Made by a program: the position numbers and the translations under genes. From Dehalococcoides mccartyi (GTDB lineage: Bacteria > Chloroflexota > Dehalococcoidia > Dehalococcoidales > Dehalococcoidaceae): a stretch of 64,000 nt of DNA. The notes beneath the pieces were generated by a model. That model saw only the letters and a program-made list of their open reading frames with translations. It was not told where the DNA came from and did not search any database. The stretch is from assembly GCF_001889305.1 (NCBI RefSeq), contig NZ_CP013074.1, positions 124,001 to 188,000 of the forward strand. Reading direction: 5' to 3'. Shown here in pieces: positions 1 through 64,000 of this stretch (its first letter is position 1; each line of letters begins with the position of its first letter).

Positions 1-415
1 CACAGCAGTGGCAGGTGTCCTTGTCTATATATCTGCCCCAGGGTATGGCCACAATCAGCAAATCACATTCCAGATTGTGCAGCCTGACCCCGAAGGTTTC
101 GGAACTTTTATAAGCTAAAGGGCGGATATAAATATCTTCCTTGAAGCCGCACTTTTTTATAAGGTCAATAGTTATCTTGCAAAGTTCGTCCACAGTATAA
201 GGCAGGTTCATCTTGAGCACTTTGGCACCGGTCAGCAACCGGTTATAGTGCTCCTTCAGGCGGAAAATGTACATCTGCTTCTTTTCATTATTCCAGTTGC
301 CGCGGATACCTTCAAATACCCCGGTGCCGTAGTGCAGGGCGTGGGTCATTACCCCTATCTTGGCATCCTCCAGCGGTATTATCTGTTTTTTAAAGTAAGC
401 ATATGACGTTCCCAT
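1..415 (-). CDS. ilvE: Branched-chain amino acid aminotransferase, N-terminal part (runs off window)
   Basis: This is a PLP-dependent fold-type IV transaminase that interconverts valine, leucine and isoleucine with their 2-oxo acids. The reading frame starts at the ATG at 415 (MGTSYAYFKK) and stays open to base 1, so about 138 residues are seen. The stretch HALHYGTGVFEGIRGN is the family signature near the N terminus, where the GxGVFEG loop helps shape the substrate pocket. The catalytic lysine lies beyond the window edge. Upstream of the start is 'aaggagtcc' (minus strand), a good SD. The subclass is inferred: D-amino acid transaminase and aminodeoxychorismate lyase share the fold, but the YGTGVFEGIR pattern is most like IlvE. 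Confidence 0.88.
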   Translation of the reverse strand, partial: MGTSYAYFKKQIIPLEDAKIGVMTHALHYGTGVFEGIRGNWNNEKKQMYIFRLKEHYNRLLTGAKVLKMNLPYTVDELCKITIDLIKKCGFKEDIYIRPLAYKSSETFGVRLHNLECDLLIVAIPWGRYIDKDTCHCC

Positions 416-541
416 ATTGCGGACTCCTTTCTTTGAAAATAGATTATAGTCCGCCCGGTATTAAAGGACAAGCCGCGTTTGGCTATGGGATTAATCAGGG
501 GAAGTTGAAAGTATTTGTTAGATTGCAAATTAGGACATATA

Positions 542-1396
542 ATGGTTTCCATGGAAACTTGTTTGATATTTTCTGATGAAGCAGGCACTTGTGGTGGTAA
601 TGACAGCAATATTCATTGTAAAAATACGCCTTTTTATGTGAGAGCTAATTTAATTGTTAATACCAATAATTGGAAAAATATTTATGCTGGATACGAACAA
701 TTATTTAAGGAAATGGGTTTTCCATCGAATAAAGAGGTTAAATGGTCAGAGATAAGTGAATATATTACTCAAACAAAGAAAAAATCTTCGGCTATTAATA
801 AATCTCTAGAGTACTTAAAGAATTATAGCTATGATAGTTTATTGGGTTTTACAATAAGTTGCTTAAATTTACTCAAAGACAATGATGTAAAAGTAATATT
901 AACAATAAGTTCCAATGAGAATGTGAAATTTAGTACAGCAGACATGATAAACTATCATATTATAAATGCAATGGAACGGCTGGAAATGGTACTTACTAAT
1001 AAGGATATTCTTGGATTGTTGTTTTGTGATTCTCTTAATAAGAATGATGCTAATGGTATTAGCGAGGCTTATAAAAACCAATTTGAGAATCCCCAATTTA
1101 TTAAAAAATATCGACATATATTTGACAGTATTATGTTTCTAGATTCGGACAAAAACTGTTGCATACGACTTGTGGATTATATTTGCGGAATAACTAATGG
1201 AATGCTTAAGGGATTTGAAACAAGTCAAAAGTTATTCTTAAAAAATATTTATCCTTTAGTTATTAAGAGCCCAGTTAATAACCCTTTTGGTTATGGTATA
1301 AAAATTATTCCTGATGACTCGAAAATGAAAATAAAACAAATTTTTGTTAAGTGCGGCGTTGTATCGGATAATATTTCAAACTCACAAATGCTTTAG
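542..1396 (+). CDS. DUF3800 domain protein
   Basis: The protein has about 284 residues. Near the N terminus it shows IFSDEAGTCGGN, the aspartate-rich 'DE(A/S)G' signature of DUF3800, a family with a presumed RNase H-like fold and unproven function. A second acidic cluster (IMFLDSDKN, then RLVDYICG) in the C-terminal half fits the second conserved block. A TTG at 515 would add nine residues, but AGGA at 532-535 is well placed for the ATG at 542. The gene is much richer in A+T than its neighbours and lies alone between ilvE and dinB, so recent acquisition is likely. DUF3800 genes often travel with mobile or defence loci; no partner gene is seen here. Confidence 0.72.
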   Translation: MVSMETCLIFSDEAGTCGGNDSNIHCKNTPFYVRANLIVNTNNWKNIYAGYEQLFKEMGFPSNKEVKWSEISEYITQTKKKSSAINKSLEYLKNYSYDSLLGFTISCLNLLKDNDVKVILTISSNENVKFSTADMINYHIINAMERLEMVLTNKDILGLLFCDSLNKNDANGISEAYKNQFENPQFIKKYRHIFDSIMFLDSDKNCCIRLVDYICGITNGMLKGFETSQKLFLKNIYPLVIKSPVNNPFGYGIKIIPDDSKMKIKQIFVKCGVVSDNISNSQML

Positions 1397-1403
1397 GCAT
1401 AAC

Positions 1404-2579
1404 TTAAAACATATCTTTCAGCTTGTAAGTCCGCCCTGTTTGGACTGAACCAAAGCCGTATTTCTGGCGGATTTTATCCAGAGAGGCATCCAGTTTTTCC
1501 AGCCGGGCTCTGGCCGGGTCTATTTCCAGCTGTTTTTCCGGGCCGCAGAAATCACTTATGCCCACTCCCAGCAGCCTGACTGAGCGGCGGTCTGAATCCA
1601 GTATGCCGTTCATCAGTTTGAGGGCGGTTTGGAATATTTCCTGATTGCCTGAGCAGGGGTGATTAAGGTGTTTTTGGCGGGTAAGGGTTGTAAAGTCTGC
1701 GAAGCGTATTTTTATCTGAACTACCCGTGTTTGTTTGCCACGTTTACGCAGGGTGGCGGCAATTTTTTCAGACAGATAACCCAGCTTTGCTTCCAGAAAG
1801 GTAAGATTTCGGGTATCAGTCTCAAAGGTGGTTTCACGGCTGATAGATTTGGCTTCGGCAGGCATTTCAACCGGGCGGTTGTCTATTCCCTTGGCGGCAT
1901 TTGAAAGGTATGGGGCGTATGCACCCAGACTGCTTTTTAAAAATGAAGCAGGCAGCGCAGCCAGCTTACCTAGAGTATCTATACCCAATGATTTCAGATG
2001 CTGTTCGGTTTTTTTGCCTATGCCCGGCATTACGGATATATCCAAATGGGCTAAGAAAGCAGCTTCTTCACCTGCAGGTACTTCACACTGTCCATTGGGT
2101 TTGGCATGTTCGGTGGCTATTTTGGCCACTACTTTGGAGTTGGCAATGCCGATACTGGCGTTTATACCCAGTTCAGCTGTGATGCGGCGGCGGATTTTAC
2201 AGGCCATTTCGCCAATACTGCCGTGCAGGGATTCAAAACCGGTTACTTCAAGATAGGCTTCATCCAGCCCCATCGGCTCAAGAAAGGGTGAGAAGTCTGA
2301 GAGTATTTGCATGAATTTTCCCGAATACTCACGGTAAAGCTGGTGGGTGCCTTCAATAAATATAGCCTGAGGGCAGAGGTGTTTGGCGGTAAGAAGCGGC
2401 ATTCCCGAATGGATACCGAGTTTGCGGGCTTCATATGAAGCGGCCGCCACCACGCCCCGCCGTTCGGGTTTGCCTCCTACGATAACCGGTTTACCTTTGA
2501 GCTCAGGGCGGATGGCCTGTTCCACTGAAACAAAAAAGGCATCTAAATCCGCATGCATTACCCGCCGGATGGCCATCAT
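1404..2579 (-). CDS. dinB: DNA polymerase IV (Y family)
   Basis: This error-prone translesion polymerase has 391 residues, normal for DinB. The N terminus carries the metal-binding motif HADLDAFFVSVEQ, followed by the palm motif MGLDEAYLEVTG, in which D and E are catalytic. SIGIANSKVVAKIAT is the conserved Y-family finger/palm block, and PGIGKKTEQHL is the helix-hairpin-helix of the thumb. The C-terminal little-finger domain covers about residues 240-350. There is no obvious C-terminal beta-clamp peptide. The start overlaps the stop of the upstream DUF951 gene, so the two are probably co-transcribed and translationally coupled. Confidence 0.95.
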   Translation of the reverse strand: MMAIRRVMHADLDAFFVSVEQAIRPELKGKPVIVGGKPERRGVVAAASYEARKLGIHSGMPLLTAKHLCPQAIFIEGTHQLYREYSGKFMQILSDFSPFLEPMGLDEAYLEVTGFESLHGSIGEMACKIRRRITAELGINASIGIANSKVVAKIATEHAKPNGQCEVPAGEEAAFLAHLDISVMPGIGKKTEQHLKSLGIDTLGKLAALPASFLKSSLGAYAPYLSNAAKGIDNRPVEMPAEAKSISRETTFETDTRNLTFLEAKLGYLSEKIAATLRKRGKQTRVVQIKIRFADFTTLTRQKHLNHPCSGNQEIFQTALKLMNGILDSDRRSVRLLGVGISDFCGPEKQLEIDPARARLEKLDASLDKIRQKYGFGSVQTGRTYKLKDMF

Positions 2580-2764
2580 TCACCGCGCTTTATCAGACAT
2601 TTAACCTTTTTTTCAAATAAGGGACGGGGTAACAGCAGATGGTGGCTGCAACACAGACAGGTAATACCTATGTCCGAGCCCGCAAAATCCACCTTCCAGT
2701 CCGTGCCGCCGCAGGGGTGGGGCTTACGCAGCTTGTATACATCTCCGGGGAGTATTTCCAGCAT
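2576..2764 (-). CDS. DUF951 family small protein
   Basis: This 62-residue protein of unknown function begins MLEILPGDVYKLRKPHPCGG. The pattern GDxxxLxKPHPCG, then W, a CxxC-like pair (CLCC) and LPRxxFEKKVK matches the DUF951 family end to end, and the cysteines suggest metal binding. I chose the ATG at 2764 over the one at 2788 because GGAAG is correctly spaced before it and family members start there. It overlaps dinB by 4 bases at its 3' end. Confidence 0.85.
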   Translation of the reverse strand: MLEILPGDVYKLRKPHPCGGTDWKVDFAGSDIGITCLCCSHHLLLPRPLFEKKVKCLIKRGE

Positions 2765-2835
2765 TTTACTTCCATGGGGCAGGTGCATTTATCCGGTGTA
2801 CAGATTGATATAAAAGCAGCTGCCACTTCCGTATA

Positions 2836-3648
2836 TTAAAAACGTTTCCTGTAATGATTTATGGCATCACGCATCTGGTTGGCGGCTTCGGCTGCTCCTT
2901 GGGCGAATTCACTGCCGCTTCGGGCATAAAGTATGCCGCGGGAAGCACAGATAAGAGCCAATTCGCCGTTGGGGTTAGTTCCGTTTTCTACGGTAGCTTT
3001 CAGATCTCCGCCCTGAGCGCCTATGCCCGGTATAAGAAAAGGCAATTTGGGGTAGCTGAGGCGGAGATTTTTCAGCTCTTCCTGCTGGGTTGCACCCACT
3101 ACCAGCCCTATATTCTCATAGCGGTTCCACTGTAAGGCCTTGTCTGCCACTACTTCATACAGAAAGCGTTTTTGTCCCAGATATTCGGTTTTGAGCATCT
3201 GAAAATCTGTTGAGCCCTGGTTGGAAGTGCGGCAAAGAATAAATATGCCCTTATCCTGATATTCAATAAACGGTTCAAGGGAGTCATATCCCAGATAGGG
3301 GCTGACTGTTACGCCGTCACAGCCCAATTCGTCAAATACAGCTCTGGCATAGGCTTTTGAGGTGTTGCCTATATCTCCCCTTTTGGCATCCGCTATGGTC
3401 AGAAGTTCCGGCGGAATAAGATTGCAGGTTTCGGATAACATTTCCCAGCCCTGTTTGCCCAAAGCTTCGTAAAAAGCCAGATTTAGTTTGTAGCCGCAGA
3501 CAAAAGGTGCGGTGGCGGCGATAATCTCGCGGTTAAATTCCAGTGCCGTCATGCCCACCGGCATAAGTTTCGGGTCAGGGTCTAATCCCACGCAAAGAAG
3601 GCTTTTATTTCTGTTTCCAGCCTGTTTCAGTTTTTCTAAAAACTTCAT
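2836..3648 (-). CDS. pyrF: Orotidine 5'-phosphate decarboxylase, type 2
   Basis: PyrF makes UMP from OMP in the last step of de novo pyrimidine synthesis, as a cytosolic TIM-barrel dimer. The 270-residue length fits subfamily 2. The strand-1 motif LLCVGLDPDPKLMP and the catalytic block TIADAKRGDIGNTSKAYA, with its K and D charge network, are intact. PGIGAQGGD is the phosphate-binding loop. The start at 3648 is the only good ATG. The gene stands alone, with no other pyr genes visible next to it. Confidence 0.96.
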   Translation of the reverse strand: MKFLEKLKQAGNRNKSLLCVGLDPDPKLMPVGMTALEFNREIIAATAPFVCGYKLNLAFYEALGKQGWEMLSETCNLIPPELLTIADAKRGDIGNTSKAYARAVFDELGCDGVTVSPYLGYDSLEPFIEYQDKGIFILCRTSNQGSTDFQMLKTEYLGQKRFLYEVVADKALQWNRYENIGLVVGATQQEELKNLRLSYPKLPFLIPGIGAQGGDLKATVENGTNPNGELALICASRGILYARSGSEFAQGAAEAANQMRDAINHYRKRF

Positions 3649-3795
3649 GTGTTAAGTCCTCTGGAAAGGATATTATCAACAGTGATGCCTTACAGTCAAG
3701 AGAATAAAGTCAGTAACTTTGTTCTCCGGTATATTTAAATGCCCTTTACAGGGTGGTAACATAAAACGGGAGAATAAACATGGAGGTATATGTCC

Positions 3796-4491
3796 ATGAA
3801 GAAGGAATTTGCGAATAAAGATTTTCGGCGGATAGAGGCCGGGCATGGTTTTGAGATAAACCTGATACGGGCAGATAGTTTTGAAATATGGCTGGACGCA
3901 CCTGAGGACGGGTTTAAGAATATTGAAATAAAACAGGAGGGTGATAAACTGTGGCTGATGTACAGCCCCAGTATTTTCAGCCTGAAAAACCTGCTGCCGG
4001 GCTGGTATCTGCCCAGAGCTACGGTAAAGATGCCCCTGTTAGGCGGGCTTTACGTAAACGGGGCAACCCGAGCCAGACTGGAAGGCTTTGATACCGACGG
4101 AAAACTGGAAATACGGCTAAGCGGTGCCAGTCAGCTTGAGGGTGAAGTGAGGGCCGGAGAAGCCTTGATAAATGCTGAAGCGGCTAGCGAGATAAAGCTC
4201 AAGGGTGTTTTCAAAAAACTGAAGCTGGAACTGGAGAGCGGCAGTAAGGTGCAAATGGAAGGCTGGGCGGAGGAACTGGAGGCAGAAGCCATAGGAGTAA
4301 GCCGTATTGCACTGGACGGTATGGTCTGTAAGCATGCCAAAGTAAAACTGGAAAATGCCAGTCAGGCAGAACTGCGGGTTGAAGAAGTGCTGAACGTGAA
4401 ACTGAATGGTGCTTCCGAATTAAAATATGCCGGAAGCCCATGCTTCAACGAAGTGGAAATAAAAGGTTCATCCAGCCTGAGCAAAAACTGA
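3796..4491 (+). CDS. DUF2807 (GIN) domain protein, cytoplasmic form
   Basis: This is an about 231-residue protein with the repeating beta-helix pattern of the DUF2807/GIN domain. Short strands end in G/A-S/T-x-L units, such as LSGASQLEGEV, ENASQAELRVEE, LNGASELKYAG and IKGSSSLSKN. The last 150 residues are almost entirely such rungs. No signal peptide or lipobox is seen. GGAGG at 3782-3786 lies 9 bases before the ATG at 3796 and only 3 before the ATG at 3790, so 3796 is preferred. It is followed by a second, exported DUF2807 gene, probably in the same operon. The function is unknown; the family has been compared to autotransporter adhesin heads. Confidence 0.8.
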   Translation: MKKEFANKDFRRIEAGHGFEINLIRADSFEIWLDAPEDGFKNIEIKQEGDKLWLMYSPSIFSLKNLLPGWYLPRATVKMPLLGGLYVNGATRARLEGFDTDGKLEIRLSGASQLEGEVRAGEALINAEAASEIKLKGVFKKLKLELESGSKVQMEGWAEELEAEAIGVSRIALDGMVCKHAKVKLENASQAELRVEEVLNVKLNGASELKYAGSPCFNEVEIKGSSSLSKN

Positions 4492-4529
4492 TAAAATGGT
4501 ATAATCAATCTCCTTCAAGGAGGTTTCAG

Positions 4530-5324
4530 GTGAAAAAAGCAGGTCTGTTGTGGTTGTCTATATTTCTTGTATTAACACTTGCTTTGCTTGGGGGAGGGTG
4601 TATTCCGGGGGTTGACGGATTTATTACGGGCAACGGTGCGGTAGAGAGCCGGGCCTTTGATTATACTGATTTCAACCGGGTAGAAATATCAAATGTTATT
4701 ACGGCTGATATCTCCTGTTCAGATTCTTTTGAAATATCTGTTTCAACCCATGAAAATATTTTTGAATATCTGGAACTGGAGAAAAGCGGTCAGACTCTTA
4801 GGATTGGTCTGAAAGACCACTTCAGCTTTACAAATGTAAAAATAGAGGCCAGTATCTGCCTGCCGGAGCTGGTGGGGCTGAATATTTCAGGTGCTTCCGA
4901 GGCTGTTGTAAGCGGATTCAATTCAGTGAATGATTTTACGGCTCTGGTTACCGGCGCTAGCCGCCTTGCTCTGCGTAATATGAGGGTAGGGCAAAGCAGT
5001 TTTTACATAAACGGTGCCAGTGTTGCCAGCGGAGATTTGGTTTGCGGCAATGCCGGTATAGAGGTGTCCGGGGCTTCCCGCTTGGAACTTTCGGGGCAAG
5101 GCGGTGATATAAATGTGCTGGCTGAGGGTGCCAGCACTGTTAATCTGGAAAAGTTTCTGGCGGCAAGTGCCATAGTTGAGGCTGCCGGTGTAAGCAATAT
5201 ACGGGTATACACCAACGGTGATTTGTACATAAAGGCCAGCGGTGTCTCTTCGGTAAAATATTTCGGTACTCCGGTTATCAAAAATATAGATATCTCGGAT
5301 ATTTCTTCAGCAGGCAAAGGTTAG
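4530..5324 (+). CDS. DUF2807 (GIN) domain protein, exported, possible lipoprotein
   Basis: The protein has 264 residues from the GTG at 4530, which follows a perfect AAGGAGG at 4517-4523. The ATG at 4440 lies inside the upstream gene and is not needed. The N terminus (KKAGLLWLSIFLVLTLALL) is a signal peptide ending in LLGGGC, a loose lipobox, so lipid anchoring is plausible but not certain. The rest is a DUF2807 beta-helix with rungs such as NISGASEAVVSG, TGASRLALRNM, INGASVASGD and VSGASRLELSG. It is the exported partner of the preceding gene, probably a duplicate that gained a signal peptide. The role on the cell surface is unknown. Confidence 0.82.
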   Translation: MKKAGLLWLSIFLVLTLALLGGGCIPGVDGFITGNGAVESRAFDYTDFNRVEISNVITADISCSDSFEISVSTHENIFEYLELEKSGQTLRIGLKDHFSFTNVKIEASICLPELVGLNISGASEAVVSGFNSVNDFTALVTGASRLALRNMRVGQSSFYINGASVASGDLVCGNAGIEVSGASRLELSGQGGDINVLAEGASTVNLEKFLAASAIVEAAGVSNIRVYTNGDLYIKASGVSSVKYFGTPVIKNIDISDISSAGKG

Positions 5325-5333
5325 GGGGATACT

Positions 5334-6689
5334 CTGGAAGAGAGTTACCGGCAGGCTTTAAACTTTATACTGGGGTTGACAGATTATGAATCTGCCACCA
5401 GCCGGGCGGCTGCCAATTATGATCTCAGGCGGGTGGTGGAGCTTTTAATGAGGCTCAGAAACCCTCATATGGGTATTCCGGCTGTTCATCTGGCCGGTAC
5501 CAAGGGCAAAGGCAGTACGGCTGCCCTGATTGCTTCGGTTATGTCTGTGGCCGGTTACCGTACCGGTCTGTACACTTCGCCCCATCTGCTGGATTTCCGC
5601 GAACGTATTCGTCTGGATGGCAAGATGATTTCCAAAGCCCATTTGGTGCGGCTGATGGCTTCCATCAGCCCTCTGGTAGAAGAAATGAATGACCATGCCT
5701 ATCTGGGTAAGATAACTTCGTTTGAGGTTATGACTGCTCTGGCGTTTGAATTTTTCCACCGCCAGCAGGCTGCTTTTCAGGTAATTGAAACCGGGCTGGG
5801 TGGCAGGCTGGATGCTACCAATGTTATTACTCCCAGCCTTTCTGTTATTACCCCCATAAGTCTGGACCATACCGAAGTGCTGGGTGATAGCTTGGAAAAA
5901 ATATCTGCTGAGAAAGCCGGCATTATTAAACAATCTGTGCCGGTGGTGTCTGCCGCCCAAAGACCGGAAGTTATGGCAGTTATCCGCGAACGCTGCTGTA
6001 AAACCCAGTCACAGCTGATTGAAGTGACTGACGGCTACAAGGCCGAACTGTTAGGTTACACTGCCCAAGGTCAGTCACTCAAACTTAGCGGTCGTCAGGC
6101 TGAATACCGGCTGTGTCTGCCGCTTTTAGGGCATTACCAACGTCAAAACGCCCTTACCGCCCTGGCATCTCTGGAGACGCTGGTAGAAGAGGGCTTTAAA
6201 ATAAGCCCCGAAGATATAACCGAGGGGTTCAGGCGGACTAAATGGCCAGGGCGGTTTGAGGTCATCAAGGGAAATCCGCTGCTTGTTATTGACGGCGCCC
6301 ACAATCAGGAAGCTGTTGCTGAATTGCTGCTTTCGCTCGAAGAATATCCTGCTGCCGTTAAAATAGAAAAAGAAAAAAGGGTGCTGGCTTTCGGCACTTC
6401 CTTTGATAAAGATGCCGGTGCTATGGCGGATTTGCTTTCCGGGTATTTCGGAACAGTGATACTGACCCATTCCCTCCACCCGCGGGCTATGAAACTGGAT
6501 TTGCTCAGAAAAGCCTTTGAAGGACAGGGCATGAAAGTGCTGGAAGCAGGCGGAGTGACAAAAGCTCTGGAAACGGCGGGGGAGATAACCCCGTTGGACG
6601 GCCTTATATGTGTTACCGGGTCTCTCTTTGTGGCCGCTGAAGCTTTAAAAGGGCAGAGCCAGCCCTGCTTAGGAACTGGCTCTGAGTAA
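5334..6689 (+). CDS. folC: Folylpolyglutamate synthase / dihydrofolate synthase
   Basis: FolC adds glutamate to folates (and to dihydropteroate, if bifunctional) using ATP. The P-loop HLAGTKGKGSTAALIAS and the motif YTSPHLLDFRERIRLDG are standard. LDHTEVLGDSLEKISAEKAGI and DGAHNQEA (C-terminal domain) complete the Mur-ligase-like signature. The first standard start is the TTG at 5376, but the frame is open upstream. A CTG at 5334 sits 6 bases after AGGGGG and gives the family-typical N terminus EESYRQALNFILGLTDYE, so I use it. The gene starts just after the DUF2807 gene. The 3' end overlaps the convergent small gene by 21 bases. Confidence 0.93.
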   Translation: MEESYRQALNFILGLTDYESATSRAAANYDLRRVVELLMRLRNPHMGIPAVHLAGTKGKGSTAALIASVMSVAGYRTGLYTSPHLLDFRERIRLDGKMISKAHLVRLMASISPLVEEMNDHAYLGKITSFEVMTALAFEFFHRQQAAFQVIETGLGGRLDATNVITPSLSVITPISLDHTEVLGDSLEKISAEKAGIIKQSVPVVSAAQRPEVMAVIRERCCKTQSQLIEVTDGYKAELLGYTAQGQSLKLSGRQAEYRLCLPLLGHYQRQNALTALASLETLVEEGFKISPEDITEGFRRTKWPGRFEVIKGNPLLVIDGAHNQEAVAELLLSLEEYPAAVKIEKEKRVLAFGTSFDKDAGAMADLLSGYFGTVILTHSLHPRAMKLDLLRKAFEGQGMKVLEAGGVTKALETAGEITPLDGLICVTGSLFVAAEALKGQSQPCLGTGSE

Positions 6690-6884
6690 CTCTATCAGTT
6701 TACTTTTCTTGTCCGGATAGGGGATAACCTCTTCCTTCAGTTTTTTCCAGGTCTCCGGGCAGCTTTTGTATTCTATTCCCAGAAACTGGTGGATTATTTT
6801 ATCCAGTTCCTCTCGTTTTTCTCCCTGCGGGTCTACCCCGGCGGCCAGAAAAATATCCCCTATATGCCTGAAATAGCAGGACAT
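6669..6884 (-). CDS. Conserved small protein of unknown function
   Basis: This is a 71-residue soluble protein beginning MSCYFRHIGDIFLAAGV and rich in charged residues (GEKREELDKIIHQFLG). The ATG at 6884 has AAGGAG 6-7 bases upstream, which decides the start. It is co-oriented with, and 13 bases after, the SWIM zinc-finger gene, so they probably form a two-gene operon. I do not recognise a domain. Good SD and tight spacing support expression. It overlaps the end of folC tail to tail. Confidence 0.68.
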   Translation of the reverse strand: MSCYFRHIGDIFLAAGVDPQGEKREELDKIIHQFLGIEYKSCPETWKKLKEEVIPYPDKKSKLIELLRASS

Positions 6885-6897
6885 GGTTTGCTCCTTG

Positions 6898-7161
6898 TTA
6901 AGGCAGTTCGGCAAATACGTTGCTTAATGCCTCGTCCGGCAGCATATTCTCCAGTACTTTTTCCATAGCCATAGTATGGCTGCACATACCCCAGGCGGCA
7001 AAGAAATTACAGGTGCAGTGCCATTTACCGTTAATATATTCGGTGGTGTGGATATCGTTTTCTCCGCGGAACTGGACGGATAGCTGGTTAAACCTTATGC
7101 GGTCTTTCTCTTGGGCATAGCGTTTGGCTTTTTCTATTTTGCCTATCAGGCTAGACTGCAT
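6898..7161 (-). CDS. SWIM zinc-finger protein
   Basis: The protein has 87 residues from the ATG at 7161, which is preceded by AGGAGG. The motif CTCNFFAAWGMCSH, with W-H just before it, matches the SWIM zinc-finger pattern CxCx(n)CxH. SWIM domains bind DNA or protein, and short stand-alone forms are common in Dehalococcoidia and archaea with no defined role. It is followed directly by the 71-residue gene. Confidence 0.8.
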   Translation of the reverse strand: MQSSLIGKIEKAKRYAQEKDRIRFNQLSVQFRGENDIHTTEYINGKWHCTCNFFAAWGMCSHTMAMEKVLENMLPDEALSNVFAELP

Positions 7162-7462
7162 TTCGCCACCTCCTAAAATATTAAAGGCACTGGTCAAAGC
7201 TGACCGGTGCCTTATACCCGAAGTTTATTTAAATGATAAAAAATGAGAATTTTCAGCATCTGCTCTCACTCTCGCTTTTACTATATACATTGTAATCCCT
7301 GCGTGTGCCGGAAGTCTATAAGTAATAACACCAGATGCCGTCTTATAGCGAGTTTGTTTGTGCCTGATAGCTCTCTGTAAATAGTTATTTCTCCATTATA
7401 CTTCTTATTTCGTTTTTGCCAGCTACATGGTTTAAAATAGAACGGCAAGGAGGCAGGAGTGC
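7162..7462. other. Noncoding divergent region with an inverted repeat
   Basis: About 300 bases separate the divergent SWIM and dtd genes. Close to the SWIM start, 7184-7213 forms an imperfect inverted repeat (AAGGCACTGGTCA, 4-base loop, TGACCGGTGCCTT). On the SWIM-gene side it would sit in the 5' leader or act as an operator; no U-run follows, so it is not a clear terminator. The remaining part (7214-7440) shows no convincing ORF or RNA gene. AAGGAGG at 7447-7453 is the SD of dtd. Confidence 0.5.
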
Positions 7463-7924
7463 ATGAAAGCGGTAATCCAGAGGGTTAGCCGGGCATCTGT
7501 AATGGTAGGCGGAGAGACCGTGGGCGAAATAGGGCCGGGTTTGGCGGTGCTGCTGGGCGTGGCCGAAGGGGATACGGAGGCAGATGCCGAATACCTGGTA
7601 TCCAAGATAATAAACCTGCGGATATTTGCTGATGGCGAAGGCAAGTTTAATCTGTCTTTAAAAGACCTTTGCCGTGAGCTGTTGGTGGTCAGCCAGTTTA
7701 CCCTTATTGCCGATACCCGAAAGGGCCGCCGCCCCAGTTTTGTTGAGGCCGCCCAGCCAGAGGAAGCCGACCGTCTATATAACTTGTTTATCCGCCTTTG
7801 CCGTGAAGAAGGTGTGCAGGCGGCAACCGGGAAGTTCGGGGCTATGATGATGCTGGAAATCCATAATGACGGCCCGGTGACTATTATTCTGGACAGCCGT
7901 GACCGTTTGAACCCCCGCCAGTAG
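7463..7924 (+). CDS. dtd: D-aminoacyl-tRNA deacylase
   Basis: Dtd hydrolyses D-amino acids from mischarged tRNAs, and also Gly from tRNA-Ala, in the cytosol. The 153 residues match the family length. MKAVIQRVSRASVMVGGE is the standard N terminus. LLVVSQFTLIADTRKGRRP contains the conserved SQFTL active-site motif, and NDGPVTIILDS contains the cross-subunit Gly-cisPro motif. AAGGAGG supports the ATG start. It is followed 51 bases later by the Fur-family gene. Confidence 0.95.
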   Translation: MKAVIQRVSRASVMVGGETVGEIGPGLAVLLGVAEGDTEADAEYLVSKIINLRIFADGEGKFNLSLKDLCRELLVVSQFTLIADTRKGRRPSFVEAAQPEEADRLYNLFIRLCREEGVQAATGKFGAMMMLEIHNDGPVTIILDSRDRLNPRQ

Positions 7925-7975
7925 AGGCAGTTGCAAGCAGTTGCAATAATAAGCTCTAACTGCTAAACTAGCTGT

Positions 7976-8404
7976 ATGCATAAACAAAATTCTATAGCCG
8001 GTGAACTGGCAAATGACGGTTTTCGCCTGACCCCCCAGCGGGTGCTTATTCTGGAAGCTCTGGATATGGCTGAAGGGCATATGAGTGCCGAAGATATCTA
8101 CGCTGAGGTGGGGCAGGAATACCCCAATATAAATATTTCCACTGTTTACCGCACCCTGGAGCTTTTAAAGGGGCAAGGTCTGGTGCTGGAAACAGACATG
8201 GGTGACGGGCGTTTACGCTACCATAGTGTCAATAAGGGTTCACGCCATTATCTGGTTTGCCGTAAATGCGGAAAGATAACCGACTTGAGCGAAGATATGG
8301 TCAGAGAGCAGGAGCAGAGTATCTTAAAAAAGTATGGCTTTGCGGCTGATTTTAAAAATCTGGTTATTTACGGACAGTGCCAGAAGTGCGGTGATTCGGC
8401 CTGA
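7976..8404 (+). CDS. Fur-family metalloregulator (Fur/PerR/Zur type)
   Basis: This is a 142-residue winged-helix repressor. Residues about 10-85 form the DNA-binding domain (RLTPQRVLILEAL; NISTVYRTLELLKGQGLV, the recognition helix). The C-terminal dimerisation domain has two CxxC pairs, CRKC and CQKC, which form the structural Zn(Cys)4 site of PerR/Fur proteins. The order HYLVCRKCGKI resembles PerR and Fur, but metal specificity cannot be settled from these motifs. There is no strong SD at the ATG at 7976. A rho-independent terminator follows 30 bases later. Confidence 0.9.
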   Translation: MHKQNSIAGELANDGFRLTPQRVLILEALDMAEGHMSAEDIYAEVGQEYPNINISTVYRTLELLKGQGLVLETDMGDGRLRYHSVNKGSRHYLVCRKCGKITDLSEDMVREQEQSILKKYGFAADFKNLVIYGQCQKCGDSA

Positions 8405-8433
8405 GAGCCGGGTTTTTGGTATCGGATATATTC

Positions 8434-8459
8434 ACCGCCTTTAAAAGGCGGTTTTTTAT
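8434..8459. terminator. Bidirectional intrinsic terminator
   Basis: ACCGCCTTT-A-AAAGGCGGT followed by TTTTTTATT forms a hairpin with a U-run after the Fur-family gene. The facing gene ends at 8456, inside this hairpin, so the structure also lies at its 3' end, although its U-run on that side is weak. Confidence 0.85.
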
Positions 8460-9208
8460 TCGTGTATAACCGGGTTGGGGCTGGGCTGGAAGGGGTGGGT
8501 GCGTAGCACCAGTGAGTACAGATGAGGATACTGGGATTTTAGGTGGATAAGGTATTTTATCCACTGGTTAAGCAGCAGGGCATACATACGCTTTACATCA
8601 TTGGCAATATGGGCTTTGTCAGTTTCCGGCAGATTTTCAAGACTCTGGCGGGCATCCAGTTCCTCTCCCAGATGAAAACTTGCCCAGAGCAGGTCGGTAA
8701 AATCATCTTTTTCCAGCAGGTTAGGGTTTTCAAGCAATGTCAGCATAAAAGAGCGTTTGGCGTCCAGCAGGTTTTTAAGGTGCTGAAGGTCCAGTTTGCC
8801 GGGGTTCGGCATATGGCTGAAATGGGCAGAGTAAGTAAGCGCTTTTTTAAATTCGGCATTTGACCAGTTTTTATCTACTGCCATCTGGGAAGAAATCTGC
8901 TCAGGGTTATCAAAGCTGTCCAGCAGTTTTCCCAGCAGGGCATTGCCCAGTTCGCTGTAAAAAGCCCCCACCACCATGTTCATTTTTTGGGAAAGGGCGT
9001 GTTTTTCCCGGCTGGTAAGAATACGCTCAATCACAACTACGACCAGAAAAACTTCCAAAGGGATAAAAGCCAGATCCCCCAGCATATAGATAAATATATG
9101 GTGGCTGTCCTGAAAAATAAAGTAATGGAGAAGGTACAGCATGGTTGAAGCCGTAAAGCTTATTATGGCTACGGCAATGATAAAACGGCTGAGCTTACGG
9201 TTTTCCAT
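8456..9208 (-). CDS. Membrane protein with cytoplasmic helical domain, unknown function
   Basis: The protein has about 250 residues from the ATG at 9208. Two hydrophobic segments lie near the N terminus (FIIAVAIISFTASTMLYLLH, and a segment of about 25 residues ending in VFLVVVVIERIL). A long polar helical C-terminal part follows with no motif I recognise. The frame is open further upstream, but the first 150 codons there overlap the divergent PH-domain gene and look non-coding. No strong SD was found, so the start is uncertain. The C terminus overlaps the shared terminator. Confidence 0.68.
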   Translation of the reverse strand: MENRKLSRFIIAVAIISFTASTMLYLLHYFIFQDSHHIFIYMLGDLAFIPLEVFLVVVVIERILTSREKHALSQKMNMVVGAFYSELGNALLGKLLDSFDNPEQISSQMAVDKNWSNAEFKKALTYSAHFSHMPNPGKLDLQHLKNLLDAKRSFMLTLLENPNLLEKDDFTDLLWASFHLGEELDARQSLENLPETDKAHIANDVKRMYALLLNQWIKYLIHLKSQYPHLYSLVLRTHPFQPSPNPVIHE

Positions 9209-9310
9209 AGGGTTATTTAACTTGATAGCCGCCTGCTTGTCAATATATACAGGATTGACCGCCCTTACCCCCTCAATTACAATGTTGCCAGACCAAAAAA
9301 GGAGGCTGAT

Positions 9311-9697
9311 ATGGCAAAGCATGCACCCGATATGGCGGTGGATAAAAAAGAACAGCTGGAGCAGATTGAAGGTATCTGCCTGCCGGATGAGCTTATTCAT
9401 GCTGTTTTTGACCTTAAAGGGCAGGGCACCGGATTTATCGGCCTGACCAGCAAGCGGATAATTTACTATGATAAGGAGTTTGCCAAAAAGGCTAAGGCTA
9501 TTGTTAGTATACCTTACAGCCGGGTGACAACGGTGGGCAGTGAAGACAAGGGCGGGTTTATATTCCGCAAGGGTTTTATGGTGAGTGACAAGCTCTATGT
9601 GGGTGTATCTGGGCAGGAGGTCAAAGAGTTTGAATTTCGGGGCGGGGACAAGGCCCATCAGGCTCACGATATTATCATGACCTATGTGCTTGATTAA
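9311..9697 (+). CDS. Bacterial PH-domain protein
   Basis: This is a 128-residue soluble protein. GFIGLTSKRIIYYDKE followed by IVSIPYSRVTTVGSED is the typical strand pattern of the bacterial PH (bPH/YvbH-like) domain. The second half (EVKEFEFRGGDKAHQAHDIIM) ends with the family helix. Its role is unknown. AAGGAGG before ATG 9311 is excellent. It is divergent from the membrane-protein gene. Confidence 0.8.
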   Translation: MAKHAPDMAVDKKEQLEQIEGICLPDELIHAVFDLKGQGTGFIGLTSKRIIYYDKEFAKKAKAIVSIPYSRVTTVGSEDKGGFIFRKGFMVSDKLYVGVSGQEVKEFEFRGGDKAHQAHDIIMTYVLD

Positions 9698-9703
9698 AAA
9701 AAT

Positions 9704-9728
9704 AGGCAGGGCGAACGTTCACCCTGCC
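9704..9728 (-). terminator. Intrinsic terminator of the 46-residue ORF
   Basis: Read on the minus strand, GGCAGGG-loop-CCCTGCC is followed by TATTTTTTT. It lies 50 bases beyond the stop of the small gene at 9778. It may also end the PH-domain transcript from the other side, where it lacks a U-run. Confidence 0.75.
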
Positions 9729-9777
9729 ATATAATAAACTTGCCCGCATGCAGGACAAGCAGACCAGGCTAAAGCGG

Positions 9778-9918
9778 TTATCTTAAGCCGTAATAGTCGG
9801 CCTGCAGGCTTGCACGGCTTCTGTTCCAGAGGTAGGCATATTTGGCCTTGGGGGGCATAAAAAGCCACTTGAACTGGAAAATGGTGCGTTCAATTTGCTC
9901 AGCAATTCTGTTAGCCAT
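9778..9918 (-). CDS. Small basic aromatic-rich protein (46 residues)
   Basis: The ATG at 9918 is preceded by AAGGAG with 7-base spacing. It opens 46 codons starting MANRIAEQIERTIFQFKW and ending in YYGLR, then TAA. The peptide is basic and aromatic, and possibly amphipathic. A terminator follows at 9704-9728. Good SD, a clean stop and a terminator make it a likely real small gene, with no family recognised. Confidence 0.6.
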   Translation of the reverse strand: MANRIAEQIERTIFQFKWLFMPPKAKYAYLWNRSRASLQADYYGLR

Positions 9919-9974
9919 TTCATTTCTCCTTTCCGGTGTTCGTTACTTAATATAACGCAACGGGCAGGGAAAGG

Positions 9975-12362
9975 TTACGGCTGAAAAATATAAAGGCTTT
10001 GGCCGTCAGTGGCAAAATCCAGGCTGCCCCATATATCTGTGCTGTAGATACGGTTTTCGGCTATGACCAGGCTCAGGCGGGACAGGGTTTCGGGGTGGGG
10101 GTGTCCGTAGCGGTTGTCCGCACCAGCTGAAATCAGCCCGAAAACGGGCGATGTTACATTTAAAAACTCTGTACTGGAAGAATATTTTGAGCCATGGTGG
10201 GTTACCTTCAGCACAGTAGTATTCTCAAGCAGGCGGTTGGTTATTAGCTGGTATTCTGCGGGGGTTTCAATATCGGCACAAAAAAGGTAGTTTATCTGCC
10301 CGCAGCTTAAGGTCAGCACGGTGCTTTGGTTGTTGTCCCTATCCGCTTCTTTACTGAGTAACCCTTCAAACGGGCTTATTACTTCCAGAACCGCTTTGTT
10401 CGCCAGAGTTATCTGCATACCTGTTTCGGCAGTTCTGGCCGGAATAGCCTTTTCTTCAATCAGGTTTTGATAGTTTTGGTAAAGGGCGTCCTGACTTTGA
10501 GTTTGAGGCAGGAGTACCTCAGTTACGCTGTAACGTTCCAGCACTTCCAAAAGCCCGCTTAGGTGGTCTGAATCAGGGTGGGTCAGGATAACCATTTCTA
10601 TATTGCGGTCAAAAAACGGCAGGTGTTTATCCAGTTCATTGCAGAGGGCTTGGGGGCTGGGGCCGCCGTCTATAAGTATATCCTGATTCTGGTACTGGAT
10701 AAGTATGGCATCACCCTGCCCCACATTCAGAAAGTAAACGTGCATTTTCTGGTCAGCTGACGGGTTCAGGCCGAAAGAAAATACCAGCACCGGTACGGCC
10801 ATGCCTGCCAGCACCCAGCGCAGTTTAATTGCCAAAGACGGGTTGGCATGTAGGCGGGCGGGGATTTTCAAAAAGTGTTTGTATGCCCGGTAAAGTACCA
10901 CCAGCAGGAAATAGTAAATACCCATCAGTATTGCCCCCGGGCGGATACCGGCTAAGAGCATGCCCGGAAGTGAGGCGGTCAGGGATACTACTGTAAGCAT
11001 ATAGCGGCAGGGCAGCCAGGTCAGGTAGCCCATAAACACCGCCCCGGCCGGAAAGACCAGCCCCAGCAGGGCAGTTAGAAAAGACAGTACTATAATAAAC
11101 GGCATGGCCGGCATGGCCAGCAAGGTAGCCACCGGCCCAATAAGGGATATATTTTCAAAATAATAAAGCAGCACCGGCCAGATACCGGCAATAGCGGCCA
11201 GGGAAACCCCCAGCCCGTCCAGCACTATACCCAGAGCTGTCCTGAGTATGCCTTCGGAAAGGCCGAAACGCTCTAGCAGCCTGAGGTTGAGTTCCTTTAG
11301 CACAGGGTAAACCAGTATCAGCCCCAGCATAGACATGAAACTGAGCTGGAACGAAACAGACCACAGGATGGAGTGTGAAAAGGCCACCATAACCGCTGCC
11401 GCCAGGCATAAGGCGGGCATGGCATTTTTCTGCCGCCCCAGCAGCTCGGCGGAAAGAAATATACTGGCCATAATCACTGCCCTGACTACCGGCGGGTCAA
11501 AACCGCTGAGCAGGGAGTACCCCCAGATAAGTATCAGGGTCAGGTATATATAAATATAGCCCCTTTTGCCCAGTACCCAGCCCAGAGCCGTAAGGAGTAT
11601 GCCGGAGAGTATGCTTAAGTTAGCCCCGGATATAGCCAGCAGGTGGGTAGTGCCGGATATACTGAACTCTGTCTGGATATCTTCGGGTATGCCGCTTCTC
11701 TCACCCAGCAGTATTCCCTTAGCTAGCGAGGATTCAGGTTCGGGCATAGCTTTGCTAAGGCTGTCAGAGAGGCTCTGGCGAAAGCTGAATATAGCTGCCA
11801 TTACCGGGTTTCCGTTCCCCTCTGACAGGAGGGTTATTTCAGGGTAGACCATGACCGAGTATATCTGCTGGTTTGCCAGATAGGCTTTGTAATCAAACCC
11901 TTCAAAGTTTTCCGGGGTTTTTAAATATCCGTTTATCTGAATTTCTTCGCCGTAGTTGTATTCGGAGTAGCTTGGCAGGGTCAGAAGGATATTTCCGGAT
12001 ACATTCTGCCAGCCGTACGTGGTTGCAATGCTGCTTACGTTCAGTACTATCAGGCTGGTGCGGTCACGGTTGTCAGGGTTTTCGGTTATTACGCCCTTAA
12101 GTTCCAGTTTACCGCTGTCATTATAGTAGCTCAGCTGGGAAGGGTCTGAATTGGTGTTAATCTGGCTGTCCGAAAGTAAAATCCCGCCGGAAAGTGCCAA
12201 AACACCCAGACTAAGGCCCAGCAGCAGGCGGTATCTTTTTCTAAAGATAAGCCAAAACCCGCCTAGCACTGCTGCCAGCATAATAAACGGCAAGACAGGC
12301 AAACCCAGGCGGCTTAAAGCCACCCCGCCAATTAGCCCCAGACTGATAAGGCTGATAATCAC
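9975..12362 (-). CDS. comEC: ComEC/Rec2 DNA-uptake channel with metallo-beta-lactamase domain
   Basis: ComEC carries one strand of incoming DNA across the cytoplasmic membrane. The 795 residues contain an N-terminal membrane/OB part, a central Competence domain with many spans (GTTHLLAISGANLSILSGI is its signature, about residues 240-260), and a C-terminal metallo-beta-lactamase-like domain. That domain has NVGQGDAILIQYQNQDILID and the metal motif LTHPDSDHLSG, followed by VLKVTHHGSKYSSS. The start overlaps the comEA stop by 4 bases (ATGA), so the two are coupled. Confidence 0.95.
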   Translation of the reverse strand: MIISLISLGLIGGVALSRLGLPVLPFIMLAAVLGGFWLIFRKRYRLLLGLSLGVLALSGGILLSDSQINTNSDPSQLSYYNDSGKLELKGVITENPDNRDRTSLIVLNVSSIATTYGWQNVSGNILLTLPSYSEYNYGEEIQINGYLKTPENFEGFDYKAYLANQQIYSVMVYPEITLLSEGNGNPVMAAIFSFRQSLSDSLSKAMPEPESSLAKGILLGERSGIPEDIQTEFSISGTTHLLAISGANLSILSGILLTALGWVLGKRGYIYIYLTLILIWGYSLLSGFDPPVVRAVIMASIFLSAELLGRQKNAMPALCLAAAVMVAFSHSILWSVSFQLSFMSMLGLILVYPVLKELNLRLLERFGLSEGILRTALGIVLDGLGVSLAAIAGIWPVLLYYFENISLIGPVATLLAMPAMPFIIVLSFLTALLGLVFPAGAVFMGYLTWLPCRYMLTVVSLTASLPGMLLAGIRPGAILMGIYYFLLVVLYRAYKHFLKIPARLHANPSLAIKLRWVLAGMAVPVLVFSFGLNPSADQKMHVYFLNVGQGDAILIQYQNQDILIDGGPSPQALCNELDKHLPFFDRNIEMVILTHPDSDHLSGLLEVLERYSVTEVLLPQTQSQDALYQNYQNLIEEKAIPARTAETGMQITLANKAVLEVISPFEGLLSKEADRDNNQSTVLTLSCGQINYLFCADIETPAEYQLITNRLLENTTVLKVTHHGSKYSSSTEFLNVTSPVFGLISAGADNRYGHPHPETLSRLSLVIAENRIYSTDIWGSLDFATDGQSLYIFQP

Positions 12363-12859
12363 GGCATATCTGCCGTTTCAAAAACACATATCAGGTCTTT
12401 TATCTGGTCATAAAGGCTCTGGCTGAAGCCGGGAATCAGCATCAGTTCCAGAGTATTTTTAAAGCCCCCGTTTTGGTTGCGGTAGGTGATAATATCGTTT
12501 GCCCTTGCTTCGCCTATGCCTGGCAGGGCAACAAGCAGCCAGATTTCCGCCCGGTTCAGATCTATTTTCTGGGTTGAAGATACTGATGCAGGCGGATTGA
12601 AACTGAGGTAGATAGTTGTAAGCTCTGAGTTATCCATTAATCCGCCTGCGGCTTCAAGCAGGCTCTGAAGGGTATCCCGGGTGTTTCCGGGGTAAATACC
12701 CGGCAGCTTTATATTGCCCGAAATACTTATCTCAAGCTGGTTCTGGCTAATCTGGGAGGGAGTGTATACTTCAAGCGGTGCAGTTTCCGAACATCCCTGG
12801 GCGGTTATAAGTGAAAGGGCAAGTCCCAGTAGCAGAGCAAATTTTTTGGTTACCTTCAT
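12359..12859 (-). CDS. comEA: ComEA-like DNA-binding protein, signal-bearing
   Basis: This 166-residue protein has a signal peptide (KKFALLLGLALSLITAQGC), with the C at a possible lipobox, so it is probably a membrane-anchored extracellular DNA receptor. The middle (SGNIKLPGIYPG) is an SLBB-type strand block. The C-terminal part has tandem helix-hairpin-helix motifs (DLNRAEIWLLVALPGIGEAR and LMLIPGFSQSLYDQI) as in ComEA. It directly precedes comEC in one operon. A standard ComEA has a TM anchor; here the lipid anchor is inferred. Confidence 0.9.
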   Translation of the reverse strand: MKVTKKFALLLGLALSLITAQGCSETAPLEVYTPSQISQNQLEISISGNIKLPGIYPGNTRDTLQSLLEAAGGLMDNSELTTIYLSFNPPASVSSTQKIDLNRAEIWLLVALPGIGEARANDIITYRNQNGGFKNTLELMLIPGFSQSLYDQIKDLICVFETADMP

Positions 12860-13024
12860 ATGTCCTCCCGAAGCTGAAAAGAGATATAAATGTTTCTAGG
12901 CTATACCAAAAGGATTTGCCCGTCAATATATCCGGATAGAAAGCCGGAAAGGCCTGAGGTTGAAATTTGGGATGAACAAAAAAGCAAGGTTTGAAATGCT
13001 CAGAGCAGAAAAATGAGGGAGGCT

Positions 13025-13690
13025 TTAGGCGGTGGAGGTCAGGATATCACGTATCTCAGCTTCGTTAACAGCCGAAGTGACTATCATAAACTGGTCACCT
13101 GCCTGAATAGTGGTTTCGGGACGGGGCAGTATCGGCTTGCTGTCCTTGCGGACTATCAGAGAGATAATGGTTTGGGGTGGCAGTACCAGATCGTGTATCT
13201 GCTTGCCTACCGTTAAGGCATTTTCAGGTATGCGTATATCTATAATTTCAAGGTCTTTGCCGTGTAAGGTTAAGAGGTGGGTCATGGCATGGCTGGGAAC
13301 TTCATGTTCAATATGCTCCAGGATAATATTGGTGGAATTTACAGTGGAGTCTACTCCCAACTGTTTGAAAACAGACTCGTTCTTGGGGTTTCTGACCCTA
13401 GCAATAGTGCGGGGCACATTAAACTTGTATTTGGCAACCTGACAGGCTACCAGATTGTCTTCGTCATCTCCGGTTACGGCAATAAGCAAATCAGCTCTGG
13501 AAGTACCGGCCTCGGTCAGAACAGCGGTTTCGCAGCCGTCACCGTGCAGGCAGACACTGCCCATTTCTTTGTTGATACCGTCACACAGGGAGGAGTTTTT
13601 TTCGATAAGAAGCACCTCGTGCCCGTCATTAAGGAGGGCTTTTAAAAGGTAATAACCCAAACGTCCGCCGCCAATTACTACAACATACAT
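13025..13690 (-). CDS. TrkA-type K+ transport regulatory subunit (RCK_N + RCK_C)
   Basis: This 221-residue protein has an N-terminal Rossmann RCK domain (VVVIGGGRLGYYLLKALL, then E at the end of strand 2, so NAD(H)/nucleotide binding) and a C-terminal RCK_C domain (about residues 135-220, ending FMIVTSAVNEAEI). It gates TrkH/KtrB-type channels from the cytosol. It is the last gene of the leftward trk operon and follows the N-domain-only paralogue by 4 bases. It resembles KtrA in size. Confidence 0.88.
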   Translation of the reverse strand: MYVVVIGGGRLGYYLLKALLNDGHEVLLIEKNSSLCDGINKEMGSVCLHGDGCETAVLTEAGTSRADLLIAVTGDDEDNLVACQVAKYKFNVPRTIARVRNPKNESVFKQLGVDSTVNSTNIILEHIEHEVPSHAMTHLLTLHGKDLEIIDIRIPENALTVGKQIHDLVLPPQTIISLIVRKDSKPILPRPETTIQAGDQFMIVTSAVNEAEIRDILTSTA

Positions 13691-13694
13691 AGAT

Positions 13695-14099
13695 TTATTC
13701 CTTGCCTTCTATCTTGTCTTTGAGCATTTGGGCGAAGATAGTGGTTGGGCTTATGGCATCCAGCCCAAGCAGGGTGTAAAGGTCACGGCGGAGGGGGTCA
13801 TATATGCGGCATACCACTTTTGGTACGTTGAAAATCTTTTTGGCTATCTGGGCGGCCATAATATTGCGGTTGTCACCCTGAGTAACGGCTACAAAGGCAT
13901 CTGCGGTTTCAATGCCCGCTTTCTTCAGGGATTCTTCATCCATGCCATTGCATAAAAGGGCTGTACCCTTGAAATCTGCCGGCAGGCGGCGGAAGCTATA
14001 TGCGTCTACATCCAGCGAGATAACTTCGTTGCCTTCTTTATCCAGCATGGTGGCCAGCTGGGCGCCAACCCGCCCGCAACCCATTATGACTACTTTCAT
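13695..14099 (-). CDS. TrkA N-domain (RCK_N-only) protein
   Basis: This 134-residue protein has a single RCK_N Rossmann domain (KVVIMGCGRVGAQLATML). The acidic residue at the end of strand 2 is D (SLDVD). There is no RCK_C domain, so it is about half the length of KtrA. It lies between the stress-protein gene and the full TrkA-like gene in the same operon, with 3-4 base gaps. It may form mixed rings with the two longer RCK subunits; this is inference. Confidence 0.85.
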   Translation of the reverse strand: MKVVIMGCGRVGAQLATMLDKEGNEVISLDVDAYSFRRLPADFKGTALLCNGMDEESLKKAGIETADAFVAVTQGDNRNIMAAQIAKKIFNVPKVVCRIYDPLRRDLYTLLGLDAISPTTIFAQMLKDKIEGKE

Positions 14100-14102
14100 C
14101 TT

Positions 14103-14531
14103 CTACACCTTGCGCTGATGATAAACTATTACCCGGCAGGGAGCGTTTTGGAGTATATAGGGCAGTACATCGCCCATGCAAAACTCCCCGAAACGGGTTT
14201 TATAGCTAAGACCTATCAGTATAAGGTCTATTTCTTTTTCTACAGCTTCGTCAATAATGGCATTGGCTACTTCGCGTGCCTGAAGAAGGTCTGTTTCCAG
14301 TTTTACACCCTGTTTTTCAGCTATTTCTTCGGCTTTGGCCAAAATGCCTTCAGCCTTGGTTATGGCAGATGAAAGCTCGGCGTCGAGAGGTAAAGCCCGT
14401 TCAACCGGAATAATATGAACAGCAAATACCCTGGTTTTGCCGGAAACTTTGGATATAGTGCAGGCTAAGCTTATAGCCTCTTCGTCAGTTTCCGTGCCGT
14501 CTACAGGTACCAGTATACGTTCAAATTCCAT
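14103..14531 (-). CDS. Universal stress protein (UspA family)
   Basis: This is a 142-residue Usp fold protein. ERILVPVDGTETDEEAISLA is the strand-1 motif with D, and LILIGLSYKTRF is the strand-4 region. The usual ATP motif G-2x-G-9x-G-(S/T) is degenerate (GLSYKTRFGEFCMGD), so nucleotide binding is doubtful. Its position inside the trk operon suggests a link to K+ uptake or turgor control, as Usp domains are found in K+ systems such as KdpD. Confidence 0.85.
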   Translation of the reverse strand: MEFERILVPVDGTETDEEAISLACTISKVSGKTRVFAVHIIPVERALPLDAELSSAITKAEGILAKAEEIAEKQGVKLETDLLQAREVANAIIDEAVEKEIDLILIGLSYKTRFGEFCMGDVLPYILQNAPCRVIVYHQRKV

Positions 14532-14607
14532 AGTTTATCGGATAGCCCCTCATTTCCATAAAGTCCATTATAAACTGCAGTTTAATACTTTACAACTAAG
14601 GGGGTAC

Positions 14608-16053
14608 TTAACGCCAGCGCCAGAAGGCCGGTACGAATAAAACCAGCAGGGTGAAAAGCTCTATTCTGCCCACCAGCATGGCTGTAAGCAGCACCACTTT
14701 GCCGATGCCGGGTATATCCGCATAGCTGGCCATGGGGCCGACAGTGCCCAGCGCCGGACCTATATTTCCCAAACAGGAGGTAATGCTGGATAGGGCGGTA
14801 ACAAAGTCCAACCCTATAGCACTCATTATCAAAAAGCCTGCCCACAGGGTGGCAAAGTAGAGTATAGTCAGGCCTACCGAACGGGAGATAAGCTTGTCCG
14901 AAATAACATTACCGCCTATTTTAATTGGTATAACGGCGTTGGGGTTGAAGGTAAGCAGGATACGGCGGTAAGTGTATTTAAATAAAACCAGCAGCCGGAT
15001 TACCTTGAGGCCGCCCCCGGTGGAACCGGCAGATGCGCCTACTACCATAAGCACCAGTAAAATAGCCTGCGAGAAGTGAGGCCACTGGGCGAAATCGGCG
15101 GTAGCAAACCCGGTGGTAGTCATAACCGAGGCTGTCTGGAAGCTCGCTTGGCGCAAGCCCTCAAAAATATTTATGCCGGCATTAGCTACCAAGTCCCAGT
15201 TTATAAGGAGTATGCAGCCTACCAGAATACCTATGTATAACTTGAACTCCGGGTTGCCGAAGAATTTGGCGGGACGGCCTTTCCAGAGCAGGTAGTAATA
15301 AAGTCCGAAGTTTACCCCGCTGGCTACCATGAAGAAAATGAGTATAAGCTCAACTGCCAGATTGTTATACACTCCGATACTGCTTACGGGTGCGAAACCG
15401 CCGGTAGGGGTAGTAGTCAGGATAATATTAAAGGCATCAAATCCAGGCAAGCCGGCAATCACAAGGGCTATAAAGCCGGCTACCGTAAAACCCAGATAAA
15501 GCAGCCACAATGTCCTTGCGGTATCACGGATACGTGAAGTCAGCCGTTCCTGCTGACCGGGTGTTTCGGCTTCCATAAGTTGGGAAGCACCGATACCCAG
15601 CATGGGCAATATGGTCACAAACAGCATGATAATGCCCAAGCCGCCTATCCATTGGGTCAGGGAACGCCAGACAAGTATGCCCTGAGGCAGGTTTTCTACA
15701 TTGATAAATACACTGGCACCAGTGGTAGTCAGACCGCTCATAGCTTCAAAAATACAATCTATGACACTGGGCAGAACCCCTGAAATGATAAAGGGAAGCG
15801 AACCGAAAAGAGCGGCCATAATCCAGCTTCCGGCTACGATAGCCAGAGATTCACGCAGGCTGATACGCCTTTCGGTTATAGGGGTGAAACGCCACATCAG
15901 AAACCCGGCGCTAAGGGTAACTATAATGGAAATGCCGAATGCCAGCTGGTCCGGCCCTGCATTTATCAGACTGAAAATAAAGGGGATAAACATGAAGCCG
16001 CCCACGATGGCAACAACCAGCCCCAGGTAATGGAGAACGTTATTTATTTTCAT
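14608..16053 (-). CDS. trkH: TrkH/KtrB-family potassium translocating subunit
   Basis: This 481-residue integral membrane protein takes up K+. The four pore-loop repeats are visible as LTTTGASVF, TTPTGGFAP, VMTTTGFATADF and SITSCLGNIGP, each with the filter glycine. About ten membrane spans fit the M1-P-M2 repeats plus extra N-terminal helices. It lies 3 bases after the large TrkA gene, and the downstream usp and RCK genes are in the same direction. It runs without an own ATPase; gating is by the RCK subunits. Confidence 0.93.
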   Translation of the reverse strand: MKINNVLHYLGLVVAIVGGFMFIPFIFSLINAGPDQLAFGISIIVTLSAGFLMWRFTPITERRISLRESLAIVAGSWIMAALFGSLPFIISGVLPSVIDCIFEAMSGLTTTGASVFINVENLPQGILVWRSLTQWIGGLGIIMLFVTILPMLGIGASQLMEAETPGQQERLTSRIRDTARTLWLLYLGFTVAGFIALVIAGLPGFDAFNIILTTTPTGGFAPVSSIGVYNNLAVELILIFFMVASGVNFGLYYYLLWKGRPAKFFGNPEFKLYIGILVGCILLINWDLVANAGINIFEGLRQASFQTASVMTTTGFATADFAQWPHFSQAILLVLMVVGASAGSTGGGLKVIRLLVLFKYTYRRILLTFNPNAVIPIKIGGNVISDKLISRSVGLTILYFATLWAGFLIMSAIGLDFVTALSSITSCLGNIGPALGTVGPMASYADIPGIGKVVLLTAMLVGRIELFTLLVLFVPAFWRWR

Positions 16054-16056
16054 GGC

Positions 16057-17421
16057 TTATTTAAACAGCTTCTCCACGTCATGCAGAACATTTAGCTGGG
16101 AGACAACAATAACATGGTCTCCGGCATGGATAACAGCTTCATCAGGAGGGATGATAACCTGATTGTTCTGGACAACCGCCCCTATGGTGGCTTCCTTGGG
16201 TATATCCAGCTGGTTAACCTTTTGGTTTATAATGCTGGCCTGCGGGCTGACTACAAATTCCACCGCTTCCAACTGGCCGCTTTCCAGCAATGCGGCGGCA
16301 ATAGCTCCGCCGGAAAGTACAAAGTGGGCTATTTTGCGGGCGGTAATAATCGCCGGAGAACCGGCAACATCTATATCTACAGCTTCGGCCAGCGGTATAT
16401 AGGAAGGTTTGTTGATAACGCTCAGGCTTCGGTCCACGCCCAGGTTTTTAGCTACCAGACAGCTTAAAATATTGAATTCGTCATTTTCGGTAGTGGCTAC
16501 AAAGGCATCTGCTGAAGGTACGCCCTGTTCGGTCAGAAAATCCCGGTCGGTAGGGTCTCCCCTCAGGACCACTGCTTTTTCCAGCCGGATAGCGGCTTTC
16601 TGGCTTTTTTCCTCATCAGGTTCTATCAGCTTTACATCAACGTCATGGTCTGCCAGTCCTTCGGCTACCAGCAAACCTATCTGGCTGCCGCCCAGTATGA
16701 AAACGCTATGGGCAGGGCGTTGAATAGCGCTAAACATCCGTCCCAGATAATCCATATTGTCACGTTCGGCAACTAAGTAAAGAGCATCTTCATTTTCTAA
16801 AACCAGTTCAGGTTGGGGTACGAGGAGGGCTTCTTTACGGGCGATGGAAGCGACCACGCAGGGTTTAATAAAATTTAACTCACCAAGGGTTTTACCGGCC
16901 ATGGGTGAGCCTTCAATAGTAAAGTTCCGTATCTGAACCAGACCGTTAGCCAGCTGTTCCACCGGAGTCGAATAAAAACTGGACAAAATACCCAGTATCT
17001 CACGGGCCATTTCAACTTCGGGATTTATAAATACATCTATCCCCAGTGACTTGGGGCGGATAATCCGTCTGGCAGACAGGGTGGACTTGGCGGGAGGTAT
17101 AAAATAACCGGTGTATTCGGAATTGCGGATTCGGGCGGCTGTAGTGGCGGCACCCATCTCTTTGGCAATGAAGCAGATAACCATATTGGTTTCGTCACGG
17201 TCTGTTACCGCTAAAACCAGATCTGCCCTTTGAACCTCGGCATCACGCAGTATGCGGGGAATGGCGGCATTGCCGAAAATAGTTTTAATGTCCAGCTGCC
17301 GGTTAAGGTATTCAACAGCTGTTTCAGACTGTTCAATAACTACCACTTCGTGGTCTTCTACGACCAGCATGGAGGCTATATTAAAACCTACCGTGCCGCC
17401 GCCGGCAATCACAATATACAT
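16057..17421 (-). CDS. trkA: TrkA, two-domain K+ uptake regulatory protein
   Basis: This 454-residue protein has two copies of RCK_N + RCK_C. The first Rossmann motif is YIVIAGGGTVGFNIASML with E at the end of strand 2. The second is VFILGGSQIGLLVAEGL, about residue 235. It is normal length for TrkA and forms the cytosolic ring under TrkH. It is the first gene of the five-gene operon; its promoter lies in 17422-17620, where I cannot fix it to a consensus. Confidence 0.93.
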   Translation of the reverse strand: MYIVIAGGGTVGFNIASMLVVEDHEVVVIEQSETAVEYLNRQLDIKTIFGNAAIPRILRDAEVQRADLVLAVTDRDETNMVICFIAKEMGAATTAARIRNSEYTGYFIPPAKSTLSARRIIRPKSLGIDVFINPEVEMAREILGILSSFYSTPVEQLANGLVQIRNFTIEGSPMAGKTLGELNFIKPCVVASIARKEALLVPQPELVLENEDALYLVAERDNMDYLGRMFSAIQRPAHSVFILGGSQIGLLVAEGLADHDVDVKLIEPDEEKSQKAAIRLEKAVVLRGDPTDRDFLTEQGVPSADAFVATTENDEFNILSCLVAKNLGVDRSLSVINKPSYIPLAEAVDIDVAGSPAIITARKIAHFVLSGGAIAAALLESGQLEAVEFVVSPQASIINQKVNQLDIPKEATIGAVVQNNQVIIPPDEAVIHAGDHVIVVSQLNVLHDVEKLFK

Positions 17422-17623
17422 TTTCTAGTCTCGCTGTTTGCTTATAGAGTTTCTGAATTGTTTCAGATGGCTTATAAGCGAACTAATCCGGCTTTTCTGT
17501 TTTCTCTCCACCCGGAAAACCTGATGATGACAATGTTCACGGCGAGAGATGGGTTTAAGTATTTCTTCTTTTAGCATATTCTCAAAAATATATTTCTATA
17601 ATGGCACCTAGGTTACCTAATGG

Positions 17624-17976
17624 TCAAGTGTATTTTTCAGGCTTAGGCATTTTAGGCAGTTGCAGGGCTGCTGTCAAATAATAGATATTTTCAGCTTTGA
17701 GTGACATTTTAATGGTGTTTATGAGAATGAGGTTGCTGATATATTTCCAATTGGCAGGGCGTTTTGCCTGCATTAAAGCAAAATAACTCAGGGAAAGGGC
17801 TAATACATCCGTCAGGACATTTCCGGCATCGCTTAGCAGAGCTAAACTGTTAGATGCCAGCCCTCCGATAAATTCGGCGAAGAGGATAATGCTGGAAAAA
17901 TAATTCCCAGTCTCAGCTTATTACTGACCGGCATGGGGTTTTCAGAGGCAATTTTATTACTTGAGATGAAGGGCAT
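17624..17976 (-). pseudogene. Truncated, frameshifted cation diffusion facilitator (CDF) gene
   Basis: Read leftward, an ATG at 17976 gives about 25 residues up to LRLGIIF, then a single-base loss in the A-run at 17896-17900 shifts the frame. Past it the frame reads AEFIGGLASNSLALLSDAGN followed by VLTDVLALSLSYFALMQAK. That is the N-terminal TM1-TM2 region of CDF metal exporters, including the metal-site pattern D-A-G-x-x-x-x-D. The frame then diverges and stops at 17624 after about 115 codons, against about 300 in intact CDF proteins. It is therefore a decayed remnant with a frameshift and a missing C-terminal two thirds. Confidence 0.72.
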
Positions 17977-18119
17977 AAGTCAATAATAGCAGAATTATTA
18001 TAAACCTTAGTGTTGGCGGGATTTGAGCTTTTTCTTGATTTTGACCACCCAAGACCCTATCATATATATCGTAATGAAAGAAAAAATAAATGAGATGCCG
18101 TGTTGGCATAGGAGGACAG

Positions 18120-18741
18120 TTGCCTAAAATCAGTATTATTCCAAGGGAGGAAAAGTTCTTTGACTTGCTTGAGATGAGTGCAAAGAACATGGTAAGTACT
18201 GCCCATGAATTAGACGAATTGGTTAATAACTGGGTAGATGTGGATGACAAAGTTGCCCGTATAGCAGATTTGGAACACGAGGGTGACAGTATTGCCCACC
18301 AGATTATAAACCTTCTCCACCGAACATTTGTTACCCCTTTTGACCGCGAAGATATTGCTTTGCTTGCTCACACTATGGATGATGTTACCGACTTTATTCA
18401 TTCGGCAGCGGATTTCATGTTTATTTACAAAACCGGGCGTCCCGGTGAACGTGCCAAAGAATTAGCTGGCATTATTGTGCTGGCAGCCAAGGAAGTTTCA
18501 CTGGCTGTGCCGCATCTTAGGTACAAGTCTGAGATGAAGCAGGTTATTGCCCATTGCGTAGAGATAAACCGCTTGGAAAATATGGCGGATGTGGCTTTCA
18601 GGGCAGCTTTGGGAGAGCTTTTCACGGATTCAAAGGACATGGCAAACATTATCAAGTGGCGTGAGATATTTGAACATATGGAAACGGCCACTGACAGGTG
18701 TGAAGATGTAGCCAATGTTCTTGAGGGGGTTGCTCTGAAGA

Positions 18742-18749
<8 letters not shown>
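18120..18749 (+). CDS. DUF47/PhoU-like phosphate transport accessory protein
   Basis: This about 209-residue all-helical protein belongs to the DUF47 (YkaA/TIGR00153) family, related to PhoU. FFDLLEMSAKNMVSTAHELD begins the first helix, ADLEHEGDSIAHQIINLLHR carries the E/D-rich metal motif, and PFDREDIALLAHTMDDVTDF the second. TTG at 18120 follows AGGAGG at 18110-18115 and gives a family-typical N terminus, so the longer ATG start at 18090 is rejected. It overlaps the Pit transporter by 8 bases, a common pairing in which the DUF47 protein regulates the permease. Confidence 0.9.
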
Positions 18750-20628
<1,879 letters not shown>

Positions 20629-20836
20629 GCTATTTCCTTAATGCTTAATAAGGCAACCAGAGGTAAAACGCTTAATATATTATAACTTTATCAAGCTAAA
20701 TTCAACTGGGTCTGGTTTGAAGTAAGGCGTCATTTAATGATAAATTATCATAGGTTTTTATATTTACCTGTAAATCGGCACTAATACTCATAGATGCTTC
20801 TGGGTTTTGTCCAGCGGTATACTGGCAAGGAGAGGT

Positions 20837-21685
20837 ATGTATACGATTGTTGAGCGGCAGGATTTGTTGCCCAAGGTACACTTGCTGAAGATACAGGCAC
20901 CTAAAGTAGCGGCTGCGGCTGCTGCCGGACAATTTGTGATTTTAAGGATTGATGCTGAGGGAGAGCGTTTCCCTCTGACTATTGCGGACTGGGACGTTAA
21001 GGCGGGCACGGTTACGGTTATTTACATGGAGATAGGGGCATCCACCCGCAAGCTGGCCAAACTGGGTGCTGGTGATGCCATACTGGATTTTGCAGGCCCT
21101 CTGGGCAAACCTACCGAGATTGAAAATTTCGGGACAGTGGTCTGCGTAAGCGGCGGCTTTGCCATGGCTACTATTGTACCCATTGCCAGGGCTATGAAAG
21201 AAGCGGGCAACCGGGTGATAAGTGTGGTGGGTGCCAGAAGCAAAGATTTGTTTTTCTGGCATGACCGCCTGGAAAAATATTCGGACGAAATGATAGTCTG
21301 CACTGATGACGGTTCTGCCGGTATCAAGGGGGTTGTTACCGAACCCCTGCGTGACCTCCTTGCCTCCAGTACTAAAGTGGACCGGGTAATAGTGATAGGC
21401 CCCAGTGTCATGATGAAATTCTGCTCAAAAACCACTCAGCCTTTCGGGGTTAAAACTATTGTGAGCCTAAACCCCATAATGATAGACGGAACGGGTATGT
21501 GCGGCTGTTGCCGGGTAAGCCTGGACGGGCAGACCCGTTTTGCCTGTGTGGACGGGCCGGAGTTTGACGGACACAAGGTAGACTGGGATGGGCTGCTGGT
21601 ACGCCAGAAATCTTACGTGGCCGAAGAGGCTGTGGCCGCCGAGAGATGCCGCTGTAAGGAAGAGGGGTGCGGAAGCCATGGCTAA
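20837..21685 (+). CDS. NfnA/SudB-type ferredoxin-NADP+ oxidoreductase small subunit
   Basis: This 282-residue subunit carries FAD, an NAD-binding domain and a 2Fe-2S cluster. The N-terminal FAD domain (about 1-95) contains RFPLTIADWD, the NAD domain begins VVCVSGGFAMATIVPI, and the cluster motif is DGTGMCGCCRVS plus FACVDGPEFDGH. ATG 20837 follows AAGGAGAGG and is preferred over the TTG at 20807. It overlaps the large subunit gene by 8 bases. With NfnB it forms the NADH-dependent reduced ferredoxin:NADP+ oxidoreductase (electron bifurcating) or a sulfide dehydrogenase-like enzyme; the first is favoured by family. Confidence 0.88.
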   Translation: MYTIVERQDLLPKVHLLKIQAPKVAAAAAAGQFVILRIDAEGERFPLTIADWDVKAGTVTVIYMEIGASTRKLAKLGAGDAILDFAGPLGKPTEIENFGTVVCVSGGFAMATIVPIARAMKEAGNRVISVVGARSKDLFFWHDRLEKYSDEMIVCTDDGSAGIKGVVTEPLRDLLASSTKVDRVIVIGPSVMMKFCSKTTQPFGVKTIVSLNPIMIDGTGMCGCCRVSLDGQTRFACVDGPEFDGHKVDWDGLLVRQKSYVAEEAVAAERCRCKEEGCGSHG

Positions 21686-23075
21686 AGCTGGATTGAACAG
21701 AATGGATATGCCTAAACAGGCAGTTAGCGACCGTATTCAAAATTTTTCCGAAGTGGCCACCGGCTACACCCCGGCTGATGCCCATACTGAAGCTGCCCGC
21801 TGTTTGCAGTGCAAAAAGCGTTACTGCGTAGAGGGTTGTCCGGTGAATATAGATATTCCGGAATTTATTTTGGCTTTGCGGGATGGGGATATGCCTGAAG
21901 CTGCCCGTATACTTAAAAAGACCAACAGTTTACCGGGGGTCTGCGGCAGGGTATGTCCCCAGGAAACCCAGTGCGAACAGGCCTGCATACTAAATAAAAA
22001 AGAAGCCTCCATAGCTATAGGCCGTCTAGAGCGTTTTGTGGCTGACTGGGAACGTGAACATTCGGCTGAAGTTAATTTGCCTAAGAGCCTTAAACCAAAG
22101 AGCGGTAAAAAGGCGGCGGTGGTGGGTGCAGGCCCGGCCGGACTTACGGCGGCGGCTGAGCTTGCCCGTTTAGGGCATGATGTTACCATGTTAGAATCTC
22201 TGCATACGGCAGGCGGGGTGCTGATGTACGGCATACCCGAATTCCGTTTGCCCAAAAACATAGTGCAGGGTGAGATAGAATACGTAAAATCTTTGGGAGT
22301 AAAGCTGGAGTTAAACTCGGTGGCAGGGCGGCTGTTTTCTCTGGATGACCTTTTTAAGCAGGGATTTCAGGCTGTTTTTCTGGCAACCGGGGCAGGCTTG
22401 CCCCTTTTCCTGAATGTACAAGGTGAAAACCTAAGCGGGGTATATTCGGCTAACGAATTTTTGACCAGAGTCAACCTGATGAAGGCTTATAATTTTCCAT
22501 CCTCAGATACGCCGGTTAAAAAGGGCAAAAAGGTGGCGGTGATTGGCGGCGGAAACGTGGCCATGGATGCCGCCCGCTGTGCCTTGCGTCTGGGGGCGGA
22601 AGAGGTAAGTATCATCTACCGCCGTTCGGAGCTGGAACTGCCGGCCCGCAAAGAGGAAGTGGACAATGCCCGCGAAGAGGGTATCAAATTTCATTTTCTG
22701 ACCAGCCCTGTCCGCTTTTTGGCTAACGAACAGGGGCAGGTGCGGGCTATGGACTGCCAAAAAATGGAGCTTGGCGAACCTGACGCCAGCGGCCGTCGCC
22801 GTCCTATACCGGTGGATGGCAGTGAATTTGAAATGGATATAGATTTGGCCGTTATTGCCTTGGGTACACGCCCCAATCCACTGGTCATGCAGTCCGCCCC
22901 GGATTTGCAGGTAAACTCAAACGGTACTGTTCTGGCTGATATAAACGGACAGACTTCGCACCGGGCAGTTTGGGCCGGCGGAGATATCGTAACTGGCTCT
23001 GATACTGTTATAAGTGCTATGGGAGCGGCCAAACGTTCAGCGGTTGTTATAGACGAATATCTCAGAAGCCTTTAA
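21678..23075 (+). CDS. NfnB/GltD-like NADP oxidoreductase large subunit
   Basis: This 465-residue subunit is of the GltD/NfnB type. Its N terminus has the two 4Fe-4S clusters (CLQCKKRYCVEGCPV; CGRVCPQETQCEQAC). It then has the FAD Rossmann motif VVGAGPAGLTAAAELARLG and the NADPH motif VIGGGNVAMDAARCALRLG, ending with GGDIVTGSDTVISAMGAAK. ATG 21678 is inside the end of the previous gene. Annotation as glutamate synthase small subunit is the usual error for this family. The pairing with the NfnA-type gene, and the absence of a GltB-large gene, argue for Nfn. Confidence 0.9.
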   Translation: MAKAGLNRMDMPKQAVSDRIQNFSEVATGYTPADAHTEAARCLQCKKRYCVEGCPVNIDIPEFILALRDGDMPEAARILKKTNSLPGVCGRVCPQETQCEQACILNKKEASIAIGRLERFVADWEREHSAEVNLPKSLKPKSGKKAAVVGAGPAGLTAAAELARLGHDVTMLESLHTAGGVLMYGIPEFRLPKNIVQGEIEYVKSLGVKLELNSVAGRLFSLDDLFKQGFQAVFLATGAGLPLFLNVQGENLSGVYSANEFLTRVNLMKAYNFPSSDTPVKKGKKVAVIGGGNVAMDAARCALRLGAEEVSIIYRRSELELPARKEEVDNAREEGIKFHFLTSPVRFLANEQGQVRAMDCQKMELGEPDASGRRRPIPVDGSEFEMDIDLAVIALGTRPNPLVMQSAPDLQVNSNGTVLADINGQTSHRAVWAGGDIVTGSDTVISAMGAAKRSAVVIDEYLRSL

Positions 23076-23284
23076 TTCCGGCGGCTCAGCAGTAACATAA
23101 TAAATATTACCAGTACCCACTTCCAGACATACTCCAAAGGGTCAGATGTAAGTTTGATTACCAGACTCAGGTTTTGGTCAAGTGAGGCTGTAATCTGGCT
23201 GATAAAGCTGTGCCAGGCCGGTATAAAGCACAGCACCAGCATGGCAAATACATAACAGAGCAGGGCAGAGCGAAACACGTTCAT
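23072..23284 (-). CDS. Small membrane protein of unknown function
   Basis: This 70-residue protein has two hydrophobic segments: ALLCYVFAMLVLCFIPAW near the start and VWKWVLVIFIMLLL before a basic tail (SRRN). It overlaps the end of the convergent large-subunit gene by 4 bases. A weak GGCGG lies 10 bases before the ATG at 23284. Composition is membrane-like rather than random, but no family is recognised. Confidence 0.5.
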   Translation of the reverse strand: MNVFRSALLCYVFAMLVLCFIPAWHSFISQITASLDQNLSLVIKLTSDPLEYVWKWVLVIFIMLLLSRRN

Positions 23285-23340
23285 ACCCCAACCGCCTTTC
23301 TTTCGGGCAGAGGCTGTCTGCCTGTCTGCCGTACCGTTTT

Positions 23341-23372
23341 AAAGAAAAACCCCCGCCTTTGTGACGAGGGTT
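23341..23372 (-). terminator. Intrinsic terminator
   Basis: On the minus strand AAACCCTCG-loop-CGGGGGTTT is followed by TTC TTT. It sits 23 bases beyond the stop of the NTF2-like gene. Confidence 0.7.
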
Positions 23373-23394
23373 TGATTTGTCCACAAAGGTTGGT

Positions 23395-23928
23395 TTACAT
23401 ATAGTTCCATTCGGGAGGGGCATCTTCGCCCTGTTCGGGTTTTGCAGCTTCATTTTCAGCTGCGGGTTTTGGTTCTTCGGCCGGCTTTTCGGCTTCAGGC
23501 TGGGGGGGAGGTCCTTCGGGGAATTCAAGTTCCGTAGGAGCAGACAAATGCATACCGCTCCAATGCCAACCGTTGTCTGCCTTTTCCATAACTCCGCTTA
23601 AGTAAAAATCAAAATCCTTCTGGTTTTCCCCGTTTTTACAGGTATAGGTTACATGGGTATCCAGCCAGGCAACCGGGCCGTTGCCTTTGATAGTAGTAAA
23701 CCCATATTTAAATTTTACCGGAGTGGCTTTGTCCAACAAGGTTTGCATCCAGCGTTTAAAACCATTCTGCCCAAGGCCGACATTGTCAGGGCAGGGCCCC
23801 ACGGTGAGTACATTGGGTTCGCTTTCTACCAGTGCTACCAGTGCTTCCATGTCTTTGGTTTCAATGGCTTCTTTCATGGCATCCAGTACCTGGTTAATCT
23901 CTTTGCGGACTTCGGGGTCTATCTTCAT
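23395..23928 (-). CDS. SnoaL/NTF2-like fold protein with Pro/Glu-rich tail
   Basis: This 177-residue protein has an N-terminal cone-shaped NTF2-like domain (about residues 5-130). The opening helix IDPEVRKEINQVLDAMKEAI, the segment DMEALVALVES and the final WHWSGMHLS strand are typical of the SnoaL_3 group. Residues 137-177 are a low-complexity P/E/A-rich tail. Active-site residues cannot be assigned, so it may be a binding protein or an enzyme. It is a single-gene unit with a terminator. Confidence 0.75.
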   Translation of the reverse strand: MKIDPEVRKEINQVLDAMKEAIETKDMEALVALVESEPNVLTVGPCPDNVGLGQNGFKRWMQTLLDKATPVKFKYGFTTIKGNGPVAWLDTHVTYTCKNGENQKDFDFYLSGVMEKADNGWHWSGMHLSAPTELEFPEGPPPQPEAEKPAEEPKPAAENEAAKPEQGEDAPPEWNYM

Positions 23929-23998
23929 GTTAAGTCTCCTTGGATATTATACGGCTCTGATACTCGGCCATTATTTTTATAGCATTTGACTGTTTCTG

Positions 23999-24607
23999 TC
24001 AACTGATTTTAGCTTTGGTAACTGTTAACAGACCATAACTGATAGATTGGGTATCTTCGGTTTTGATATTCAGTTTTTCAAGCAGGGCGGGCACGCCGCC
24101 GTTTTTCAGATAGTGGCGGAAATTACGGTAGTGGTCGCCGCCGGCTATACGTTCTATAGTTCTTATCACCCAGCCGGGAAAACTGGCCGGTAGGGGGCAG
24201 GTGTAGTCAGCTATCAGTATATAACCTTCGGGTTTGACCACCCGTTTCATCTCAGCCAGTATCTCCATGCGGGTTTGGGCGGGTTTGTCATGGAGTGCCA
24301 GTGTGGTAGAAGTATAATCAAAGCTGGCATCTGTAAATGGCAGGTGGCGGGCATCTGCCTCGGTAAAATAACTGGCCGCGGGTGGGGCAGGGTCATAAAG
24401 GCGGCGGGAGAGACTCAGCATATCAGGGCTGAGGTCCAACCCAAAACCTAAAATACCCCGTCTGCGGTATTCGCCTACCTGGGCACCCGAACCGGAACAA
24501 ACGTCCAGCACCCGTTCGCCCGGTTTTATGCCGCCGAATTCGAGTATAAAACGTCTCACGCCCCGCAGAAAAGGGTCTATGACAGTTGAGTAGTTTATTC
24601 CCAACAT
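23999..24607 (-). CDS. Class I SAM-dependent methyltransferase
   Basis: This 202-residue protein has motif I ERVLDVCSGSGAQVGEYRRR and motif post-I GFGLDLSPDMLSLS. Motif II is ADARHLPFTDASFDYTST, as in UbiE/Ubie-like methyltransferases, and motif III is VVKPEGYILIADYTCP. The substrate is unknown; quinone or lipid-like methyl acceptors are usual for this group. It is followed upstream by the Imm_superinfect gene 10 bases away, in one operon. Confidence 0.85.
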   Translation of the reverse strand: MLGINYSTVIDPFLRGVRRFILEFGGIKPGERVLDVCSGSGAQVGEYRRRGILGFGLDLSPDMLSLSRRLYDPAPPAASYFTEADARHLPFTDASFDYTSTTLALHDKPAQTRMEILAEMKRVVKPEGYILIADYTCPLPASFPGWVIRTIERIAGGDHYRNFRHYLKNGGVPALLEKLNIKTEDTQSISYGLLTVTKAKIS

Positions 24608-24617
24608 AACGCAGGGG

Positions 24618-24812
24618 CTACTTTTTTACTGACCAGACCAGGGCGATTACCCAGCCGATAAAAGTCCAGCCGAGGAGGAAATTCAGCAGGAAGATGGCCA
24701 GAGTATTGCGGCGGTGATTGGCTAGGGAGATTATGGTAGGCAGGAAATAAAATGCCAGACTGATTGCAAAAGAGATAAGCCCGAAAATTCCGCCAAAGAA
24801 AAAATCAAACAC
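24618..24812 (-). CDS. Superinfection-immunity-type (PF14373) membrane protein
   Basis: This 64-residue protein has two hydrophobic segments. The pattern HRRNTLAIFLLNFLLGWT then FIGWVIALVWSVKK is the hallmark of the Imm_superinfect family, named after a T4 Imm-like protein. In most bacteria these proteins are chromosomal and of unknown role. It precedes the methyltransferase gene. No link to the prophage further along the window is visible. Confidence 0.85.
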   Translation of the reverse strand: MFDFFFGGIFGLISFAISLAFYFLPTIISLANHRRNTLAIFLLNFLLGWTFIGWVIALVWSVKK

Positions 24813-24953
24813 TTTAATACTCCTTGATAATTTAAAATAGTTATTATGAAAAGATTAGCCTAAAGAAGGGTTATTTACAAGACAGGGGGCAGCTTTTGAC
24901 CGGAGCGGCGTTTCGGGCTGTTATTTCGGTTGAGTTCGGGATATTATAAAAAT

Positions 24954-25325
24954 ATGGATACTGAACAGTTTAAGCACATAGTAGCCGAAGCAGTGGATAG
25001 CCTGCCGGAGGAATTTTTAGAGTTGCTGGATAATGTTGAAATAATGGTGGCTGACCGCCCCAGCCGTATCCAGCGCCGTAATCTGGATATGCACCGGGGT
25101 GAAGAGCTGCTGGGACTTTACGAGGGCGTTCCCCTGACCGAACGCCATGCCTCTTATGGTATGGTTACCCCTGACCGCATTACTATATTCCGGCTAGCCA
25201 TACTGGATATGGTTAAGACTGAAGAAGACATAAAAAATGAAGTCCGGCGGGTGGTCAAGCACGAAGTTGCCCACCACTTCGGCATAAGTGACGAACGGCT
25301 GGAGGAAATGGGCGGCCCGGTTTAG
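24954..25325 (+). CDS. Zincin-like metallopeptidase family protein (HEVAHHFG)
   Basis: This 123-residue protein carries HEVAHHFGISDERLEEMG, the HExxH zinc site plus distal E of the small DUF1025/PF06262 family. The N-terminal half contains ADRPSRIQRR and LLGLYEGVPLTER, typical of the family. ATG 24954 gives MDTEQFKHI and is preferred over a TTG at 24930. There is no clear SD. Substrates are unknown. Confidence 0.85.
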   Translation: MDTEQFKHIVAEAVDSLPEEFLELLDNVEIMVADRPSRIQRRNLDMHRGEELLGLYEGVPLTERHASYGMVTPDRITIFRLAILDMVKTEEDIKNEVRRVVKHEVAHHFGISDERLEEMGGPV

Positions 25326-25456
25326 GTTTCAGCCGTTTTTTAATATGATAGTGCGGTGAAGATCTGCCCGGCGAAGTGTTTTTAAGTTGCCTGCAAAATA
25401 AGGTATATTTATATTTTATGCTCTTTACAGACATATATTTCAGGAGAATAAAATCC

Positions 25457-25903
25457 ATGAGTGATACAGCCGCTTCAGCCCAGAGCCTGCATGAGCAGGG
25501 TTTTAACTGCGCCCAGTCTATTTTAGGTGCTTTTGCCCCGTCTCTGGGTATTGAAACCGGGATAGCTTTTAAACTGGCTTCTGCTTTCGGCGGGGGCATG
25601 GCGGCGCGGGGAGACAGCTGCGGGGTAATCAGCGGCGGGCTGATGGTAATAGGGCTGAAATTCGGGCAGACTTCGGCTGAAAATAAAGCGGCCAGAGAAA
25701 AGTGCAACCGCCTGGGCCGTGAATATATAAAGCAGTTTGAAGCCGAATTTGGGGCAACGGCTTGCCGTGACCTTATCAAGTGCAATATCGGTACTCCGGA
25801 GGGGGCAAAACTGGTAAAAGAAAAAGGCCTTCGTGAAGGCCTTTGTTCAAACCTGGTTTACAGCGGGGCGCAAATGCTTTCCGCCCTTATAGAGCAGGCT
25901 TAG
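25457..25903 (+). CDS. C_GCAxxG_C_C family redox protein
   Basis: This 148-residue protein has the conserved cysteine framework of PF09719: GFNCAQSIL, FGGGMAARGDSCGVISGG, REKCNRLG, TACRDLIKCN. The cysteines may bind a metal or form a redox disulfide; function is unproven. ATG 25457 follows AGGAG at 25442-25446 and gives MSDTAASAQS. A perfect 10-bp inverted repeat lies inside the gene at 25823-25844. The 3' end overlaps the convergent ychF by 4 bases. Confidence 0.9.
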   Translation: MSDTAASAQSLHEQGFNCAQSILGAFAPSLGIETGIAFKLASAFGGGMAARGDSCGVISGGLMVIGLKFGQTSAENKAAREKCNRLGREYIKQFEAEFGATACRDLIKCNIGTPEGAKLVKEKGLREGLCSNLVYSGAQMLSALIEQA

Positions 25904-27003
25904 ACATTAAACAGGAAGTTGGCGGTGTCCCCGTCCTGTACTATATAGGTTTTACCTTCCAGTCTCAGCTGACCGCGTTTTCTGACCTCTGCCAGTGAAC
26001 CGGCCGCAAGCAGGTCATTTACGTGGACAATTTCCGCCCGTATAAACCCCCGCTCGATATCAGAGTGGATTTTACCGGCGGCTTTCTGGGCTATAGTCCC
26101 GCGGGTAATAGTCCAGGCGCGCACTTCGTCAGGACCTACGGTAAAAAAGGATATAAGGTCTAAAAGCTCATACGAAGCCCTTATGGTGCGGTCCAGCCCG
26201 GTCTCTTTAAGCCCGTAGCTGGAGCGGAACTCGGCGGCTTCGGCCTCGTCCATGTTTATCAGCTCGGCTTCCAGTTTGCCGCACATTACAATCACCCTAT
26301 AGTTTTTGCCTCCGTAGCGGCCGTTGAGTTCGGCCTCCATTTCGGCGGCTTTGGGCAGGTCATCTTCGCCTATATTTATCACCATAAGCACCGGTTTACT
26401 GCTTAGAAACTGGTATCCGGAGAGTATTTTGGCTTCTTCTTCGTCCAGTTCAATATCACGGGCGGGGATATCTTTCTCCATGGCTTCTTTGATTCTGGCC
26501 ATGAGCTCTTTTTCCCGCTCCAGAGCGGCTCTTTCCGGGGGTTTGGCACCTTTCATCTGGCTGCCAATGCGGTTAAGCCTTTTTTCAATAATGGTCAGGT
26601 CTGAAAAAATAAGCTCGGCATTCATGGTGGTCAGGTCACGCTCTGCGTTCAGGCCGCCGGCGGGCAGGGGAATGGCGGTATCTTCAAATGCCCTAATAAC
26701 ATTCAGCAGGGCATCCACGTTTTGCAGCTGGGTTAAAAGTTCACCTGAAAAAGAGCTGTCTTTGGTGCCGCCCTTAAGGGAAGCCCCCACGTCAAAATAT
26801 TTTATTTCAGCCGGGGTGAGTTTCTTGGGGTGAAACATCTCCTCTAGCGGAGTCAAACGGGCATCGGGCACTTTCACTATGCCTACGTTGGCCGAACTGC
26901 TCTGAGAATAAGAGCCGGTGGCGGCGTTACTGCGGGTGGCGGCGTTGAAAATGGTAGTGCGGCCGCTTTTTGCCAGACCTATTATACCTATTGTTACTGC
27001 CAT
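25900..27003 (-). CDS. ychF: YchF/OLA1-type ribosome-associated nucleotide-binding protein
   Basis: The 367-residue length fits YchF. The N-terminal P-loop reads GIIGLAKSGRTTIFNAATR, unlike the usual GLPNVGKST. The KYFDVGAS block replaces the G3 motif (DxxG). The coiled-coil insert (about 150-200) is followed by MVINIGEDD. The C-terminal TGS/ubiquitin-like domain, EVRAWTITRGTIAQKAAGKI with HSDIERGFIRAEIV, is clear. YchF hydrolyses ATP on the ribosome. The changed P-loop is worth noting because N-V-G becomes K-S-G-R-T. It lies 21 bases from the small upstream gene. Confidence 0.88.
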   Translation of the reverse strand: MAVTIGIIGLAKSGRTTIFNAATRSNAATGSYSQSSSANVGIVKVPDARLTPLEEMFHPKKLTPAEIKYFDVGASLKGGTKDSSFSGELLTQLQNVDALLNVIRAFEDTAIPLPAGGLNAERDLTTMNAELIFSDLTIIEKRLNRIGSQMKGAKPPERAALEREKELMARIKEAMEKDIPARDIELDEEEAKILSGYQFLSSKPVLMVINIGEDDLPKAAEMEAELNGRYGGKNYRVIVMCGKLEAELINMDEAEAAEFRSSYGLKETGLDRTIRASYELLDLISFFTVGPDEVRAWTITRGTIAQKAAGKIHSDIERGFIRAEIVHVNDLLAAGSLAEVRKRGQLRLEGKTYIVQDGDTANFLFNV

Positions 27004-27024
27004 ATATTACTTTCGCTTTTGCTC

Positions 27025-27267
27025 CTAGATATCGTTCTTGCGGCTGTTTTTAAGTACGTCCCGGGATACCTTCAAGGCCAGGTCACGTTCACCGTAGCTT
27101 GCCTTGGTATTGCAGGCTATGTCCAGCAGGGCGCAGAGAGCCTCGTAGGAACCAAAGCGGGCAATATGTTTAATGGTCTGTTCCCTTATTTCAGGGGCTA
27201 TTTCCATATCATTGGCAATGGCAATATGTTTGCGGAGTTCGTAGGGCATTACAACTTCTTCGGGCAT
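27025..27267 (-). CDS. Small helical protein of unknown function
   Basis: This 80-residue all-helical protein starts MPEEVVMPYELRKHIAIAND. Its central part (IREQTIKHIARFGSYEALCA) looks like one HEAT-type repeat. It is co-directional with ychF, 21 bases before it, so they are probably an operon. No domain is recognised beyond the helical pattern. Confidence 0.65.
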   Translation of the reverse strand: MPEEVVMPYELRKHIAIANDMEIAPEIREQTIKHIARFGSYEALCALLDIACNTKASYGERDLALKVSRDVLKNSRKNDI

Positions 27268-27396
27268 TGTTTCAAATCCTCCAAGTGTAGCTTACGGGCA
27301 GATTGTAACATAATGCAAGGCAGTTTTGCACTAAACTTCAAAGGTTACGTACCTGCTTTCTTGTGCTACAATATCAGCCGAAGGTGGCTGTTAAAT

Positions 27397-28425
27397 TTGC
27401 TGTATATTTTTACCGGCAGTGATGATTTTTCCCTGAAAGAACGCCTGAAGCAGATAAAACTGGCTTTGGGTGATGAGTCTTTGTCCTCTGCCAATACCAC
27501 CATGCTGGAGGGCAAAAACCTGACGGCTGCTGAACTTCAAAACTATGTGCAGACGGTTCCCTTTTTAGCCCCTGCCCGGTTGGTCATAGTAAATGGCCTG
27601 CTGGAGAGGTTTGAAGGCTCAAAAGGTAAAGCTGCCGCTAAGGATACCGCAAGCAAAACCAGCCCGGATGAATTTGCCCGGGCGCTGTCTAATCTGCCCC
27701 CCACAACCCTGGCGGTGCTTCTGGACTATACCTCCTCCAAAGACGGTGACTACCGTGAAAAAGAAAAAGTATCCTCTTTGGCCTCAAACCCCCTTTTTAA
27801 GCTGGTAAGCCCCGGTGCCGAGGTAAAGCACTTTGCACCTTTATCCGCTCAAAATTTGCCCGGTTGGGTAATGCAGCGTGCCAAACAGTCTTCTATCCAG
27901 ATGTCTGTTCCGGCTGCCCGTTTGCTGGCCCGTTTTGTGGGGGCGGATTTGTGGGCACTTTCCTCCGAGATTGAGAAACTGGGGTTGTATGCCCAGGGGC
28001 GGGTGATAGAGGAAGCAGATGTTGAGAATATGGTGGGTTATGCCCAGGAAGTAAATATATTTGCTCTGGTGGATGCCGTACTGGACCGCAAGGTTAAAGA
28101 CGCCCAGCAGTCTCTGGCGGCTTTTACTGCCGGCGGCGGGTCACCCGGTTTTTTGCTGTTTATGCTGGTACGCCAGCTGCGGCTGATGGTGCGTTATACC
28201 GCCCTTAAAAAACGGGGGCTGAAAGAGGCCGAGATTTTTAAAGCTATGGGCGGCTCTGAGTACGCCCTTAGGAAAACAGCCTCTCAGGCGGCCTGCCAGA
28301 ACATGGACAGCCTTAAATCTATGTACTTCAAACTGCTGGAAACAGACTTTAATATAAAAACCGGCCGCTTTGAACCTGAGCTGGCCATGGGTTTGCTGGT
28401 TGCCGAACTTTGCGGGAGAAAATAG
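27397..28425 (+). CDS. holA: DNA polymerase III delta subunit
   Basis: HolA opens the sliding clamp in the clamp-loader complex. The 342-residue protein begins LLYIFTGSDDFSLKERLKQI, and the family-typical domain I/II region (LLVIVNGLLERFEG-like LVIVNGLLERFEG) follows. The C-terminal collar domain includes VNIFALVDAVLDRK. TTG 27397 follows AAGGTGG 9 bases upstream and fixes the start; the longer open frame to 27019 crosses the divergent 80-residue gene. The next gene starts 1 base after the stop. Confidence 0.9.
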   Translation: MLYIFTGSDDFSLKERLKQIKLALGDESLSSANTTMLEGKNLTAAELQNYVQTVPFLAPARLVIVNGLLERFEGSKGKAAAKDTASKTSPDEFARALSNLPPTTLAVLLDYTSSKDGDYREKEKVSSLASNPLFKLVSPGAEVKHFAPLSAQNLPGWVMQRAKQSSIQMSVPAARLLARFVGADLWALSSEIEKLGLYAQGRVIEEADVENMVGYAQEVNIFALVDAVLDRKVKDAQQSLAAFTAGGGSPGFLLFMLVRQLRLMVRYTALKKRGLKEAEIFKAMGGSEYALRKTASQAACQNMDSLKSMYFKLLETDFNIKTGRFEPELAMGLLVAELCGRK

Positions 28426-28426
28426 C

Positions 28427-29038
28427 TTGGAAGAAAAACGAAAACAGTCACTGAAAGAACAGTTGAAAGCCGTAAACTGGGGCAGCCTGCTGCTGACCTT
28501 CGGGGCTCTTATAGCACTCAGCTTTCTGCTGGCTTGGGGGCTGAATTCGCTGGTGGACAGTCTGGAAATACCCCTTGATGAATATGCCTGGCTGACCTAT
28601 CTTTTGGTTTTTGTTATGTCTATACTGGCCAACGCTACCGTAATAGCCCCGGTGCCATTTGCCATTTCCATCATGGTTGCGGCCGCTACCAATTTTAACC
28701 CGGTGATGGTAGCCCTGTTTGGTGCTTTGGGTGGCAGTCTGGGTGAAATGAGCGGTTATTTTGCCGGCCGTCTGGGCAAGAAACTGGCTATTCCCGAAGG
28801 GCTGGTGGGTTACAGCCGGGTGGAAAGCTGGATACAAAAATACGGGGCTTGGGCAATTGCCTTTCTGGCTGCCCAGCCGGTAGTGCCTTTTGATGTGGGC
28901 GGGCTTATTGCCGGGTTGGCACGCATGCCCGTTCACAAGTTTTTGCCAGCCCTTTTTCTGGGTAAATTCCCCAAGTATATTGTGATGGTGTATGCCGGAA
29001 TAGGCCTGATAGACTGGCTGCCTTTCCTGAAGAGCTAG
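28427..29038 (+). CDS. VTT/SNARE-associated (DedA-like) membrane protein
   Basis: This 203-residue protein has an N-terminal TM segment (LLLTFGALIALSFLLAWGL), further TMs, and the VTT core GALGGSLGEMSGYFAGRLGK followed by QPVVPFDVGGLIAGLARMP. The family (YdjX/TVP38 type) is thought to help move lipids or lipid carriers between leaflets. TTG 28427 directly follows the holA stop, preceded by GGGAG, so it is translationally coupled. Confidence 0.87.
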   Translation: MEEKRKQSLKEQLKAVNWGSLLLTFGALIALSFLLAWGLNSLVDSLEIPLDEYAWLTYLLVFVMSILANATVIAPVPFAISIMVAAATNFNPVMVALFGALGGSLGEMSGYFAGRLGKKLAIPEGLVGYSRVESWIQKYGAWAIAFLAAQPVVPFDVGGLIAGLARMPVHKFLPALFLGKFPKYIVMVYAGIGLIDWLPFLKS

Positions 29039-29071
29039 GTGCTTATTTAGCTTTAAAAGTAAGGGGGCTTT

Positions 29072-30076
29072 GTGAACCAAAGTAATTTAGAGGTCATACT
29101 TAAGCCCTGTTTGTGCCTGGATATAGGCGGCAGTAAAATCCGCTCGGCGGTAGTGACCCATGACGGACGGGTGGTGGCCTGGGAACAGGAGCCTACCTGC
29201 GCCCGGAACGGGGCGGAGGGTGTATTTGAGAATATATGCCGGGTGTTTGAGCGCCTGCTTGAGCGTAACAACCTTTGTCTTTCCCAGTTTGAGGCCCTTT
29301 CTGCGGCGGTAGCCGGGGGCATAGATATGCCAAACGGACTAGTTACCCAGTCTCCCCATCTGCCCGCCTGGCGGGATGTACCCCTTCGGGATATGCTGGC
29401 AGAGCGTTATCTTAAAACATTCCTTATAAATGATGCCTCCGCCGCTGCTTTGGCCGAACACAAACTGGGAGCGGGGCGGGGGGTTAAAAACCTGGTTTAC
29501 CTGACGGTCTCCACCGGTATCGGGGGCGGTATTATTATAAATGATGAGCTTTATCTGGGGCAGAGCGGCTGTGCCGGTGAAATAGGTCATATGTGTCTGG
29601 ATATAAACGGCACTGAAGATGTCTGCGGCAATGTAGGCTGTCTGGAAACGCTGGCTTCGGGTACGGCTATTGTCCGCAGGGTTCAGGCTGAACTTGCCGG
29701 GGGTGGGTTTTCCCTGCTTTCAGAGCGGTTTAGGGCGGATTACTCTGCTTTGACGGCCGAGGATATCGGCCTGGCGGCTTCCGAAGGTGACAGGCTGTGC
29801 CAGGGGGTTATCCGCCGGGCAGGTGAATACTTGGGAATAGGGCTGGCCGGTATTGCCAATATATTTAACCCTGAGCTTATTATACTGGGGGGCGGGGTTT
29901 CCAAACTGGGGGAGATTTTTATTGAACCTGCCCGCAAAATGCTTTTCAAACGGGCCTTCCGTCTGGCGGGGGATGATGTCCGGCTGGTTGCTTCGTTTCT
30001 GGGGGATAATGCCGGGGTGACCGGGGCGGCACTTTATGCCTACGGCTGTCTGGGGGACGGAAATAAAACCCCTTAG
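29072..30076 (+). CDS. ROK-family sugar kinase (glucokinase-like)
   Basis: This 334-residue protein has the ATP site CLDIGGSKIRSAVV and the phosphate motif VSTGIGGGIIINDELYLG. The substrate/zinc motif is GEIGHMCLD followed by CGNVGCLETLASG, the ROK C-x(n)-CxNxGCxE signature, and the FNPELIILGGGVSKLG block is also present. It probably phosphorylates glucose or N-acetylated sugars; specificity is not determined. GTG 29072 follows AGGGGG. Confidence 0.9.
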   Translation: MNQSNLEVILKPCLCLDIGGSKIRSAVVTHDGRVVAWEQEPTCARNGAEGVFENICRVFERLLERNNLCLSQFEALSAAVAGGIDMPNGLVTQSPHLPAWRDVPLRDMLAERYLKTFLINDASAAALAEHKLGAGRGVKNLVYLTVSTGIGGGIIINDELYLGQSGCAGEIGHMCLDINGTEDVCGNVGCLETLASGTAIVRRVQAELAGGGFSLLSERFRADYSALTAEDIGLAASEGDRLCQGVIRRAGEYLGIGLAGIANIFNPELIILGGGVSKLGEIFIEPARKMLFKRAFRLAGDDVRLVASFLGDNAGVTGAALYAYGCLGDGNKTP

Positions 30077-30129
30077 GGCTGAACGGGTATTATATATAAT
30101 ATAGAAGACCCCCTGTCTATTTATTAAAA

Positions 30130-30158
30130 TTGACAGTATAACGGGCTTAAATTAAAAT
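30130..30158 (+). promoter_or_regulatory. Sigma-70-type promoter of alaS
   Basis: TTGACA at 30130-30135, a 17-base spacer and TAAAAT at 30153-30158 lie 25 bases before the alaS ATG at 30183. The predicted transcript has a leader of about 15-20 bases and no clear SD, so alaS would be nearly leaderless. No T-box is seen. Confidence 0.75.
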
Positions 30159-30182
30159 CGTATTTATCTTATCTATCTTGAA

Positions 30183-32813
30183 ATGGCAGGTGCGGCTTTG
30201 TTTAGCAGTGATGAATTACGCGAAAATTATCTGAAATTTTTTGAGGAGAAGGGGCATAAAAGGATTGCCAGCTCTTCTCTGATACCCCACAATGACCCCA
30301 CCCTTCTTTTAACTACCGCCGGCATGGTGCAGTTTAAGCCCTATTATCTGGGGGTGGCCAAGCCGGAAAACCCGCGTATGATTTCCTGCCAGAAGTGTTT
30401 CCGCACTACCGATATTGAATCCGTGGGGGATGCCAGCCACCTGACCATGTTTGAAATGCTGGGCAATTTCAGTATCGGCAATTACTTTAAAAAAGAGGCT
30501 ATTGCCTGGGCTTGGGAATATGTGACCCAAAGGCTTAATATACCTGCCGAAAGGCTCTGGGTGACAGTTTATCTGGATGATGATGAGGCTATTGCCCTCT
30601 GGAAGGAACAGGGAGTACCCGAAGGGCGGATAGTCCGTCTGGGTGCGGCTGATAACTTCTGGGGGCCGGCCGGGGATTCAGGCCCCTGCGGCCCGTGCAG
30701 TGAAATCCATTATGATTTCGGGCAGGAAATGGGCTGCGGCAAGGCTGATTGCAATCCCTCCTGCAAGTGCGGCCGTTTTTGTGAAATATGGAATCTGGTA
30801 TTTGTCCAGTTTAATCAGGATAAAAGTGGCAAACGCCAGAATCTGCCTGCCCCCAGCATTGACACCGGGATGGGGCTGGAACGCTTAACTATCCTGATGC
30901 AGTCCAGGAAAAACGTATATGAAACCGATATATTTGCCCCCGTTATAGAAAAAGCCTGTCAGCTTTCGGGTAAGAAATACGGGTGTGATACCGCAACGGA
31001 TAGAGCTTTACGGATAGTCTCCGAACACAGCCGGGGCATTACCTTCCTGATTGCAGACGGGGTTATCCCGGATAAGGCAGGGCGGGGGTATGTGCTTCGC
31101 CGCCTGCTTCGGCGGGCAGTCCTTTTCGGACGCAGGCTGGGTCTTGAAAAACCCTTTCTGGTGGACATGGCCGGGGCTGTTATTGCCCGCATGAGCGGCA
31201 TTTATCCCGAACTTAAAAAACGCCAGACCTATGTACTGGAGATGATAGCCAGTGAGGAGGCTCGTTTTTCGGAAACGCTGGCTACAGGGCTTGAGCTTCT
31301 GGAAGAAATAGTCCGCCAGACCAATGGCGGGCAGATTTCCGGTCAGGATGCCTTTAAACTGTATGATACTTACGGTTTCCCGGTGGAAATGACCACCGAA
31401 ATAGCCGCCGAGAGGGGCTTGAGTGTAGACCTTGGCGGGTTTGAAGCCGAAATGGAAGTCCAGCGTACCAAAGCCCGTTCCAGCCGCAAGTTCAGTTTTG
31501 ATGCGGCGGCTACTGCCGAGGCAGTCAAGAATATGCGCCACGGGGAAAAGACCTGTTTTGTGGGTTACGAACTTACCCGCCAGAAATCAACTGTTATGGA
31601 TATTTTGACCGAAGGCGGCAGTGTTGACAGCATAGAAGAGGGTGATGAGGCCAGTATAGTGCTGGATGAAAGCCCTTTTTATGCCGAGATGGGCGGACAG
31701 GTGGGTGATACCGGTGAGATTATAACCGGCGGCGGGCGTTTTGAGGTTAAAAATACCCTTCACCTGCCTAACGGGGTTTTTCTGCATCAGGGCAGGGTAA
31801 TAAGCGGCTGCCTGAAAATATCTGAGTCAGCCGCTGCCCATATTGACGAAGAACGCAGGCGGGATATTGCCCGTAATCATACCGCCACCCATATACTCCA
31901 GACAGCTCTCAGACAGGTGCTGGGTGAGCAGGTTCAGCAAAGGGGTTCGGTGGTGACGCCTGAGCGCCTCCGCTTTGACTTTTCCCATTTGAGACCCATG
32001 ACCAAAGACGAAATCCGCCGGGCAGAGGAATTTGTAAATGACAAAATCCGCCGCAACCTGCCCGTTTATGCCGAAGAAATGCCCTACCGCCATGCCCTGG
32101 AAGAGGGTGTAACCGCTCTTTTCGGGGAAAAATACGGTGACAGGGTGCGGGTGCTTAGAGTAGGGCGTCCGGCTGTTTCAGCCGAACTTTGCGGCGGTAC
32201 CCATGTGAGTGCCAGCGGCGAAATAAGCCTGTTCAAAATAGTCAGTGAGAGCAGTGTGGGGGCAGGCCTTCGGCGGATTGAAGCTGTAACCGGGCGTGAG
32301 GCCGAGGCTTATATTAACCTTCAGCAGGACAGCTTATCCGAGCTTTCAGGTATGCTGGAAGCTGCGCCTGAGGAATCTCCCCGCAAACTGGCTGAACTTA
32401 AAGAAGAAATAGATACGCTTAAGAAAACAGTCCAGAATCTGGAACGCCAGATGTCCCGCGGAGAGGCGGAAGAGCTGCTTTCCAAAGCTGAAGATTATAA
32501 AGGGATTAAACTGCTGGTCAGCCGCATGACTTCGGTCAATGCGGATACCCTGCGTGGAACGGCTGATTTCCTGCGGGACAAGCTGGGCAGCGGGGTAATA
32601 GTGCTGGGTACGGTCAGCGAGGACAAGCCCTTTTTCCTGTGCATGGTAACGCCGGACCTTATTGAGAAAGGTTATCATGCCGGCAATATAGTCAAAAAAC
32701 TTTCCCAGATAGCCGGCGGCGGCGGCGGCGGCAAGCCGAATATGGCTCAGGGCGGCGGGCGTGACAAAGCCAAACTGGACGAAGCCCTGCAGGCTGTAAA
32801 GGGAATGCTATAA
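30183..32813 (+). CDS. alaS: Alanyl-tRNA synthetase
   Basis: AlaRS charges tRNA-Ala. The 876 residues match the family. Class II core: motif 1 region ([20 protein letters not shown]), [20 protein letters not shown] and the [12 protein letters not shown] block. The editing domain shows [18 protein letters not shown] with its HxxxH metal site and the later CGGTHV. The C-terminal C-Ala domain has a coiled coil (about 750-790) and ends [15 protein letters not shown]. The window also encodes the cognate tRNA-Ala(GGC) at 46380. The TTG at 30198 is an alternative start. Confidence 0.97.
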
Positions 32814-32835
32814 AGAACTGCTGCGGAGGGCTAAA

Positions 32836-33261
32836 ATAGGCCGTATACTGGCTCTGGACGTGGGCGACAAGTGGATAGGGGTGGCTTTGAGCGACCCCTT
32901 GCGGATACTGGCTTCGCCTTTGGTTATCCTCCGGCGTGACAATGATGTAAAGACAGTGGAAAACATTGAAGCTTTAGTCAAAACCCACCAGCCGGATTTG
33001 CTTGTTGTCGGCTTGCCGGTATCTCTGAACGGGACTATCGGGCCTCAGGCGGAAAAGGTAAAGGCCTTTAGCGGGCTGCTTTCGCAGAGTTTAAATACCG
33101 AAATTGTTTTTCGGGATGAACGCTTCTCCACAGACGAAGCCCGCCGCAAAATGAATGACAGCGGCAAAAATAATAAAACTGTCCGGGATGATGCGGCCGC
33201 GGCCGCAGTTATTTTGCAGGACTATCTGGACGAGACTAATCCGCCCTGCTTCCAGCCTTAA
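32836..33261 (+). CDS. ruvX: RuvX/YqgF Holliday junction resolvase-like, pre-16S rRNA nuclease
   Basis: This RNase H-fold protein (about 141 residues) carries [20 protein letters not shown], the family N-terminal motif with the catalytic D. Later it has [10 protein letters not shown] and the final [15 protein letters not shown] with the second catalytic D. The motif lies upstream of the first standard start, GTG 32860. GGAGGG at 32825-32830 has correct spacing to an ATA at 32836, so an ATA or the CTG at 32848 may be the true start. It follows alaS by 22 bases and precedes tgt, a common cluster. Confidence 0.85.
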
Positions 33262-33278
33262 ATATTCAAGGAGCATAA

Positions 33279-34460
<1,182 letters not shown>

Positions 34461-34551
34461 TTATTAACTGATGGCTGTCTTGCGGCAAGGATAAAAAACG
34501 GGAGGTCAGGGGAGCTGTTTTAACAGTGCTGTTTTCTGTTATTATATTTTT

Positions 34552-35694
34552 ATGATAACAACATTTGAGCTATCCACCCGCATTATCTTCGGGGTAGGCA
34601 GTATAAGCAGCCTTAATCACGAAGCTTCATTGCTGGGCAGACATGCCTTGCTGGTTACTGGTAAAGAAGCGGTACGCCGTTTAGGCATACTGGAACGGGC
34701 TACATTTTTGCTGAAAGAGGCCTGTATTCAAACCACCCTGTTTGACAGGGTAGAGCCCAATCCCCGCTCTTCTACAGTCGACGCCGGTATTGCCTTAGCC
34801 AGAGAAAAAGGGATAGACCTTATTATTGCTCTGGGCGGCGGGAGTGCCATGGATGCCGCTAAGGCTATTGCTTTCGGTCTGGCCTGTGAAGGGCCTGTCT
34901 GGGATTACATAAAACAGGGAGAGTACCCTGAGGGTGATTTTCTGCCCCTTATAATGATACCTACCGTTGCCGCCAGCGGCTCGGAGGCAAACGGGAATGC
35001 GGTTATTTCAAACTGGGAAAAACATGAAAAAAGGGTTATTTCCGATAGTCGCCTTCAGCCTAAAGTGTCTCTGGTAGACCCCCTGCTGACACTCAGCCTG
35101 CCTCCCCGCCAGACAGCCCAGGGAGGAGTGGATATTTTTTGCCATATAGCAGAGCCTTATCTCACCGCCGCAGACTCCTCCCCTTTGCGTGACGGTCTGG
35201 CCGAACTTGCTATGCGTCTGGTGGTGGAGTATTTGCCCAAGGCGGTTAAGACCCCGCATGACCTTCAAGCCCGCACCCAGCTTAGCTGGCTTTCAACCAT
35301 TGCCTGTTCCCAGTTCATGTCACTGGGCGGCAAAAGCGGCAATATGACCATGCACGGTTTGGAGCATGCCTTAAGCGGTTACTATGATATTGCCCACGCT
35401 GACGGTTTGGCTGCCCTTTTGCCGGCTTACATGAGAAACCTTTACCCTGTTCGCCGCCACCGCATAGAAATGCTGGGGGAAAAAGTATTCGGGCAGACAG
35501 ACGGGATAGCGGCAGTTGAAAACTGGCTCAAAAAAAATAATATGGGTTTCAGTCTGAAAGAGCTGGGGGTTTCCGAAGCTAAAATAGATGAAATAGCGGC
35601 GGCTGCAATCGTGATGTCACCCTGGGTGAAAAACCACCCCGGTCTCCTTGACAAGAGGGTAGTCACAAGTCTATACTCTACTGCTTTTAATTAA
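34552..35694 (+). CDS. Iron-containing alcohol dehydrogenase (butanol dehydrogenase-like)
   Basis: This 380-residue group III alcohol dehydrogenase reads STRIIFGVGSISSL at the N terminus, then LIIALGGGSAMDAAKAIAFG (NAD(P) binding). SLVDPLLTLSLPP, GGVDIFCHIAEPYLT and GLEHALSGYYDIAHADGLAA carry the metal-binding D/H/H/H. The substrate is not fixed; relatives reduce aldehydes. It lies 91 bases after tgt and before the rRNA promoter. Confidence 0.92.
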   Translation: MITTFELSTRIIFGVGSISSLNHEASLLGRHALLVTGKEAVRRLGILERATFLLKEACIQTTLFDRVEPNPRSSTVDAGIALAREKGIDLIIALGGGSAMDAAKAIAFGLACEGPVWDYIKQGEYPEGDFLPLIMIPTVAASGSEANGNAVISNWEKHEKRVISDSRLQPKVSLVDPLLTLSLPPRQTAQGGVDIFCHIAEPYLTAADSSPLRDGLAELAMRLVVEYLPKAVKTPHDLQARTQLSWLSTIACSQFMSLGGKSGNMTMHGLEHALSGYYDIAHADGLAALLPAYMRNLYPVRRHRIEMLGEKVFGQTDGIAAVENWLKKNNMGFSLKELGVSEAKIDEIAAAAIVMSPWVKNHPGLLDKRVVTSLYSTAFN

Positions 35695-35763
35695 GCGCCT
35701 TTTAAATAGCTTAAAAATCTGAAAAAATCTCTGAGGTTTTTCCCGCTGAACGTGGGGTCGCCC

Positions 35764-35793
35764 TTGACAGTGGCTAAAGCAATGAGATATAAT
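35764..35793 (+). promoter_or_regulatory. Strong rRNA promoter
   Basis: TTGACA at 35764-35769 and TATAAT at 35788-35793 are perfect -35 and -10 boxes with an 18-base spacer. They lie about 165 bases before the 23S gene. No 16S sequence is present between promoter and 23S. The leader holds a GCGGCTTGGTAATGTTACCA-type hairpin (35873-35900, continuing to AAGCCGC). Confidence 0.88.
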
Positions 35794-35959
35794 ACCCTTC
35801 GCCTCTGAATGAGGCAGAGAGATAAATGATAAAAATAGCTACATAGAAATTAGTTTAAGGTGAATCCAAGCTCGCGGCTTGGTAATGTTACCAAGCCGCT
35901 TTATATTTGTTACGCACTTTAAAAACTGAATACTACGGGTTAATATCAATTCCGAAGCA

Positions 35960-38909
<2,950 letters not shown>

Positions 38910-39005
38910 GTTTCTGAATTGATATAAACCCATGTATTCAGTTAATATAGTGTAGACAAATATCGCTTGGATCAAGGTTAACAAGTGAATTAATAGCGTG
39001 CATCC

Positions 39006-39132
39006 GCTCCCCTGGTGGTTAGAGCGGGGTGGTACCACCCGTTCCCGTCCCGAACACGGTCGTGAAACGCCCCAGCGCAGACGATACTTAGGAGGCAACT
39101 CCTTGTGGAAAATATGCCACTGCCCGGGGAGC
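39006..39132 (+). rRNA. rrf: 5S ribosomal RNA
   Basis: A 5S-like RNA lies 96 bases after the 23S. The ends GCTCCCCTGG (39006) and CCCGGGGAGC (39132) form helix I; loop landmarks include CCCGTTCCCGTCCCGAACAC, the conserved loop B/C region. Total length of about 120-127 nt fits. Exact ends are estimated from the helix. Confidence 0.92.
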
Positions 39133-39196
39133 TTTGCTTTTTTCTTCACTTGAAAGCAGAGCTCCATTTTTCCCTCTGATATTTAGTTAAAAACTA

Positions 39197-39218
39197 GGCC
39201 CGTTAAGGGTCTTTTTTT
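39197..39218 (+). terminator. Intrinsic terminator after the 5S gene
   Basis: GGCCC-GTTAA-GGGTC (one G-U pair) followed by TTTTTTT lies 65 bases beyond the 5S gene and before the clpC promoter region. Confidence 0.75.
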
Positions 39219-39308
39219 ATTTCAAAGCTAATGCACCCTATTTGCCTTTACACTTTCTTTTTGGCTGAGCTATAATAAGAGTACTAACCGAGTGAAAGTA
39301 AAAAAATT

Positions 39309-41783
39309 ATGTCTAGTAGATTTGATAAATTTTCTGAAAGAGCGCGCCGGGTTCTTACCTATGCACAGGAAGAGGCCCAGAGCCTTAACCATAACTATAT
39401 CGGTACCGAGCATATTCTGCTGGGGCTGGTAAGGGAAGAAGAAGGCGTGGCTGCTCGAGTACTGGTCAACATGGAAGTAAATTTGGCCAAAGTACGTTCT
39501 GCCGTTGAATTTATACTTGGGCGGGGCGAACACCCGGCTACCTCTGAAACCGGTCTTACCTCCAGAGCCAAAAAGGTAATAGAACTGGGTATTGATGAAG
39601 CCAGAAACTTGGGGCACAACTATATCGGCACTGAGCACCTGCTTTTAGGTTTACTGCGCGAAGGCGAAGGAGCAGCTGCCGGTGTGCTTGAGAGTTTCGG
39701 GGTTACTGTTGAAAAGGTACGCACCGAAGTGGGGCGTATTTTAAATCAGGGCTTAAATAAACCTAAAACCAGCCGTACAACTCCCAGCCGGACCCCCCAG
39801 CTTGACCAGCTGGGCTTTGACCTTACGGCTGCTGCCAGAACCGGCAAGCTTGACCCGGTTATCGGTCGTGCCAAAGAAATAGAGCGGGTCGTTCAGATTC
39901 TTTCCCGCCGTACCAAAAATAACCCCGCACTTATCGGCGAACCCGGTGTCGGCAAAACCTCCATTGTAGAGGGGCTTGCCCAGCGGATTGTTTCGGGTGA
40001 CGTGCCGGAAACTCTGGAACAAAAACATATAATTTCTCTGGACGTGGCCTCACTGGTAGCCGGTACTAAATACCGGGGTGAATTTGAGGAACGGCTCAAG
40101 AAAGTTATTGAAGAGATTAAAACCGCAGGCAATATAATCCTGTTTATAGACGAATTTCATACCATGGTGGGTGCCGGTGCCGCCGAGGGTGCGGTAGATG
40201 CCGCTAATATCCTCAAGCCTTCGCTGGCCAGAGGTGAGGTACAGGTAATAGGGGCAACCACTCTGGATGACTTCCGCAAGTATGTTGAACGGGATGCCGC
40301 ACTTGAGCGGCGTTTCCAGCCGGTGCTGGTGGAAGAACCGGCCATAGAAGATACCCTGAATATTCTTCGCGGCATAAAAGAGCGCTACGAAGAGCATCAT
40401 AAGCTTATCATCAGCGAAGAAGCTATTGCCGCTGCCGCCAATATGGCTGCCAGATATATACCTGACCGCTTTTTGCCGGACAAGGCTATAGATTTGGTTG
40501 ACGAAGCTGCTTCACGGGTGCGGATAAAGAAGCGCACCAAGCCGGTCTCTCTGAAAGAGATGAAAGCCATAGAAGACAGCTACCGCCGGGATAAAGAAGC
40601 CGCTTTGGCTACCCAGCAGTATGACTATGCCTCCGAATTGCGTGAGCGGGAGCTTCAGATAGCTGAAAAGATACGCCGCATGGAAGACGAGTGGCAGAAC
40701 GAACAGGCTATGGACAAGCCGGTAGTGGGCGAAGAAGATATTGCCCAGGTGGTCAGCATGTGGACGGGTGTTCCGCTGGTACAGCTTACCGGTGACGAAA
40801 CCGAACGTCTTTTACATATGGAAGAAGCCCTGCATGAGCGGATTATCGGCCAGGAAGAAGCTATTGTTACCATATCCAAGGCTGTCAGGCGGGCACGGGC
40901 CGGTCTTAAAGACCCCCGCCACCCCATCGGCAACTTTGTTTTCCTCGGGCCTACCGGCGTGGGTAAAACCGAGCTGGCACGGGCGCTTGCCCAGTTTATG
41001 TTTGGTTCGGAAGATGCTTTGGTTCGGCTGGATATGTCCGAATTTATGGAAAAATTTGCCGTATCCCGTCTGGTGGGTGCACCTCCCGGATATGTGGGTT
41101 ATGATGAGGGCGGTCAGCTGACTGAAGCCGTTCGCCGCAAGTCGTACTGCCTGATACTGTTGGACGAAATAGAAAAAGCTCATCCTGATGTTTTCAACAT
41201 ACTTCTGCAGATATTTGATGACGGCCACCTGACAGATGCCAAGGGCAGAAGGGTGGATTTTCGGAATACCATTATTATCATGACCTCAAACATTGGGGCT
41301 GAGCTTATCCGCAAGGGCAGCGGGACTATCGGTTTTGCTACCCAGACAGATGAATCAAAGGCTCAGCAAACTAACTTTGAGCATATGAAAGACAAGCTGC
41401 TGGGTGAGCTCAAGAAGAGTTTCCGTCCGGAATTCTTGAACCGCATTGACAGCGTGGTGGTTTTCCACTCGCTGAACAAAGAGCAGATTCGCAGCATTGT
41501 TGACCTGATGCTTAAGAGTGTTATCAAGCAGATGTCTGAAAAGGGTATCGGGCTTGAAGTGACTGAATCTGCCAAAGACCTGCTGGGTAAGAAAGGTTAT
41601 GATGAGGTTTATGGTGCAAGGCCGCTGCGCCGCACTATACAAACCATGATAGAAGATCGTCTGTCCGAGGACCTTCTGCGGGCTAAATTTAAAGCCGGGG
41701 ATAAAGTGATAGTGGATACTGCTGAAGATGAAATAATTGTCCGTCTGGCAGAGCCGGCTGAGCTTAGTCAGGCTACTTCGTAA
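39309..41783 (+). CDS. clpC: ATP-dependent Clp protease ATP-binding subunit ClpC
   Basis: This 824-residue AAA+ unfoldase has an N-terminal double Clp-N repeat ([31 protein letters not shown]; then [12 protein letters not shown]). D1 has Walker A GEPGVGKT and Walker B ILFIDEFH. The middle region includes a UVR-like helix pair and D2 has GPTGVGKT with [16 protein letters not shown]. The C-terminal sensor 2 is GARPLRR. ClpC presents misfolded proteins to ClpP; clpP and ctsR are not in this window. ATG 39309 has no strong SD. Confidence 0.96.
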
Positions 41784-41811
41784 AGGCTGGGCAGGGTGTA
41801 ATTGATTATTT

Positions 41812-41841
41812 AAAAGGGGAGCTTTTAAAGCTCCCCTTTTT
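41812..41841 (+). terminator. Intrinsic terminator after clpC
   Basis: AAAAGGGGAGCTTT-AAAGCTCCCCTTTT is a strong hairpin, with the U-run TTTTTATTTT at 41836-41845. Confidence 0.88.
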
Positions 41842-41905
41842 ATTTTCTGGTAGAAAATAGGGCTTTGGCAGAAAAACTAATAGGACGCAGGGAGAATGCA
41901 AAACG

Positions 41906-42295
41906 GTGGCGTGTCCTTTACCCGAAGAGTTAAAAAGGAAACTGAATAACGGTTTGCTTCTCATGCGGACAGGCATGTGGGTTACCATATTCCTCAGCCT
42001 GCTGCATGGGTTTATTCTGCTGGAGTACCAGGCTTTTCAGATTGCCCTGATAGTTGCTTTGGGGGCTGGGTTTATAATGTGGTTGGGTATTATGCTGACT
42101 ATGCGGATGCCTATGGCTGGCGGAGTGTTAGGTCTATGCTTTTCGCTTCCGCTTGCGGTGCTTACCGGGTATTATCTTTTCCAAGGGGTGTTGGTGGCGC
42201 CTTTGGCCGGGCTTTTATTCGGGAGTATATTTTATCAGGGCGGCTGTCTGGTAGTTATCGGTTCTTATGAATCATATCTCCGCCGGAATATCTGA
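41906..42295 (+). CDS. Small integral membrane protein of unknown function
   Basis: This 129-residue protein has about four hydrophobic segments (TGMWVTIFLSLLHGFILL; IALIVALGAGFIMWLGIML; VLGLCFSLPLAVLTGYYLF; VAPLAGLLFGSIFYQGGC) and a basic tail SYLRRNI. GTG 41906 follows GGGAG at some distance, so the start is uncertain. It lies between clpC and radA and may be cotranscribed with radA. Confidence 0.7.
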   Translation: MACPLPEELKRKLNNGLLLMRTGMWVTIFLSLLHGFILLEYQAFQIALIVALGAGFIMWLGIMLTMRMPMAGGVLGLCFSLPLAVLTGYYLFQGVLVAPLAGLLFGSIFYQGGCLVVIGSYESYLRRNI

Positions 42296-42357
42296 AACTA
42301 TTTTAAGCATCAGGGTTATCCTTGCTTTAGCGGATTAAATTGTGTAGTCTTTTGTAT

Positions 42358-43746
42358 ATGGAAAAAAGCCGTAGAGTTTATGTTTGTTCCAACTGCGGGC
42401 GTGAGAGCCTGAAGTGGCTGGGGCGCTGTCCCGGCTGTCAGGAATGGAATACCCTTGAAGAAACAACGGTTGTTTCACCTGTAGGACGTAAAAATGAACC
42501 TGCCCGTGTTATCAGCCCGGCGGCTGAGCTTTCCAGTCTGCAGGCAGCCGAAACCACCCGGCGGAGTTTATCTATTTCGGAGTTCAACCGGGTATTAGGC
42601 GGCGGCATAGTGCCGGGTTCGCTTATGCTTTTGGGTGGTGAGCCGGGAATCGGCAAATCCACTCTTCTTCTTCAGGTGGCGGCTTCGGTAGCACAAAGCG
42701 GCGGTAAGGTAGTATATGTTTCAGGGGAAGAAAACCCCGCTCAGATAAAAATGCGCGCCCAACGTCTTGGTATCAGCGGCGAAGGGCTTTTCCTTATGGC
42801 TGAGACCGACCTTAATGCCATTCTGGCTCAGCTTTCAGTCCTCAGCCCGTCATTGGTCGTTATTGACTCTATCCAAACTGTATTCCTGCCGGAGCTTGAG
42901 GCCGCACCCGGTGCTATAAATCAGGTGCGTGAATCAGCCCTCCGCCTTATGCAGTGGGCTAAAAGCAGCGGTGCCAGTGTATTTATAACAGCCCATGTTA
43001 CTAAAGAAGGCAATATAGCCGGGCCGCGCATATTGGAACACATAGTAGATGTAGTCATGTACTTTGAGGGAGAGTCCCAGAGTGCTTACCGTTTAGTGCG
43101 TTCTGTCAAAAACCGCTTCGGTTCCACTAACGAAGTGGGTATATTTGAAATGAAAAGTGAAGGTCTGGTAGAAGTAGCTAACCCTTCCCAGATATTTTTA
43201 TCAAATCGCCAGACAAACACGGTAGGCTCGGCTGTAACCGCTGTACTGGAGGGCAGCCGTCCTTTGCTGGTTGAGGTGCAGGCACTTACCAATACCACCA
43301 GTTTCGGCCAGCCGCGCCGCACTGCCAACGGGGTGGATTTTAACCGCACCCTTATGATAGCTGCGGTCCTCTCCAAACGCCTGTCCATGCGTTTAGGTAC
43401 GCAGGACATTATTGTAAACGCCACCGGCGGTATCCGTTTGGATGAGCCGGCTGCAGATTTGGCTATTGCACTGGCTATTGCTTCCAGTTACCGGGATATC
43501 GGCGTATGCCCCGAAACTATCGCTCTGGGAGAGATTGGTCTTTCTGGGGAAATGCGGACTATTTCCCATCTGGAAAGGCGTCTTTCCGAGGCCAGCCGTT
43601 TGGGTTTTAAAAGGGCTTTGGTACCGGCCGGTGCTAACTGCCACAATGTACATAATATCCAGATAATTCCGGTTTCAACTGTCAAAGAGGCAGTGAGGCT
43701 GGCACTTACCGGGGTGAAAACGGAGACGGAAGATGTTTTTGAATGA
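42358..43746 (+). CDS. radA: DNA repair protein RadA (Sms)
   Basis: This 462-residue protein begins with a C4 zinc finger ([18 protein letters not shown]) and has a RecA-type ATPase. The P-loop is [17 protein letters not shown], Walker B is [10 protein letters not shown], and the RadA-specific motif [15 protein letters not shown] is present. The C-terminal Lon-like domain has [20 protein letters not shown]. RadA helps branch migration in recombination and transformation, which fits the comEA-comEC genes in the same window. The ATG at 42358 gives MEKSRRVYV; a TTG 18 bases earlier is possible. Confidence 0.95.
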
Positions 43747-44416
43747 AAAAGTCGGGGCAGTTATTGTAGCTGCCGGTCAGAGCCGCCGCATGGAGGGACA
43801 GGACAAAATATTTGCCTTGCTCGCCGGGAAACCTGTTCTGGCTCACACCCTTTCGGTTTTTCAAAAATCCCCGGAAATAGATGATATTGCTCTGGTTATG
43901 GCCGAACACAATATTGAAAAAGCTAAAGAGCTGATCAAAGAATATAATTTCAGCAAGGTAATTGCCGTATGCCCGGGCGGCGAACTCCGTCAGGACTCTG
44001 TCTGTTCGGGGCTGACTGCCTTGTGTGATTGCGGTTGGATAATAATTCATGACGGGGCGCGTCCCCTGCTTGATACTGCTTCCATACCCGAAGGACTGGA
44101 AGCTGCTAAACTCTGTGGTTCGGCTATTGCGGCCGTACCCCTCAAAGACACCATTAAAGAAATATCCCCGGAAGGGCTGGTAGAAAAAACCCTGCCCAGA
44201 GAAAAACTGATATCTGTCCAGACGCCCCAGGTATTCCGGGCAGACATTATCCAGAAAGCCTATCGCAGAGTGGGTGTAACCGCAACGGATGATGCCCAGC
44301 TGGTAGAAAAATTGAAGCTCCCTGTCAAGATATTCTCTGGTGCATATGCTAATATAAAGATAACCACACCCGAAGACCTGCTTATGGCAGAAATACTGCT
44401 GAAGAAAGGACGGTGA
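43733..44416 (+). CDS. ispD: 2-C-methyl-D-erythritol 4-phosphate cytidylyltransferase
   Basis: IspD couples CTP to MEP in the non-mevalonate isoprenoid pathway. It has 227 residues, with the nucleotide-binding [19 protein letters not shown], then [11 protein letters not shown] (D for metal) and [10 protein letters not shown]. It overlaps the end of radA by 14 bases and precedes ispF, the usual cluster. A second ATG 10 bases later is out of frame. Confidence 0.95.
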
Positions 44417-44421
44417 GCATA

Positions 44422-44895
44422 ATGCGTGTTGGAAACGGTTATGACGTACATCGTCTGGCACCGGGGCAGAAACTGGTGCTGGGCGGGGTGGAAATTCCTT
44501 TTGAGTGTGGGCTTATCGGCTGGAGTGATGCGGACGTGCTTACCCACGCCATTATGGATTCGCTTCTGGGGGCGGCGGCGCTGGGGGATATAGGGCTTTA
44601 CTTCCCTCCGGGTGACCCCAAGTTCAAGGGCATATCTTCACTAAAGCTCCTTGAGCAGGTAACAGCCTTGCTGGCTGAAAAAGGTTTCGGGATAATAAAT
44701 ATAGATTCAGTTATAGTAGCGGAGGAACCAAAGCTACGTGGCCATGTAGATACCATGCGTAAACACCTTGCCAAGGCCATGGGGATAGACCCGGGGCGGG
44801 TAGGGATAAAAGCCAGCACTTCGGAGCAACTCGGCTTTGTAGGCCGCGAGGAAGGCATGGCAGCCTGGGCAGTGGCCCTCGTAGACGAAAAATAG
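44422..44895 (+). CDS. ispF: 2-C-methyl-D-erythritol 2,4-cyclodiphosphate synthase
   Basis: IspF makes MEcPP, two steps after IspD in the pathway. MRVGNGYDVHRLAPGQKLVL holds the zinc ligands D and H, then SDADVLTHAIMDSLLGAAA and GDIGLYFPPGD. The C terminus ASTSEQLGFVGREEGMAAWA is standard. ATG 44422 is well spaced from AAAGGA at 44405-44410 and gives the usual N terminus; the GTG at 44413 adds three residues. Confidence 0.95.
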   Translation: MRVGNGYDVHRLAPGQKLVLGGVEIPFECGLIGWSDADVLTHAIMDSLLGAAALGDIGLYFPPGDPKFKGISSLKLLEQVTALLAEKGFGIINIDSVIVAEEPKLRGHVDTMRKHLAKAMGIDPGRVGIKASTSEQLGFVGREEGMAAWAVALVDEK

Positions 44896-44898
44896 ACT

Positions 44899-46272
44899 AT
44901 GAAAATATATAACACTTTATCCGGCAAGCTGGAAGAATTTATTCCTCTGGAAGATGGCAAGGTAAAAATGTATGTCTGCGGCATAACCCCGCAGTCAGAG
45001 CCGCATATCGGCCATGCCATGAGCTATATAAACTTTGATGTAATCCGCCGTTACCTCAGCTACAAAGGTTACCGGGTAAAATATATCCAGAATTTCACAG
45101 ATATAGATGACAAGATAATTGCCAAAGCCAACGCTCAGGGCATAGAGCCTTCTACCCTGGCCGAAAGAAATATAGGGGTGTTTCTGGATGCCATGGCCGC
45201 ACTCAACATAACTCCGGCAGACTACTACCCGCGGGCAACTCAGGAAGTGCCCAAGATAATAGAAATGGTCTCCGGACTTATAGAAAAAGGCTATGCATAC
45301 GAGGCAGGCGGCAGTGTCTACCTGCGGGTGCAGCAGGTGGAAGGATACGGCAAACTGTCCCACCGCACTCTGGAACAGATGATGGCCGGTGCCCGGGTGG
45401 AAATTGATGGAGAAAAAGAATACCCTATGGACTTTGCCCTTTGGAAAGCCACCAAGCCTGGTGAACCTTCCTGGGAAAGTCCCTGGGGATTGGGACGCCC
45501 TGGCTGGCATATTGAGTGTTCGGCCATGTCTCTGCGTTATCTTGGAGAGCAGATAGATATACACGGCGGCGGGCAGGACCTTATCTTTCCCCACCATGAA
45601 AATGAAATAGCCCAGTCAGAGTGTTTTAGCGGGGTCAAACCCTTTGTAAAATATTGGCTGCATAACGGCCTTCTCAAGCTTGGCGAAGAAAAAATGAGCA
45701 AGTCACTTGGTAATCTGGTTACCATAAAAGAAGCCCTCAGCCACTATTCGGCTGATGCCCTGCGTATTTTTGTGCTTAGCTCCAGCTATCGTAATCCGCT
45801 TACTTATTCTGAAGAAGCCCTGGAAGCGGCCGAAAAAGGGGCGGAACGCCTGCGTCAGACAGCCGCCAGACAGGATAATCCCCAAGCCAATGAAACAAAT
45901 GTAGATGTTAAGACATACCGTGAGCGGTTTACCCAGTATTTGGACAATGACTTTAATACCTCAGCCGCTTTGGCTACTATCTTTGACCTCAGTAGGGAGT
46001 TAAACCGTATTGAAGCTGAGGGTGGTAAAAGTACGGACGGACAAAAACTGTTTAAAGAACTTGCAGATATTCTCGGGCTGAGTCTAAAAATAGCAGAACC
46101 CGAGACTGGGACCGATTCCGTACCTTTTATAGAGTTGTTGATAGAACTCAGAAAAGACCTGCGTCTGGCAAAGCAGTACCAGCTGGCAGACAAAATCCGT
46201 ACCAGTCTGGATTCTGCCGGGATACTTCTTGAAGATTCTGCCGGTGGCACTGTCTGGAAAGCAAAAAAGTAA
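44899..46272 (+). CDS. cysS: Cysteinyl-tRNA synthetase
   Basis: This 457-residue class I synthetase has the HIGH motif in [18 protein letters not shown] and KMSKS in [10 protein letters not shown]. The zinc site uses C in the first motif, WHIECSAM, and [11 protein letters not shown]. The first block differs from the common CGPTVYD...HIGNAR. It is 3 bases after the ispF stop, in the radA-ispD-ispF-cysS operon. A terminator follows. Confidence 0.95.
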
Positions 46273-46287
46273 AGTAAAACACGGAAT

Positions 46288-46320
46288 CTTGGGGTTAAAT
46301 AATCGCCCCGAGGTTTTATT
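46288..46320 (+). terminator. Intrinsic terminator of the radA-cysS operon
   Basis: CTTGGGG-TTAAATAATCG-CCCCGAG (one G-U pair) then GTTTTATT lies 16 bases after the cysS stop and before the tRNA gene. Confidence 0.75.
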
Positions 46321-46379
46321 ATAAAGCTAAAAAAAGTTGCACTTGGTGTCTATTTGTGATAGATTATCTATCTGTTGCT

Positions 46380-46455
46380 GGGGCCGTAGTTCACTTGGGA
46401 GAACGTTTGACTGGCAGTCAAAAGGTAGAGGGTTCGAATCCCTCCGGCTCCACCA
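46380..46455 (+). tRNA. tRNA-Ala (anticodon GGC)
   Basis: The 76 nt fold as a full cloverleaf: acceptor GGGGCCG/CGGCTCC, D stem GTTC/GAAC, anticodon stem TTTGA/TCAAA with loop CTGGCAG, T stem GAGGG/CCCTC with TTCGAAT. The anticodon is GGC (Ala, GCC codons). G3-U70 is present, the universal identity element for AlaRS. CCA is encoded. Its 3' half (46411-46455) forms part of the att repeat and is left intact by integration. Confidence 0.97.
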
Positions 46456-46468
46456 TAAAGCTAAAAGC
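46411..46468 (+). repeat. Left att site (58-bp direct repeat, 3' end of tRNA-Ala)
   Basis: CTGGCAGTCAAAAGG through CTAAAAGC is identical to 62685-62742. It runs from the anticodon loop to 13 bases past the CCA. The following 25 bases before the integrase start also resemble the region after the second copy (CGGTAGC), which shows related element ends. Confidence 0.95.
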
Positions 46469-46489
46469 ACCGCCGGTAGCCAAAAATGA

Positions 46490-47449
46490 ATGCTTTTAGA
46501 CCATTTAACTAGTTCCAGTTCCAACGAACAGTCCAAAGCTGAAACCTACCATTTAACTGATTTCAAAAACCTCTCCGGCAGGCTGAAAGCCTTTATCCTT
46601 ACGTGCAAAGTTGCCCGATTATCTCCGCATACTATCAAATACTACACTTATGCCCTTACTTCATTTTTAGGCTATTGCTCTACCTTGGGCATAAATGCAG
46701 TTGAGGAGATAGAGGCAAACCACGTCAGGCTTTACTTAGTCAAACTACAGGAGAGGAATAACCCGACCTCAGTACTTGATTACTACAAGGCTGTAAAGCG
46801 CTTCTTTAACTGGCTTATTGAGGAAGGCGTGCTTTCAAAAAGTCCCCTGGCCACCATTAAGCCGCCCCGGACAGAACAAAAAGTAATCCGGCCATTTACC
46901 AAACAGCAAATAGAAGATCTGCTTAATACCTGCGGAGATAGTCCAACCGGGTTGAGAAACCGGGCCATGATACTCACTATGCTGGATACCGGGCTGCGTG
47001 TTTCTGAAATGGCAGCTATCCAGCTAAAAGACGTAGATTTTGATAAGGAAACCATAATCGTAATGGGTAAGGGCGCTAAGCAACGTATAGTTCGCATTGG
47101 ACATAAAACCCAGGAATCTATCCTACGTTACCTGCTTACCAGGCAAGACGAATGCCCGGCACTCTGGCTTTCAACTACAGGCACTGGTCTTTCAACCGAA
47201 GGGATAAAAGTAGTAGTACGGGAATTGGGTAAAAGATCAGGAATTACTGGCGTAAGGTGCAGCCCCCATACTTTCCGGCATACCTTTGCTACTCAATCAC
47301 TTATAAACGGGGCAGGAGAATTTGAAGTTCAATCTTTGCTTGGCCATAGCACCTTAACCATGACAAAACGCTATACAGCGAGCTTAAGAAGTGAATATGC
47401 TGTTCAGGAACACAAAAAATTCAGTCCAGTGGATAATATGAGACTATAA
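46490..47449 (+). CDS. Tyrosine integrase/recombinase
   Basis: This 319-residue integrase starts 22 bases after the att repeat. The SAM-like N-terminal DNA-binding domain covers about residues 25-115 (LSPHTIKYYTYALTSFLGYC). The catalytic domain has R in LDTGLRVSEMA, K in GKGAKQRIVRI, H-x-x-R in HTFRHTFATQ, H in LLGHSTLTMT and the nucleophile Y in KRYTASL. All five catalytic residues are intact. A related but broken copy lies at 62767. Confidence 0.95.
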   Translation: MLLDHLTSSSSNEQSKAETYHLTDFKNLSGRLKAFILTCKVARLSPHTIKYYTYALTSFLGYCSTLGINAVEEIEANHVRLYLVKLQERNNPTSVLDYYKAVKRFFNWLIEEGVLSKSPLATIKPPRTEQKVIRPFTKQQIEDLLNTCGDSPTGLRNRAMILTMLDTGLRVSEMAAIQLKDVDFDKETIIVMGKGAKQRIVRIGHKTQESILRYLLTRQDECPALWLSTTGTGLSTEGIKVVVRELGKRSGITGVRCSPHTFRHTFATQSLINGAGEFEVQSLLGHSTLTMTKRYTASLRSEYAVQEHKKFSPVDNMRL

Positions 47450-47450
47450 T

Positions 47451-47972
47451 TTATTGATTGTTATCGATTCCTTTGTTACCAAGTAATTCAGCAGCTAAAG
47501 CTACTCCACCAAGTAGTGCTAGGCCAACAACTATAGTATTGGCTATCTCCATTTTTGTATTTGTATATTCTTTATATAGTTTTATCTTTCCCGAATGGCC
47601 ATTTGGACATTGTTGATAAGCAAAATGATACAAACTTACTGGTACACCACAATCACATTTGCCTATTTCTGTTTTTAATATTCTTTGTAGATGAGCTCTA
47701 GCACGTTCTGCCACAGTTAATTTCTCTTGTGCTACTCTAAGCTCAGTTTTTTCTTTCTCTAATTCAATTTGAAGATTTCTATTTATATTTTCTTGTTGTA
47801 TAAATTTATTCCGAATTTCTCTTAGTTTTTGTTGATTATCTGGTAATAATAGTCCTTGATTCAGTAAATCGACAATTATATCGCCTTTCTGTTTTCCGGA
47901 TAATTGAGCTAATTCAGTGATCTTTTCTTTAATTTCTTGGGGTATTCTAGCATAAATTGCAACGGTACTCAT
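47451..47972 (-). CDS. RHH-coiled coil-zinc ribbon-TM protein, unknown function
   Basis: This 173-residue protein has an N-terminal MSTVAIYARIPQEIKEKITE, a ribbon-helix-helix-like DNA-binding pattern (KGDIIVDLLNQGLLL as the second helix). A coiled coil (about 55-105) follows, then a four-cysteine cluster (CDCGVPVSLYHFAYQQCPNG) and a C-terminal TM segment (IVVGLALLGGVALAAELLG). The ATG at 47972 follows GGAGG at distance 11; the TTG at 47990 is an alternative. It is A+T-rich. It may tether DNA to the membrane, but this is inference. Confidence 0.72.
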   Translation of the reverse strand: MSTVAIYARIPQEIKEKITELAQLSGKQKGDIIVDLLNQGLLLPDNQQKLREIRNKFIQQENINRNLQIELEKEKTELRVAQEKLTVAERARAHLQRILKTEIGKCDCGVPVSLYHFAYQQCPNGHSGKIKLYKEYTNTKMEIANTIVVGLALLGGVALAAELLGNKGIDNNQ

Positions 47973-48098
47973 TTTCGTGATTTCCTCCAATATAGTAATA
48001 TCTATATCAATATAATATCATAATGTCAGAAATTAACAAGCATTAGCCTAATAACTACTTATTAAATATTTAATATGTTATGAAAAACACCCACTGTG

Positions 48099-48126
48099 TT
48101 GACAATTTACAAATATAATATATAGT
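48099..48126 (+). promoter_or_regulatory. Candidate promoter for the 57-residue ORF
   Basis: TTGACA (48099-48104), a 16-base spacer and TATAGT (48121-48126) precede the SD and ATG at 48170. Confidence 0.55.
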
Positions 48127-48169
48127 ATGTCGGTAATTAATTATATTTCTGATAAGAAGGGAGAGAGAA

Positions 48170-48343
48170 ATGCCTCTTATCATTACGAAAAGTTCTAATC
48201 AAGGATTAGGCGATATTGAACGCAAAGCCCGTATTAATGATTGGATTAATTCTAATGGTTCAAAGCAATGTGTGATTGATAAGCCCGTTAACTGTAAAAA
48301 TTCTAAATCTCCAACAGTTTTAGTTAGATGTTCAGCAAAGTGA
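48170..48343 (+). CDS. Small basic protein, unknown function (57 residues)
   Basis: ATG 48170 follows AAGGGAGAGA, a strong SD, with a promoter-like TTGACA/TATAGT upstream. The peptide begins MPLIITKSSNQGLGDIERKA and ends VRCSAK; it is basic and Asn/Ser/Lys-rich. No family is recognised. It is probably the first gene of a short rightward unit with the next ORF. Confidence 0.55.
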   Translation: MPLIITKSSNQGLGDIERKARINDWINSNGSKQCVIDKPVNCKNSKSPTVLVRCSAK

Positions 48344-48355
48344 GTTTTTAGATAT

Positions 48356-48850
48356 TTGTTTCTAAAATTCAAACCTTCCTCAAAGAAAGCTTCCAGTAGA
48401 CATGGCCCAAACAGGTTAAACGATTATATGTTCCAACATGAACGTCGGTTAGATGATTATGATTATTTCATCAATGATTATAATATTAACTGGGATACAT
48501 TAAGTTTTCATGATGGAATTAAGTTAATAATGCATTTAGAATGCACAAGTAATTTAGTGATAACTATTGAAAAATTCGCAAAAATAACATCTGATATGAT
48601 TGCTGGACAATATATTTATTTTGCTCAGACTCATACTTATTCTTATAACGTTTCAATAAGAGACATTGGAAATTGTTTTAGATACGATAACTGCCATAAG
48701 CATCGTAACCACCAAACTGAACACCATTTGCATGTATATTCACAGCCAGGTAAAGGTGAAAAAGATGGCAGCCCAATTTGTTTAGGAGATGACTGGCCGC
48801 ATATGCATGAGGTAATAGAAGATTCTATACATTACTTAGCTAGTATATAG
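48356..48850 (+). CDS. His/Tyr-rich protein of unknown function
   Basis: This 164-residue protein (TTG start at 48356) or shorter version (ATG 48428) follows the small gene after 12 bases. The C-terminal half is rich in His, Asp and Cys (CHKHRNHQTEHHLHVYSQ; GDDWPHMHEVIEDS), suggesting metal binding. There is no clear SD and no recognised family. The A+T-rich composition fits the element cargo. Confidence 0.5.
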   Translation: MFLKFKPSSKKASSRHGPNRLNDYMFQHERRLDDYDYFINDYNINWDTLSFHDGIKLIMHLECTSNLVITIEKFAKITSDMIAGQYIYFAQTHTYSYNVSIRDIGNCFRYDNCHKHRNHQTEHHLHVYSQPGKGEKDGSPICLGDDWPHMHEVIEDSIHYLASI

Positions 48851-48890
48851 GCGCTATTTAATTCAAAAATAAACAGAAACCATCAGCTGA

Positions 48891-50042
48891 CTATTTTATT
48901 AATTCGCCACCCAACTTAATCGCTTCTTCTACTATCCGTGGCAACTTCTCGTTATTCATACCGCCAACTTCTATCATCCGGTTTTGAACTTCAATTCTGA
49001 ATTCATCCGAGTTAAACCATTGTGCTGCTTCCTGATTTACCTGATTGGCAGCATGAATTGTGCCAGTTGATACACAGCAGAGGGCCGCAGCTGTCAGAAG
49101 TACACCTCTGGCTTGTCTCATAAGGTGATCATACCTACACTTTTTCTGTTTATATCTCAGTACTCCATAGAGTTCTCCGAAGAAGCTATAACCTTCTTCT
49201 ATTACATTCCACCAGTCTTTCACTTTCCACCTGTGGCGGTGACTATCATTACCCGGGGTTCTAATAGTAAGCCAGTCCTGGACGCAGTATCGCCAAATAT
49301 CGCTTATACGTTCTGTAAGAGACCAGAAATCATCAACACTCATTTCCTTGAGAAAATCACGCCTGCATTGAAATTCAACCCGGGTTACTGCGCTTACACC
49401 GTCCCAGCCATTGGCTGACCAAAGTGTTTGAAACCACTCTTTTTGTGAGATAATAACTTCCAGGCTTTTATCATATATCCGACTAATAATTGCACCCTGG
49501 CCGAAACGGTAGCCAGTATCCCTCTTGCCATTTACATAGTGTTCAGCCGGTAGGCTGCCGTAGTATTCAGTCTTGCCTCTGGCCCGGGTTACTACATCAT
49601 TAGCCAAGTTTATTTGGGGCATATCCATTTGCAGATCTATACACAGGTCACACCGGGAGACTTTATCACCGGTTATAATGGCCCAGGTGCTTAGCCAGTG
49701 TTTAAGGTCATATACAACGTTGCGTGCGTTGAAAGACCAAAGATATTCGGCCCTGAAGGTTACATATAATTCAGGATAGATCCGGCCATTCTCTGGCTTT
49801 CTGGCAATACAGATGCTTACATCGGCGTTTTCAAGCACCCATTCGTAGCCCTTAGCGCCTCTGGCATGGACTACAAAAGGCTTTCCGTACCAATCTATAC
49901 CTGTGCCTTTGCCGCCAAAGAGCTTTTCGCCGGCTTCTTCTTTGGCTTGCTCAAGGATTTTAAAGCTTTCGGGGTCTCTGTATCCTGCTACGTTAAAACC
50001 TATTACCAGACTATCTATTCCAGAACCAATAACTGTATACAT
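48891..50042 (-). CDS. Rolling-circle replication initiator (Rep_trans/RstA-like)
   Basis: This 383-residue protein contains the Rep_trans (PF02486) pattern: SRCDLCIDL (about 129-137; RxDxxxD), TGYRFG, RIYDKSLE (about 188-195, catalytic Tyr 190) and VTRVEFQ. It nicks one strand at the double-strand origin. The C terminus has a hydrophobic stretch (GVLLTAAALCCVSTG) unlike plain Rep proteins, possibly a membrane or dimer contact. A perfect hairpin lies just upstream at 50084-50116. This family serves many filamentous phages and small plasmids. Confidence 0.82.
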   Translation of the reverse strand: MYTVIGSGIDSLVIGFNVAGYRDPESFKILEQAKEEAGEKLFGGKGTGIDWYGKPFVVHARGAKGYEWVLENADVSICIARKPENGRIYPELYVTFRAEYLWSFNARNVVYDLKHWLSTWAIITGDKVSRCDLCIDLQMDMPQINLANDVVTRARGKTEYYGSLPAEHYVNGKRDTGYRFGQGAIISRIYDKSLEVIISQKEWFQTLWSANGWDGVSAVTRVEFQCRRDFLKEMSVDDFWSLTERISDIWRYCVQDWLTIRTPGNDSHRHRWKVKDWWNVIEEGYSFFGELYGVLRYKQKKCRYDHLMRQARGVLLTAAALCCVSTGTIHAANQVNQEAAQWFNSDEFRIEVQNRMIEVGGMNNEKLPRIVEEAIKLGGELIK

Positions 50043-50083
50043 TTTGCTGCCTGCCTTTATCCGGGTGTATTCGTATGGCGTTT

Positions 50084-50116
50084 GCGACCTCCCTGTTAGT
50101 AGGTGAGGGAGGTCGC
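50084..50116 (-). repeat. Perfect 11-bp inverted repeat before rep
   Basis: GCGACCTCCCT, an 11-base spacer, then AGGGAGGTCGC lies 42-74 bases upstream of the rep start. It may be the origin nick-site hairpin, an operator or a terminator of the upstream genes; no U-run follows. Confidence 0.7.
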
Positions 50117-50176
50117 CGGTCTTCCCGGCTATATTGAATTTTTGATGTTGTTAAATTGGTGCCGGCATTTATTCTT

Positions 50177-50827
50177 CTATGCTGGCACTAATTGGGCTTG
50201 CCGCACTGCCCTTGCTATTGCTAATCCCATACATAAAGGCACACCATTACCTACAGCCTTTTCCTTAGATGCAGCCAGTAAGTCCGGCAAATCAAAATCA
50301 CGGGGCAAACCCTGTAACTCGCACATGTCAGCGAAATAATAAGAAGCTAAGCCTCTTCTTACAGTACCCTTACTACCTGAACGGTTTGCAGCTCTTACTG
50401 CATAAGCGAATTCCCTATGTTCAAACAAGGCTACCTCTATAAATGGCTTCAAATCCAAATTACTATGAAAATATCTGACTCTACTCTGTTTCTCCCCCAG
50501 ATACCGGGGAGATAATTTGACTACATACGGCGCATCATGTTTTACAACAGCTTCCAGCACCCACCATAAAGGCTGTGCTTCGTCTTTAATACGCATAGCC
50601 TCGTCCCATAGTGAGTAACCTACCATGCTATTAAGATGTGCCAGTTTACTTTCCCCAACACAAGGTGGACCACCAATCAATCCGGCAAATACTCCGGCCT
50701 CAGGATGAAAACTTTTAATATCTCCGCCCCAAAGCAGGTCTGGTCCGCGCACAACACAATACCCTTCCTGCTCAAAGGCTTTACCGAATAAATCGACTCC
50801 AGGAAATATTGATAACACTGTATTCAT
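50177..50827 (-). CDS. C5 cytosine-specific DNA methyltransferase, compact
   Basis: This 216-residue protein is short for a C5 methyltransferase. Motif I is LSIFPGVDLFGKAFEQ, motif IV GGPPCVGES (catalytic Cys 56) and motif VIII QSRVRYF. Motif X is AVGNGVPLCMGLAIA. Motif VI, normally ENV, reads LEAVV, keeping the E. No restriction partner is adjacent. Phage-type methyltransferases often protect the element's own DNA. The recognition site cannot be read from sequence. Confidence 0.85.
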   Translation of the reverse strand: MNTVLSIFPGVDLFGKAFEQEGYCVVRGPDLLWGGDIKSFHPEAGVFAGLIGGPPCVGESKLAHLNSMVGYSLWDEAMRIKDEAQPLWWVLEAVVKHDAPYVVKLSPRYLGEKQSRVRYFHSNLDLKPFIEVALFEHREFAYAVRAANRSGSKGTVRRGLASYYFADMCELQGLPRDFDLPDLLAASKEKAVGNGVPLCMGLAIARAVRQAQLVPA

Positions 50828-50840
50828 GCTTTTACCTCTG

Positions 50841-51002
50841 GCGTTATTCTTAACGCCCTTTTTAAACTGTTCCCCCGACCTGAGTTTTCCAGTTTAGCCC
50901 TTGGTCAAGGCCTCGCCGCCCGGACCGGCTCTCGCCGGATCTTGCGGCTTGTTGCACAGCCTTGACTGGCAGGGCAACAGTAGAAACTGTTCAAGTCGGG
51001 GG
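50841..51002. other. Structured intergenic region, candidate packaging signal or origin
   Basis: Several nested inverted repeats are packed in about 160 bases between the methyltransferase and Zot-like genes: GCGTTA/TAACGC (50841-50856) and CCCCCGAC/GTCGGGGG (50872-50879 with 50995-51002). Within the latter lie GTCAAGGC/GCCTTGAC (50904-50911 with 50959-50966) and CCGGC/GCCGG (50925-50938). AAACTGTTC is directly repeated at 50864 and 50984. The layout resembles the hairpin-rich intergenic region of filamentous phages (origin plus packaging hairpin). Function is inferred from position and fold only. Confidence 0.6.
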
Positions 51003-51014
51003 ATGTTTTCATTT

Positions 51015-51560
51015 TTAATAGACTGTCTGCTTCGTGTCATATAGCTTGAACACTTCAGAGGCCGGTGCGATTTCAAGCAAATAAGGGTCTCCGCCAAACC
51101 GGCCATCTATGGTATAGACGACTATCCGGTCTCCGATTATTTCGGGCAGAAGTGACATTATGGTTGCTTCACGGAATATCAGGTCTACGCCCAGGCCTTC
51201 GTGCATGGTGTAAATAATCAGATTATCCAGTTTCATGGTCTGCCAGATGTTGACCAGAACCTGGCTTTGCTGCTTACCGGTGTATCCCCGGTGGCTGAAC
51301 AGCTGGTCTGCTTCGTCTATAAGTATCAGCCAGCCCCGCAGCTCTTCTTCTTTCATCCGGGCCAGGAAGTCTATTATTTCCGAGTTGCGCTGCTGCTCTA
51401 TGCCGTAAGAGGGAATAGAAACGTTAGAGATAACTTTGTCAGGTGTGAAATGGCCAAGTTTTATCTCATTAACAGCCAGGGCTACCATGCTGGCAGTCTT
51501 GCCGCAACGCATATAGCCCCGGATTTTTACTACTCCCTCTATTAGGCGGTCAGTTTCCAT
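51015..51560 (-). CDS. Zot-like/pI-type morphogenesis ATPase
   Basis: This 181-residue P-loop protein has Walker A GYMRCGKT (about 15-22) and Walker B GWLILIDEAD (about 76-85), the pattern of zonular occludens toxin and filamentous phage pI ATPases, which drive extrusion of the virion. No TM segment is present, unlike most pI proteins. The next upstream gene but one (51891) has one, so pI may be split in two. It precedes the structured intergenic region and is part of the leftward module. Confidence 0.72.
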   Translation of the reverse strand: METDRLIEGVVKIRGYMRCGKTASMVALAVNEIKLGHFTPDKVISNVSIPSYGIEQQRNSEIIDFLARMKEEELRGWLILIDEADQLFSHRGYTGKQQSQVLVNIWQTMKLDNLIIYTMHEGLGVDLIFREATIMSLLPEIIGDRIVVYTIDGRFGGDPYLLEIAPASEVFKLYDTKQTVY

Positions 51561-51563
51561 TTT

Positions 51564-51890
51564 TTAAACCTTGCCGATTCCGAACTGGAAAAATCCCTGC
51601 TTCCGTTTTTCTTCCAGGGCTACCGCTTCATATTTGGCAACTGTGGCCGCCTGGTCTCTTACCAGAGTGTCAGCTGTATGGGCGTATCTTTCGCATTGGT
51701 CTGCAATCTGGTGAAAGCAGGAAATGCCAAGTACCTTAGATGTCATATGGCAAAGCTGTAGAGTCCTGGCCAAAGCTACCGGACAGTTGCGGTTAGTGGG
51801 TGAATATTCCAGCATCTGGCTGGAAACATTTTTATTCCCCAGCTGGCTGGGATGAATCCCGATTTTCTCCTGTTCTTCTAAATATGACAT
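51564..51890 (-). CDS. Phage module protein of unknown function (108 residues)
   Basis: This 108-residue soluble protein has no recognised domain. It sits between the TM protein (51891) and the Zot-like gene, 3 bases from the latter and 0 from the former, so it is translationally coupled and probably an assembly-module component. It has a Cys/His-rich middle (CHMTSKVLGISCFHQIADQC). Confidence 0.68.
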   Translation of the reverse strand: MSYLEEQEKIGIHPSQLGNKNVSSQMLEYSPTNRNCPVALARTLQLCHMTSKVLGISCFHQIADQCERYAHTADTLVRDQAATVAKYEAVALEEKRKQGFFQFGIGKV

Positions 51891-52469
51891 TTAACTGCCT
51901 CCAGCCGGGGGATTAGTCGGTATATAATCCCCTTCGGGTATTTCCGTGCCGTCAGAAGGATTGTCTGCCGGATTGTCAGGATAGACCGGATTATCCGGTA
52001 TGGTTTGTTCAGTGGCAGGCTCATTACTGCCGAGATTGAATATTTTGTCCTTGTTCTGAAGTACAAATAAGCCGCCTACAAAGATAGCCACTACCAGGAG
52101 AATGGTCATAAAGTTGATGGACATCTTCTTGTTAAGCCCTTTTATCTCCTTGAGGGCGTCAGAAGTAATCTTGCCGTTTACTGCCTGGTCAAACATATTA
52201 CCGTCAAACATGGCTTGTCCGGTTACTACATCGTAATCCACCGCCGAGCCAAAGACATGGGCGAATAGCGGCCTATTCCATAACTGAGGCACCCGGTATT
52301 CTTCGGCGTGTTCATGATAAACATGATGCTTGCCATTGAGACGGTATTCAAAATGCACACCCTTGTCTGTTACATCGGTAACCAGCCCTTTTTCCAACAG
52401 CCGTCTATCCATATAATTCACCAGTACATAACACCGGTTTGAGGGCCGGAATATTTCCAAATCACGCAT
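51891..52469 (-). CDS. Single-span assembly protein, possible pI membrane partner
   Basis: This 192-residue protein has a cytoplasmic N terminus (about 1-125), one TM segment (FMTILLVVAIFVGGLFVL) and a Pro/Asp-rich extracellular tail ending PTNPPAGGS. The topology (N-in, one TM, short outside tail) matches the membrane part of filamentous phage pI. ATG 52469 is 8 bases after AAGAGG; the GTG at 52478 is an alternative. The start overlaps the preceding gene by 8 bases. Confidence 0.7.
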   Translation of the reverse strand: MRDLEIFRPSNRCYVLVNYMDRRLLEKGLVTDVTDKGVHFEYRLNGKHHVYHEHAEEYRVPQLWNRPLFAHVFGSAVDYDVVTGQAMFDGNMFDQAVNGKITSDALKEIKGLNKKMSINFMTILLVVAIFVGGLFVLQNKDKIFNLGSNEPATEQTIPDNPVYPDNPADNPSDGTEIPEGDYIPTNPPAGGS

Positions 52470-52692
52470 TGTCTTCACCTCTTATTAAAATCATCATGGC
52501 CCAGACAAAACACCAGGCCATGCCAACCGCTATGCCTATCTTGGCAAACTGGGGTATAGCTTCATTGGGCAGCAGTGACATCAGGAGAAAGCCGCAGGCA
52601 CTCAGCAGAAGCCAGCTGCCCCTTGCCAGTACTGCCCCGATAAACAGCACCGCGAATACCACCAGGGTTATTATGAGTCCGATATCTATCAT
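52462..52692 (-). CDS. Small membrane protein, phage module
   Basis: This 76-residue protein has three hydrophobic stretches (IGLIITLVVFAVLFIGAVLA; WLLLSACGFLLMSLL; IGIAVGMAWCFVWAMMILI) and a charged tail. It overlaps its neighbours by 1 and 8 bases. Small minor coat proteins (pVI, pVII, pIX types) are membrane-resident before assembly. Sequence identity to those was not testable. Confidence 0.65.
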   Translation of the reverse strand: MIDIGLIITLVVFAVLFIGAVLARGSWLLLSACGFLLMSLLPNEAIPQFAKIGIAVGMAWCFVWAMMILIRGEDNA

Positions 52693-52988
52693 TACTCTGT
52701 ACCCCTCAGCAGTTTGAGTACGATATAAACCAGGATATAGCCGATAGGAGTAAAGAGTATGATGTTAAACAAAACGGGCACGCCTTCCAGCTGGAAGGTT
52801 ACAGCGCCCCACAGGAAGGCTACGCTGTCTCCTATTTTGGTAAAGGCATCGACTATACCCGTTGGCTGTTCTATGGGTACTCCGCCGGTGTAAGAGCCAA
52901 CTCCGCCAATGCCGAAGTGGGCGCCCACCAGGCTAAGCAGCATAACCAGCAGTACGGATAAAATCAGCAGCCCGTTATTGCTGAACAT
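52692..52988 (-). CDS. Small membrane protein, phage module
   Basis: This 98-residue protein has an N-terminal TM (LLILSVLLVMLLSLVGAHF), a Gly-rich loop and a C-terminal hydrophobic part (VLFNIILFTPIGYILVYIVL) with basic end. It overlaps both neighbours by one base. A pVI-like minor coat role is a guess based on position next to the tip-like protein. Confidence 0.65.
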   Translation of the reverse strand: MFSNNGLLILSVLLVMLLSLVGAHFGIGGVGSYTGGVPIEQPTGIVDAFTKIGDSVAFLWGAVTFQLEGVPVLFNIILFTPIGYILVYIVLKLLRGTE

Positions 52989-54574
52989 TACCCGTCACCA
53001 CCCATCAGCCGCTTGCCGCTGCCCATCTGCCAGACTACAAACGCACCCAGGGCAGCCAGTAAAAGCACCAGCCAGATATCTATCCACTGCATGGCAATAA
53101 ATGCCCCAACCACCAGCAGGGGAGTTACGATTGCCATTATGCGTACTTTCCAGCACAGGGCTATGGAAGCAGCTACGCAGGTAAGCATAATCAGCCAGCG
53201 GACACCGCTATCCTGCTCACCGATTTTACCTATCGTATCGGGTATTATCTGGAGTAAGTCACCGATAGTGGGAGTTTCAGGCGGAGGTACATAGAAAGCC
53301 CCATTTACATAAGTAACTATGATATAAGGCTCTATCTTTACCGTATCTTCGCCCAGTGTTATATCTGAACAGCCGGGGCTTACCCATTCGTCAATATAGG
53401 CTTCACCCGGATTCCAGAGTACATTATTGCTGCTGTCATAAGAGGGATAGCCCAGCATGGCATCTTCCAGAATTACCCCTATGCGTAAATTGTCATTGTC
53501 ATCTAAATAGGGGGTAAGCCAGGAGACTTGATTAGCCGAATCCCATTCTGTGGGTACTAAGTCCCAGCTGTGCAGGCCGTTTGCCCCTTTATCTGCATCT
53601 GTTTGACCTGCCGGGTAATATTGGGTTGAGTTATAGGCATTGGCCATAAACCAGCGCCCGTCAGTCTGGCTTTCCAGATTTGCCGGGTTAAATACCAGTA
53701 CCGCTTTGGTCTTATGGTAGATAGTGCCTCCCTGGTGCAGGACTACCTCAATACTGCGTATCTTGGAGTTATCCAGCAGCCCTTCAAGGTTGAAGTACAG
53801 AATATTTCGGTAATAATCATCTAAAGACATCAAACCGGTCATTCTGGTTACGCTGAAATACAGGTCATAAGCGCCTGTTTCCCAGACAGTACTGCCATCA
53901 TCATTTATTAAAGTACCGCCACTGTAAGGGTTATTGGTGGCACAATAAAACTTGTAGTAGTTTGAGGATGTGCCTGTACTGCACTGGCCTACTATCACAT
54001 ACTTAAGCCCTTGTTCTATGGGTAAGTTGCTCATAGCCCAGGTGTAGTTTGTGGTAGAGGTGCTTATTTGTGCCTGGGGTATGACTACGCTGCCTATCAG
54101 CGCACCTAATGAGGTAGACGTATTATAGGAATACAGCTTTAGTGTCAGGTCACCCGGTGTGCCTGTTTTAGACACCTTTAAAGTTATATACTGCAGTCCG
54201 CCCGAACCTAAAGCGGTAAAGGATTGCCCCCGTTTATATTGCCCGTATATCATGACGCTGTCTGAAGTACTGGCCGTATTTTGGGCATCAGTTACACTGC
54301 CGGCTGTAGAGCAGGTATAGCCGTTATAAAAGGTACTGCCCCCTTCACCCAGCATTATTGAACTGGCTATTGAGGTCTGGAAAGGGTTGCCGGATACGGC
54401 CAAATCAGACCAGGTAAGGTTCAGATTATCTGCATAATATTCATAGGCCGAGGTTGCTGTAAACGTCTTGGTTTGCAGCGTTTCAGCAGCAGATACCGTA
54501 CCGGGCAGCATGCTAGCCAGCATTACCGCCAGGCTGGATATTACCCTGATTATTCGTTTAAGGTTTGTCTTCAT
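52988..54574 (-). CDS. Secreted, membrane-anchored tip/adsorption-like protein
   Basis: This 528-residue protein has a signal peptide (RIIRVISSLAVMLASMLPG, cleavage near VSA/AE). The ectodomain has Ser/Thr-rich beta-sandwich character (about 30-440, including GQSFTALGSGGLQYITLKV). Three C-terminal hydrophobic segments follow (WLIMLTCVAASIALCW; IMAIVTPLLVVGAFIAM; WLVLLLAALGAFVVW). The position before the coat-like gene fits a pIII-type host-binding protein. The triple TM anchor is unusual for pIII, which has one. Confidence 0.7.
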   Translation of the reverse strand: MKTNLKRIIRVISSLAVMLASMLPGTVSAAETLQTKTFTATSAYEYYADNLNLTWSDLAVSGNPFQTSIASSIMLGEGGSTFYNGYTCSTAGSVTDAQNTASTSDSVMIYGQYKRGQSFTALGSGGLQYITLKVSKTGTPGDLTLKLYSYNTSTSLGALIGSVVIPQAQISTSTTNYTWAMSNLPIEQGLKYVIVGQCSTGTSSNYYKFYCATNNPYSGGTLINDDGSTVWETGAYDLYFSVTRMTGLMSLDDYYRNILYFNLEGLLDNSKIRSIEVVLHQGGTIYHKTKAVLVFNPANLESQTDGRWFMANAYNSTQYYPAGQTDADKGANGLHSWDLVPTEWDSANQVSWLTPYLDDNDNLRIGVILEDAMLGYPSYDSSNNVLWNPGEAYIDEWVSPGCSDITLGEDTVKIEPYIIVTYVNGAFYVPPPETPTIGDLLQIIPDTIGKIGEQDSGVRWLIMLTCVAASIALCWKVRIMAIVTPLLVVGAFIAMQWIDIWLVLLLAALGAFVVWQMGSGKRLMGGDG

Positions 54575-54652
54575 TCCATTTGTCCTTTCTGTTTAATCTA
54601 ACTATCTCTGCCCTGAAAACTACCTTATCGTCTTCAGGGCAGGGGAGAGAGA

Positions 54653-54985
54653 TTAGTCGTGGCGGAACAGATTTACAGCCGCCATGATGATGCCGGCGCC
54701 GCCGCCCAGAGGAATAGCCCAGACAAGCAGGTCCATAATGGTTTTAACCATGTCGCTGGAACTGACATCGGCCTGAATAGTGGCATTGGCACTTACCAAC
54801 GCCGGGGTGAGGGCCATCAGGAAGAAGGCAGCCATGAACAGCATTATCAGGCCGCCTACATTTACGTTCCCAAGCTGATTACAAGCAAGGCTGGTAATGA
54901 AGCTTTTGGCACGGCCCTGCAATACTTCTACCCGGGCAGGGTCAGGGATGATTACGTGTTTTATCATTGAAAACAATTTGCCCAT
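54653..54985 (-). CDS. Major coat protein-like (pVIII-type) precursor
   Basis: The 110-residue precursor has a long N-terminal leader with a hydrophobic segment (GGLIMLFMAAFFLMALTPA), a probable signal cleavage near LVSA, and a 44-residue mature peptide beginning NATIQADVSSSDMVKTIMD. The mature part has an acidic N terminus, one TM (LVWAIPLGGGAGIIMAAVNL) and ends in FRHD, matching pVIII architecture. ATG 54985 is used; an ATG at 55015 adds ten basic residues. The long leader is unlike the 23-residue leader of M13. Confidence 0.7.
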   Translation of the reverse strand: MGKLFSMIKHVIIPDPARVEVLQGRAKSFITSLACNQLGNVNVGGLIMLFMAAFFLMALTPALVSANATIQADVSSSDMVKTIMDLLVWAIPLGGGAGIIMAAVNLFRHD

Positions 54986-55042
54986 TTTCTTTTTCACCAC
55001 CTTTCTTTTTCGCATATCTCAAAGCTGCGCAGGCTTTAAAAC

Positions 55043-55435
55043 CTAGTGTTTGCCGGCTTTTTCCTTATTGTTGCTTTCAGCTAGTAGCTGGCGTTCGCCG
55101 GTATCAAGTTCTATTTGGATATCTTCGGCCGTTAGGGAGTCATACTTTTTGCCCTTGTATTCACTGGTGTCTTCTATTCCTTCCAGGTAGACAAACTGAC
55201 CTTTTTTCAGCTCGCGGTAAGTGTTTTCGGCCAGAGTTCCCCAGCATTTAATGTTCTTCCAGGTAGAGGCTACGGTTTCCTCTTTCTTTTCCTTGTCCCA
55301 ATAACCGCCGTAACTTACCGAGAACCTGGTTACGGCCTTGCCGGTGGGTGTATAGGTCATTACCGGCTCTTTGGTTACCCTTGCCCTGTGGATTTTCATC
55401 TCACAATAAGATTTGCGTTCATACTTCTGATCCAT
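55043..55435 (-). CDS. Single-stranded DNA-binding protein
   Basis: This 130-residue OB-fold SSB reads KAVTRFSVSYGGYWD, then WKNIKCWGTLAENTYRELKK and GQFVYLEGIEDTSEY, the standard SSB strands. The C terminus lacks the acidic DDDIPF tip of chromosomal SSBs. It may cover the single-stranded phage genome, the job of pV in M13. AAGGA precedes ATG 55435. Confidence 0.85.
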   Translation of the reverse strand: MDQKYERKSYCEMKIHRARVTKEPVMTYTPTGKAVTRFSVSYGGYWDKEKKEETVASTWKNIKCWGTLAENTYRELKKGQFVYLEGIEDTSEYKGKKYDSLTAEDIQIELDTGERQLLAESNNKEKAGKH

Positions 55436-55473
55436 GTGTTTTCCTTTCGTTTTTAAAAATTAAGCCGCACCAC

Positions 55474-55731
55474 TTACGCAGTACGGCTTGCCCACATCAG
55501 CTTTAGCTCCTTTAATGAATAACCGCCGGTAGCCACTCCTTTGTTATTTTCTATATTTGAAGCTTTCGCTTTGCGGTCTCGTATCTCCTGAAGGGTAGGC
55601 AGCCGGGGTCTTCCCCCAAGCTTGCCCAGTTCCTTCATATGTTCCCGGCCGTACAGGGCTACTGTTTTAAGTCCACCCAGGCGGCCAGCCTCTTTATTTG
55701 TTAGTTTATTATGTTTATTTTTAATAACCAT
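55474..55731 (-). CDS. KGG-like small protein
   Basis: This 85-residue basic protein begins MVIKNKHNKLTNKEAGRLGG and contains the GxLGG-type repeats EAGRLGG and LGKLGGRPRLP. These resemble the KGG/YciG motif. It is the first gene of the leftward module, facing the repressor. It may be an early regulator; no data. Confidence 0.6.
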   Translation of the reverse strand: MVIKNKHNKLTNKEAGRLGGLKTVALYGREHMKELGKLGGRPRLPTLQEIRDRKAKASNIENNKGVATGGYSLKELKLMWASRTA

Positions 55732-55852
55732 GACGATATTAAAACTTAATAACTAAAAACAGTCAAAGATGTTGGTAAGGCGTAAGGACTAAATAACGTC
55801 ATAATGACTACAAGAAGGCTACTTTTATCTTTCGTTTTCATTTAATATCTTG

Positions 55853-55869
55853 TTATTACTTCGTAATAA
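55853..55869. promoter_or_regulatory. Candidate repressor operator
   Basis: TTATTAC-TTC-GTAATAA is a perfect 7-bp palindrome 15 bases before the repressor ATG in the 153-base divergent gap. Its place suits a binding site for the XRE repressor. Confidence 0.5.
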
Positions 55870-55884
55870 AGATAAAATCTCGTC

Positions 55885-56529
55885 ATGGAAATGAACATTG
55901 GTGAAAAAATTAAGTCATTAAGGCAAATCCGTGGTCTCACGCAAGGACAATTATCAATAAAATCAGGATTACCCCGGACAACTATTGCCAGTATTGAGAA
56001 TAAAATTTCGGCTAGACCAAGTGCCGCAGTATTGGTTAAGTTGGCTACAGCATTGAACGTTGATGTTTCTGAACTATATGAAGCAGCTGGAATATATGCT
56101 ACAGAAAGCGGTAAACGTCACATAGAAACGCCTGATGAGATTTTGGAACGCCTAAGATTGGCTTCGCCCATAGCCGTACCGGTTTATACAGATTTCGTCA
56201 TTCATGCCGGTGATAATGTTGAAGCCCCGATTGAATATATCTACCTGGCCCGGCCTAAAGCCACTGGCAAGAATATAGAGGCTTACCTAATAAAAGGGCA
56301 GTGCATGGAACCAGATATCCGGGACGGGGATATTGCCATTGTTGACCGCGACACAGTCCCGGAAAAAGGCAATATAATCCTCTGCCTGATAAACAATGAG
56401 ATTGTTATCGGCCGCTACCTAATGGACAAAGAAGGCAAGCCCTATATCCAGAATGGCCACGGCAAACATGACCTGAAAGAGTGCCAGGCCACAGCCGTAG
56501 TTATTAACATATCCAGAAATATGAGATAA
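55885..56529 (+). CDS. XRE/cI-type repressor with S24-like domain
   Basis: This 214-residue protein has an N-terminal HTH (about 8-60; LTQGQLSIKSGLPRTTIASI) and a C-terminal LexA/cI-like S24 domain. The catalytic serine motif (GxSM) is GQCMEPDIRDGD, with Cys 140 in place of Ser. The usual Lys position reads VIGRYL. Self-cleavage is doubtful, so the domain may only dimerise. It faces the leftward phage genes, as an immunity repressor would. No SD precedes the ATG at 55885. Confidence 0.85.
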   Translation: MEMNIGEKIKSLRQIRGLTQGQLSIKSGLPRTTIASIENKISARPSAAVLVKLATALNVDVSELYEAAGIYATESGKRHIETPDEILERLRLASPIAVPVYTDFVIHAGDNVEAPIEYIYLARPKATGKNIEAYLIKGQCMEPDIRDGDIAIVDRDTVPEKGNIILCLINNEIVIGRYLMDKEGKPYIQNGHGKHDLKECQATAVVINISRNMR

Positions 56530-56542
56530 ATAGGATTCTTAA

Positions 56543-57448
56543 ATGACCAATTCTAAAAGTGATAATAGGGAATACTCAGCTACAAGTCTAGCTAAAGAGC
56601 TCAATATTACACCTCAAGATACATTTAATAATCTCCAGGCACTTGGCTTTATAGTAAGAAAAGATAGCACTTGGGAATTAACTCCTTTAGGTATTTCTAA
56701 AGGTGGAATATATAAGCATAGTGAAAAATTTGGGCGCTATATTTCTTGGCCAGAATCTATTAAAGACTTTTTGTCAGATGATAAGCCAGGACAAAGCAAT
56801 TCAGATATTACTTCCACAATTATAGGTAAGCATTTCAATGTCCCTGTCACCAGGATCAATTCTATCCTTTCAGAATTAGGTTGGATAAAAAAGCACCCCG
56901 TAATGGGTTGGGAAATCACTGCTCAAGGTAAACGCTTCGGTGGTGTGCAGCATAAATTCAGCGCTACCGGCGCTCCCTTCGTTAAATGGCCAAATGAAAT
57001 TCTCAACAACAAAATACTTGTTATGAACGTTGAAGAAACGCAAGGCCAAGTAAGTAAAGTAGGTAGTGATAATAGTCATTCCACAGATGATCAGAGCTTT
57101 AGAGAAAAATTTAAAGCGGAATTCAGAGTCAAAGACGGGCATTACGTTCGTTCAAAATCTGAAATGATTATTGATAACTGGTTATACGATTCTAAAATTA
57201 TTCATGCCTATGAAAGAAAACTTCCAATAGAAGAAGATCTTTATTGTGACTTCTATATTCCTACAGAAAAAGTCTATATAGAATATTGGGGATCAGAAGA
57301 AGCCGCTTATTTAACTAGAAAGAAGAAGAAGCTTGAAGTTTACAATAAATATAACTTTAAGCTAATTGAATTGACTGAAAAAGATATAGCCAATATTGAT
57401 GATGTATTGCCTGCCAAGTTACTGGATTATGGTATTGCGGTTGAATAA
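56543..57448 (+). CDS. Winged-helix + PD-(D/E)XK nuclease-like protein
   Basis: This 301-residue protein has two tandem winged-helix-like blocks (about 10-60, 75-135) and a C-terminal nuclease-like region. Key pieces are RSKSEMIIDNWLYDSKI (about 203-219), CDFYIPTEK (D about 235) and VYIEYWGS (E about 247), followed by a Lys-rich helix. This resembles PD-(D/E)XK with E-x-W in place of ExK. It starts 13 bases after the repressor and is A+T-rich. It may cut foreign DNA or be regulatory. Confidence 0.65.
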   Translation: MTNSKSDNREYSATSLAKELNITPQDTFNNLQALGFIVRKDSTWELTPLGISKGGIYKHSEKFGRYISWPESIKDFLSDDKPGQSNSDITSTIIGKHFNVPVTRINSILSELGWIKKHPVMGWEITAQGKRFGGVQHKFSATGAPFVKWPNEILNNKILVMNVEETQGQVSKVGSDNSHSTDDQSFREKFKAEFRVKDGHYVRSKSEMIIDNWLYDSKIIHAYERKLPIEEDLYCDFYIPTEKVYIEYWGSEEAAYLTRKKKKLEVYNKYNFKLIELTEKDIANIDDVLPAKLLDYGIAVE

Positions 57449-57702
57449 AAACGATTACACGATATCATTGTGAATAGCATATCTCCTAAGCATCATCAAT
57501 TAGAGATAGATGGTTGTTTTAGAATTGTATCAGAACAATATGTTGGCTTGGTTATTAGAATTATTAAGGTCTATTTGTAATACCTAAATATCAAATTGAT
57601 ATGGTAAATTTATAGTAGCAAGCGAAGTTAGAAGATATTGTTTATTGTGTTGAAATAGTATAACGAAATACAATCGGTATATTTATTTTTGAGGAAGGAA
57701 TA

Positions 57703-60700
57703 TTGGAGACAGCATATCGATTCCCCGAAATATTCGCCATCAATGAATCGCACAATGGAAACTTGATACAGCAGTTACTATCGCCTGGTTTTGAAATTCT
57801 AGTTGGTATTGAGCCATTAGAAGATTCTAGAGTAAAAGGTTTTGTTCTTAAACCTAGAATATCTGGTGCTAGCGAGATCCTTGTAATTACAAATGCAGCT
57901 AAGGTACCTGAGAGATTCGATAGAGTTTTGAGAGTTAGACTAAAAACTCCGACAGCCTCTTCTACCTTGTCTAGTGAATATAAATCAGTTAAATGGATAA
58001 AGCATCCTAAATTATCACAGGTTCCTGCTTCCCCTATAGACTATCAATCTAGAATACACAAGACATTGGAATCTTGGCAGGGAAAATTCCAGTATATACA
58101 AGAGGTTAGAGAAAAGAATATTAGAGGTCTTCGTTTGCCCCAAATTGGAGCAATTCATGCAGTTCATTCTCACTGGGCTGTAAGTAATCGCCCAGCCACT
58201 ATTGTAATGCCAACAGGAACAGGAAAGACAGAAACAATGCTATCAGTTCTTGTGTCAACTCCGTGTCAAAGATTATTAGTAATTGTACCCACAGATGCTT
58301 TAAGATCCCAATTATTTGATAAGTTCTTGACTTTAGGCAAGTTGAAAGAAATCGGTGCAATTTCAAATGATGCTTCCTATCCTATTGTTGGTCTCTTAAG
58401 ACATAAACCAAGAAATTTAACTGAAATAGATGATTTCTTTAGCAAATGCAACGTAGTTATCACGACCATGAGTATAGTTGGTCAATGTTCCAATAAAATG
58501 AAAGAGCAAATCGCAAGCCATTGCAAAGTTTTGTTCATCGATGAAGCGCACCATATTGCAGCAGAAACTTGGAGTGAATGTAAAGAAAAATTTGCATCAA
58601 GAAAAATAATTCAATTCACTGCGACACCTTATCGAAACGATGACAAACTCGTTGGGGGAGACATTATTTTCAATTATCCATTAACAAAAGCTCAAGAAGA
58701 AGGATATTTCACGGCAATCAATTTCAAATCCGTGATTGAGTACGATCCTTCTAAATCAGATTTGATCATTGCTGAAGCAGCTATTCAACAGCTTATTGAG
58801 GATCGAAAACATTTTGATCATATTTTGATGGCTCGCGTAAAAAGTGTTGATAGGGCAAAGCAGGTTTTTAAGTTATATGAAAAGTATTCGGAGTTTAATC
58901 CGGTTCAGCTACACACGGGTATAAAATCTGTCAAGGAGCGGGAACTAATCCGAAACAAAATAATTGAGGGGAAATCGAGTATTGTAGTATGTGTTGACAT
59001 GTTGGGAGAAGGATTCGATCTCCCTCGATTAAAAATAGCAGCATTTCACGATGTTAAGAAAAGCTTGCCTATTACACTTCAATTAGTGGGGAGATTTACC
59101 CGTTTTATGCCTGATCTCGGAGAGGCAACTGTTATAGCAAATACTGCGCAATTGGACGTTGAAGAAGAACTTAAAAAGCTTTATTCTCAAAATCCCGATT
59201 GGAATGATATCCTAAGAAGAACTAGCCAAGGATTAGTGCAAAAACAAATTGATTTGCAAAAATTCATCAGCAATTTTGGCACTGATTGTAAGCAGATACC
59301 GTTGCAGAATCTTCGTCCTGCGATGAGTGCGGTCATTTATCATACAAAGTGTGAAGATTGGAAACCAGAAGATTATTGTTCAGGAATTCCGGGTATTGGC
59401 TCACTTGAACATATTCACCATGAGATCAATAAATATGATGATACACTTGTCATTGTGACCGCGAAAAAGGTACCTATTGATTGGATAAATGTTGGAGATA
59501 TTTTTAGCTGGGAATGGGAACTTTACATTTTATATTGGAACAGAGAACAAAAACTTCTTTTCATACATAGCTCAACGAACAATGGTTATTTTAAAAAATT
59601 AGCGGAAGCTGTAGCCGGTGAAGTGGAACTAGTTAATGGACCGAGAGTATTTCATTGCTTTTCTGGAATAAATCGTTTAAGGCTCCAGAATGTAGGCCTA
59701 ATCGAGCAACTTGGACGACTTATTAGATATACAATGAGAGCTGGTTCTGATGTTGAGTCTGGATTGACTGAAGCACAGACACGAAATGTTATTAAATCTA
59801 ATATTTTTGGAATTGGTTATGAAGATGGTAGTAAAGTAAGTATTGGGTGCTCGTACAAAGGTAGAATTTGGTCCAGGAACATCACAAACATTGAGGCATT
59901 AACTAAATGGTGTAGCCATATTGGAAGCAAGATCTTAGATAATACCGTAAATGCAGAAAGTGTGTTGAAAGGTACATTAGTGCCTAAATCTATTTCTCAG
60001 AGACCTAATATTATGCCTATTGCTATAGAATGGCCTCTAATTATGTATAAAGAACCAGAAACGACATATGATCTTATTTTTGATAGTGAAACCATACAAC
60101 CTTTATATAATTTTGATATAAGATTAACAAATCCAACAGAATCAGGGGAATTAAAATTTGAAGTATGCTCAGACAGTAAGCGATTAGAATTTTTGCTCAG
60201 GTTATATAGTAAAAACGGTTTACCTGATTTTGCTATATCGGTTATTGGAGATCAAAAAATTCTTATCAGGCAAAGAGGTGGATATATTCCTTTGAAGGAT
60301 TATTTTAATACTAATCCCCCTGTAATATGGTTTGCGGATGGTTCATCTTTGGAAGGTAATAGCTTTACAAAATTGAATAGTGAGTATGCTCAGTTTCCAT
60401 CTCAAAACATACTGACATGGGATTGGGAAGGCACCACTATTACAAAAGAAATCCAAGGGATTTCCAAAGAACAAGATTCTATTCAGTATAAAGTAATTCA
60501 AAAATTAATAGAAGACAATTGTTATGAAGTCATTTTTAATGACCACGGCACCGGTGAATGTGCAGATGTTGTGGCTATTAAGTCAAAAGATAACACAATT
60601 TGTGTAGAGTTTTATCATTGTAAACACTCAAAATCATCCAGGCCGGGTGCAAGAATTGACGATTTATATGAAGTATGTGGACAGGCTCAGAAAAATATTC

Positions 60701-60987
60701 ATTGGATGGAAAATCCGACTTATTTATTCTCACATCTTTTAGCTCGTGAACCTATAAAAAATAGGGGGACGGAAGTAAGTAGATTCGAATTTGGTAATAA
60801 AAATATACTCCTAGAATTCAAAGAAAAAATTAGTAGAACTCATGAAATGAAATTAGAAATATTTGTCGTGCAACCAGGGTTATCAAAATCACAAGTATCG
60901 AATATTCAACTAGGACTATTAAGTGTAACTGAAAATTATTTGATGCAAACTTACAATTTATTCTTTAAGGTTATCGCAAACTCTTGA
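57703..60987 (+). CDS. SF2 helicase with C-terminal nuclease-like motif (candidate defence)
   Basis: This 1094-residue protein has a helicase core: Walker A MPTGTGKTETML (170-176 region), DEAH (280-283), TATPYR (about 306) and LVGRFTR (about 460). The N terminus (1-130) and middle part are unassigned. Near the C terminus ADVVAIKSKDNTICVEFYHC, then K, gives a D-x(n)-ExxxxK-like pattern (about 954-973) like PD-(D/E)XK nucleases. It is A+T-rich and lies inside the prophage with unknown neighbours. Relatives act in restriction or anti-phage defence. TTG 57703 follows GAGGAAGGA. Confidence 0.8.
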   Translation: METAYRFPEIFAINESHNGNLIQQLLSPGFEILVGIEPLEDSRVKGFVLKPRISGASEILVITNAAKVPERFDRVLRVRLKTPTASSTLSSEYKSVKWIKHPKLSQVPASPIDYQSRIHKTLESWQGKFQYIQEVREKNIRGLRLPQIGAIHAVHSHWAVSNRPATIVMPTGTGKTETMLSVLVSTPCQRLLVIVPTDALRSQLFDKFLTLGKLKEIGAISNDASYPIVGLLRHKPRNLTEIDDFFSKCNVVITTMSIVGQCSNKMKEQIASHCKVLFIDEAHHIAAETWSECKEKFASRKIIQFTATPYRNDDKLVGGDIIFNYPLTKAQEEGYFTAINFKSVIEYDPSKSDLIIAEAAIQQLIEDRKHFDHILMARVKSVDRAKQVFKLYEKYSEFNPVQLHTGIKSVKERELIRNKIIEGKSSIVVCVDMLGEGFDLPRLKIAAFHDVKKSLPITLQLVGRFTRFMPDLGEATVIANTAQLDVEEELKKLYSQNPDWNDILRRTSQGLVQKQIDLQKFISNFGTDCKQIPLQNLRPAMSAVIYHTKCEDWKPEDYCSGIPGIGSLEHIHHEINKYDDTLVIVTAKKVPIDWINVGDIFSWEWELYILYWNREQKLLFIHSSTNNGYFKKLAEAVAGEVELVNGPRVFHCFSGINRLRLQNVGLIEQLGRLIRYTMRAGSDVESGLTEAQTRNVIKSNIFGIGYEDGSKVSIGCSYKGRIWSRNITNIEALTKWCSHIGSKILDNTVNAESVLKGTLVPKSISQRPNIMPIAIEWPLIMYKEPETTYDLIFDSETIQPLYNFDIRLTNPTESGELKFEVCSDSKRLEFLLRLYSKNGLPDFAISVIGDQKILIRQRGGYIPLKDYFNTNPPVIWFADGSSLEGNSFTKLNSEYAQFPSQNILTWDWEGTTITKEIQGISKEQDSIQYKVIQKLIEDNCYEVIFNDHGTGECADVVAIKSKDNTICVEFYHCKHSKSSRPGARIDDLYEVCGQAQKNIHWMENPTYLFSHLLAREPIKNRGTEVSRFEFGNKNILLEFKEKISRTHEMKLEIFVVQPGLSKSQVSNIQLGLLSVTENYLMQTYNLFFKVIANS

Positions 60988-61006
60988 TAATTAAAACCTA
61001 ATAATT

Positions 61007-61558
61007 CTAGTTTTGTCTATTGAGTATTAGGTATATCGAAAATGCTAAAGTTGCTATTGTTACCCATAAAATGGGTGGTCCAAGTGGTTCTAATTTAAAG
61101 GATAAAATACATAGTGTAATCACTAAAGATATAAAGCATACTGTTTCCATTATGTGTAGGCTTGTGGCCCTTTTACCTATTGATTTACAACTTAGTCGAA
61201 CTTTATTGGTAAAATCTACTATTTCCCAAATTAAGAACACTATACTAACTATAGGTATTATCCATAAGATGCTATATTGTTTTGTTGTATCAGCTATGCT
61301 TATAGTCGCACTAAGAAATGCGACTAATGAAACTATATATAGGGGTGTCAGAAAAAGGTCATTTATTTTCGCGTATATTTGCCTAAGTAATCTTATTGGT
61401 AATTGCCCTAAAATTGATATAAAACCTACTGCAAGAAAGGCTACTCCCGCTACTTTTATACTACTATTAATTAATTGACTCCCCTGATCAATAAGAAATA
61501 TTCCAGACGAAATATATGCTAATATTGTTAATCTTATGTCTATAATGGAATTATTCAA
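61007..61558 (-). CDS. Multi-span membrane protein, unknown
   Basis: This 183-residue protein has about five hydrophobic segments (ILAYISSGIFLIDQG; VAGVAFLAVGFISILG; LTPLYIVSLVAFLSATI; ILWIIPIVSIVFLIWEIV; TVCFISLVITLCIL). Start is a TTG at 61558 with no clear SD. It lies between the helicase and the 310-residue protein, on the opposite strand from the helicase. It may be an effector in a defence set; this is inference. Confidence 0.5.
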   Translation of the reverse strand: MNNSIIDIRLTILAYISSGIFLIDQGSQLINSSIKVAGVAFLAVGFISILGQLPIRLLRQIYAKINDLFLTPLYIVSLVAFLSATISIADTTKQYSILWIIPIVSIVFLIWEIVDFTNKVRLSCKSIGKRATSLHIMETVCFISLVITLCILSFKLEPLGPPILWVTIATLAFSIYLILNRQN

Positions 61559-61592
61559 CTTATTATGTGCTCGATTTTCATTAAAATAATTC

Positions 61593-62525
61593 TTATATTA
61601 TTTCGGAAAGTAGAGAGAGTATAGAAGCAGATTGGTGTATAGCAAACCGTGCATAACTGCGATTACATTGGTATTCTCCTGGGTGATTTGCGCCTGAGAA
61701 AGAGCCCCACAGTGTCGTTAATATTTTGGCTACACGTTGTGAATTATCTTCCCCGATCGTTGGCATCAGTATTTGAGTTTGCATCGTTTTTATTTTAGCT
61801 GAAAAGCTATTATCGTTTGGACTCGCATCTTTTTTATGTAATTTTAAAGCTAATTTATCTACTACTGCCTCAAGAGCTTTTCTTGAATGCACTATTATGT
61901 TTTTGTAATCTTCTTCAGTATCGGCTGTTTCAAAAATTTTTACTGCACGTGTTAGTTCTGTTATTGCGTAACTAAATTCTTGTTTGAAATTGTTCGGAAT
62001 TTGAATTGTAACTGAGTATAGGTTTTCTAATCCCAAGCCAGATAATACTCTTTCTTCCCAAATAGATTTAGGTAGAGATAACACGATTGCTACATTTCTA
62101 GCAACAGTACTATGTAAATATGAGGCGATTTCGGTTGTATAACCTGCTCCTCCAACAGCTAATATACAACTAATGTCTAATATAAACTCAATATTTTTGC
62201 CTTTGCGTTGGTTTTCTATGAAATTTAATTTTTCCTCTGAAAGAGGAACATCGAAAGAGGAACAAGCATTATTATTATAAATCATGCTCGTTTCAGATAT
62301 TTTCACCCATTTAGATTCATGATAGATTTTAAGGTTCACATTGAAAAATAGCGGAGTGAAATATATATTCATTGAAGAAAATTCAGGATTATTTTCAATT
62401 ATAAATGGAATTCGAATATTGTTATCATAATCATTCAGATTATTTGAACATATTTCATTCTCATTTATTTTGATTCTTTTTATAAGCTTTCCTTGGTCCC
62501 CACTAGTATAAAAATTTGCGTCCAT
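61593..62525 (-). CDS. Unknown protein with abortive-infection-like C terminus
   Basis: This 310-residue A+T-rich protein starts MDANFYTSGDQGKLIKRI, with GAAGGGA before ATG 62525. The N-terminal half is beta-rich. The C-terminal 110 residues are helical (DYKNIIVHSRKALEAVVDKL; WGSFSGANHPGEY; ARFAIHQSASILSLLSEII), resembling helical domains found at the end of abortive-infection proteins. It is 34 bases upstream of the membrane-protein gene, so the two may form one operon next to the helicase. The match is at pattern level only. Confidence 0.6.
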   Translation of the reverse strand: MDANFYTSGDQGKLIKRIKINENEICSNNLNDYDNNIRIPFIIENNPEFSSMNIYFTPLFFNVNLKIYHESKWVKISETSMIYNNNACSSFDVPLSEEKLNFIENQRKGKNIEFILDISCILAVGGAGYTTEIASYLHSTVARNVAIVLSLPKSIWEERVLSGLGLENLYSVTIQIPNNFKQEFSYAITELTRAVKIFETADTEEDYKNIIVHSRKALEAVVDKLALKLHKKDASPNDNSFSAKIKTMQTQILMPTIGEDNSQRVAKILTTLWGSFSGANHPGEYQCNRSYARFAIHQSASILSLLSEII

Positions 62526-62684
62526 CTTAATCCCTTCATATATGTTTTAATGCGAATAAGAGCTTAACATAATAACATTGTCGTATATTTTACTAGAATT
62601 TCGTAAAATATCAAGATTATTATTCATCTCAATTGAGTAAAGATTAAAAGGAGTTAGTGCTTCGGTTGCTTAGTGCTTCTATAG

Positions 62685-62742
62685 CTGGCAGTCAAAAGGT
62701 AGAGGGTTCGAATCCCTCCGGCTCCACCATAAAGCTAAAAGC
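62685..62742 (+). repeat. Right att site (58-bp direct repeat)
   Basis: This is a perfect copy of 46411-46468, i.e. the 3' 45 bases of tRNA-Ala plus 13. The upstream half of the tRNA is missing here, as expected of an att duplicate. Two TTAGTGCTTC repeats lie just upstream at 62654 and 62670. It is also the left end of the next element. Confidence 0.95.
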
Positions 62743-62766
62743 GCTGTCGGTAGCTCGAAATGGCGC

Positions 62767-63765
62767 ATGAATGACCATTTAACCCACAAAAATTCTTACG
62801 ATTATCCAATCGTAGCTAGTGACCTTTTGACTACACCTGATGACCTCAGATTATGTCTTTCCACATATATTCTGATGGCCAAGGTAGGGCAGCTTAGCCC
62901 GGCTACAATTTCAAATTACAGATATATGTGCGGCAAATTCGTTGATTTTTGCCAGGAGCATGGCGTTACTAAGCCGGTCCAGATTACTTCGATATACCTC
63001 GGCTTATTCCTTCAGCAATTACAGTTAACCAACGGTCCGCAATCTGTCACTGATTATTTCAAGCAGATACGCCCATTTATCAACTGGCTCAAGGAAAATG
63101 GACAGATTACCGTAGATCCATTAAAGCAGGTACGTTTACCCAAAGTACCCCGCAAAGTTATACAGCCGTTCACTCAGGAGCATTGCCAGCGGCTGCTGTC
63201 CTTAGTGTCAGGGGAGACATTCGAGGATAAGAGGAATAAGACACTTATTTTATTGTTGCTGGATACAGGCCTCAGGCTACGGGAATGTACAGATCTGAAA
63301 TGGAGTGATATCAATTATGATAGCGAATTGGTTAAGGTTATGGGCAAGGGTGCTAAAGAACGGGTTGTACGTATAGGTCCTAAAGTTTAAAGAGCATTAC
63401 TGGAATATCAATACCTTAAAATTCAGTCATTTCCCGGAGATAAAACCCCTGATGTTTGGGTTAGCCGGCACAAAACCCGCTATAGTGATAAAGAGTGCCA
63501 CCCTTTAACTAAAAATGGCATCATGCAGACAATCATCACATTAGGCAAGCGGGCAGGCATTACAAATATACAGTGCAGTCCCAATACATTTAGACACACC
63601 TTTGCTACTATGTGCTTACGTAATGGAGCAGGTGAGTTTGAACTTCAGTCATTGCTGAGGCATGGTACTCTGACACAGACTAGAAAATACGCTGCCAGTT
63701 TGAATTCTGAAGTAGCAGTTCATGGGCATAAGAAATTTAGCCCGGTTGATAATTTAAAGCTGTAA
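62767..63765 (+). pseudogene. Tyrosine integrase, interrupted by a nonsense codon
   Basis: The frame MNDHLTHKNSYDYPIVAS continues to VRIGPKV, then TAA at 63388-63390 (codon 208), then resumes in the same frame to 63765 with RALLEYQYLK and further. The intact integrase has Q at the matching position, so a CAA to TAA change is likely. The catalytic residues are kept: R in DTGLRLREC, K in GKGAKERVV, HTFRHTFA, RHGTLTQTRKY. The LLGH motif reads LLRH. It is the broken counterpart of the integrase at 46490. Confidence 0.9.
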
Positions 63766-63825
63766 AAAAATTTGCAGAGCTAGGTATAATTAAATTAAGG
63801 GACATTGCCCGACTACAGACAGCGA

Positions 63826-63870
63826 GGTATATGAACGGGCGGTATTTGGGATTAGGCCCGTTCATATACC
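63826..63870. repeat. Perfect 15-bp inverted repeat
   Basis: GGTATATGAACGGGC, a 15-base spacer, then GCCCGTTCATATACC lies 60 bases after the integrase pseudogene. It lacks a U-run, so it may be a protein-binding site, a recombination site or a terminator for the leftward gene at 63939. Confidence 0.75.
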
Positions 63871-63938
63871 CCATTTGTTTAGAAACAAGCGTTTAACTGT
63901 TCTGCAGTACAGAATACTCCGAAGCAGATAAAGTCAGA

Positions 63939-64000
63939 CTACTTGTTTTTGCGTTTTTCTATTTCCTCTTCTACTTCTTTAGCTCCGTCAGCGTAGAAAG
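63939..64000 (-). CDS. C-terminal end of a leftward gene (partial)
   Basis: The frame open at the window edge ends FYADGAKEVEEEIEKRKNK then TAG at 63939-63941. The last 19 residues are charged and helical; identity cannot be given. Confidence 0.5.
   Translation of the reverse strand, partial: FYADGAKEVEEEIEKRKNK

What the first reader, a model, noticed from the sequence alone, without database searches (positions are those of the whole stretch)
46411..62742. Inovirus-like prophage in a Dehalococcoides-type genome, integrated at tRNA-Ala(GGC)
Seen: a 58-bp direct repeat from the tRNA 3' half, an intact integrase at the left edge, and a leftward module with SSB, coat-like, tip-like, small TM, Zot-like ATPase and Rep genes. 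Known: this set is that of filamentous phages (Inoviridae); Zot/pI ATPase is their hallmark. Inference: a chronic, non-lytic virus in an organism with a single membrane, which would need no pIV secretin, and none is seen.
Basis: partly seen in the sequence, partly recalled or inferred. Interest (0 to 1): 0.88.

Follow-up and report, generated by a model that had tools for sequence, protein, structure and literature searches.

The report
Filamentous-phage-like provirus in Dehalococcoides-type bacterium
A 16-kb stretch inserted at a tRNA gene of a Dehalococcoides-type bacterium looks like the dormant genome of a thread-shaped virus of the kind that leaves its host without killing it; only one closely similar element turned up in the related genomes searched.

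Summary
In detail: a 16,274-bp element bounded by an exact 58-bp copy of the tRNA-Ala(GGC) 3' half, with an intact tyrosine integrase and a leftward SSB–coat–tip–small-TM–ATPase–Rep operon. The Rep's only phage relatives at E<=1e-7 are Thermus filamentous phages (Paulinoviridae). A profile of the two Dehalococcoidales ATPases matches pI/Zot assembly ATPases (95% probability) and not tailless-phage packaging ATPases (10%). A second Dehalococcoidales MAG carries the same gene series. A GC-rich hairpin with the Rep_trans/MOBT nick motif CTAA lies 41 bp before rep. Family is open: Inoviridae is not shown and Paulinoviridae unproven. The same Rep and hairpin also occur in Dehalococcoidales elements without recognised assembly genes, so replicon and assembly modules have probably been exchanged. 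Low-GC cargo includes a PDC-S69 defence candidate. No virion, excision or expression was tested. Another Chloroflexota inovirus is already in IMG/VR, so this is a new variant of a known kind.

The parts
46380..46455 (+). tRNA-Ala(GGC), integration target
   Evidence: ARAGORN, Rfam RF00005
46411..46468 (+). attL, 58-bp direct repeat in the tRNA 3' half
   Evidence: only two copies of its 33-nt core in the genome
46490..47449 (+). tyrosine integrase, intact
   Evidence: PF00589 2e-36
47451..47990 (-). possible ribbon-helix-helix protein with C-terminal TM, accessory
   Evidence: weak only: RHH_1 E 0.093; TM by hydropathy
48356..48850 (+). TumE-toxin-like protein, accessory
   Evidence: PF20126 E 4.6e-4, below cut-off
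48891..50042 (-). Rep, rolling-circle initiator (pII-like, Rep_trans type)
   Evidence: PHROG endonuclease 4.6e-10; tblastn to Thermus filamentous phages, E to 4e-13; alignment
50084..50116 (-). GC-rich hairpin (11-bp stem, 11-nt loop with CTAA): candidate double-strand origin / nick site
   Evidence: motif as described in PMC9371924
50177..50827 (-). short C5-cytosine DNA methyltransferase-like protein, perhaps degenerate or atypical
   Evidence: PF00145 1.7e-5, over cut-off; PADLOC DruM 9.3e-9
50828..51014 (-). strongly structured intergenic region, candidate packaging signal or single-strand origin
   Evidence: DNA fold -46.5 kcal/mol, z -6.6
51015..51560 (-). Zot/pI-like assembly ATPase, 181 aa, no room for a C-terminal TM
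   Evidence: hhalign 95.1% to pI/Zot set; Pfam AAA at cut-off, Zot below it; hydropathy
51564..51890 (-). small soluble protein upstream of the ATPase
   Evidence: positional counterparts in L013, L141, L156; no sequence support
51891..52478 (-). bitopic protein, soluble N-part, one TM, Pro-rich tail; possible separate membrane part of pI
   Evidence: position and topology only
52462..52692 (-). small TM protein, minor-coat candidate
   Evidence: three hydrophobic segments; no sequence match to the L013 counterpart
52692..52988 (-). 98-aa TM protein, pVI-like minor-coat candidate
   Evidence: homologue in L013, Z 11.9
52988..54574 (-). 528-aa tip/adsorption-like protein, signal-like segment and C-terminal TM cluster
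   Evidence: C-part homologous to L013 tip, Z 5.3; topology
54653..55015 (-). major-coat candidate, two hydrophobic segments
   Evidence: L013 counterpart, Z 3.9; topology
55043..55435 (-). SSB
   Evidence: PF00436 8.5e-16; L013 homologue Z 12.1
55474..55731 (-). small protein, first gene of the leftward operon
   Evidence: weak match to an ORF near rep in L016, E 8.5e-4
55885..56529 (+). HTH + S24 peptidase-like repressor, divergent from the operon
   Evidence: HTH_3 7e-12, Peptidase_S24 2.8e-9
56543..57448 (+). PDC-S69 defence-candidate protein (cargo)
   Evidence: PADLOC 3.4e-102
57703..60987 (+). 1094-aa ResIII-type helicase (cargo)
   Evidence: PF04851 1e-24
61007..62525 (-). two cargo proteins without family
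62685..62742 (+). attR, second copy of the 58-bp repeat

Best explanation
A temperate filamentous-phage-like (Tubulavirales-like) provirus. Proposed cycle: the integrase inserts and excises a 16.3-kb circle at tRNA-Ala(GGC), the insertion leaving the tRNA intact. When the S24-type repressor is lifted, the leftward operon is expressed. Rep nicks the CTAA hairpin next to its gene and makes single-stranded circles by rolling-circle replication, which SSB coats. Membrane-inserted coat subunits replace SSB while the Zot-like ATPase, probably with the adjacent bitopic protein, drives extrusion through the single cell membrane; the 528-aa protein forms the adsorption tip. No secretin is needed. About 6 kb of low-GC cargo, including a defence candidate, rides along. 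Shown here: sequence homologies, gene order, repeats, hairpin. Inferred: every dynamic step.
For: Exact 58-bp tRNA-derived repeats and intact integrase. Rep: 6 of 50,697 phage records hit, 5 of them Thermus filamentous-phage records, E 1e-7 to 4e-13, the sixth a Pseudomonas phage at E 0.1; 22 invariant columns over 10 Reps, start Met included, one row partial. ATPase: hhalign 95.1%, E 3.1e-8, against the M13, B5, phiOH3 and Zuza27 assembly ATPases and Pf3 ORF301, taken as its pI, against 9.7% for PM2/PRD1-type ATPases; D-E, R, D and R positions invariant over 7 sequences. A Dehalococcoidales MAG (G124 = L013/L021, title) has the series in the same order; sequence support by shuffling for ssb, coat, tip, p98, ATPase and rep. 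Same relative order coat-tip-minor coat-ATPase-Rep in phage B5. Hairpin with the Rep_trans/MOBT nick motif. Minor-coat and tip topology.
Against: Pfam Zot and Rep_trans below curated cut-offs. Neither ATPase aligns above chance with the phiOH3 ATPase one to one (Z 0.3-0.5). The tip matches no phage record and no IMG/VR relative was confirmed; the coat has no family hit under E 0.1 and was not searched further. Coat assignment rests on size, position and topology; its C-terminus carries few basic residues. 16.3 kb exceeds the ~5-15 kb given for inoviruses in PMC6813254. Close Rep relatives lie in elements without recognised assembly genes, and the CTAA hairpin is rare in other Rep loci (1 of 82). 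The S24 catalytic positions look altered. The two structure models were too poor to use.
Confidence: 0.85

Rival explanations
1. An integrative mobilizable or conjugative element with a MOBT-type relaxase (the Rep) and a few membrane proteins, moved by conjugation rather than as a virion.
For: MOBT relaxases and Rep_trans initiators are related and share the nick hairpin (PMC9371924); three Dehalococcoidales loci without recognised assembly genes (L011, L012, L015) carry the same Rep and hairpin beside another type of integrase.
Against: No conjugation ATPase, coupling protein or other T4SS family among 19 element proteins scanned with Pfam; the 181-aa ATPase matches pI/Zot by profile; the gene order is that of filamentous phages. 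A faint T4SS_pilin hit (E 0.019) of the L013 coat is below cut-off.
Confidence: 0.08
2. A tailless, membrane-containing icosahedral virus (corticovirus-like), which also has rolling-circle replication, a small packaging ATPase and many small membrane proteins.
For: PM2 combines a nicking protein, a 218-aa ATPase and several small structural proteins.
Against: hhalign against PM2/PRD1/L140 ATPases only 9.7% over 16 columns; no capsid family hit; the large structural protein has a signal-like segment and C-terminal TMs. Caution: the PM2/PRD1/L140 set itself matches the Zot set at 95.5% over 49 columns.
Confidence: 0.03
3. A defective, decaying provirus that no longer forms virions.
For: Repressor cleavage residues look altered (by eye); the methyltransferase is short; the previous occupant of the site is broken.
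Against: All module genes are open; ssb to ATPase lie with gaps of at most 78 bp and several have purine-rich ribosome-binding-like stretches by eye; GC is 46-48% over 49-55 kb, near the 50% of the flank.
Confidence: 0.2

Closest known systems
Thomixvirus phiOH3 / phiOH16 and Zuza27 (Thermus filamentous phages; phiOH3 and phiOH16 in Paulinoviridae)
   Same: Homologous Rep; order coat-tip-minor coat-ATPase; GC-rich TAACA hairpin inside rep
   Different: 5.7-6.8 kb; SSB gene after Rep and without a Pfam SSB hit; no tRNA integrase (transposase in phiOH16 and Zuza27); no tip similarity found; ATPase 316-318 aa against 181
Bifilivirus B5 (Paulinoviridae, Propionibacterium)
   Same: Gene order coat-tip-minor coat-Zot-Rep, no annotated secretin
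   Different: Rep_1 family Rep, no match to the window Rep; 5.8 kb
Chloroflexota inovirus in G632 (L141; IMGVR_UViG_2540341237_000001)
   Same: Same phylum; 186-aa Zot ATPase preceded by a 106-aa soluble, a 77-aa TM and a 201-aa bitopic protein
   Different: Rep_1 Rep, NlpC/P60 domain in a tip-like protein, a 130-aa protein without family between ATPase and Rep; accessory proteins not alignable
MOBT/Rep_trans elements (ICEBs1, Tn916, ICESt3, pT181)
   Same: CT'AA nick motif in the loop of a GC-rich hairpin, as described in PMC9371924
   Different: They carry conjugation genes or are plasmids; coat or assembly genes are not known for them (recalled)

Membership tests
Tubulavirales (filamentous phages, inoviruses in the wide sense) | pI/Zot-type assembly ATPase, the only good candidate for a universally conserved gene according to PMC6813254 | tested here: met
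   hhalign 95.1%; but Pfam Zot 16.9 bits, below the 20.3 cut-off
Tubulavirales (filamentous phages, inoviruses in the wide sense) | Rolling-circle Rep related to phage pII-type Reps | tested here: met
   origin-type hairpin
Tubulavirales (filamentous phages, inoviruses in the wide sense) | Short membrane-inserted major coat and secreted tip with C-terminal TM | tested here: inconclusive
   topology fits; no homology to known coats or tips found
Tubulavirales (filamentous phages, inoviruses in the wide sense) | Genome ~5-15 kb (PMC6813254) | tested here: not met
   16.27 kb between repeats; about 7-10 kb without cargo; size is typical rather than strictly defining
Tubulavirales (filamentous phages, inoviruses in the wide sense) | Circular ssDNA in a filamentous virion, release without lysis | not testable with these tools
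   needs culture
Paulinoviridae | At least two orthologous proteins shared with members (PMC8497307 passage) | tested here: inconclusive
   Rep shared with Thomixvirus; ATPase only by profile; tip none found
Inoviridae | Gram-negative host, adsorption to pili (abstract of PMC8491893 as shown in the listing) | tested here: inconclusive
   no secretin family hit in 19 proteins; Dehalococcoides-type host (relatives named), its single membrane from general knowledge; adsorption untested
MOBT ICE/IME | Rep_trans-type relaxase with CTAA hairpin | tested here: met
   Pfam Rep_trans itself below cut-off
MOBT ICE/IME | Conjugation machinery on the element (ICE) | tested here: not met
   no T4SS family
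Corticoviridae / tailless double-jelly-roll viruses | PM2/PRD1-type packaging ATPase | tested here: not met
   hhalign 9.7%

The most novel reading that the evidence does not exclude
A phage-integrative-element hybrid: the replicon of Dehalococcoidales MOBT-type integrative elements (Rep, CTAA origin) has acquired a filamentous-phage export cassette specific to Chloroflexota, in which the assembly protein pI is split into a minimal soluble ATPase and a separate bitopic membrane protein, so that the same ssDNA intermediate that other elements conjugate is here extruded as a virion from a cell without peptidoglycan (host trait recalled).
Probability: 0.25. Interest if true: 0.75.

Novelty: new variant of a known kind. 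Interest (0 to 1): 0.58.

Why it matters
Dehalococcoides carries out the final detoxification of chlorinated solvents and, from general knowledge, has no routine genetics. An ssDNA provirus that excises and is extruded without lysis would be a natural vector (phagemid) and a plausible carrier of genes between strains. It also offers a test of how filamentous phages cross a single-membrane envelope, and of how readily rolling-circle integrative elements and filamentous phages exchange replicons.

Tried and rejected
Structure prediction of the ATPase (pLDDT 41) and tip (pLDDT 30): too poor, no fold search run. PDB profile search: A7 hit 2r2a at 1e-5, but the profile of the two Dehalococcoidales ATPases alone hit nothing at E<=1, so that hit came from adding the Clostridiales row and is not used. 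Single-sequence ATPase against phages: no match at E<=1. IMG/VR scans: ATPase, single-sequence Rep and tip gave no confirmed relative; the Rep profile gave 5 loci, not shown to be inoviruses here.

ATPase searches in genomes: single sequence 2 of 151 relatives; profile A1 own genome only of 393 class genomes, own and G124 of 156 order genomes. Pfam Zot over 400 phylum and 393 class genomes gave 18 and 8 genomes, 21 different ones, the own genome not among them, mostly within open frames of 340-908 aa. I fetched the places of six of the 21 and read five; G632 was the only clear inovirus; G206 (L145) was fetched and not read, the other 15 were not looked at. Profile A11 over 340 phylum genomes: 7 genomes, of which G166 and G181 were newly read and G570, G655, G758 not.

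Homology of the p76, p195 and p108 proteins between relatives was tested and not supported by shuffling. Rep tree: window next to L011 with weak support (87/69); whether the two coat-bearing Reps form one clade is unresolved. A CTAA hairpin stands in only 1 of 82 other Rep loci (0.2 expected from shuffles; of four control words one also occurs once) and not in L014, L016 or, in this exact form, the Thermus phages. The hydropathy scan for TMs is a rough one: at its threshold it also misses the segment 254-272 of M13 pI, recalled as a TM (score 1.31), so 'no TM' for the phiOH3 and B5 ATPases (1.17 and 1.03) is not evidence; the window ATPase has only 0.46 after residue 150.-type alignment of the two tips was made only for the structure job.
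Full report
The element. The window lies at 124001-188000 of a single-contig genome of 1.52 Mb. Named members of the same order or class among the hits are Dehalococcoidales/Dehalococcoidia MAGs, and the contig lengths of the two other genomes in the genus are, from memory, those of Dehalococcoides mccartyi strains, so 'Dehalococcoides-type' is fair. tRNA-Ala(GGC) is at 46380-46455. Its 3' half recurs at 62685-62742: 58 bp exact, 92% over 78 bp. A 33-nt core of the repeat occurs only twice in the genome. The spacing of the repeats is 16,274 bp. In both other genomes of the genus (2 of 2) the same tRNA, downstream of the same flank (a cysS-like gene by eye; 90% and 87% identical), is followed at once by a different element that starts with a serine-recombinase-like gene (by eye). 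After the right repeat stands an integrase interrupted by one in-frame stop, then what reads as chromosome. The site looks like a reused hotspot.

Genes. Pfam gives a clear integrase (2e-36), SSB (8.5e-16), S24-type repressor and ResIII helicase. PADLOC gives PDC-S69 for the 301-aa protein (3.4e-102). GC is 46-48% over 49-55 kb (rep to coat), 42% at 55-57 kb, and 32-37% over the right-hand cargo and the left accessory genes, against about 50% in the left flank, so the element is a mosaic.

Rep. Pfam Rep_trans is weak (E 0.07), but PHROGs gives an endonuclease family at 4.6e-10. tblastn against 50,697 phage records finds 6: five Thermus filamentous-phage records (E 1e-7 to 4e-13) and one Pseudomonas phage at E 0.1. 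phiOH3 and phiOH16 are classified in Paulinoviridae. Forty-one bp upstream of rep, on the coding strand, is a perfect 11-bp GC-rich hairpin whose 11-nt loop holds CTAA. According to the abstract and passages that I read of PMC9371924, MOBT relaxases and Rep_trans initiators nick at CT'AA in the loop of a GC-rich hairpin. Of the eight genomes with a Rep match among 151 relatives I examined seven loci; the eighth (G110, a 57-residue fragment with a stop) was dropped. The same hairpin is beside or within rep in 5 of these 7 (window, L011, L012, L013, L015; absent in L014, L016), but in only 1 of 82 other Rep loci. The Thermus phages have a related GC-rich hairpin with TAACA inside rep.

ATPase. 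One to one the sequence is too divergent (Zot 16.9 bits, cut-off 20.3). A profile of the two Dehalococcoidales ATPases against five filamentous-phage assembly ATPases (M13, B5, phiOH3, Zuza27, and Pf3 ORF301 taken as its pI) gives 95.1%, E 3.1e-8 over 121 columns. Against PM2, PRD1 and a Dehalogenimonas-like packaging-type ATPase it gives 9.7%. The two reference sets match each other at 95.5% over 49 columns, so the superfamily is shared and the discrimination rests on the better match of A1 to the Zot side. Seven aligned sequences keep the Walker A lysine, D-E, and R, D, R positions. One-to-one shuffling gives window against M13 pI Z 3.5-3.9 and B5 2.7-3.0 but phiOH3 0.3; L013 against B5 3.3-4.1 but M13 0.1-0.3 and phiOH3 0.3-0.5. 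The protein ends soon after the ATPase domain: its best 19-residue hydropathy after residue 150 is 0.46, against 1.31 in M13 pI and 2.46 in Pf3.

A relative. G124, a Dehalococcoidales MAG (title), carries the series SSB-coat-tip-TM-TM-bitopic-small soluble-ATPase-Rep in this order; the window has the methyltransferase-like gene between ATPase and Rep besides. Shuffle tests of every pair (200 shuffles) give on the diagonal ssb Z 12.1, coat 3.9, tip N-part 3.5, tip C-part 5.3, p98 11.9, ATPase 17.7 and Rep 134.7. Three pairs have no sequence support: p76 0.0, p195 1.2, p108 -0.1. Five off-diagonal pairs reach 2.6-3.6, so the coat and tip N-part values alone would be weak. The order agrees with phage B5 (coat-tip-minor coat-Zot-Rep) and, apart from where the circle is opened and the place of SSB, with the Thermus phages.

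Wider setting. The ATPase profile finds only the own genome in 393 class genomes, and the own genome and G124 in 156 order genomes. Elsewhere in the phylum G632 holds an inovirus with Zot (2.1e-7), Rep_1 (1.5e-12) and an NlpC/P60 domain in a tip-like protein; its ATPase is identical to that of an 11,750-bp IMG/VR contig, and the stretch held of that contig lies in the G632 stretch. There too, a 201-aa bitopic, a 77-aa TM and a 106-aa soluble protein precede a 186-aa ATPase; a 282-aa ATPase in G166 (L156) is preceded by a 346-aa TM and a 140-aa soluble protein. The soluble and bitopic proteins of the four loci do not align above chance (Z at most 1.9), so a Chloroflexota-type split assembly protein is a hypothesis from position and topology.

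Modularity. L011, L012 and L015 carry the same Rep and hairpin with a different integrase type and no recognised assembly genes. L014 has a related integrase (38% identical) at a tRNA-Ala(GGC), with Rep and a repressor and no blastp match to any other module protein in the 12.2 kb held. In the Rep tree the window Rep sits nearest L011 (45% identity, support 87/69), and L013 is not its sister, with weak support (81/40). Exchange of replicon and assembly modules is likely but unproven.

Literature. No paper in the held library has both inovirus and Dehalococcoides. Wider searches listed none on a filamentous phage of Dehalococcoides: 7 of 7 listed; 40 of 872; 12 of 12; 30 of 90; I saw titles and starts of abstracts. 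PMC3462421 (passages) reports a Siphoviridae-like Dehalococcoides prophage. PMC6813254 (passages and section 9) reports inoviruses in nearly all bacterial phyla and several families in monoderm hosts; its main text has no word beginning with 'Chloroflex', and I did not see its supplements or figures. So inoviruses of Chloroflexota may already be counted there. PMC10061712 (abstract and outline) shows inovirus secretion by Enterocloster. PMC4763002 and PMC11437467 (passages) describe the Thermus phages.

Verdict. A filamentous-phage-like provirus is the best reading (0.85). Family placement is open: Rep links it to Thomixvirus, the ATPase only by profile, and for coat and tip the searches made found nothing known. 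Candidate origin, cargo and integration history are now located. Whether it is alive is untested.

Noticed in passing
window 62767-63765: Second tyrosine integrase directly after attR, interrupted by one in-frame stop: probably the remnant of an earlier occupant of the same tRNA site.
   Followed up: partly
window 55885-56529: S24-type repressor reads GQCMEP where the serine nucleophile is expected and has no lysine at the expected second catalytic position (positions recalled, by eye), so SOS self-cleavage is doubtful; the repressor in L016 also has Cys.
   Followed up: no
window 56543-62525: Low-GC cargo: PDC-S69 defence candidate, 1094-aa ResIII helicase and two family-less proteins, perhaps one defence module.
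   Followed up: partly
L140 (G010:C1:786000-800000), 6775-7356: In a genome of the same family, a 193-aa Zot/A32-like ATPase resembling PM2/PRD1 packaging ATPases (Z 6.5-7.5) near a 192-aa protein and a serine-recombinase-like protein: possibly a tailless dsDNA provirus.
   Followed up: partly
L156 (G166:C42:23000-38000): Dehalococcoidia locus with a 282-aa phiOH3-like ATPase (Z 5.6-6.9), a 158-aa protein with what looks like an internal duplication of a coat-like TM unit, and a 1148-aa signal-bearing protein: possibly a second, larger filamentous-virus lineage.
   Followed up: partly
L074 7875-8603: Clostridiales bacterium GWB2_37_7 carries a Rep relative and a 242-aa Zot (PF05707 7.4e-13) on one locus: probably another inovirus.
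   Followed up: partly
L112, L113 (G002, G001): The same tRNA-Ala(GGC) in both other Dehalococcoides-type genomes is followed by a serine-recombinase-like element with the same junction sequence in both.
   Followed up: partly
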